Below are positions 1 through 46,577 of a DNA stretch of 46,577 nucleotides, piece by piece. The first letter of the stretch is position 1. The number at the start of each line of letters is the position of its first letter. The notes beneath the pieces are model-generated. The model saw only the letters and a program-made list of their open reading frames with translations, was not told the DNA's origin and did not search any database. The stretch is from Saccoglossus kowalevskii. Lineage: Eukaryota > Hemichordata > Enteropneusta > Harrimaniidae. The translations under genes and the position numbers were made by a program. The DNA is taken from the NCBI RefSeq assembly GCF_000003605.2, contig NW_003122907.1, forward strand, positions 245,410 to 291,986. The letters run 5' to 3'.

Positions 1-296
1 TTAATTTGCATATATATGTAAACGTATCAACCCCTCAATGTAGTGGTTGTATTACATATAGCCATAAGTGTTTCTTGGCAGTTTTCCAGAATAAAGCAAA
101 TCAGACAGTTGGATAAAAAGATGTGCATCAATTATGAAGAAAGGTGTGCGTTATGGGAAAAGATGGAATGAGAATTTGCTATACACATATCCCAGGTATC
201 CTTAATATTATTGTCATTACCCCCATGTTTAATGCAGGAAATATTCTGCTCATATTAATGCGTTATTATTGTGTTATTAGTGTGTACATGTTTTAC

Positions 297-434
297 CAAT
301 TTCTTCACTGATTCCATAGCGTATGCCACAATCCTCACAGTCTGAGCCAAATTTACAAAGGTAAGATTGCGAATTATCAGCACCATCATCACAATTACCG
401 TCAGCATGATAGCGACAATCATTATTGCACGTAA
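297..434 (-). CDS. LNR-like cysteine module exon, minus-strand gene
   Basis: Read on the minus strand, an acceptor (ttccag) precedes 138 nt (46 codons, phase 1 to phase 1), and a GT donor (gtaaaa) follows. The exon encodes one six-cysteine module: CNNDC, then DGNCDDGAD, then CKFGSDCEDCGIR. It is the inverted partner of the exon at 23314-23469. It differs in having a shorter tail after CGIR, Arg after the second Cys, and CKF where most copies have CEF. The module resembles an extracellular, probably calcium-binding LNR-type fold. Later exons of this gene must lie off the left edge. Confidence 0.75.
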
Positions 435-1374
435 CTGGAAATAATTAGTTGATAGATTTAAGATAATATATTTCCAATTTCGGAACATGAAAGCATTCAT
501 AAAATAAACTACGACTAAGGGTTTTGGCGATACTGCTCACAAATAAAGTTGCAAGGACGCAGGAAATATCTGAGATTACATAAATTTAATAAGTATGATC
601 TGTGTGATATTCAGAGAAAATATACCATGAATAATTTTGTGCATGGTATGCATGTTTGTCAAGTGAAGTCCCCCATACAAAACGTTTGTCATTTGAAACT
701 ACTACGCATGCACAGACGATATTTCACGTGATGAAATACTAAAATTAAAAAAAATATCATAACTGAACTTGTTGCTTATTTTTGTTTAACTGAAGATCGC
801 ATCACAGAAATATTTACTTGGATAGTTTGTAAAGACAAACGCAGATAGAAAAAACGCATGGATAAAACAACAGCGTGGCGCTGGTCAGACAAACGGTTTA
901 TGCTAATTCGCATTGTTTTCCCCTGATATTGTCTTTGAAACAGAGTAAAATAACAAGGTACATACCTAATACAAAACTTGTAGAGACATCTAAACTTCTC
1001 GACATTGTAATGCCTTCAGGAGTAATATATAAGATAATATACATTTTATAGGTGGACTGTTGAGTATACGTGAACATAAGTACGAGTCTGCTATAGTTGT
1101 TTAACTTTATGTAATGTGCTTGGTGTTTGCGAAATACGGTCTAGATAGATTACTTTTCTAATTCTGTTGAGTTTTAATGTTTGCCATATACATATTGTAA
1201 GTGGTATGTACACTATGTATCAAATTTAGTATGACAATAAATTCGGTATCTACACTCTTTTAAGTTTTAATTGTTTTACTGCTTCCACTGTGTTCCAGCT
1301 TCTCTTCTGATTCACTTAGGTTGTTCATTTATGAATGACAATCAAAAATAAAACATACAATTAACAACTAATAC
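435..1374 (-). other. Introns around a small linker exon of the minus gene
   Basis: Apart from the 48-nt linker exon at 966-1013 this is noncoding, AT-rich and matches 22249-23313 in reverse complement. No other feature was recognised; the short ORFs here have no matching splice structure. Confidence 0.6.
966..1013 (-). CDS. Linker exon GITMSRSL, minus-strand gene
   Basis: A 48-nt exon (16 codons, phase 1-1) with acceptor ctgaag and donor gtatgt on the minus strand. It encodes a Ser/Thr-containing linker beginning GITMSRSLDVSTS. Its plus-strand partner is 22608-22655. It also resembles the start of the Thr-rich linker exons at 29677, 34623 and 39096 (SEGNT), so it is probably a diverged relative. 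The acceptor has a weak pyrimidine tract, so the start is less sure than the end. Confidence 0.5.
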
Positions 1375-1425
1375 CTGATATAGATGTTACATCTCCATCT
1401 GGCAGCAATTCAGTCGCCAAGTTGC
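1375..1425 (-). CDS. Linker exon GNLATELLPDG, minus-strand gene
   Basis: A 51-nt exon (17 codons, phase 1-1) with acceptor ctcag and donor gtatta, read on the minus strand. It encodes a short acidic linker, GNLATELLPDGDVTSIS. The right-arm partner 22198-22248 has the same length and both splice sites, with only a few substitutions (LPDG to LQDG, VTS to VAS). Two diverged copies keeping frame and splice sites support this as a real exon. It probably forms part of the extracellular stalk between the membrane and the LNR module. Confidence 0.62.
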
Positions 1426-4400
1426 CTGAGAATAATCCACAGAATCGAACAATTAATTATATTAGTTTTTCTTTGAATTAGACGAGTTTTCATTTTTTAT
1501 ATCCGTGTTTGACCTACTCAAGTTGTATTAGTGAAGTGTTTATTGCGCAATTTTAAAAGTTATAATCTAATTTGCAGATGTCACGTTGAAGATGATAACA
1601 GACCATAAGCATTTCTGTTGTTAAAATGTGTATTGCAGTCAGATGTAGCATACCCTAATCTCTGGCGCGATTTTAATTGGATATGCTTCCTTTCAATCAG
1701 CTGGGTTAGGCTATGTTGAATGCAATAACTTCAATCATAATTCCAGTGATGTGATAGAAATTCTGGACTTCAATTGAGTTTGGTACATCTACGTCTTTTA
1801 CATTATTTGCTCACGTGATCAATGAAAAATATATCAACAAATATGACGACATTTTGTTTTGAAATTTCAGAGTCGAGTGTAAATACAAGGAATGAATGGA
1901 TGTTTCAAAAAATAAACTGACATTGAAACAGGTGAACCCAACTAATAAATGTCACTTTCATTCAAGTGTTAACGCGTTCAAAATTAAATATTTTTTGTTC
2001 CGTAAAAACGGTAGAAAGGAATCAATATCAGCCTCCAAATATGTTAGCTTTCCTATTGTAACCAAAAACATTTATTTACATTGTAGCGGTAAGATTGAGG
2101 GCGCTGTTGGACATTAATACACCCAAATAGTATTTTGCCAGTGAGATAATCAATCTCACAGAAAAATGGTATATGGGTATCAAAGATTAGACCAAAAAGT
2201 GATACTAGGTGTTTGCAAAAGACTGAGCATATCCTGTCCTACCGGTAGCACCAGTCATATCAAAAGATGGTACCATGATCTAGTAAGACATTTGTGTGCG
2301 ACTAGCCTACTTGTTATTTTTTTTTTGCATCATTTGGGGCATGGCAACTACTTTCCCAGGTGCATTGTAGTCCTTTGTTAACATTATACATTAGCAAATA
2401 TTACTGAATTATATTTCACTGGCTAGGATAACCATTCCACCATAGGCTCATGTTGATTTAATTAAAGTTAATAAAACCCAATTGTACAGTTATTTTTCAA
2501 ATAACACAATGGTCATTCTAATTATTACTACATAAAAACACAGCATTTAATACAAGATAATGTATATCTTAACAGGTGCTGTTGATATGTTATATGTTCT
2601 TACGGCCATGAGTCGGAGTGTAGTAGATTTATTCTGTATACTGTAGAATTTGTTCTGAAACATGTTGCGAATGTTACCAAATTATAATACCCCTTCCAGT
2701 CAATTGTATAGCTGACACAATATCCTGATGCACAGCTTGGTGTTCGCTTTCCACTGTTAGTAATCACAATATCACAAGTCGGACTAGAAAAACGAATGTG
2801 AGTGCAACACTAAAACAAAGACATTCTGTTTTCGACATTGTGAATTTTACTGAAAATAACTGGATATTTAATAACGAAATACATTTCATCTGCACATTAT
2901 TAATAATTTTCATAACTACAGATTACACGCATTTGTTATATTCTCGATATTTCTCTATAATTCATTTTGTTGAACGGAAAGTCTGTATCCCAGTGCATAT
3001 ACAGTTTCCTGGTAAATTGACGTGATTTTTTTTTATTTTTGCTTACCAAAAACAGTTTTGGCTAAACAGCGTCCATGATGAACATATTCAAAAGCGATTT
3101 TAAAATATAGAGAAACCTTGCGCGCATTGTTTTTGGAATAGCACATTCTATGTTTATGATGTGTGCAAATGAATTGCTAGTCTCAAAACGTTGCGGCGGT
3201 ATGTAACTTCCTGTCCCGGCTCGCCAACCTGATTAAAATCTGATGTATTGTACGGCGTGAAATTAATTTTATTTTATATATTTTATTTTATTTTTACTAT
3301 ATATTTTCATTATTTTGTAGTTGTTTTTATCAATATTATGTACATCTTATTTTGTATTGCTTCATCTATAGCAACGTACATCTGAATCACTGCCAATATA
3401 ACAACTACATCCCCTCTGGCTGGATTAGTCAACCAATCATAGACCCCGATGCTAGCAATGAAAACGACACGGGTTTTTGGCAAGTTTATCATTGTTAAAT
3501 ATAACGGAAATCATATATGATTTGTATGATTATATTGTGGTTTGACAAGTTCCTGTTTAGGTCATTATTTTATGTGGTTATTCCGGGATTGACACCAGTA
3601 ACTTTTTGCGGTTGCTTGCTCTGGTGACGTAATTGAGCTGATTTGGGTGAGGATACAATATTTCTCAGAATTTGGAACACATCACAATTGATCAGGAAAT
3701 ATTTTTTCTTTTACTCCAATATTCGGCGTGGATGCCTTGTGCCCGTGACCATTATACAACATATTGGGGTCAAATCAGTTTCGGATTTCATTGTTACTAT
3801 AGCTACTATAGCTGGCTGACAAAAATGCAACAGAAAGTGTAGGCATCAACGACATTTTCAATGTAATGAAAACAATTGCCAATGCTGTGGAATCTCCTTT
3901 GTAAATAAAACAAAATAAAAATTTCTAATTAATTGTTTATGCAAGTTTATTTATTCAGTTATACAGGAATTGTTAAGCAAAATACAATGTACAAGAAGTT
4001 TCCCCTTGGAATGTTGCTGCTCTGAAAGGTATGAGCGAGAAACTGACAGCTCATCTACACTTAATATCACCAACCCAACAGACATTTTTCAACGTGGTGG
4101 TAGCGTGGAATTTTGAAATGAAACAGTTTAATGACATAATCCAAATTCTCACTGATAAATGATGAGAATTGTCAAAGGTCAACCTGAATTTGTGAGAAAA
4201 TGTATCTACATGACAGAAACAAATTATCACCAACTCAGATGAGAACATGAAGTCTTGTCAAACTGAAAAGTGTGCACTTCTAACACTATAACAAATTGAG
4301 ATGCGAGTGAAACTACGTACACTGCAGTCAATCTATGAATGTTAGCATACTGCAAATTAAGTACGCAACAGTTGCATTCAAAATAAATTCTGTATACCAC

Positions 4401-5478
4401 GGAAATTTAAAATTTGCAGTTACAGTTTTGTGTATTTAGCAGCCCCCATATGAACATCAATTAAAAAAATGATCCGGGTATCTAACCACATTTCCCGGGC
4501 ATTTTTTCCTGGCCAACTTTTGATTAGGACGATTATTTTCAAAATGGATCACACGCCATGCAATAGGATCTTTTTTCTTGTACACTGTAATTGTTTATTA
4601 ATTATTTTCATCAGTGACTACGCCGTCGGCCAATAAGAAAGGCAAGATGTAGCTTAAACGAGATTTGAACGGGATTTATATAGTCGTTGGCTTAGATCCT
4701 TGTGGGCCTTTAATTTAAGCACATTGCTCATGCGCGATCAACTAGCCTCTCAAACTACAAAAAAAACACAGACAAGACAGACACTTACAGCATGCCAAGC
4801 AGAGTGACAGAAAAGACCAAACAACAACAACAATAAATAAACTTTTTCATTTTATCTTACAAACATGCTGACAACTTTTAGCCTCGCTGCTTCCAAGGCC
4901 TCTGGTTCTATGGCACTATAGAATAAGGTATTTCCAGAGTTCGGGGTTCGACTAATTTTTATCGGCCATTTAGTCTTCAGTTGAATGAAACCTGCCCCAA
5001 TTTACAGTAGTTTTCTTTTCAGTGCCACTTTTTTCGAATTTATGTTTGATAATTTGTGTCACTGGCATTTGGGCGATTGAGTTGTAAAAAACTGTGGTGA
5101 GTTTTGACATTTACTCGTGATGCGATAGCCATTGTTGTGGACGGGAAGCATCACTTTCATTAAACGTGCATTATCTCGTTTTTTTTAATTTGTTCAAAGT
5201 GATTTAAACTTAATTAGCTCTCGCAGTATTTGTCAGTTTGACAAGAAATTTGCACACTATTTCGTTTACGGCTTTACGATCACAATGACGCCCGGGCTTA
5301 TTTTTAAAGCTTTGAATTTTCGGACAATTACATCCGAAATTTGGAATACTGACCAGCATTGAATATAGGGCAACATTCTACTTGACAACCTTGTAAACAC
5401 GCCATCTAAACAGTTTTAGAAGCACTCTTTGCGCTTTCGTACATGTTATACTAATATTAAAAACGTAGCTACTAATAC
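1426..5478 (-). other. Large intron of the minus gene
   Basis: No exon was recognised. It matches 18193-22197 in reverse complement, including the inverted copy of the triplicated segment (about 2,760-3,590). Short ORFs at 1896-2117, 2166-2381, 3310-3492 and 4051-4248 have no matching splice sites or known motifs. Confidence 0.55.
2760..3590 (-). repeat. Triplicated 0.9 kb segment, left-arm copy
   Basis: In reverse complement this matches 14940-15870 and 19949-20690. Shared landmarks are ggaataaccacgtaaaataa (near 3,580 here, with changes), the tract around cgagccgggacaggaagtta (near 3,210) and the A/T-rich tract near 3,280. It shares tctatgattggttgacta (about 3,435) with the spacer copy, which the right-arm copy lacks. 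No terminal inverted repeats or coding potential were seen, so its class is unknown. Confidence 0.7.
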
Positions 5479-5544
5479 CTGATATTTCATTTTCGTCTGG
5501 CAGCCATTCAGTCACAGATGTCATATCAGACGCCATGTCAGCAA
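5479..5544 (-). CDS. Linker exon VADMASDMTSVTEWLP, minus-strand gene
   Basis: A 66-nt exon (22 codons, phase 1-1) on the minus strand between acceptor ttctag and donor gtatta. It encodes an acidic, Thr/Ser-containing stalk segment that follows the transmembrane exon. The right-arm partner (18139-18192) is 12 nt shorter because it lacks one ASDM-type repeat, an in-frame change. Both splice sites are kept in both copies. It also resembles the VTDITSTTT linker exon at 33673-33741. Confidence 0.68.
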
Positions 5545-6188
5545 CTAGAAAACCAAAATAAATCCAAAACAGGTATTTACTACAAAATAATAATTAACAC
5601 CACACCCAAATAACATCCACATTCATACTTTGACACGTCCTAAAACACAATGCAAACTACTGAAAACAATCCACAGTAGACCGTGATATATGGACAAGTC
5701 TGGGAAAGAAATATAATATAGTAAATTATATAACATAGTAAATATTCTTGTTGTGATATTGTCTCACAATGTAAGAAACCGAAAACTATCCACGGTAGAC
5801 TACGACATATGCCAAGAGAGAAAGATTTGCATCCTGCTCCGAATCGAACTTATCATGTACCAATGTACATCGATACAAACAATATCGTTAATGTACCTAC
5901 AATCTCATTGTATTTGCCAACAAATCTAAGGCATGGTATTAACACTATTCAGATATCTGTTTAACGATGGGTAATGAGCTTGGTTCCATACAGTCTAGTT
6001 GGAAGTCGAATCGTATCGTGATTAACAACACATATAAGCATCATACGTATTCGTAGTTCAGGACGGACCTGCTTTGTTAGGCAAAACGTGATAATTATCA
6101 AATTTGCGGCATAATAAATTACTGTAGTTTGTATTGTATATAGTAACTATTCTTTTTTGTCAGATTGTCTTATCTGACTGGTGTATAC
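5545..6188 (-). other. Intron of the minus gene
   Basis: Noncoding and AT-rich, matching 17436-18138 in reverse complement. It contains runs such as aatataatatagtaaattat but nothing else that was recognised. Confidence 0.55.
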
Positions 6189-6322
6189 CTTTCACTTCGC
6201 GACTCAGTGCTCCGGTAGCGAAGAGTATTACGCCGATCATCGTAGCTACTATTATCAAACCAGTTACAGTAGACAGGATAGCTATAACCTTCAGACGTCT
6301 ACGTTTTACTTCTTGCAGAGTT
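6189..6322 (-). CDS. Transmembrane exon, minus-strand gene
   Basis: On the minus strand, acceptor gatttcag is followed by 134 nt and a donor gtatac (phase 2 in, phase 1 out). It encodes TLQEVKRRRLK, then about 28 hydrophobic residues starting VIAILSTVTG and ending FATGAL, then SREVK. A basic cluster directly before the helix and no signal peptide predict a type II (N-in) or signal-anchor protein, with the cysteine modules outside the cell. The incoming phase fits the exon at 6843-6909 exactly. The right-arm copy carries 5 extra nucleotides in the juxtamembrane part. Confidence 0.75.
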
Positions 6323-6842
6323 CTGAAATCAAAAGGAATTTAAATTTTGAGAGCGTCATCAAGAAGTTGTCATTAGTGTGTTGGGTGTGAGAACAAAATT
6401 CGTATTTTGTACATAGAACACTATTTTATGAAAACGTTTCACGGGTACATCAGAAATGTCACCATTGCATGAATCAATTTAGACAAACGTAAAAATTTAC
6501 CATATTGACTGGCTCTACGGTATTATCCATTCCAGTGTTTGTTGTCACCAGCAGCTAATCCAACTGAGAGAAATAAATAATGTTGCAAAGATAATATCAC
6601 ATTGTCAGGTATTCGTCATCAATACGACTTCGCGTTTAAAATATAAATAAACTATATGATATATAATATATGATACATAAAAAAAACAATAGAAGTACAG
6701 CTCATAACATATCAATCGAACCTACTACCAGCTCCGACCTATAAGTGCAGACACACTGTATATACCGTATCGGGGTCAAAACATCACATATGTCTAATTT
6801 TAAACTAAGTAATATGTTATCACTGGTAAATAACAATACTAC
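6323..6842 (-). other. Intron holding the inverted-repeat breakpoint
   Basis: Homology to the right arm stops at about 6374, inside this intron. Sequence from 6375 to 6842 has no counterpart near 17,200. Nothing else was recognised. Confidence 0.55.
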
Positions 6843-6909
6843 CTCTGCACTGCGCACATCTCTCTGTAGATTCTCTCATCTCCGTTTCTACGTTTCTTTG
6901 GCAGATCAG
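6843..6909 (-). CDS. Cytoplasmic basic exon DLPKKRRNGDER, minus-strand gene
   Basis: On the minus strand, acceptor tttgccag is followed by 67 nt and donor gtagta (phase 1 in, phase 2 out). The open frame encodes DLPKKRRNGDERIYREMCAV and ends in AG, which joins the first A of the TM exon to make an Arg codon. The exact phase match with 6189-6322 is the main evidence. The product would be a highly charged cytoplasmic segment with a KKRR cluster. No copy was found near the right arm, so the plus gene appears to lack it. Confidence 0.55.
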
Positions 6910-7055
6910 CTGGCAAAGGTACCAATACATATATAGAAGTCCATCTATTGCGTAGGATGCCATTTGTGATGTTCACCAACATTAATCGTTAATTCGTGTA
7001 GCGATGTTATTCAGTAATTGTCCACGGCTACCGTATTAAATGTTACGTACATGTT

Positions 7056-7090
<35 letters not shown>

Positions 7091-7259
7091 TTATTTACCT
7101 AGAAAATATTTCATACAATACTCAAAATTGTACATGCAGTCTAGGTAAAATGGAATCTGAAATAGCTTAAAAGCTAGTAGAGTCAGATCCCTGACATAAC
7201 TTGAATTTAATGACTTAATTTAAGACTGACAGTAGGTTACGGCTCAGTATATATATATT

Positions 7260-7290
<31 letters not shown>

Positions 7291-7309
7291 TTGTTCATGT
7301 TGTACCTAC
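6910..7309 (-). repeat. Intron with (AAT)n and (AT)n microsatellites
   Basis: An uninterrupted AAT/ATA tract lies at 7060-7089 and an AT tract with one interruption at 7249-7290. The rest shows no feature. Confidence 0.85.
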
Positions 7310-7408
7310 CACAAATGTAATTTATGGGCGGTTCTCTTGACTCGACTTGTCGTTTTAACTGATCTTGGACTAGAAACTTGCGAACGATGATCCTGACACA
7401 CAAGGGGT
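7310..7408 (-). CDS. Possible upstream cytoplasmic exon, minus-strand gene
   Basis: On the minus strand, acceptor tttacag is followed by 99 open nt and donor gtaggt (phase 1 in, phase 1 out), compatible with the next exon at 6843-6909. It would encode a charged segment including VRIIVRKFLVQDQLKRQVES. There is no duplicate copy to confirm it and no initiator ATG in it, so the start of the gene lies further upstream or is missed. It could be a chance open frame. Confidence 0.35.
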
Positions 7409-7689
7409 CTGTAAATTATGTTTCAAATTAACCTCAATCTTCACTGTTAATGAAGTTAATAATTTAATTATACTTGCATTACAATCTTTCTGATCGTATA
7501 TAGTAGAATATCATCTGGTAGATTGTTTTATAGAATATTGAAAAGTTTAAATTTATACGAATAAAGACGTTAACCAGCCAGCAAAGGAGCACAGTTATTT
7601 CCTATTGAAATGCAGATATATTCTCCAAACTCAGCAAATATGTTGTCAGCCAAAATGCAAGCATACTGACAATGTAATCTCCACTGTAC
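7409..7689. other. Unassigned spacer sequence
   Basis: AT-rich, no gene or repeat recognised. A first exon with an ATG for the minus gene would be expected here or further right but could not be identified. Confidence 0.4.
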
Positions 7690-8265
7690 AAATGGTTTAC
7701 AATTGGATGGTTCCTAACAGTTTCAGGATGCAATAATGGTCGACAGTCAATGGCTTCTGCAACACAACAACGGAGAAATACATGAGTCTTGTTTGCAGAG
7801 GAACGCTGTTATTCTGGAGGACACCACTGAAATCAGGAGATCGCAAAGCAGTTCATACAAGCCTCACAGAATGATGGTTGTAGCATGTATCACTTGTCAC
7901 ACAATATCGTAGTAGCACACAGTGAACACCAAGTTGAAATGATTGACCCCAACTGTTCTGAGTCTGTCCCATTTATAGCATAATTCAGTGTCACCACCTG
8001 GGTCTCCACATGAGCCAATCAGAATGTGATATTGCCAGTAGCTGTGTCACGTTGGAAACTCAGTAGATCATAAACACCCTTTGTTATGTAAATCACAAGC
8101 ACACCTGGTAGATTCCAACTGTCCTAGAGTTGCAAACAAGTATGACCTGTCAATCACCTTTATACGGTAATGCACACCGTCTCTTCCCATGATTCCATGC
8201 ACACTTCCATTTGCAAGGTTTGAAGTAATATGACAAAAACATAAAATAAAGGATGCTGACATATT
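7690..8265 (+). mobile_element. Dispersed element, part B
   Basis: This matches about 37,105-37,676 on the same strand. Shared landmarks are gcttgcagaggaacgc-like sequence (about 7,790), gcagttcatacaag (about 7,850), tcacttgtc...acaatatcg (about 7,890) and the tail ...aaacataaaataaaggatgctgac (about 8,240). The 37 kb copy is an insertion in an exon, which shows the sequence is mobile. No coding frame or clear terminal repeats were seen, so it is probably a nonautonomous element. Confidence 0.6.
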
Positions 8266-8424
8266 GGGAAAATGTGCCTCATGTGCTTAAACAGGGAGAA
8301 GCTTTGTAATCGATATGTGTCTAAGAGGAAACCAACATAAGTTTAATTTAAGAATTCTGAACTGACAACTCTAGCTTAGCTTCAAAGGTCAAATCAAGTA
8401 AAGAAAAAGGAAAATATACTAAGT

Positions 8425-8670
8425 GTTACAGTGTAAGGCCTGCTTATTGATATTGAGAGGGACACCAGAGTACTCACAAGGGACATGGAGTTCTTTCACT
8501 GGTAGATTGGGATGGCCAAGACAATGGTACTGGAAATGAAATACAAACACACCAAAAGTCAAAGCTCCTAGCTTTATTAATACTTCTCAAAATAATAAGA
8601 AACACAACTCAGAATAATACAATGAATAAATTCACTAAATCAGGGTATTGTCTAGGGGAGTGTGCATGAC
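8425..8670 (+). mobile_element. Dispersed element, part A
   Basis: This matches about 36,884-37,085: both have cctgcttattg, ttctttcactg, tactggaaatgaaatac and tctcaaaataa in the same order. In the 37 kb copy part A lies directly before part B, whereas here part B (7690-8265) comes first. The simplest reading is two tandem copies with the outer parts lost, the second cut by the satellite starting near 8,690. About 160 nt between A and B are unassigned. Confidence 0.55.
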
Positions 8671-8685
8671 TAACGTGCAAGTGCT

Positions 8686-11600
8686 GACCACGCTCGATTG
8701 TGCTTTACTTTAAACATGTATCGTTCCTCTAACCACACAGCTCCTTGTATTATTTTAAATTCGGCCGAATTGGCGGCTATTCCATGTTTTTGTATGTTTT
8801 AAAATCGCTTGCACAAGTACCTTCTAGAATTGGCCTATGACCTCTACATATTGGAGTAACATTACGGTAATTTAACAGCAATTTACGAGATATTTGTTTA
8901 CATTTTCGAACTTTCAACTATAGAACTTAATATTATATCACAGATAACAATCCCGAATGAAACTACCAACTGTGCAATTGCTTTTCACAACTTCTTAAAC
9001 ACTTTGTTGTCGATTTTTCGGTTGACTGTTGTAATCTGCTTATGTATGATGAATTCTTAACATTTACTTAATTTTTCGAAATTTAACTTTTGGATTGTCA
9101 TGACAATGAACAGGTTAAACATACAAGCAACGCCGCCAACATTTCCTTCGTTTTTCCCAACTTTGGAAGCTGTTTTCTAACATATCACAGTCAGCTCATG
9201 TGAACATCTATAGGATGATTTCAACTGGCTTTTATTAAATTTGTCGACTTTACAACGACGCCTTTCTGTATACAGATAACTTAGGTCATATATACAAATA
9301 CATCTACCAACTTTTCAATAACTGTGCACCTCTTTGCAGTCAGTTTGAACAACTTTGCATGGTGCGTTAACAGCTTAAATGCAACTAGTGCCGACAGAAT
9401 CAACAATTTGTTATTGAAAATTAGAAGGGATTCGAAAACTTGCCATTGAATAAAAAAGTTATTAAAGTTTCACAATTTTTTACTATAAATAATTGACTGA
9501 CATCACAGTAAGAAATAATGCAGGAACGTTGCCTTATATCTTTTCCATGTGAGTGATGAAACAAAAAAAACAGCTCGTTTACTTAGGCAGTCACCCACGC
9601 AAGTACTAACCCATCCCGATTGTACTTTACTTTAATCATTTGTCGTTACTCTAATCAAACAGCTGTTTGGATTGTTTGAAATTAGGCAGAATCGGCGGCT
9701 ATTTCCTGTTCAGTCAGCTCATGTGAAATTCTGTAGGCTGCTTTCAACCGGCTTCAATTGAATTTGTCGTCTTTACAACTGCGCCGTTCTACACGCAAAT
9801 AACTAAGGTCATATATACAAATACATCTACAAACTTTTCAATAACTATACACCACTTTGCAATCAGTTTGAACAACTGTGTACGGTGCGTTAACAGCTTA
9901 AATACAACTACGTGGCGACAGAATGCACAACTTGTTATTGAAAATTAGAAGGGATTTGAAAACTTCCCATTGAATAAAAAAGTTACTAAAATTGCACGTT
10001 TTTTTTACTATAAATGATTGACATCACAGTGAAAAATAATGCACGAACGGTGCGTTATATCTTTTCCATGTGCATGGTGGAAAAAAATAACAGCTCATTT
10101 ACTCATGAAGTCTCACATGCAAGTACTTACCACGCTCGATCGTGCTTTACTTTAAACATTTGTCGTTACTCTAACCAAACAGCTGCCTGGATTGTTTTAA
10201 ATTAGGCCGAATTGGCGGCTATTTCCTGTTTTTGGATGTTGTAAAATCGCTTGTACAAGCACCTTCTATTATCGACCTATGACCTCTACATACTTGGAGT
10301 AACACTACGGTAATTTAACAACAATTTACAAGATATTTCTTCACATTTTCGAACTTTTAACTATGGGACTTGTTAATATGACATCACAGGCAACAATCCT
10401 GAATGAAAGTACCAACTTTGCAATAACTATGCACCACTTTGCAATCACTTTGAACAACTTTGTACGGTGTATTAACAGCTTAAATACCACTACGTGGCGA
10501 CAGAATCAATAACTTTTTATCGAACATTAGAAGGGATTTAAAAACTTCCCATTGATTGAAAAGTTACTAAAATTAACGATTTTTTACTATAAATGACTGA
10601 CATCACAGTGAAAATTAATGCAGGAACGTTGCCTTATATCTTTTCCATGTGCGTGATGAAACAAAAATAACAGCTCGTTTACTCTGGAAGGTTCCCATGC
10701 AAGTACTAACCACGCCCGATTGTGCTTTACTTTAAACATTTCTGGTTACTCTAACCAAACAGCTGCCTGGAATGTTTGAAATTAGGCCGAATTGGCGGCT
10801 ATTTCCTTCCAGTCAGCTCATGTGAACATCTATAAGCTGCTTTCAACCGGCTTTTATTGAATTTATCGTCTTTACAACGGCGCATTTCTATACGCAAATA
10901 ACTTAGGTCATATATACAAATACATCTACAAACTTTTCAATAACTATGCACCACTTTGCAATCAGTTTGAACAACTGTGTACGGTGCGTTAAAAGCTTAA
11001 ATACAACTACGTGGCGAGAGAATCAACAACTTCTTATTGAAAATTAGAAGGGATTTAAAAACTTCCCATTGAATAAAAAGGTTACTAAAATTCCACGTAT
11101 TTTTAATATAAATGATTGACATCATAGTGAAAAATAATGCAGGAACGGTGCCTTATATCTTTTTCATGTACATGACGAAAAAAAAATAATAGCTCATTTA
11201 CTCATGACGTCTAACATGCAAGTACTAACCACGCTCGATTGTGCTTTACTTTAAACAGTTGTCGTTACTCTAACCAAACAGCTGCCTGGATTGTTTGAAA
11301 TGAGGCCGAATTGGCGGCTATTTCCTGTTCAGTCAGCTCATGTGAATATCTATAAGCTGCTTTCAACCGGCTTTTTTTGAATTTGTCGTCTTTACCACGG
11401 CGCCTTTTTATACGCAAATAACTTAGGTCATATATACAAATACATCTACAAACTTTTCAATAACTATGCACCACTTTGCAATCAGTTTGAACAACTGTGT
11501 ACGGTGCGTTAAAAGCTTAAATACAACTACGTGGCGAGAGAATCAACAACTTCTTATTGAAAGTTAGAAGGGATTTAAAAACTTCCCATTGAATAAAAAG

Positions 11601-14600
11601 TTACTAAAATTCCACGTATTTTTAATATAAATGATTGACATCATAGTGAAAAATAATGCAGGAACGGTGCCTTATATCTTTTTCATGTACATGACGAAAA
11701 AAAAATAATAGCTCATTTACTCATGACGTCTAACATGCAAGTACTAACCACGCTCGATTGTGCTTTACTTTAAACAGTTGTCGTTACTCTAACCAAACAG
11801 CTGCCTGGATTGTTTGAAATGAGGCCGAATTGGCGGCTATTTCCTGTTCAGTCAGCTCATGTGAACATCTATAAGCTGCTTTCAACCGGCTTTTATTGAA
11901 TTTGTCGTCTTTACCACGGCGCCTTTTTATAGGCAAATAACTTAGGTCATATTAACAAATACATCTACAAACTTTTCAATAACTCTGCACCACTTTGCAA
12001 TCAGTTTGAACAACTGTGTACGGTGCGTTAAAAGCTTAAATACAACTACGTGGCGAGAGAATCAACAACTTTTTATTGAAAATTAGAAGGGATTTAAAAA
12101 CTTCCCATTGAATAAAAAGTTACTAAAATTCCACGTTTTTTTACTATAAATAATTGACATCACAGTGAAAAATAATGCAGGAACGGTGCCTTATATCTTT
12201 TTCATGTACATGACGAAAAAAAATAACAGCTCATTTACTCATGACGTCTAACATGCAAGTACTAACCACGCTCGATTGTGCTTTACTTTAAACATTTGTC
12301 GTTACTCTAACCAAACAGCTGCCTGGATTGGCGGCTATTTCCTGTTTTTGGATGTTTTAAAATCGCTTGTACAAGTACCTTCTAGTATTGACCAATGACC
12401 TCTACATACTTGGAGTAACACTACGGTAATTTAACAACAATTTACAAGATATTTCTTCACATTTTCGAACTTTTAACTATGGGACTTGTTAAAATGACAT
12501 CACAGGTAACAATCCTGAATGAAAGTACCAACTTTGCAATAATTATGCCCCACTTTGCAATCACTTTGAACAACTTTGCACGGTGCGTTAACAGCTTAAA
12601 TGCCACTACTTGCCGACAGAATCAACAACTTTTTATCGAACATTAGAAGGGATTTGAAAACTTTCCATTGATTGAAAAAGTTACTAAAATTTTACGATTG
12701 TTTACTATAAATGATTGACATAACAGTGAAAATTAATGCAGGAACGTTGCCTTATATATTTTCCATGCGCGTGATGAATAAAAAATAACGGCTCGTGTAC
12801 TCAGGAAGATTCCCATGTAAGTACTAACCACGCCCGATTGTGCTTAAACATTTGTCGTTACTCAACATTTTGTTATTGAAAATTAAAAGGGATTTGAAAA
12901 CTTCTAATTGAATAAAAAAAGTTACTAAAATTCCACGAATATTTACTATAAATGATTTACATCACAGTGAGAAATAATGCAGGTACGTTGCCTTATATCT
13001 TTTCCATGTGCGTGATGAAACAAAAAAATAACAGCTCGTTTACTTAGGCAGTCACCCACGCAAGTACTAACCCATCCCGATTGTACTTTAGTTTAAACAT
13101 TTGTCGTTCCTCTAACCAAACAGCTGCCTTGATTATTTGAAATTAGGCCGAATTGGTGGCTATTTCCTGTTTTTGGATGTTTTAGAATCGCTGGCACAAA
13201 TACATTCTAGAGTTGACCTATAACTTCTACATACCCGGAGTAACACCACGGTAATGTAACAACAATTTACGAGATATTTGTTCATATTTTCGAACTTTCA
13301 ACTATGGGACTTGTTAATATCCAGAATGAACAACTTGTTATTGAAAATTATGAAAGGATTTGAAAACCTCCCATTGAATAAAAAAGTTACTAAAATTCCA
13401 TTTATTAAATTATTTACTATAATTATTTACTACTAAAATTCCATTTATTAAATTATTTACTATAAATGATTTACATCACAGTGATAAATAATGCAGGAAC
13501 GTTGCCTTATATCTTTTCCATGTGCGTGATGAAACAAAAAAAAAATTACCAGCTCTTTTACTCAGAGAGCCTCCCATACAAGTACTAACCACGCCCGATT
13601 GTGCTTTACTTCAAACATTTGTCGTTCCTCTAACCGCACAAATGCCTGGATTTTTTGAAATTAGGCCGAATTGGCGGCAATTTCATGTGTTTGGATGTTT
13701 TAAAATCGCGTTCACAAGTACCTTCTAAAATTAACCTATGACCTCAACATACTTGGTGTAACATTACGGTAATTTACAAGCAATTTACGAGGTATTTTTT
13801 CACATTTTTGAACGTTTAACTATGGGACTTGTTATTAATATGATATCACAGGCAACAATCCCGAATGAAACTACAAACTTTGCAATCGCTTTTCAAAACT
13901 TTGTAAGTAGTTTGTTGTCGATTTTTCGGTTGACTATTGTGATGATCTGCTTATATATGAGGCATTTTCGGAACATTTACTTGATGTTTTCGAAATTTAA
14001 CTGCGGGGTTGTCATGATAATGACATAGATTAAACATACAAGCAACTCCGCCAACATTTCCTTTTTTTCCAACTTTGTACGCTGTTTTTTAACTTATCAC
14101 AGTCAGCGCATGTGAACATCTATAGGCTGCTTTCAACAGACTTTTATTAAATTTGTCGACTTTACAACAGCGCCTTTCTATATGCAAATAATTTAGATCA
14201 TACAGACAAATACATCTACCACCTTTGCAATAAATTTCCATCACTTTGAAATCACTTTGAACAAATTTGGACGGTGCATTAACAGCTTAAGTGCCACTAC
14301 GTGCCGACAGAATCAACTTCAACTACCAACTTTGCAATCGGTTTTCACAACTTTGTATCAGTTTGTTGTCGATTTTTCGGACGACTGTTGTGATGATCTG
14401 CTTACATATCAGGCACTCTCGGAACATTTGTTCAATGTTTTCGAAATTTAACTGCGGGGTTGTCATGATAATGACATAGATTACACACACAAGCAACTCC
14501 GCCAACATTTCCTTCGTTTTTTTCCAACTTTGTACGCTGTTTTCTAACTTATCACATATATACAAATACATCTACCACCTTTGCAATAACGTTGCACCAC

Positions 14601-14939
14601 TTTCAATCACTTTGAACAACTTTGCACGGTGCATTAACAGCTTAAGTGTCACTACGTGCCGACAGAATCAACAACTTGTTATTGAAAATTATGAAGAGAT
14701 TTGAAAACTTATCATTGAATAAAAAGGTTACTAAAATTCTACAATTTTTTACTATAAATGATTGACATCACAGTGAGAAATAATGCAGGAACGTTGCCTT
14801 TTATCTTTTTTCATGTGCGTGATGAAACAAAAAAAAATTACCAGGTCCTTTACTCAGAGAGCCTCCGATGCAAGTACTAACCACGCCCGATTGTGCTTTA
14901 CTTCAAACATTTGTCGTTCCTCTAACCACACAACTGCCT
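8686..14939 (+). repeat. Complex satellite array, about 519-bp and longer units
   Basis: The landmark (c)aggaacg(t/g)tgccttat recurs at 9522, 10043, 10622, 11141, 11660, 12179, 12740, 12981, 13495 and 14787. This gives spacings of 521, 579, 519, 519, 519, 561, 241, 514 and 1292. A second landmark, cgattgtgctttactt, tracks it from about 8,694. The 11.1-12.2 kb units are nearly identical to each other. The array is dense in CAACTTTGCA-like motifs. Two unit types exist, each keeping a different part of a longer unit. No coding potential was seen; the ORFs at 13522-14571 are frames of the repeat. It fills the centre of the inverted duplication. Confidence 0.9.
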
Positions 14940-15870
14940 GGAATAACCACGTAAAATAACGACTTAAAGTGAAACTGTTCAAACCACAATATAATCATAA
15001 AAATCATATATGAATTTCGTTGCATTTAGCAATGATAAACTTACCGAAAGGTAAGGTCAACTTACCGGTGTTTTCCCAATCGTTTCATCCGCCATTATAT
15101 TTGTGTGTGTTTCTGACCTGTTTATGACCGGTGACGTCACCAAGCGCGCTATAGAAAGGGGTCTATGATTGGTTGACTAATCTAGTCAGAGGGGATCCTG
15201 TTTAAATTTCGTTATATAGGCATTGGTAAAGATGTATGTGGCGATAGATAAGGCAATAGATAAGGCAATACAAAATAAGATGTATGTAATATTAATATAT
15301 GAAAATATATAGCAAAAATAAAAAAATAAAATAATATATATCAAACAAATTTAATTCATGCCATACAATACATCCGATTTTAATCAGATAAACGAGCCGG
15401 GACAGGAAGTTACACACCGCCGAAACGTTTTGAGGTTAGCAAATCATTTTCATACATCATCAACATTGCCAGACTTGCCAATCCAAAAACAACGTAAACA
15501 AACTTTCCAGATTTGTAATCAAGTATTCGCGCCATGGTTCTCTATATTTTAAAATCGTTTTTGAGTATGTTCACCATAGACTTTTAACGCTATTTAGCCA
15601 AGACTGACTTGGGAAGAGAAATCACGCCAATCGCCCAGAAACCTGCATCTATACCTTAAATGTGAGAGTTAATACACAAAACTGCGATAAAGATTCGAAA
15701 TTCATTCGGTTTTCTTCACAAAGTTAAAGCATATTTATTAAGGTTTTTGTCATATATCGGTTGTTGAACACGCTACATATTGTATTGCTGCTATCAGTTA
15801 ACCAAATGAAATGCACAAATATCGAGAATATAACAAATGCGAGTAATCGGTAGTCATGAAAATAGTTTTT
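14940..15870 (+). repeat. Triplicated 0.9 kb segment, spacer copy
   Basis: The match to the right-arm copy (19949-20690) begins at ggaataaccacgtaaaataa, directly at the edge of the satellite, and ends near atcggtagtcatgaaaat. It also matches the left arm inverted, and shares tctatgattggttgacta with it. It has a local duplication of gataaggcaata (about 15,247-15,271). No TIRs, target duplication or coding frame are visible. Confidence 0.7.
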
Positions 15871-17245
15871 TTCCCTGACGCATCAACACATCTACATATT
15901 TGGTGAAATGACTGTTTATCTATTTATTAGTTACAGCGTTTATTACGTTGTAATACAATTGTTACTATATTTTAACTGATCACAATTGTCTACACGATTA
16001 TTATATCACATTAATTGGTAAGTTAATATAGTTATTTACACAATTGATTAATTAACCATTATATTTCTATTATCATGTTTCATTCATACATCCCTTACAT
16101 TATAGGGGTCATTTTATGTGTGATCGTGTTCGTGGTTGCTGTGGTGTCGGTGCTCAAAAGCACACCCTAGCTGTTCAGCCCTGTATAGAGTCATACCAAA
16201 ATACAGCATGGTGTCGACTAGTGTTCATGTCATAGCCAGTGTTCATAAACAAAATCTGCCTCCATTACATGTAATTTTCATTTATTAGAATAAAAACCAA
16301 AAAAGACTATACGTATTATATTGAGCACAGTTACCATGTCAACATTCAAAACATTCGTATTAAATAGATCATAAGATATATCTTATTTCTAAAATTTAAT
16401 AATTAATTCAATTCTTTATTCTCAAGTATTACCGCCCATAAGTTTAGTATAATTTTAAACTATCATACTATGGCCCTTTAATAAGTAATGTTTGCTTATA
16501 GCTGTGTTTATGAGTATACGGGAACACGAATTTATGGACGAGAACGAGAAGTTTTTTCTTCAGATCGATCTAGTGTAAAAATTCAATTGACTGACAGTAT
16601 TCTAAAATGTGACGTTTCGTGTGATATTACATACATGAGACATTTTGATCAATCACAACGACGTTTTCAATATTTTGATATAGCGTTATAATAATTATGC
16701 ATGTATCGGTTGCTATGCTACACTAGGTCGCAACCACACACAACAATAACTTAATATTGCAGTATTACCTTGCCAGCTGCCTCTATTTAATCAATAAATT
16801 TACATGGCGTATGCACGCTTCAATGGGCTTTTAGCTATGATGATTTCAATGTTCGGATGAGTGTCACCATAGTCATGTGATAATAAACCATGTACTAACT
16901 AATTAAAACCAAGCAGATTTGTAGCAACTCATCTGTTATAGCAAAATGAAAAAAAATTAGGACTAGTGAGATTTTTGTATATGGTTCATTAATCTGACTT
17001 CGTCTGTTCAATATATCGCGAACCGTTTTGTGAAAGATTATCAACAAGTCACTAATTAATATTCACCGAGCGTCCGATTATGTAAAAATGCGCCTAGCAA
17101 CAATGACAAAGTATATTTAAATACTAGCTGCCTGTCTAGGCGAATTACAATCCAGTCTGCAATATGCTAATAACAAACAATACCCTAAAATGACTAAAGG
17201 TCAGCATATAGCAGATGGTGGGACCTTTTTAAAGTAGTAAGGGGA
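15871..17245. other. Spacer without recognised features
   Basis: AT-rich unique sequence between the triplicated segment and the right arm. A 67-codon ORF at 16488-16691 has no recognisable motif. No match to the minus gene's cytoplasmic exons was seen here, so the plus gene's true 5' exons are missing or not recognised. Confidence 0.45.
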
Positions 17246-17296
17246 ATGACAACTTCGTGATGACGCTCTCAAAATTTAAATTCCTTTTGATTTCAG

Positions 17297-17435
17297 AACT
17301 CTGCAAGAATCAGAGTAAAACGTAGACGTCTGAAGGTTATAGCTATCTTGTCTACTGTAACCGGTTTCATAATAGTTGCTACGATGATCGGCGTAATACT
17401 CTTCGCTACCGGAGCACTGAGTCGCGAAGTGAAAG
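17297..17435 (+). CDS. Transmembrane exon of plus-strand gene, altered 5' end
   Basis: The copy of the minus-strand TM exon on the plus strand, with acceptor gatttcag and donor gtatac. From RVKRRRLK onward it reads the same helix (VIAILSTVTGFIIVATMIGV, then ILFATGALSREVK). It is 139 nt rather than 134 because of a 5-nt insertion near 17,310. With the old acceptor it would need an incoming phase of 0, not 2. The insertion also creates a new CAG at 17311-17313, after which the frame is phase 2 again. Which acceptor is used cannot be told. No upstream coding exon for it was found. Confidence 0.6.
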
Positions 17436-18138
17436 GTATACACCAGTCAGCTAAGACAAAAAAGAATAGTTACTATATACAATACAACCTACATTTATTT
17501 ATTATGCCGTGACAAATTTGATAATTATTACGTTTTGCCTAACTAAGCAGGTCCGTCCTGAACCACGAATACGTATGCCGCTTATATGTGTTGTTAATCA
17601 CGATACGTGTTTTGTAGTGTTCGAGATTCAACTTCTAACTAGACTGTATGGATCCAAGCTTATTACCTGTCGTTAAACATATATCTGAACAGTGTTAATA
17701 CCATGCCTTAGATTTGTTGGCAAATACAATGAGATTGTATGTACATTATTTTTGTTACAACGATAATGTTTGTATTGATATACATTGGTATATGATAAGT
17801 TCGACTCGGGAGCGCGATGGGTAATAAAACTTCGACCACTCAAAGTATGACGCAAATCTTTCTCTCACTAGCATATGTCGTAGTCTACAGTGGATAGTTT
17901 TCAGTTTCTTACATTGTGGGACAATATCACAACAAGAATATTTACTATATTATATAATTTACTATATTATATTTCTTTCCCAGACTTGTCCATATATCAC
18001 GGTCTACTGTGGATTGTTTTCAGTTGTTTGCATTGTGTTTTTGGACGTGTCAAATTATGAATGTGGATTTCATTTGGGTGTGGTATTAATTATTATTTTG
18101 TAGTAAATACCTGTTTTGGATTTTTTTGGGTTTTCTAG
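17436..18138 (+). other. Intron of the plus gene
   Basis: Noncoding inverted-arm sequence matching 5545-6188; no separate feature recognised. Confidence 0.55.
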
Positions 18139-18192
18139 TTGCTGACATGACATCTGTGACTGAATGGCTGCCAGACGAAAATGAAATATCAG
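18139..18192 (+). CDS. Linker exon VADMTSVTEWLP, plus-strand gene
   Basis: A 54-nt exon (18 codons, phase 1-1) between ttctag and gtatta. It encodes VADMTSVTEWLPDENEIS, an acidic stalk segment directly after the TM exon. Compared with 5479-5544 it lacks 12 nt in frame. Splice sites are intact in both arms. Confidence 0.68.
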
Positions 18193-21100
18193 GTATTAGT
18201 AGCTACGTTTTTAATATTAATATAACATGTACGAAAGCGCAAAGAGTGCTTCTGAAACTGTTTAGATGGCGTGTTTACAAAGTTGTCAAGTAGAATGTTG
18301 CCCTATATTCAATGCCGGTCAGTACTCTACATTTCGGATGTAATTATCCGAAAATTCAAAGCTTTAAAAATAAGCCCGGACGTCATTTTGATCGTAAAGC
18401 CGTCGACTGCGAGAGCTAATTAAGTTTAAATCACTCTGACCAACCAATAAAAAAAAAACACCGACATAAGTGATGCTACCCGTCCACAACAATGGCTATC
18501 GCATCACGAGTAAATGTCAAAACTCACCACCGTTTTTACAACTCAATCGCTCAAACGCAAGTGACACAAATTATCAAATATAAATTCGAAAAAAAAGTGG
18601 CACTGAAAAGAAAACTACTGTAAATTGCTGCAGGTTTCATTCAACTGAAGACGAAATGGCCGATAACAATTAGTCGAACCCCGAACTCTGGAAATACCTC
18701 ATTCTATAGTGCCATTTTTATAGTTTGACAGGCTAGTTGATCGTGCTTGCAATGTGATTAAATTAAAGCCCACAAGGATCTGAGCCAAAGCCTATATTTA
18801 TCCCTTCAAATCTCGTATATGCTACAGCTTGCCTTTCTTATTGGCCGACGGCGTACTCACTGGAGAAAATAATTAATAAACAATTACAGTGTACAAGAAA
18901 AAAGTTCGTGTTGCCTGGCGTGGGATTCATTTTGAAAATAACCGTCTTAATCAAATTCCCGAGAAATGTGGTTAGATACTCGGGTCAATTATTTAATTGG
19001 CTTTGAAGGCTAAAATTCATGTTCATGGGGGGGGGGACTGCTAAAAACACAAAAATGTAACTGCAAATTTAAAATTTCTTCGGTAACTTATTTATTTTGA
19101 ATTCAACCTTTGCGTACTTGATTTGCAGTATGCTAACCTTTATAGAATGACTGCAGTATTAGTAGTTTCACTCGCACCTAAAATTGTTAAAGTGTGAGAA
19201 ATGCACACTTTTCAATTTGGCAAGACTTCATGTTCTCATCGGAGTTGTTAATGATTTTCCTACAAATTTAGATTGACCTTTGACATTTTTCACTATTTAT
19301 CAGAATTTAGATTATGTCATCAAACTGTTTTATTTCAAAATAACACGCTACCGCCACGTTGAAAAATGTAAGTTATTTGGGGATGGTGATACTCTAAGTG
19401 TAGATGAGCTGTCATCGCTCATACCTTTCAGAGTAGCAACACTCCAAGGGCAAACTTCTTGTACAATGTATTGTGCTCACCAATTCGTGTATAACTCAAT
19501 AAATAAACTTGCATAAACCATTAATAGATGCTATAGAGATTCCACAGCATTTCAATTGTTTTCATAACATTGGAAATCACTTTGATGCCTGAACTTCATG
19601 TTGTATCTTCGTCAGCCAAGTTTCGTTTATTCAATCATCACTTAAACTTTACATCAAACACCGGGCACAATTTAACTAGAATGGAAACACAAAATGAGTA
19701 AATCATAATGACTAGAACACTGTTAAAAGCTATAGTAACAATGAAATCCCAAACTGATTTGACCCCAATATGTTGTATAACGGTCACGGGCACACGGCAT
19801 CCACGCCGAATATTGGAGCAAAAAGAAAAAATATTTTCTGATCAATTTCGATGTGTTCCAAATAGGGAGAAATATTGTATCCTCACCCAAATCAGCTCAA
19901 TTACGTCACCAGAGCAAGCGACCGCAAACATTTACTGGTGTCACTCCCGGAATAACCACGTAAAATAACGACCAAAACTTTCACTATTCAAACCACAATA
20001 TAATCATACAAATCATATATGATTTTCGTTGCATTTAACAATGACAAACTTACCGTAAATCCGTGTGTTTCCGATCGTGTCCAAAACGAAGCAATACAAA
20101 ATAAGATGTATGTAATATTGATAAAAACAGTTACAAAATAATGAAAATATATCGATAAAATAAAATAGATAAAATAAAAATAATTTCACATCAGATTTTA
20201 ATCAGATTGGCTAGCCGGGCCGCAACATTTTGAGACTAGCAATTTCTTTGCATACATCACCAACAGTGAATTGTCATTCAAAAAGCAGCATAAACAAACT
20301 TTCCGGATGTTCATTCATATACGTGCGCCGGGTTTCTCTGTATTTTAAAATCGCTTTTGAGTATGTTCACCATGGACAATACACTGAAATTTTAACATTG
20401 TTTAACCAAAACTGTCTTGGGTGAGCAAAAACCAAAAGAAAATCCCTTCAATTGCCCAGAAACCTGCATCTATACCTAAAATCTCAAATGCACAAGACTG
20501 CGATAAATCGCTTTCCGTTTGCGACATTGTGAAATTCTGTCGTGTTTTTTTTTTCACCAAATGCATATTTACTAAGGTTCAAATATCGGTTGTTGCACAG
20601 GCTACATATTTTATTGCTGCTTTCAGTCAATCAAATGAAATGCACAAATATTGAGAATACAAGTAATGCGTGTAATCGGTAGGTATGAACATTATTATTG
20701 AGGTGCAGATGAAGTGCATTTCGTTATTAAATATTCTGTTGTTCTCAGTGAAATTCGCAATGTCGAAAACAGAAAGTGTTTGTTTTAGTGTTGCATTCAC
20801 ATTAGATTCTCTAGTCCGACTTGTCTTTACTAGCAGTTGAAAGCGAACACCAAGGCGTGCATCAGCAACAGAATATGTTGTCACCAATACAATTGACTAG
20901 AAGATGTACTACACTCCTTATCGAGACCGTAAGAATAAGAACATATAACATATTATCAGCACCTGTTATGATGTACATTGTCCTGTATTTAATGTTGGTT
21001 GGTTCACCTGTAAACATTGGAATGCAGTAATCAAATTTATATATATTTTAATAATGTGTGTTAATAATTAGAATGACCATTGTCATTGTGAAAAATAACA

Positions 21101-22197
21101 GTTTACTGTACAATTGTATGTTATTAACGTATGGTGTAATGGGTATCTTAGCCAGTGAAATATAATTCAGTAATTGTACCTTGTATCTGAGAAAGTAGTT
21201 GCCATGCCCCAATTGATATAGGTGATTATGGTAAATTATTAGCAGCTGAGTAATGAACAAGTAGGCTAGTCGCTCACAAATGTCTTACTAGATCATGGTA
21301 CCAGCTTTTGATATAACTCCAGTAGAACAGGATATACTCAGTTATTTGCAAACACCTGGTATCACTTCTTGGTCTCATCCATGATATCCATATCTTCTGT
21401 ATATTATTTGTTGAGAATGATCCGAGACTGATCACTTCCAGTAATTTAGCACATTAATTTCTGCACTGTTGTTCACATTGGACCATATGTGCGTGAATGT
21501 ACTAGACACTCGCAACATAATATGATTTCACTGGCACAATACTATTTTGGCGCAACAATGTCCAACAGCGCCCTCAAGCTGACCGTTACAATAGGAAAGC
21601 TAACATCTTTAGAAAGCTGATAACGATTCATTTCTTCCGTTTTGTCCCGATCATAAAGAAGAATCGAAAGATTTAGTTTTGAACGTGTTAACACATTGGA
21701 TGAACGTGACATTTATTAGCTGGGATCACATGTTTCAATGTCAGTTTTTAGTTTGTTTTCAACAACCCATTCATTCCCTGATTTACACTTGACTATGAAA
21801 TTTCTAAAAAATGTCGCCATGGTTGTTGATATATCTTTCAACGATGTAGATGTACCAAATTGAATTTCAAGTCTAGACTTGCTATCACCTCACTTGAATT
21901 ATAATTGATGTTATTGCATTCAACATAGCAATAGCCTAGCCAAGCTGATTGAAAGGAAGCATATCCAATCAAAATCGCGCCAGAGATCGGCGTACTCTAT
22001 ATCTGACTGCAATACACATGTCAACACAGAAATGCTTATGTTCTGTCATCATCTTCAACGTGACATCTGTAAATTAGGTTATAACTTTTAACATTTTGCA
22101 ATGAACACGCCACTAATCATACAACTAGAGTATGTCAAACACTAATTCGAAGGAAAACTTATATAATTAATTGTTCAATATTGTGGATTATTCGTAG
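18193..22197 (+). other. Large intron of the plus gene
   Basis: No exon recognised. It contains a 10-nt G run (19027-19036) and the right-arm copy of the triplicated segment. ORFs at 19280-19516, 19708-19968, 20421-20654 and 20821-21030 lack fitting splice sites or known motifs. Confidence 0.55.
19949..20690 (+). repeat. Triplicated 0.9 kb segment, right-arm copy
   Basis: Same order as 14940-15870, starting ggaataaccacg and ending near atcggtaggtatgaaca. It has lost roughly 130 nt that the other two copies keep around tctatgattggttgacta. Confidence 0.7.
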
Positions 22198-22248
22198 GCA
22201 ACTTGGCGACTGAATTGCTGCAAGATGGAGATGTAGCATCTATATCAG
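22198..22248 (+). CDS. Linker exon GNLATELLQDG, plus-strand gene
   Basis: A 51-nt exon (phase 1-1) with acceptor cgtag and donor gtatca. It encodes GNLATELLQDGDVASIS and matches 1375-1425 codon for codon apart from substitutions. It is a probable extracellular stalk segment. Confidence 0.62.
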
Positions 22249-22607
22249 GTATCAGTTGTTAATTGTACGTTTTATTTTTAATTGTCATTGATATGTGAAT
22301 CAGATGGGGAGCTGGAACACAGTAGAAGCAGTGAAAGGAGTAAAACTTGGTTAGATTAGCCAACACATAGATATTGACATCATACTAATTCAAAACTAAC
22401 TTGATACATAGTGTATGTATCACTTATAGTATGTGTATGGCAAACATTAAAACTCAACAGAATTAGAAAAGTAATCTATCTAGTCCGTATTTGGCAACCA
22501 CAAAGCAAATTACAGAAAGTTAAACTGTAGGAGACTCGTACTTATATTCACGTATACTCAACAGTCAACCTATAATATGATTATTATCTTGTATATTACT
22601 TCTGAAG

Positions 22608-22655
22608 GCAATACAATGTCGGGACTTTTAGATGTCTCTACAAGTATTTTATTAG
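22608..22655 (+). CDS. Linker exon GNTMSGLLDVSTS, plus-strand gene
   Basis: A 48-nt exon (phase 1-1) with acceptor ctgaag and donor gtatgt, partner of 966-1013. Its start (TSEGNT in the surrounding reading frame) resembles the Thr-rich linker exons downstream. The acceptor is weak, so the true start is uncertain. Confidence 0.5.
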
Positions 22656-23313
22656 GTATGTACCTTGTCACTTTACTCTATTTCAAAGACAATATCAGAG
22701 GGCGACACTGCCAATAAGATTTTAAATTCCTAGCATAAACCGTTTGTCTGACCAGCGCCACACAATGTCTATATAAATGTGTAATATCATCTTCATCTCA
22801 GTGATTAACCATTTTCCCACCCACCATTCAGGTAACTATTTGTATTCCTGTTATACCACATTTTGGCCATTCATCTTGTTTTGTCCATGTTTTTTCCGTC
22901 TGCTTAATCTTTGCAAACTATCCAAGTAAATACTTCTGTGATGCGATCTTCAGTTTAACAAAAAATAAGCATCAAGTTCACTATTTATGATATTTGTACT
23001 TCATCGTGACATATCGTCTGTGCATGCGTTTCAAATGACAAACGTTTTGGGACTTCACTTGACAAACATGCATACCATGCACATTTATTCATGATATATT
23101 TTCTCTAAATATCACACAGACAATTTTATTTGTGAATGGACCGCACCCCCCCCCCCAACAAATTTGGCGCATAGTATCCGGCAGTATCGCCCTTACCCTT
23201 AGTCGCAGTACATTTTATGAATGCTGTCGTGCGTTCGTAAATTACATATCCCAAAATTGGGAATCTATTAGACATCTCGATAATTACCATAATAATAAAT
23301 AATTTATTTCCAG
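22656..23313 (+). other. Intron with poly-C run
   Basis: Noncoding. An 11-nt C run lies at 23146-23156. No exon recognised. Confidence 0.55.
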
Positions 23314-23469
23314 TTATATGCAATAATGATTGTTACTATCTTGCTGACGGTTATTGTGATGATGGTGGTTATAATTCACAATCTTACTATTGTGAATTTG
23401 GCTCTGATTGTGAGGATTGTGGCATACGATTTGGAAATTCCAATTCTGGAACCAATGAAGGAATGAGAG
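23314..23469 (+). CDS. LNR-like exon 2 (first on plus strand)
   Basis: Acceptor tttccag, 156 nt (52 codons, phase 1-1), donor gtaaaa. Module: CNNDC, ADGYCDDGGYNS, then CEFGSDCEDCGIRFGNS. It has six cysteines in the spacing C-x3-C-x7-C-x12-C-x4-C-x2-C. The DG, CDD and SDC acidic positions resemble the calcium-binding residues of Lin-12/Notch repeats. It ends with a Ser/Asn/Gly/Thr-rich tail that should act as a spacer to the next module. It is the inverted partner of 297-434. Confidence 0.8.
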
Positions 23470-24488
23470 GTAAAACAAGTACACACTATTAGCACAATAG
23501 TAACGCATGAATTTTAGCAGAATATTACGAGTTTTTCCTGCATTAATTAATGTGGTAATGACTATAATATTAATGATACCTGGGATAGGTGTATAGCAAA
23601 TTCCCATTCCCTTTTTTCCCATAACCAACACCTTTCTTCATAATCGATGCACATCTTTTTTCGAACCGTCCGATTTTTTTCATTGTTGAAAACTACCAAG
23701 GGACACTAATGGCTATATGTAATACAAAAACTACATTAGGACTGTCGGGGTTGATACAATTAATATAACAAATGAAGACACTGATAAAATCGATGATAAA
23801 AGCAAACTAAAACTTGCCAAATTGAAATATAAGATAACAAACGCCCACACATTCGGAGATTGGGGCTATGATTAATTTCTGTAAACTTCTCATACTCGTT
23901 GTATATTACTAGTTTTGGGTGTAGAATTAAGTGAGACTCCTTTCTCTCAAGTATTCGAAAATATGGCCAAGGCAGGTTTTGATTACACATTTCAGACAAA
24001 GAGCCTGTAGTATCTAAGGTATTGCATATTCAGATACACAGAAAATACACTTATTAAAATATCGCTTTCAATGACCTTACATGTAACATTGTATTGTTTA
24101 TCTGAAATTAAAATCAATCCGGATTTGATGTAAAATATCTAATGTACTGTATATGGCAAAAATAATATCTCATTAATATAACATGTATCATGGCGAAGAA
24201 TTCTAAGTTGACACATATATTTGTAATTAGAGGACTTTAAATATTTGAGTTTGTACTTGTAATATAGACGCTCCAAAATATGCCTCAAGAATGGAAGATT
24301 ATTTTAAGCTTGAACTGTCGTGATTGGAAGTAATTTTCGATGACAGTTGCATGTTTTCATATACATCATCATTTAATGTAGTTTGGTTAGCCAGATGGTC
24401 AACACAGGTGAAAACCTGAAATCAAAATTATACTATTACATTTGTAATGTTGATATACACCGTAATAATAATAAATAATTATTTCCAG
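23470..24488 (+). other. Intron between LNR exons 2 and 3
   Basis: Noncoding. From about 23,880 on it is similar to the introns before exons 4 and 5, showing that exon plus intron were duplicated together. No other feature. Confidence 0.55.
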
Positions 24489-24638
24489 CTATATGCAGTG
24501 ATGATTGCTACTATTCTGGTGACGGTCAATGTGATGATGGTGGCGTTAATTCTCAAGCTTACTATTGTGTATTTGGCTCAGACTGTCAGGATTGTGGCAT
24601 GCGCTTTGGAAATTCTGGAACCGCTGAAGAAAGGACAG
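24489..24638 (+). CDS. LNR-like exon 3
   Basis: Acceptor tttccag, 150 nt (50 codons, phase 1-1), donor gtaaca. Module: CSDDC, GDGQCDDGGVNS, CVFGSDCQDCGMRFGNS. All six cysteines are present. The tail is two codons shorter than in most copies. The exon and about 1.1 kb of following intron closely match exon 4, which marks a recent tandem duplication. Confidence 0.8.
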
Positions 24639-25753
24639 GTAACAAATAAAATTGTTGCATTGTTATATTAAAATAATAACATGTGATTTTGAGGGCAATA
24701 TTATGATATGCTGTTTGCCCTAAGAATGGTGGTCATGACTATAATATTAATAATATCAGAGATAAGTGCATGAAAAAAGTCATTCCCCCTTTTTTCCATA
24801 AGCCAAATTTGTCCCCGTAATCAGTGTGCAATTTCTTAGGGAACTCTCTAGTTTGTTTTATTGTTGAAAACTTTCAATCTTCACAAAACAAATTAAGACA
24901 AAGAAAGTTCCCTTACTATAAACCTGAGGGTGCAACATCGTTCTCACAATTTAGAGAGCAAAACTAGGGAAGACGAAGTTGTGAATCATGCATGACGATA
25001 AAAACAGCGCCAGAGTTCAACTTCCTCCCACATTTCAATAGAAAAAAAGGTTGAAGTGGGAAGACCAACTCGCAAACCTAGTAAGATGAATATTGTTCAC
25101 TGTGCTGACTGAGTTAAAAAGGTGATTTGCAAGGAAATCAAACGAGTTTTCTGTGATTATACATGCATGTATCTGGTGTACCCTGTACATTCAGGTATTT
25201 TTTTCTCAGACAAAGAGCCTGTAGCGTCTAAGGTATTGCAGATTCAAATACACATTTCCAACAAATACACCTATTAAAATGTCGCTCTCAATAACCTTTT
25301 TCTAACATTGTATTGTTTACCTAAAATTAAAAACAACCCGGAATTGATGTAATAATTACATGACAAAAATAATATCTCATTAATATAACATGTACGGTAT
25401 CATGGCAAAGAATTCTAAATTGACACATATATTTGTAATTAGAGAACTTAAAATATTCTAACGCTTTCATATTCAACACTACATTTGCACTAATGCGAGT
25501 GTTTGCACTTCAAGCACAGTGTGCTAATATAGACGTTCCAAGATGTGCCTCAAGAAGGGAACATTATCTTTAGCTTGAACTATTGTTGATTGGAAGGAAT
25601 TTTTGATGACAGTTGCATGTTTTCATATACATTTTCATTTAATGTAGTTTGTTAGCCAGATGGTCAACACAGGTGAAAACCTGAAATCAAAATTATACTT
25701 TTACATTTGTAATTTTGATATATACCATAATAATAATAATTCTTTATTTCCAG
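24639..25753 (+). other. Intron between LNR exons 3 and 4
   Basis: Noncoding; strongly similar to 25910-27204. It includes the repeated intronic stretch acaaagagcctgtagc (about 25,210) that also occurs near 23,997, 26,626 and 31,091. Confidence 0.6.
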
Positions 25754-25909
25754 CTATATGCAATAATGATTGTTACTCCTTTGGTGACGGTCATTGTGAT
25801 GATGGTGGCGTTAATTCTCAAGCTTATTATTGTGAATTTGGCTCAGACTGTCAGGATTGTGGCATACGTTTTGGAAATTCCATTCTTGGAACCACTGAAG
25901 AAATGACAG
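25754..25909 (+). CDS. LNR-like exon 4
   Basis: Acceptor tttccag, 156 nt, phase 1-1, donor gtaaca. Module: CNNDC, GDGHCDDGGVNS, CEFGSDCQDCGIRFGNS. It shares the QDCG form with exon 3 (most others have EDCG), which supports their sister relationship. Confidence 0.8.
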
Positions 25910-27204
25910 GTAACAAATACAATTTTTGCATTGTTATATTAAAATAATAACATGTGATTTTTGAGGGTAATATTATGATATGTGGCCTGCCCTGAGATTG
26001 GTGGTCATGACCATAATATTAATAATATCAGAGATAAGTGCATGAAAAAAAGTAATTCCTTCCTTTTTCCATAAGCCAAATTCCCCCCTGTAATCAGTGT
26101 TCAACTTCTTAGGAAACTCTCTGGTTTTTTTGTTGTTGGAAACTTTCAATCTTCACAAAACAAGTTCAGACAAAGTAAGTTCCCTCACTATAAAACTGAG
26201 AGTGCAACGCCGTTCTCACAATTTAGAGAGCAAAACTGGGGAAGACGAAGTTGTGAACTACGCATGACGATAAAAAAGCAAATAAAACTTGCCAAATTTT
26301 TTTGAAGATTTATTCAAATTGATCATATCTACAGAGTGAAACTTTGAGATTATGATTTACAACCGTAAACTTTTCATACTCGCACGGTTGTGATCAGGAA
26401 AGCAACTCTACGGTGTACACGGTGTAGTATATATCCACACGTATTTAGGTGAGTATACCTATTAATACAAGCACTCATTTAAAAGAAACATGTTAAACAA
26501 TGATGACCTTGCAAAATCATACGATTATGCTGTAACTTACTAGTTTTAATTGTAGAAAAATATGAGCCATCTGTCTCTCAAGTATTCGAATATATAGCCA
26601 AGCAGGATTAGATTACACATTTCAGACTAAGAGCCTGTAGCATCTAAGGTATTGCATATTCAGATACACATTCCCAGAAAATACATGTATAATAATGTCG
26701 CTTTCAATATCACGTTGTATGTATTAAAATAGTTATCCGAAAATAATCTTTTGTAACATTGTATTGTTCACATGAAATTAATATCAAACCGGATTTGAAG
26801 CGACATATCCTAAAAAGTGTGCAATTACCTAAACATAATAATATCTCGTTAATAGAACATATACGATATGGCGAAGAATTGTTAGTTGATACTATATTTT
26901 ATATTTGAGGTTTGTAAATGTACGCTTACATATTTAATACTACATTTTCACTGATGCAAGTTTTTGTACTTCTAGCACAGTGTGCTAATATAGACGTTCC
27001 AAAATATGCCTCAAGAAGGGAACATTATCTTTAGCTTGAACTGTTGTTGCTTGGAAGAGGCTTTTGATGACACTTGCATGATTTCATATACATTATCATT
27101 TAATGCAGTTTGGTTAGCCGGGCGAAAACCTGAAATCCAAATTATACTATTACATTTGTAATTTTGATAATTGCCGTAATAATAATAATAATAATTATTT
27201 CCAG
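25910..27204 (+). other. Intron between LNR exons 4 and 5
   Basis: Noncoding, similar to neighbouring introns. It has an (AAT)n tract just before the acceptor of exon 5. Confidence 0.55.
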
Positions 27205-27360
27205 ATATATGCAATAATGATTGTTACTTTATTGCTGACGGTTATTGTGATGATGGTGCTGATAATTCCCAATTTCACATTTGTGAATTCGGCTCAGACT
27301 GTGAGGATTGTGGCATACGCTATGGAAATTCCATTTATGGAACCACTGAAGAAATGACAG
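27205..27360 (+). CDS. LNR-like exon 5
   Basis: Acceptor tttccag, 156 nt, phase 1-1, donor gtaaaa. Module: CNNDC, ADGYCDDGADNS, CEFGSDCEDCGIRYGNS. The GAD in place of GG and RYG in place of RFG are shared with the minus-strand exon at 297-434. These two may be closer to each other than to their neighbours, a hint of exchange between the two gene copies. Confidence 0.8.
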
Positions 27361-28345
27361 GTAAAATTGTTGTAGTGTTATATTTAAATAATAACATGCG
27401 AGTTTGAGGGTTTTCTGTGATATGCCAGATATAAGTGCATAGTAAATGTTCACGCCATCTTTTCCCAATTTTTTTCTTCATAACCAGCGTGCATAGTTTC
27501 GGGGAATTTTGTAATTTGTTTCATTGTTCAAAAATCTCAAAGTTCACAATTTCAAACAAAAAATCTCTCCTTTGTATAAACCTAATAGTTCATCCTCCTC
27601 CTCACAATTCAGAGAGAAATTTTGGGGAAGACCAAGTTGTGAACCAAGCATTGTCCTCAGATCAGCAAAGTTGTGTTGTAGTGCACTGTACTGCCTGAGT
27701 TAAGGAGGTGAATTGTGAGGAAATATAAAGAGTTGTCTGTGATTATACATGCATCTGGTGTACCATGTACATTCGTCGTCTTATTGTTTGTTTATTTGCA
27801 CAAATGACATATAACATATCAACTATGACAGAGTTTGTAGGAAATCCTGCAACACTAATGACATCGACGATAAAAACAAATAAAACTTGACAAACGTTTT
27901 TGATATGGATCATATCTATGGAGTAAACCTTTGAGGCAATGATTTATTACCGTACAATTCTCGTACTCTCACGCTTATAATCAGTAAACCCACTCCACAA
28001 TGTACAATTACCTATACGTATATCAACACACATGTATGCGTATACCAATTAGTGCAAAAGATACTATGAATGAGACATTTAAAACATTAATCCCCTTGTA
28101 AAATCGAAACAAATTAGATTCTGACTTTGGTCGTTAAAAGAAGTGGGATTTCTATCTCTCAAGTTTGAAAAATATAGACATGGCAGGATCTGTTGATACA
28201 AAAACAAAAAGACGAAAATCCCGTAACATCTGAGCTATTTCGGATCAAGATACACATTCCTAGAAAATACACGTATTACAAGGACGCGTTCAGTGTCACG
28301 TGGTATGTATTAAATTAATTAATGAACAAATGACAAAGCGTACAA
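27361..28345 (+). other. Intron between LNR exon 5 and the Mutator-like fragment
   Basis: Noncoding. From about 27,940 it matches 37,917 onward (linker module copy). It ends in a tandem pair of acaaagcgtacaat (28,333 and 28,349) beside the transposase fragment. Confidence 0.55.
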
Positions 28346-29590
28346 TACACAAAGCGTACAATGATACACGCATTCTATTTACGATCGTCTACAAATTTAA
28401 TTTCTATGAAATTCTCGCTCTTCAACACTAAAGTCTTGCCGTCGACCATAAAACGAAGACGAAGTTTGCAGAAGAACGTCGAGAGTATGTAAACAGATTT
28501 CGCCGAGAAAGTATGCGACAATTAAAACAATCAGCCGACCAAGAAAGCAGCGACGTTCCGGAGATTGAAGCCGATACAATTGAAAAATTACAATCATTGC
28601 AACCTGAAGAAAGTGTCAGTATAACGGCATTGAAAGTCGAAATTTGCAAAACAGATGAGGATGAGAACGCCGAATTTGACATCATGACCAACACAATTCG
28701 AATTGTTGACTTGGACATATTAAACCAGCAAATCGCGAAAATAGCTACGTGCAAACAATGTACAACAGGCTCCCTCCGTATAATAGAAACACTACAGCAT
28801 GGTTTGGGGTCCGTTATTGCTTGCAGTAATGAAACGCGCCTTGTTCAAAAGTCAACAAAGAAGATCGGTGGTCACTTTGAAATAAATAGGAAGCTTGCCA
28901 TCGGTGGTCGCGTGATCGGAAAAGGGCGAAATTGTCATCGTACATTGGTTTACTCCCACCAGTAACTCGCGGACCATGTTCTGCCCACATCAAGGAAACG
29001 GCAAATTCAGCCGAAACTATTTTACACGAGAAATTTAAGACAGCCGCTAATGAAGTCTGCGAAATTGTTCAAGATACGGGCGGATTGAAAGATGACGGTA
29101 CAGCGAACATTGCTGTGTCTGTCGATGGATCGTAGAGTAATCGAGGATTACTGCCCAAAACGACGTTGGATCAAAAGCATTAGATACAGGTAAATCAAAC
29201 GATTTATTCTTTGACTCGCGATTACTATGACGATCTTTCTATTTCTCGAGTGGTTCCCATCCTGGCAAAATGAAAGTGGCATATTTATTAGTACTTCTGT
29301 AGCATGTAAACACAAATTATTTTGTGTTAAAAAAAATAATCTTGATTAGAACATAATTTTTGATACATTTTCATTGTCACCCTTAGATATGATTCTAGAC
29401 AGTATACATGGTGCAAATGGCAGAGCGACAAATCTACCGGTAAATCCACTTACCAGCTGTTGAAGAGACCACTGCCACTGTCTGTAGTGAAAGCATTATG
29501 GCCCATTGCAGAAAAAACTTTCAAGCAGAGATTTTCTGGAAGGGGCCAAGAATGGATACACCCAGAATGCTAATGAGTCGTTCCATCATT
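28346..29590 (+). pseudogene. Decayed Mutator-like (PF20700-type) transposase fragment
   Basis: An open frame at 28432-28965 carries a cysteine pair (CKQC), then GGHFEINRKLAIGGRVIGKG, the classic region of the Mutator-like transposase domain. A frameshift near 28,930 moves the match to the next frame (IGLLPPVTRGPCSAHIKETA, later NIAVSVDGS). There a TAG stands where Trp is expected before a KRG-like motif. After a gap, 29,390-29,560 encodes TWCKWQSDKSTGK and a further shifted frame gives TQNANESFHHC, the family's later motif. Frameshifts, the stop and the gap show it is dead. It could be read as two exons with an intron, but the shifts argue against function. Confidence 0.8.
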
Positions 29591-29676
29591 GTCTCATTAT
29601 GTTATCAACAGTCCATCTTTCATGTACAGCTCGAGCCAGTATTGTTAAATATGTTTAAAATCTTATATATATTCAG

Positions 29677-29742
29677 AGATGACAAATACTTCTGAAGGGA
29701 ATACATCGTCGAGAACTACTGCTTCTACAAATACTGAATCAG
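29677..29742 (+). CDS. Thr-rich linker exon 1 (EMTNTSEGNTSSRTT)
   Basis: Acceptor attcag, 66 nt (22 codons, phase 1-1), donor gtatgt. It encodes a Ser/Thr/Asn-rich, cysteine-free segment (EMTNTSEGNTSSRTTASTNT) of the kind that is O-glycosylated as a stalk. Exact-length copies with intact splice sites lie at 34623-34688 and 39096-39161. Confidence 0.7.
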
Positions 29743-31961
29743 GTATGTACTATGTCTTTGATTGTCGGCAGACATATTGAGCGTGTCGGTACTTCAACTT
29801 CCCAGAAAGCAACAATATGCAATTATAAACTACAACTGGTGTGGGGGTGGTCATGAAAATTACATGATGTGACAAGTATTTACCACGACACAGCCGTTGC
29901 CTTACCAGGACGATGAATATTTCTATACCTTGAAGCATACACTAAAATGTTGTCATGCCGATGAAGGAATTGTGTGATGAATTTGTCCCTGTCGCAAGCA
30001 CTGCACAGCGTCGTGCCACAGCGTGACACAATATGCCGGGACAATGGTTTTGTAGGAGGAAAAAGCTGACACACTTTCGTTAGGTGAATTATTGTTTTGG
30101 TGATTTTGTTCTCGAACCAAAAACACACCAGGCTGTGTTTTTTAAAAATAAACGTCATACAAATTAAACGAGTTTCGCTTCAGTTGTAACGGATCAATGT
30201 AATCCCGTGACCCTACTTCACCTGTATGATGTTAGCATCTATGCACTGGATGTTGTTTTGCACTACAACAGTGTCGCCAAGGGAAGTCCAAGCAGCGATG
30301 TGAATGCACTTTTGTATGCGCTTGTAATTGTATTAAAATTGTGCACTCAATTTGTGTTGTCATGACCCGGTCAGTAACTTGCCCGCACAAACAAAATATC
30401 CTTGTGTTTTCTGAATCCGTGTTGACAATAACATTTTGATTGTCGTAGCAGTAACATATGTCAACATATTGCGTGTTGATATCTGAATTCGCTTATGTAA
30501 ATTCGTCAACCATTAATATACAGTGTGTCTGCGTGTTTTTTCTAGCATGCAGATGCCATTACAGAGGAATGTTGGTGTGATTTACATAAACTGAGAAGTA
30601 TAAACTGTTTGATTTAAATTGAAATGTGACCAATGTGTGTATCAAAACACCTAACATTGATCAGACTATTTTACAACTTTCGGTTAAGTGATCCATAGTT
30701 CAAATAATTCGTGTTATACCTGTGATAACACATTATGAATTATCCTCTCGTTTTATCCATGAATTCTATTTTTCGTAACCAACACTTGTCTTCGAATATG
30801 TGTGCTTCTTCCTAGGAAACTATGCAATTGTACTAGTAAACCACGCTGGACAATTCAGACAGAGGAACGATAAACGTTGTGCAGTGTACACTTACCTAAA
30901 TGTACACCCACATATAACACATTATATTGTATGCCTGAAAATAAAACCAACCCGGATTTGAGGCCATATAGCTTACACAGTATATAACTACAATATTATC
31001 TCTTCAATATTATTGGTTGTAGAATTAAATGAGCCATCTCAGGTATTCGAAAATATATCCAAAGCAGGATTAGATAGCACATTTCAGACTAAGAGCCTGT
31101 AGCATCTAAGGTATTGCATATTCAGATACACATTCCTAGAAAATACATGTATAAAAATGTTGCTTTCAATGTCACGTGGCATGTCTTAAATTATTAATGC
31201 GAAAATGACGTTTTGTAACAATGTATTGTTTACCTGGAATTAATAACAAGCCGAATTTGAGGCGATATAGCCTATACTTTATATAATTACCTGATAATAA
31301 TAATAATATTTTGTTAACAGATTTTGATTTTAACAGGTGACGTTAATTCCAGGAATGTATAAGCACGTGTTACAAGTAGTTAAAAAAAGTTAAATAACGT
31401 GTACAAAAAAGTTGCGATTTTCACATATAGTAAATAAGTATAGCTTAAACAGAGTCTGCTGTTTATATCGTAAATACTAATGTATCGTCAATCACTTTAT
31501 ATAGACTTTCATTTTTAACCCAAAATGTTTCATGCCGGATTTGAGGCGATATATTCTAAAAAGTATATAATATCTCGTTTATAGAACATGTACGATATGG
31601 CGAAAAATTTTTAGTTAACACTATATTTTATATTTGAGGTCCGTAAATATGCACTTTCATATATAATACTACATTTTCACTGACGCGAGTGTTGTAATTC
31701 TAGCACAGTGCGCTAATATATACGTTCCAAAAGGTGCCTCAAGAAGGGAACATTATCTTTAGCTTGAACTTGGAAAGGACGTTTGATGACAATTGCATGT
31801 TTTTATGAACAGTGTCATTTAATGCAGTTTAGTAAGCCGGATGAAAACCTGAAATCCAAATTATACTATTACATTAGTAATTTTGATAATTGTCGTAATA
31901 ATAATAATAATAATTATAATAATATAATTAATATAATAATAATAATAATTATTATTTCCAC
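29743..31961 (+). other. Intron between Thr-rich exon 1 and LNR exon 6
   Basis: Noncoding. 29,745-30,930 matches 34,690-35,100 plus 35,640-36,470. An (AAT)n tract lies at about 31,899-31,956. No exon recognised. Confidence 0.55.
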
Positions 31962-32117
31962 ATATATGCTATAATGATTGTTACTTTGTTGGTAACGGTT
32001 ATTGTGAAAATGGTGGCTTTAATTCCCACTATTACTTTTGTGAATTTGGCTCAGACTGTGCGGATTGTGGCATACGCTTTGAAAATTTTAATTCTAGAAC
32101 CGCTGAAAATATAACAA
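31962..32117 (+). pseudogene. LNR-like exon 6, both splice sites lost
   Basis: The 156-nt body aligns end to end with the other LNR exons and has no stop. The acceptor AG has become AC (tttccac), the donor GT has become AT (ataacaaata), and key residues are altered: GNGYCENGG replaces DGYCDDGG, so conserved Asp residues are gone. All six cysteines remain. It is almost certainly skipped in splicing. As it is symmetric, skipping keeps the frame. Confidence 0.75.
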
Positions 32118-32672
32118 ATACAATTGTTGGAGTGTTATATTTGAATAATATGTGATTTTTAGGGCAATATTGATATATACAAGAGATAAGTGCATAGCAT
32201 ATGTTCACGCCTTCTTTTCCTGTAAGCTATTTTTTCTTAACCGGCGTGCATATTCTAGGGGAACTTTGTGAATGGTTTAATTGTTGAAAATTTTCAAAGT
32301 TCACAAACAGATTTCAGACAAAGAATGTATTCTCTCTATGAACCTAATAGTGCAACCTCCTCCTCACAATTCAGAGAGCAATTTTCGAGAAGACCAGGTT
32401 GTGAAGCATGCATTTTTCCTCAGATCAGCAAAGTACTGAAGTGGTCACTGTACTGACTGAGTTAAGAATGTTATTTGTTAGGAATTAAAAAGAGTTGTCT
32501 GTGATTATACATGCAGGTATCTGGAGTACCATGGAGATACATGCATGTATCTAGTGTTTTTTAAATCATCATCTTATTGTTTCATTAAATGCAACACAGG
32601 TGGTCAAAATGATTATTTTATTATATTTGTAATTTTAATAAGTAACTTAATAATAATAATAATTATTTCCAG
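32118..32672 (+). other. Intron between LNR copies 6 and 7
   Basis: Short, noncoding, ending in an AAT tract before the acceptor. Similar to the sequence after exons 5 and 7. Confidence 0.55.
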
Positions 32673-32828
32673 CTATATGCAATAATGATTGTTACTATCC
32701 AACTGACGGTTATTGTGATGATGGTGGTGATAATTCCCACTCATACCTATGTGAATTTGGCTCAGACTGTGAGGACTGTGGCATACGCTTTGGAAATTCC
32801 AATTCTGGAACCAATGAAGGAATGAGAG
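32673..32828 (+). CDS. LNR-like exon 7
   Basis: Acceptor tttccag, 156 nt, phase 1-1, donor gtaaca. Module: CNNDC, TDGYCDDGGDNS, CEFGSDCEDCGIRFGNS. The tail (SGTNEGMR) is the same as in exon 2, unlike the TTEEMT tail of exons 4, 5, 8 and 10. Confidence 0.8.
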
Positions 32829-33672
32829 GTAACAAATAAAATTGTTGGAGTGTTATATTTAAATAACATGTGATTTTGAGGGTAATATTGTGATATGCCA
32901 GAGATAGGTGCAAAGTGAATATTCACTCCATCTTCTCCCTTAATTTTTTCTTCATAACCAGCGTGCATATTCTACCTGAACTCTCTAATTTGTTTCGTTG
33001 TTGTAAACTTCGAAAGTTACAAAACAATGTAAGACAAAGAATGTCTCCTCACTATGAACCTAATAGTGCAACCTCCTTCTCATAATTCAGACAGTTGTGA
33101 AGCATGCATCAAAGCAAAGTAGTGTAGTTGTCACGAGTTGACTGAGATAAGAATGTTATTTGTTAAGAAATAAAAAGAGTTGTCTGTGATTATACATGCA
33201 GGTATCTGGAGTACCATGTACATCTAGGTCGTTTTTTATATCATCGTCTTATTGTTTGTTTGTTTGTGTGTTAGCAAAAACACATGTAACATATAGACAA
33301 GGCAATATTTGGTTATGCAATTCAGACAAAGTGTCTGTAACATCTGAGCTATTTCGGATTAAGATACAAATTCCTAGAAAATGCACGTATTACATGACGC
33401 GTTCAGTGTCACGTTGTATGTATTAAATTAAACAAAGAGCAAAGGATAAAGCATACAATATAATATTTTGGTGTTTATGTGAATTATCCTTAGCTCAGTC
33501 CTGTAAATTATAAGTCGGTAATTGCAATTGTTATTATATTTTTTATGACTGAAATCCTACAGATATGGTCATCATCGTATGACAGACTATAGGATTGGCT
33601 ACATATTTATTTGTATGTTGTGTACCGTTTTTGTTTAGTATGAATTTGTTTTGGTTTTGTTTTTCGTTGCAG
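32829..33672 (+). other. Intron between LNR exon 7 and VTD linker exon
   Basis: Noncoding. Linker module copy B begins near 33,320. Confidence 0.5.
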
Positions 33673-33741
33673 TTACTGATATCACATCAACGACAACAGT
33701 GACTGGAATGCTGCTACATAGAATTACAACTCCCATTCCAG
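33673..33741 (+). CDS. Linker exon VTDITSTTTVTG
   Basis: Acceptor gttgcag, 69 nt (23 codons, phase 1-1), donor gtatca. It encodes a Thr-rich, cysteine-free segment starting VTDITSTTTVTG and ending ITTPIP. It resembles the VADMTSVTEW linker exon near the membrane. A copy at 38501-38527 has lost 42 nt in frame. A stalk function is likely. Confidence 0.65.
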
Positions 33742-34622
33742 GTATCAGTTTTTATTTGTATGCTTTTACATTATCATTAGTATGAAAGCATTTTTTTGAA
33801 GGTGACAACAGAAATAAACATGTTGAAAATTGATATTCGAGTCACCCATTCCCTAAAAGTATCCAGGCATGCAACTATAAAATCATCTAACAGCTTAGAA
33901 ATAGGCAAATACAGAAGCGCAAACGGGAAGACAGCTTCTCGTTTTTGTCTTTTGTCTGCTTCGTTTCTAACTACGGTGATATAACTATGGGCTTTCTACC
34001 GATACTCTGTATGGGGAATGCTTATAAATTAGCACAACGTTATTCACTTAGAATCATTTGATGTAATGAATTACATCAGTTCTTCTATTTTTTCATTGTT
34101 TGAAATTTATAAAATGCCTAATAACATCGCATTATTTAGTTAACCTAATTACTATTAGGGGCTGTGCTGTAATTCCCCTACCTAGTTTTTAACACTTGAC
34201 ACTATAACTATGGAACAAAGCCTTGGGGTTGAGAATTATATAATTAGGTCAATTGGAATTTATCCCGAAATTGTCTGTCGCAGAACTAAGTCCAACATGT
34301 TCCAATTATTTTATTGTTGTTGTATTTAAAAAAATCTAAAGTAAAGGTGGATCATATATAAATCTGCTAAGTTGCATGTATTTTTTATAGATGATTTTGA
34401 ATTGCAAATAAGTTAGATAAAACAATCATACACACTCGCTTCTTAATTATAAAGTCCCGACAATGTTATAAGTGGCACAGCACGTGCACTTAGACGAGCG
34501 GCATACGAAGTACTATATCGGATACATGTATTATCAGAGATTTTCAATATGTTATCAACAGTTCATGGTAAATATAATGCTCGAGAGCATTGTTAAATAT
34601 GTTTAATATCTTCTATATTCAG
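33742..34622 (+). other. Intron between VTD and Thr-rich linker exons
   Basis: Noncoding, matching 38,528-39,095. No other feature. Confidence 0.5.
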
Positions 34623-34688
34623 AGTTGACAAATACTTCTGAAGGTAATTCATCGTCGAGAACTACTGCTTCTACAAATACTGATTCAG
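34623..34688 (+). CDS. Thr-rich linker exon 2 (ELTNTSEGNSSSRTT)
   Basis: Acceptor attcag, 66 nt, phase 1-1, donor gtatgc. Differs from copy 1 by a few substitutions (MTN to LTN, GNT to GNS, TES to TDS). Probable glycosylated stalk. Confidence 0.7.
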
Positions 34689-35344
34689 GTATGCACCATG
34701 TCTTTGATTTTCGGAAGACATATTGAACATGTGGGTACTTCAACTTCCCAGAAAGCAACACTATGCAATTAGTAACTACAACTGGTGGATGGGGGTCATG
34801 AAAATGACTTGATGTGACAATTATTCACCACGGCACAGTCGTTGCCATACAAGGGAGTTAAATCGTTCTATACCCTGAAGCTTACACTTAAAAATTGTTT
34901 TGTCATCCCAATGAACGAATTGTGTGATGACTTTGCTCCTGTCTCAAGCACTGTAGCACGGCGTGCAACAGCCTGACACAACAGGCTGGAACAACGATTC
35001 TGTACAAGGAGATAGTTGACTCCCACTTGTTTGATGAATTCTTTTTTAGATGATTTTGTCGAATCAAAAATCAGGCCCTGTTTCCAATAACTAAATTTGA
35101 CAACTGTCTAGCATAGTGTGGTAATATAGGCGTTCCAAAATGAGCCTCAAGAAGGGAACTGTTGCTTTGATCTGCTGTTGCTTAGAAGGGGAGTTTGATG
35201 ACATGTTTACATAAACATCATCAATAAATGTAGTTTGGTTACTAAAATGGTCAACACAGATGGAAACTTGAAATCAAAATTATTCTATTATATTTTTAAT
35301 TTTAATAATTACTGTAATAATAATGATTAATTATTTATTTACAG
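34689..35344 (+). other. Intron between Thr-rich exon 2 and LNR exon 8
   Basis: Noncoding. The first 400 nt match 29,745-30,170; from about 35,100 it switches to the sequence type found before LNR exons. Confidence 0.5.
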
Positions 35345-35500
35345 TTATATGCAATAATGATTGTTACTATCCTGCTGACGGTTATTGTGATGATGGTGGT
35401 GATAATTCCCACTATAACCTTTGTGAATTTGGCTCTGACTGTGAGGATTGTGGCATACGCTTTGGAAATTCTAATACTGGAACCACTGAAGAAATGACAG
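35345..35500 (+). CDS. LNR-like exon 8
   Basis: Acceptor tttacag, 156 nt, phase 1-1, donor gtaaca. Module: CNNDC, ADGYCDDGGDNS, CEFGSDCEDCGIRFGNS, tail GTTEEMT. All features intact. It is flanked on both sides by linker-module sequence, so it was probably placed there by recombination. Confidence 0.8.
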
Positions 35501-35540
35501 GTAACAAATAAATTGTTGCATTGTTATATTTGAGCAATAA

Positions 35541-35640
35541 CCCCCGCCCCCTAGGGCGGTTATACAACGAGATATTGCACAATTCACGTCATGTATGTAC
35601 GAGCCGCAGGCAATTGCATATATGAAGTGAATTGTGAAAT
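35541..35640. repeat. Palindromic insert with two hairpins
   Basis: CCGCCC-ccta-GGGCGG (35544-35559) is followed by a longer hairpin: CACAATTCAC (35578-35587) pairs with GTGAATTGTG (35627-35636), and the inner TCATGTATG/CATATATGA pairs with one mismatch. It stands exactly where LNR exon 8 flank gives way to linker-module sequence and is absent from the other copies. It could be a small foldback element; class unknown. Confidence 0.6.
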
Positions 35641-36866
35641 AACATGCCGGGACAACGATTCTGTATTAGGAGTTACCTGACACACTTTTGTTTGATGAAT
35701 TATTGTTTATGTGATTTTCTCGAACCGAAAATACAACAGATGTTTTTTAAAATAGATTTTCGTTTGCAATCACGCGACCCTGCGTGCATGATGTTCGCAT
35801 CTATGCTCTTGAAGCTTTTATCACTACAACAGTGTCACTAAGAGAACCCCATGCAGCGACGGGTACGCACTCCTGGATGAGTTTGTAATTGGATTAAAAT
35901 TTTGCACATAATTTGTGTTGTCATGATTTTATCAGTTGTCAGCGTAGGCGCAATCCTGTCAGTAATAGTTCAACATATTGTGTGCTGCTATCTGAATACG
36001 TATTTGTACATTCACCAGCCATCGAAGAATGTGTTTGCGTGGTTCTTTCTACATGCATATGCCATTATATTGGAATGTTACTGTGATTAACATTGGCTGA
36101 GAAGTATATCGTGATTCATTCTATTTTAACGTGGCTGACTTAAATATGAACTGCTTGATTTAAATTGATATGTGACCAATGTGTGTATCAACACACCTGA
36201 CATTGATCAGACCATTTTACCACTTTCAGTCAAGTGACCCATAGTTCAAGTCATTCGAGTTATACCTGTTATACCACACTGTGCCTGATGTTCTACCTAT
36301 ACATTCTATTTCTTAACCAACACTTGTCTTCGAATTGGTGTGTTTCTTACTTCCTTACATCTTACTTTTCTAGTAAATCACGTTTGCTTGTTAATTGTTT
36401 CAGACAAAAGAGCGAAGAACGTTGTGCAGTGTACAATTTTCTAAATCTACACATTATATTTTTTGCCTTAAATTAAACCCAACATGGATTTGAGGCGATA
36501 TAGCTTATGTAGTGTGTCATTACTTTGAGAAAAGTTTATCTCATTAATATTAACAGAACATGGACGACATAGCGAAGAATTGTTAGTTGACAACTATATT
36601 TTTATTTCAAGTCTGTAATATGCGCTTTCATATTTTTTACTACATTTTCACTGATGCGTGTGTAATTCTAGCATAGTGTGGTACTATTGGTGTTTCAAAA
36701 CATTTTCTTTAGTTTAATCTGTTGGTGCTTGGAAGGGGATTTTGGTGACATGTTTCCATACACATCATCATTAAATGTAGTTTGGTTAGCCAGATGGTCA
36801 ACGCAGGTGGAAACCTGAAATCAAAATTATTCAAATGTGTATGTTAATAATAATAATAATTTCCAG
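35641..36866 (+). other. Intron between LNR exons 8 and 9
   Basis: Noncoding, matching 30,030-30,930 and then the sequence typical before an LNR exon, with an AAT tract near the acceptor. ORFs at 35644-35841, 35902-36090 and 36234-36476 are not supported. Confidence 0.5.
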
Positions 36867-37787
36867 CTATATGCAATTGGCACAGTGCAATGCCTGCTTA
36901 TTGCAACTGAGAGGGCAACACACATAACCTACACTGGACAGGGGGTTCTTTCACTGCTAAACAAGACAACAGTACTGGAAATGAAATACACATACACCAA
37001 AATATCGAGTTAAAGGAGGGTTATAATACCTCTCAAAATAAAGCACAAACAAAACAATGAATAAAGTGACTAAAATAAGGGATTGCCGATGGAAATGTAC
37101 ATTGATGATAACTCACAGTTTCAGTATATAGAAATAGTTGGTTTCTGTAACACAATGACGAAGAAATACAGAATTCTTGCTTGCAGAGGAACGCTTTTAT
37201 TCTGGAGGGCACCCCTGAAAGCAGGAGTTTGCAGAGCAGTTCATACAAGTCTCACAGAATGACGGTTGAAGCCTGTATCACTTGTCCCACAATATCGCAG
37301 CAGCTACACACAGGATACACAGTAGAAATGATGGGCCCCAACTGTCTCCGTGTAGCCTATTTATACGCCTAAATGACCCAGATTCAGTGACATTACCTGG
37401 ATTTCCAAAATGAGCCTTTCAGGGTGTGTTTTTGCTAGCAGCTGTCTCACGTACGCAATTGAGTTGATCATGAAAGTCTTTTGTTATGGAAATCACAAGC
37501 ACATCTGGTAGATTCTACAGCCTTTCCACAGTGGTAAACAAGTATAACCTGTCAATCACTTTTATGACCGTTATCAGACGGCAATGCACACATATTCTTC
37601 TCATGATTCCGCGAACACTTCTATTTGCAGGGTTTGTGATATTATGACAAAAACATAGAATGAAGGATTCTGACAACAATAATGATAGTTACTATCCAGC
37701 TGATGGTTATTGTGATGATGATGGTGATAATTCCCAATATTAACTTTGTGAATTTGGCTCATTCTGGAACCGCTTCAGAAATGACAA
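36867..37787 (+). pseudogene. LNR-like exon 9, split by an insertion
   Basis: The exon starts normally after ttccag (36867) but breaks after tatatgcaat (36877) and resumes at caataatgatagttac (37677). The distal half has a Cys-to-Ser change (NDS), an extra D codon, a TAA stop after NSQY, and a deletion removing the second half of SDCEDCGIR. A donor-like GT follows at 37788. It cannot encode a folded module. Confidence 0.8.
36878..37676 (+). mobile_element. About 800-bp element inserted in LNR exon 9
   Basis: The insert begins tggcacagtgcaatgcctgc and ends ggattctgacaa. It is flanked by CAAT (36874-36877 and 37677-37680), a possible 4-bp target duplication. It matches 8425-8670 and then 7690-8265. 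TIRs are weak at best (ttggcacag vs ttgtcagaa) and it has no plausible coding frame, so it is a nonautonomous element of unknown class. Confidence 0.7.
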
Positions 37788-38500
37788 GTAACAAATAAAA
37801 TTGTTCCAGTGTTATATAAAAATAATAACATGTGATTTTGACGGCAATATTTCGATACGCCGGAGATAAGCTACATTTTTCTTCATAATCGGCGTGCATC
37901 TATTAGGGAACTTTCTGATTTATTACCGTGCAATTCTCATACTCACATGCTTATAATCAGTAAACGCACTCCACAATTACCTATATGTATATCCATATTT
38001 ATATATGTGTATACCAATTAGTACAAAAGACCTATCAATGAGACATTTTAAACATTGATCTCATTGTAAAATCGAAAAAAGGTAGATTATGATTTTGGTC
38101 GTTAAAACAGGTGGGATTTATGTTCCTTTAGTATTGATAAACATAGAAAAGGCAGGATTTGAATAAAATTATGTAATTCGGATTAAAATACCCATTTCTA
38201 GAAAATGCACGTATTGCAATGACACGTTTAGTGCCACATGATATGTATTATATTGAACAATGAGCAAATGACAAAGCGTACAACATACCATTTTGTGAAT
38301 AATCTTTATCTCAGTCCTGTGCATTACAAGTTTGTAATTGCAATTGTTAATATGATTTTTCTGACTGAGATCATACAAATGTGGTCATCATCTCATAACA
38401 TACTATAGGATAGGCTACATATTTATTTGCGTGTTGTGTACCGTTTTTGTTTTCTTCTTTCACAAGTATGAATTTGTTTTGGTGTTGTTTTTCGTTGCAG
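37788..38500 (+). other. Intron before short linker exon
   Basis: Noncoding. Linker module copy C begins near 37,917 (ctgatttattaccgt). Confidence 0.5.
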
Positions 38501-38527
38501 TTACTGGAATTACAACTCCCATTTCAG
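38501..38527 (+). CDS. Short linker exon VTGITTPIS
   Basis: Acceptor gttgcag, 27 nt (9 codons, phase 1-1), donor gtatca. It is the exon at 33673-33741 with 42 nt removed in frame. At this length it could be skipped by the splicing machinery; skipping would not shift the frame. Confidence 0.5.
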
Positions 38528-39095
38528 GTATCAATTTTGGTTTGTATGCTTTTACATTATCATTATTATGAAAGCAATCTTTTGAGGTTAATAACATAAT
38601 AAACATGTAAACAAATCATATTAACTATGGGCTTGCTACCGATAATCTGTATGGGGAATGCCTATAAACTAGCATAATTTATTCACTTAGAATCATTTGA
38701 TGTAATGAATTACATCAGTTCTTCTATTTTTCAATGTTTTGACATTTATAAAACATCGCTTTATTTAATTAACCTAATCATTATTAGTGGCTGTGTTGTA
38801 ATTTCAATACGTAGCTTTTAGACTTAGCACTATACCTATAGAACAAAACCTCGGGTTTAGAATTATAGAATACAGTCAATTTGAATTCATTGCAAATTTG
38901 TCTGTCGCAAAAATAAGCCTAAAATGGTCTAATTGTTTTATTGTCGTTCCTGCGAGTATAACACAAGTATTTAAGAAAATCTAAAGTAAAAGTGAATCAT
39001 ATACAAATCTGCAAAGTTGCATGTATCAACAGTTCATGGTACATGTAATGCTCGAGAGATTATTGTTAAATATGTTTACCATCTTCTATATTCAG
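38528..39095 (+). other. Intron between short linker and Thr-rich exon 3
   Basis: Noncoding, matching 33,742-34,622 with deletions. Confidence 0.5.
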
Positions 39096-39161
39096 AGATG
39101 ACAAATACTTCTGAAGGCAATACATCATCGAGAACTACTGCTTCTACAAATACTGAATCAG
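39096..39161 (+). CDS. Thr-rich linker exon 3
   Basis: Acceptor attcag, 66 nt, phase 1-1, donor gtatgt. Its protein (EMTNTSEGNTSSRTTASTNT) appears the same as copy 1 although the DNA differs at some positions, which suggests the protein sequence is kept by selection or was recently homogenised. Confidence 0.7.
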
Positions 39162-39697
39162 GTATGTACCATGTCTTCGATTTTCGGCAACCATACTGAG
39201 CACGTGGGTACTTAAACTTCCCAGAAAGCAACAATGTGCAATTATTAACTACAACTGGTGTGGAGGAGATTCATGAAAATTGCTTGATGTGACAATTATT
39301 CACCACGGCACAGACATTGTCATACCAGTCGCATCTATGCTGTTGATGCTTTTTGCACAACAACAGTGTCACTTGGGGAACTCCAAGCACCGATGTGAAT
39401 GCACTCCTGGTTACGTTTCTAGTGTATTGAAAGTATGCACTTAATTTGTGTTGTCATGATTTTACTAGTCGTCAGCGCGGGCGCGATCCTGTCAGTAATA
39501 TTTCAACATATTGCGTGGTGATATCTGAATTTGCTTGTGTAATTCGCCAGCCATTAAACAGTGTATTTGCTTGGTTCTTCTTACATGAAGGTGCCATTAC
39601 GGTGGAAAGTTTGTGTGATTTACATAAACAGCAGTTTTTTAGATAGGTGGTCAACACAGGTGTAGATAATTACCGTAATAATAATAATTTTTTCCAG
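39162..39697 (+). other. Intron between Thr-rich exon 3 and LNR exon 10
   Basis: Noncoding, matching copy A and B flanks with a large internal deletion, and ending in an AAT tract. Confidence 0.5.
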
Positions 39698-39853
39698 CTA
39701 TATGCAATAATGATTGTCACTATCCTGCTGATGGTAATTGTGATGATGGTGGTGATAATTCCCACTCTTACCTATGTGAATTTGGTTCAGACTGTGAGGA
39801 TTGTGGCATACGCTTTGAACATTCCTATTCTGGAACCACTGAAGAAATGACAG
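39698..39853 (+). CDS. LNR-like exon 10
   Basis: Acceptor tttccag, 156 nt, phase 1-1, donor gtaaaa. Module: CNNDC, ADGNCDDGGDNS, CEFGSDCEDCGIRFEHS, tail GTTEEMT. All six cysteines and the acidic positions are kept. Confidence 0.8.
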
Positions 39854-41949
39854 GTAAAAATGAAATTGTTAATGAAACTGTTACATAAAAATAATGAAAC
39901 GTGATTTGTTAGGGCAATATTATGGTGTGTTGCCTGCCTTAAGAAGGTGATCATGACCATAACATTGATGATACCAGAGATAAGTGCATAGCAAAATGTC
40001 ATGCCATCTTTTCCTATCAGTCGCATCTTAGGGAACTCTCTGGTTTGTTTTATTGTTGAAAATTTTTAAAATTCACAAAACAATTTCAGACAAAGTATGT
40101 CCTGTCACTATAGAACTGAATGTACAACGTCCTTCTCATGATTCAGAGAGCAATTTTTCATGTGTCTTTGGATCAGCAAAGTAATGTAGAGGTCACTGTG
40201 CTGACTAAGAACGTCAATGACGAGGGAAGCAAAATAGGTGATTATACTTGCATGTATCTGGTGTGCAATGTACGTTCGGGTCGTCTATTTAATCATCATC
40301 TTATTGTATGTTTGTACAATAGAAGTCATATAACATCGGTACAGAGTGTGTAGAAAATCGTGTGATATTAATTAAAAAACACAATAAAACACAACTACAC
40401 TACTAAATAACTACAACTGAGGGGGTTCATGCAATTTTCCTAATGTGACAATTAATCATCGCGTCACAGCTGTTGTCATACCATGGATACAAATTTGTTT
40501 ATACCCCGAAGCTTACAGTTAATAATTGTATTGTCATCCCAGATAAAATACTAATGAGAAACAATTAACCGACTGTTGTCAATTTTGTCATAAATGCAAG
40601 TTTGTTGCAAAACCACACAATTGATCAAAATTATCTACGTTTTTGCCATTACAAGCTATGGCCATATGTTCTATACAAAATATCAAGTTGATCGGGTAAA
40701 CACTCTAAAGTAAAAAAATGCCCCAAATTATAGTAATTTTCCAGGAATCCAAGATCAATCACAAAATTATTTAATTTTTTCGTAAAACAGTTTAGCTTAT
40801 ACATGTTATATACAAAGTCATGCAGCCTCCTTTGCTTCATAATAGTCCAGCAGCCTGGCCCCTGAAACTCTTTAATTGTGAAGCAATGGATTTGTCTGTT
40901 GATTAAAAAAAATAATTAATACAGTATCATAAATGTCCATTTCTGTTTTAATTTAATTAATTTAATCTTTGATCAAGGTAGTCGGTTTGAGCACACATGA
41001 GGACCGAATGTCTTAAATTGTGGTCAGTTTTGCCAAAAAACAAAAATGGAGCCTAACCATGTGACGTATCGAATTTTTTTTGAAAGAGTACCATACGTGC
41101 TACATGCCAATTATAATCTGTATCAGTTTAAACACTCATGAAAAATATTTTTGACATTTTGCCTAAAATACAAGAAGGCGGTCAAACCACGTGCACGTGA
41201 CTAATCAAAATTCTGTTTTATCTGTCTGAATGATTTTGATATAAACACGCATGATCAATTTCAAAATAATCGTATGATTGTGGCATCAGTGAAAAAAATA
41301 TATTTCATTTAGAAGAAATCCAAAATGGCGACCAAACCACGTGAAAAGATTTGAAACAATAATGTGCTTCAGACATAGATGCTAAAACCCAATGTTCAGA
41401 TCAGTGTGTATGTATGTGTATATATATATGCCATAGAAGTGTTTGTCTAAGGGATTAGCTGACGGCCATTTGGATATTTTGTATTCCGAACATTGAAAAT
41501 ACTATTTTTATATGCTGAGGCTGCATCTCCTGACCAACTGAATTAACGAGTTAAATCAGACGGAAACTCACAGTGTTATAATAATGTAATATTATCTTTA
41601 TGTGACTATTGCTTCATTTTAGAATCGTAACACGGACTCGTTTTTCAGTATGACGTACTTATGTGTATTCCTATTTTTGACAGGCACTTTTTTACCCTCA
41701 CAGAATATGCAAACGTTACAAGACGTGCCTCAAAAAAGGAAAATTCTTTTATTTAATGTTGATGATATTCTTATCATGACCATTAGGACAGGTTATATAA
41801 CACATCACCACTGTCAATTTGCATATACAATGCCATATATTTATTGTAGTTTGGTTAACCTGTCATCAGGTGCCCACCAACAGTTAGAATAGAAATTATT
41901 ATTATTCTAAACAAATACCGTGATAATAATTTTACCTATTTATTTCCAG
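39854..41949 (+). other. Last intron of the plus gene
   Basis: Noncoding. It contains a partial linker-module flank (about 40,400-40,545) and three diverged repeats around 41,045, 41,180 and 41,325. ORFs at 40120-40353, 40649-40840 and 41650-41892 have no supporting features. Confidence 0.5.
41040..41350. repeat. Three diverged units with ACCACGTG core
   Basis: Similar phrases recur about every 140 nt: atggagcctaaccatgtgac (41,045), ggcggtcaaaccacgtg (41,183) and atggcgaccaaaccacgtg (41,324). Two of them contain a CACGTG palindrome, an E-box-like core. Function unknown. Confidence 0.5.
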
Positions 41950-42086
41950 GCATATGTAATAATGATTGTTTGTGGTTTGGTGACGGTGTATGTGATGACG
42001 GTGGTGTTAATTCTGCTTATGCCGATTGTGTTTATGGTTCAGACTGTGAAGATTGTGGCGTACGCTTTTATGAGTACCGTGGCTAG
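41950..42086 (+). CDS. LNR-like exon 11, terminal exon with stop
   Basis: Acceptor tttccag, phase 1 in. Module: CNNDC, GDGVCDDGGVNS, CVYGSDCEDCGVRFYEYRG and then TAG at 42084-42086. This is the most diverged intact module (CLWF after the second Cys, CVYG, GVR) and has no splice donor. The protein therefore ends about six residues after the last module, with no C-terminal membrane segment, which fits a type II topology. Confidence 0.78.
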
Positions 42087-42184
42087 AAATTTGTCAGCTA
42101 TTATTGGTATGGTTACTGGAAAACTAGAAGTAGGATTTAATGAACTGTATGTTGCATTATTGTGAAAATGCAACTGAATTTTAC

Positions 42185-42190
42185 AATAAA
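42185..42190 (+). terminator. AATAAA polyadenylation signal
   Basis: AATAAA lies about 100 nt after the stop codon of the terminal LNR exon, a usual distance for a short 3' UTR. The motif is common in AT-rich DNA, so position is the main support. Confidence 0.5.
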
Positions 42191-43555
42191 TGTATTCGTT
42201 TTAGCGCCTGTATTATTCAACGTTCAACAATATTTCACGTTGTATGCGTCACATGGGACCATTTCAAACACGACGCGATTCAACGTATGTCTTTATATTC
42301 AACAATGATAAACCTATCTAATAATTTATTACATAAACAAAAAAATGCAACTATCATTTTTCTATATGTCTCTATATGGTAAAATATGGGGGCCAGTTAG
42401 TTAATTATGCATCCTCTTACAAAAATCACTTATATGATTCTTATCTTTATGTACATCTTGTTCACTGATTAAACTTTGACATTAGTATGTCAGCTATTTT
42501 ACTTATGTTGCCACTCACATTTTCAAGACAGCGATAGAAGTGTTGCTTGCACTAGTGGTTGAAACAAAATGAATTAAATGTCAAACAATTGATTATAGTC
42601 AGAATGAATTACGAAACAATATCACCTTTTTAAATCAAGCAACTATTTATTACCGAACAAAGATTACTTCGTAGGTGTGTACAGATAAAAAGGCATTAAC
42701 TGTTTCAATACTATAAATATATATAAGTGGAATAAATGTGTGTACTAAAATTTTACAGAAATCATGTAGTCATTTTTGCAACAGCCCCAAAAAGCACAAT
42801 TACATATTTGAGAGACCCGCTTCTCTTACAAAGGAAGCAAGATCTGACGAAGATACATTGGTTCTTTAACGTGCATTGAAAGATATACCCAACACACAGA
42901 AACGAAAGTCTTCCATCTTATTTTTACAAACGTAAACTCCATGTTTTTGTCCTAGGAACAACGTGCTATATCCAGCCAGTCTATTCAAAAATACCAAGGC
43001 TCTGCGCACAAGAAATACAAATGCGTATGTATGTTATTCGCGTTGTGGAAAAGGTCATTATGTGCTGTGTACACTCAATACCATGCAATGGCCTTGTTCT
43101 TATAATTCAATTTTTCTCACAGTCGGTTCGACGTTCAATAGCGAACGCAGAAGGTTTTTTTCTTTTGTTGATTTGTACTTAAATGAGGTCATAGAACAAA
43201 TTCAGCTTGGTTGCCCAAATGACAACTTTAGGCAACTCTAGTAATTGGAATAATTCCAAAATGGCGTCCGAAATACCTCATTAGTAGTTGGAAAGTATTC
43301 AACAATTGTATAAGAGAAATAATAAAATTATTTTTGGATTTGCTCGTTCACCTCATGGCAACAAACTTGTTAGAAAGAATAAGAGGAACGGTTCAATAGA
43401 CAGTGATGCGTGAGCAAGGTCACATGATTTTTTTGCAGTAGGAGTTACTTTATATTGAGTGTTGTGCATTTATTGTCAGATTCTGGTTGTTTGTTGGTTA
43501 ACTTTTAAAGGTCGCCAAGTTGGATACTGTTGGTGAAGAGAAAATGATTTTCTGG
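42191..43555. other. Intergenic, no recognised feature
   Basis: AT-rich. A 92-codon ORF at 42963-43241 contains a few cysteines (YVCYSRCGKGHYVLC) but no splice signals, ATG context or known motif support it. Confidence 0.4.
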
Positions 43556-43960
43556 CAAAAATGATCACAGCTACTGGAGATGCACATGTTCCAAGCCGTA
43601 GAATCCAAGCCAGACATAGTATGCCGTCAGCATGATGGTTACTGGATTTCTGTCTCTGCTTGCAAGTTTGGTGAGCTGACTGCAATCAAGATTGACATGG
43701 GCGCTGTCAAGAGCAAGACCCTGTATGCTAGGCTTCTTTCTGAAAGGATTAACACCTTCCCTATTACTGTCTACAGATCAGACTACGTGGAATATATTTA
43801 CTATGCATATAGACTTGACTAGTATGAACAGGAAAAATAGAATTTGAAACACATGTGTGTCTTGGGTGTAGATGATCGAAGTCTCATTGATGCTGAGGTG
43901 GAGTACCCTCATCCACTAGCAGAGCGAGTACAGTCTCCCTATCAGTAGCCCCACCAAAAC
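43556..43960 (+). pseudogene. Unrecognised coding-like patch
   Basis: This patch is richer in G/C than its surroundings. An 80-codon frame (43580-43822) reads like protein, for example DGYWISVSACKFGELTAIKI and later ITVYRSDYVEY. A second stretch near 43,880 in another frame (DDRSLIDAEVEYPHP) reads similarly. The alternating strands and the late SDY loosely recall an RNase H-fold transposase, but I do not recognise a family. It is probably a remnant of a mobile element. Confidence 0.3.
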
Positions 43961-45753
43961 GGTGTATGTACTCAAAAAGCATATCAAAGATAACAAAGTC
44001 AGGTCAAGACTAGATATTGTAAAAATGTTTTCGCCAGCTAGTGATAATTGGTCAGCGTCGACAGATGTCTATGAGCAAGAACAATAGGCATATGATGGCA
44101 AGTGTGCTCAGTACCTTCAGGTCAAAGAGAATGTAACAATGTATAATAAGGACGATGTTGCGTGTGACAAGGTCACAAAGTCGGGTTAAATATTAACGTC
44201 AAAATACTTAACATAGTTAAAATACGCCGTCCAACTTAAAATAGTATCATTTCGTCAATTTTTAACTGGTTTTCATATGAACATTCATCGCTCAGATATT
44301 CATCCAGTATACTGTTAAGGGCAAGGGCATGTAGCACAGCCCAGTTTCAGACATTGTATGGTAAAGATGGAACAGTGCGATGGCACAGTACTGGATATAA
44401 ATGCATCTCGCCAAAATGTTTGCATACATTTCAGTAGTTGTGACACAACCTCATAGGAAAGATCGCTGCACTAAACACTTTGATTGACTTCCCCGGTTTG
44501 GGTGATGTCTTGTGTGAAGTGGGCACCACACAGGGCTCTCTGGTAGAAGCAGCAACACATATCATCGTTGCTCTTTGTGATCAGAAGCCATAAACATCCT
44601 TGCCTACAGCCCGTTTTACGATACAGCTCCCCCATTCGTGGTGCTGTCCTAACAACTTCCAACTTCAGCTCATTTGCATTTTATATTGTGGAAAGTAAAA
44701 GACCGCCAAGTCAAACCGAATTATTTGCCAATATAGCTTCACTTTGGATTGAAATTCAATGATAGCATCATAGTCATTTTCAGGGATAACACAGCTCCAC
44801 CAGAGCCGATGGGATTTGGTGCCATTGTAAGGCACGGGCCAAGAAGTGCAGCTCTAAAACATGTTGCTACGAAAAACATCCATGGTTATATATTTTAGCA
44901 AATTAAATAATAAACGAAAATGTGATTTAAGTGTTTTTCTGTATTCCATCACCAAAAGCTCAAAGATGACTTTATTCATCACCTGACATTGAACTCGAAT
45001 TGAAAGAAATAACACCTGGACCAAATTCTACATATCTAAAACCCATATAAAAAAAGTATTACACATCATTCTATGACCACTGGTCCAGTAGTTAAATGAC
45101 GCTCGATGGCCAAATTGAATTATGTAAGTTACCTGAGTACTGAACTCTCCAGGAACGGTGAAGGAAAGAATCGGTCAAAATTAGTTTAGCAAAATACCCC
45201 GCTTTGATAAAATATTTAATTTTCTCTTAATCATAACAAAAAAATACAATTCAATTTATAAATGGAAATCCAATGTGCACAGTGTCTAAACTTTAGAAAC
45301 TGATCTGCCTTAAAAATTAGTTTTAATATATTATCAATATTATTTCGTAGAATCGGATATTAAATGAAATGTGTGATGTTTAATATAGCATTTGTGGTTT
45401 AAAATAGAATTATTGGGATATATCATTCAACACGATATATACTGATTCAGACAAACACCGATAACGTTTGTAGCTTGGTGAGCAATGACTCTCAATCAAA
45501 CGCATAAACACACAAACAAACACAAACAAATTCAATACTTATTTATATCTCTAGCACGAAGTTTGGCACTTCAAACCCAAATTATTACGCCGTTATATGT
45601 GTGCACTAGAGGGCGTGATGCGTTGAACACTGTCTCCTGTCAGCTCCATTATTATCTACGATTTACTGGTTTATCCGTCAGATCTCCTATCCTAAAACAT
45701 TGTACGGTCATTTGTAAGTAATCTCTTTAGCTATCTGTCGGTTATATGAAACA
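43961..45753. other. Intergenic; 5' flank of the retrotransposon
   Basis: No gene recognised. The last few hundred bases probably include the 5' UTR of the element whose ORF1 starts at 45754, but its boundary cannot be placed. Confidence 0.35.
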
Positions 45754-46577
45754 ATGGGAATTACGTTAGAAGCTTACAGATCCAGAATCGGTTGTTTCTC
45801 TGGTGTGAGTCAAAAACATCATATCAACGAACATCGCATACTATTCAAGTGTATTCACCTAATACTAATGTTGTTATTTATGAGCGGAAACGTCGAATCC
45901 AACCCAGGCCCTGGTCCTAACACCCGTTCCCAAGAATTGCCAATCACAAGAAAAGATATCGACGCGATACTGAGCTCTTTAGCCGACATAGCAAAAGACT
46001 CCAAGGATTTGAGAACACGATTTACAGCTATTGAGAACCGAATGGACAATATTGAAGACACCCTACATGAAATTCAAGAAACTACTATCTCAAGCGCAAA
46101 GAGAATCGACGAAGTTGAAGCAGGGATTGAAGAATATAAAAATGAATTGAAACTATGTAAGGAAGAATTGTCTAAATTGAGGGGCGAAGTGAAAACTATG
46201 CGGAAACAAAATGATGACAAAGATAATAGGGACCGTAGGTGTAATCTCATATTCCGTGGAATAGAACAAAAGAATTCGTCTGAAGATTGGGATACGACTG
46301 AGAATATAATCAAGGATTTGATTAGGGATAAACTTGGCATAGTCAAGGAAGTTATAATTGAACGTTTGCACAGACTTCCCCGTTCTCTCGTGCTGGACGT
46401 CCAATCATTGCAAGATTCTCTTTTTTCAAAGACAAAGAACATGTCCTACGTAACGCCTTTAATTTGAAGGGATCCGAAATTTCCATTGATGAAGACTTCT
46501 CTCCAAGAATGAGAGGAATTCGCAGTAAATTACTAGCAAAGAGACGTCCAATTCTAGCTTGTGATAGCACCGCCAAA
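45754..46577 (+). pseudogene. CR1/L2-like non-LTR retrotransposon ORF1 with 2A-like N-terminus, frameshifted
   Basis: The frame opens at ATG 45754. Residues 1-43 form a leader with a hydrophobic stretch. SGNVESNPGP (residues 44-53) is a 2A-like ribosome-skipping motif, with Asn where the usual Asp stands. Residues about 75-165 are heptad-rich coiled coil. RRCNLIFRGI (about 161-170) opens an L1-ORF1-like RNA-binding domain. The frame then ends early at 46467. From 46386 another frame continues the domain (GRPIIARFSFFKDKEHVLRN) to the window end, so a 1-nt loss or 2-nt gain lies near 46,383. ORF2 would lie beyond the window. In related elements ORF1 binds element RNA; this copy is unlikely to be active. 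Confidence 0.82.

Follow-up and report, generated by a model that had tools for sequence, protein, structure and literature searches.

A three-locus family of phase-1 exon cassettes in Saccoglossus kowalevskii, a candidate gene family for a type II surface protein with an expandable six-cysteine module

The window analysed here is a 46,577-nucleotide stretch of DNA from Saccoglossus kowalevskii (C1549:245410-291986), and the question that it raises is whether the series of exon-like sequences between positions 17297 and 42086 belongs to a gene and, if so, what kind of protein such a gene would encode. A sequence-only reading of the window had proposed a modular type II membrane protein assembled from LNR-like and Thr-rich phase-1 exons, and had suggested that it is a fast-evolving surface receptor or adhesion protein. 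We followed up this proposal by rebuilding the exons, by measuring constraint and by searching the whole 572 Mb assembly. In cox1, 447 matched codons include seven TGA, eight ATA (at sites that we take to be typical of Ile), one AAA and no AGA or AGG, a pattern compatible with the hemichordate entries of PMC3121625 although it is no proof of origin. We consider it likely that the product of a three-locus family, the loci being designated A (17297 to 42086, + strand), B and C, is a type II single-pass surface protein with expandable modules.

The exon chain of copy A and the constraint on its modules

The chain of copy A was rebuilt exon by exon; the exon encoding the transmembrane helix (TM exon) begins at position 17297, and the terminal stop codon ends at position 42086. 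Between the TM exon and the terminal exon lie 15 internal exons (three stalk exons, seven modules, three Thr-rich exons termed T and two exons termed U). All 15 are open, have a length divisible by 3, are bordered by AG and GT, and are in phase 1 at both sides; once joined, with the TM exon first and the stop codon last, the exons of A remain open over 602 codons. The exon chain and the symmetric 1-1 phases that had been read after the TM exon are thus real in 15 of 15 cases, and their borders are confirmed.

The TM exon (17297 to 17435) starts in phase 0, ends in phase 1, has splice borders and encodes a basic tail and a helix, NSARIRVKRRRLKVIAILSTVTGFIIVATMIGVILFATGALSREVK. It is followed by stalk exon 1 (18139 to 18192; VADMTSVTEWLPDENEIS), which has homologues in B and C, by stalk exon 2 (22198 to 22248; GNLATELLQDGDVASIS), which has a homologue in B, and by the weak stalk exon 3 (22608 to 22655; acceptor ctgaag), which is probably a decayed Thr-rich T exon. 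Module exons 1 to 4 occupy positions 23314 to 23469, 24489 to 24638, 25754 to 25909 and 27205 to 27360. Downstream of these are T1 (29677 to 29742), a member of a family shared with five exons of C, module exon 6 (32673 to 32828), U1 (33673 to 33741; VTDITSTTTVTGMLLHRITTPIP), T2 (34623 to 34688), module exon 7 (35345 to 35500), U2 (38501 to 38527; VTGITTPIS), T3 (39096 to 39161) and module exon 9 (39698 to 39853). The U exons, T2 and T3 are supported by their splice borders, and the seven internal modules by their borders together with the ratio of nonsynonymous to synonymous differences (pN/pS). The last exon, a terminal module with the stop codon (41950 to 42086), clusters with its counterpart in C at a support of 100 in a tree in which most other nodes are weak, and a polyadenylation-like AATAAA is located at 42185, approximately 100 bases 3' of the stop. 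The T and U exons of A repeat every 4.5-4.9 kb with modules between them, and tandem duplication of whole blocks therefore explains much of the array.

The modules are constrained at the protein level. Among the eight spliceable modules of A, pS is 0.290 and pN is 0.136, which gives a pN/pS of 0.47 (codon bootstrap 0.26-0.78), and only 0.14% of the bootstraps reached 1 or more; the unconstrained substitution that the sequence-only reading had named as evidence against its model was not seen in them. Compared one at a time with the others, the seven intact internal modules yielded pN/pS values of 0.30 to 0.63. Module exons share 0.82 of their bases as compared with 0.62 and 0.59 in the 150-base flanks (36 pairs of nine modules, including the module with inactivated splice sites described below and the module of B, and excluding both remnants). 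In some close module pairs, such as 2 and 3, the flanks are as similar as the exons, as is expected of recent duplicates.

Outside the internal modules the picture is more varied. Between A and C, the terminal module has a dN/dS of 0.40; the TM exon gives 0.83 and stalk exon 1 gives 0.91, the latter two values being based on few sites. The protein had been described as fast-evolving, and this holds mildly for the TM exon and the first stalk exon but not for the terminal module. Stalk exon 3 differs between A and B by six nonsynonymous and no synonymous changes and looks unconstrained, and the T exons are without clear constraint (21 pairs, with ratios of 0 to 2.27 where defined, from seven of the eight T exons, the longer T exon of C being left out). 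Length differences between homologous exons, as we read them, are multiples of 3 in five of six cases; for comparison, the A-B alignment, made up largely of intron, has 106 gaps, of which 30 have a length divisible by 3.

Three modules of A have decayed. Module 5 (31962 to 32117, + strand) retains an open frame, but both its acceptor AG and its donor GT are gone, and its pN/pS of 0.95 looks neutral. This module is an internal control: where splicing stopped, constraint stopped. The other two, which are excluded from the pN/pS counts, are a module-exon remnant at 36867 to 36910 (+ strand), which retains its acceptor and reaches an in-frame stop after 13 full codons, and a module remnant at 37677 to 37766 (+ strand) with an internal stop. 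The splice-dead module and the two remnants are features beyond those in the sequence-only reading, as are the absent start exon of A, the inverted copy B and the copy C on contig C2752, to which we now turn.

Copies B and C and the absent start exon of copy A

Copy C, a paralogue on contig C2752, consists of a start exon, a TM exon, stalk exon 1, five Thr-rich exons and one terminal module. It is an intact minimal copy, open from ATG to stop over 225 residues, and its six internal exons (stalk 1 and T1-T5) are all symmetric phase-1 exons with lengths divisible by 3. A 23-residue basic tail ending in KRRRLK (MDNTVEPVDMNSARIRVKRRRLK) precedes a strongly hydrophobic helix (KD 3.13), and the remainder, an acidic ectodomain with a pI of 4.05 and an S/T fraction of 0.37, is C-terminal to the helix. 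The proposed type II layout, with a short basic tail, one helix and C-terminal modules, is therefore best seen in C, at the level of sequence. The A-C homology extends beyond the stop codon. The tandem gain of modules that had been proposed is borne out by the number of spliceable modules, which is eight in A and one in C.

Copy B is an inverted partial copy that lies inside the window on the minus strand (6530-297). Its start exon (6501 to 6530) encodes MDNTVEPVNM and is followed by gtaaat. The TM exon (6189 to 6322) is 5 bases shorter than those of A and C and is out of frame after the start exon; B is frameshifted in this exon and hence broken. Further along the minus strand are stalk exon 1 (5479 to 5544), which is four codons longer than that of A, stalk exons 2 (1375 to 1425) and 3 (966 to 1013), both with splice borders, and the sole module found in B (297 to 434), no other being found over a further 30 kb of the contig. 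A start codon with an intact frame is thus present in C, and neither in A, which has no start exon, nor in B, which has the frameshift.

The genome search placed the TM exon at three positions at E<=1 and the start-exon region at two, in C and B, so that the family start exon was not found for A anywhere in the assembly. Positions 17005-17063 of A align to a segment of C approximately 1.1 kb upstream of the C start exon, and the homology of A to B and C picks up again at about 17245-17251. The simplest reading of these two observations is that a deletion of about 1 kb removed the start exon of A. The claim that A is a protein gene accordingly stands as regards its open exon chain but lacks a recognisable start exon in the assembly. 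Silencing of copy A, the use of a different first exon, or the presence of one broken haplotype in the assembly are all possible, and a protein made from A is putative. Because the constraint on the modules built up before as well as after the loss of the start exon, it cannot decide whether A is live.

One possible hypothesis is that A is a recent pseudogene, in which case the constraint would date from its ancestors, translation would have ended with the loss of the start exon by deletion, and only C would make protein now. The restriction of the start-exon match to C and B across the whole assembly is consistent with this hypothesis, as are the three decayed modules of A and the broken state of B. 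However, eight modules of A retain open frames and splice sites, the lost exon accounts for no more than about ten residues, a different first exon could take its place, and the deletion could be confined to one haplotype or be a fault of the assembly. We give this hypothesis an even chance. Alternatively, an unrelated, newly acquired first exon might lie upstream of 17297, and A might then encode a protein of approximately 600 residues, as the 602-codon open chain and the pN/pS of 0.47 in the eight spliceable modules would suggest. We hold this alternative only tentatively, given that no candidate first exon was identified, that, except for the short match at 17005-17063, homology to B and C does not extend upstream of about 17245, and that the constraint does not stem solely from the time after the deletion.

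The identity of the module and its occurrence elsewhere

The core of the module spans 38 residues with six cysteines in the arrangement C-x3-C-x7-C-x11-C-x5-C-x2-C and near-invariant D, G and R residues. The sequence-only reading had called it LNR-like and had suggested a profile search, which gave no Pfam match above the cut-off: two of two single modules and six of seven further modules had no match at all, and the remaining one, like a four-module query, had only below-cut-off matches to zinc-finger models and one DUF. The Notch family (PF00066) was not matched by the two single modules, the four-module query or the seven further modules. NCBIfam yielded no match for six queries, and the PDB sequence set yielded none for the four-module query or for the module profile. 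Our searches of the literature for CDDGG, LNR expansion, the module, shuffling, and LNR-like sequences with bacteria or proteases returned no work on the module among the matches listed; the 'LNR-like loop' of cytophagalysin is, according to PMC11674741, a loop of a metallopeptidase. Judged by the Pfam, NCBIfam, PDB and literature matches listed, the module is apparently unnamed.

Could the modules nevertheless be diverged Lin-12/Notch repeats? Like the LNR (PF00066), the module is a unit of approximately 35-40 residues with six cysteines, a DGxC motif and conserved acidic residues, and is used in tandem; its pattern C..C......DGxC......C..G.DC overlaps that of the LNR. A comparison of the module with LNRs of the same genome by hhalign gave an E of 0.0031 (a single comparison) over 14 columns around DGYCD, but with a probability of only 10.2, and hmmsearch against a set of three LNRs gave an E of 0.0017, but with 0.4 to 6.3 bits and a bias of 11-14. 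Canonical LNRs are present at three places in the genome, on contigs C2446 and C3219, separate from the places of the module. The spacing also differs, in that an LNR on C3219 reads C-x3-C-x9-C-x3-C-x4-C-x6-C, whereas the module is without the fourth LNR cysteine and has a new cysteine after that of GSDC. In the LNR the disulphides are formed between cysteines 1-5, 2-4 and 3-6. We think it unlikely that the modules are true LNRs, since the Notch family was not matched by the scanned modules and does not figure in a list, at E<=1e-5, of 25 out of 29 families from 59 bacterial ORFs with the module. The term LNR-like survives as a loose pattern (DGxC and six cysteines) and, as far as the sequence comparison suggests, not as family membership.

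Structure prediction with AF2 was poor for a module of the window (pLDDT 47.6); for a bacterial core, the best of five models reached a pLDDT of 77.4 and the other four 52-60. Foldseek found no chain. The structure alignments A3 and A6 each used 59 of the 79 bacterial loci described below, with 20 left out.

Within the genome, a search with one module query gave 81 places at E<=1, spread over 17 contigs; 60 of the 81 reach E<=0.001, and 11 of the 81 are in the window. A second query found 63 places at E<=0.01. Among three other module loci that we examined, astacin exons adjoin the modules at one (contig C1748, with the modules after astacin), whereas four modules share one exon on C594 and three share one exon on C223. 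In GTDB genomes 255 stretches match the module pattern and 152 were confirmed, the best 79 loci being kept; these bacterial modules have 38 residues and are 54-73% identical to the query module, which was taken from C594 of this genome. Going by the titles of their records, we take 32 of the best 79 loci to be of Myxococcota type, 13 'Deltaproteobacteria', 14 Planctomycetota/Phycisphaerae, 10 of Bacteroidota type and 4 Alphaproteobacteria, some of the family placements being assumed. Flavobacteriales are included, and several of the best 79 loci share one genome. Partner domains were scanned in 59 of these loci, 20 having been dropped with an ORF of fewer than 200 residues or with none found by the motif. 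The families listed for the 59 ORFs include CarboxypepD_reg (5), papain-type peptidase (4), matrixin (3), C-type lectin (3) and trypsin (2), and some modules adjoin VWA domains. The partners of the module elsewhere are hence largely of extracellular kinds, namely astacin in this genome and peptidases and C-type lectin in bacteria. Spread of the module by viruses was rejected, with 16 pattern matches in IMG/VR and none confirmed.

The idea that the exon-like sequences are nothing more than a mobile element or satellite in which a reading frame is open by chance is very improbable, for although the surroundings are full of repeats, the module is present elsewhere in this genome and in bacteria, and we reject a chance or repeat origin on account of a pN/pS below 1 and of the contrast in identity between module exons (0.82) and flanks (about 0.60).

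We see an even chance that the module represents a hitherto undescribed extracellular domain, rich in acidic residues and with six cysteines, that several bacterial phyla share with this animal, in which it was captured as a phase-1 cassette. Such a cassette would multiply and disappear one exon at a time in surface proteins and would also be present in an astacin-associated gene, and the number of modules would differ between copies and perhaps between individuals. If the module is undescribed, a name would annotate many proteins. As it stands, it is a small domain that has no Pfam or NCBIfam name and, in the copy of the PDB that was searched, no relative by sequence; it accompanies proteases and lectins in some bacterial proteins and adjoins astacin exons in this animal.

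The proposed protein and its relation to known systems

According to the positive-inside rule, the basic tail that precedes the helix of C points to a type II signal anchor. In the protein that we propose for the family, this tail of approximately 23 residues would be cytosolic and the single helix would anchor the protein. A Ser/Thr-rich stalk of repeated 22-residue cassettes, extended and probably glycosylated, would hold the protein off the membrane and display outside one to eight acidic six-cysteine modules as compact, disulphide-rich units. The modules are most likely small binding or spacer units stabilised by disulphides and perhaps by Ca2+. The topology, the part of calcium, the display at the surface and any binding role are what we infer, and this applies equally to the receptor or adhesion role that had been suggested.

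Because the cassettes are symmetric phase-1 exons, tandem duplication adds modules while the rest stays readable. Loss of a splice site would, in the same manner, drop a module with the frame unbroken. We propose that C is the intact minimal form and that A is the expanded form, its start exon deleted (about 1 kb) in this assembly, while B would have kept the start exon with a frameshifted TM exon. The family can be viewed as a natural experiment in modular protein evolution, with related copies that carry one versus eight spliceable modules and with a splice-dead module that drifts neutrally next to its constrained siblings.

The nearest precedent that we have seen is the copepod Oithona nana, in which a burst of LNR and LNR-like domains is reported (PMC8301441): 75 genes carry 178 such domains, in some cases together with a trypsin or metallopeptidase domain, with tandem duplications and with mostly secreted predicted products. 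The same study states that six of the 75 proteins are predicted to be membrane proteins, that the domains were found by an LNR profile, and that the LNR-like ones are without two of the cysteines (PMC8301441). The family described here resembles that burst in being a lineage-specific multiplication of small cysteine modules by tandem duplication, with some proteases involved; unlike in the copepod, all six cysteines are kept, the spacing is different, and the modules are out of reach of the Pfam LNR profile (PMC8301441). The bacterial proteins contain the same module, but there the modules adjoin other domains within single reading frames.

Class 1-1 modular extracellular proteins arise by exon shuffling, with easy gain and loss of phase-1 exons. 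The module of the present family differs from the units of such proteins in that it matches no named domain above the Pfam cut-off. As in those proteins, however, the exons are symmetric phase-1 exons, each a folding unit or a linker, and the sequence suggests that the gene encodes a class 1-1 modular surface protein built on an apparently unnamed module.

Modules at other loci in the assembly

The six-cysteine module of 38 residues matched 81 places on 17 contigs when the genome was searched with one query (E<=1), and two large clusters were found among these, one on contig C131 (17 of the 81) and the other on contig C3290 (15 of the 81). At two further loci several modules share an exon: a single exon holds four at L132 (C594) and three at L134 (C223). 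The ORFs near these multi-module exons carry Ala/Pro/Ser-rich or acidic repeats, and a Pfam search with the repeat-bearing ORFs returned no matches. At L133 (C1748) three modules follow, on the downstream side, a set of exons with similarity to astacin, the best match having E=2.2e-27.

Codon usage in a mitochondrial cox1 sequence

Locus L135 (C4830) is mitochondrial cox1. Its matched part contains seven TGA, eight ATA and one AAA codon, with no AGA or AGG, a usage compatible with a hemichordate-type code.

Repeats and transposon-like sequences in the window

A tandem repeat family with a period near 519 bases lies at 8636-14942, where it occupies much of the interval separating the divergent transmembrane exons of the window gene (copy A) and its inverted partial copy (copy B). 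The dispersed repeat at 19422-19904 has more than 30 other genomic places, with 68-80% identity among the matches listed.

A putative Mutator-like transposase remnant lies at 28432-28965, as suggested by a weak PF20700 match (E=0.0015) that falls under the family cut-off. The spacing of the blocks in copy A would place a third short U exon roughly at this position. Finally, an ORF at 45718-46467 resembles ORF1 of some non-LTR retrotransposons: it encodes the 2A-like motif GNVESNPGP and, after it, a stretch of coiled-coil-like character.
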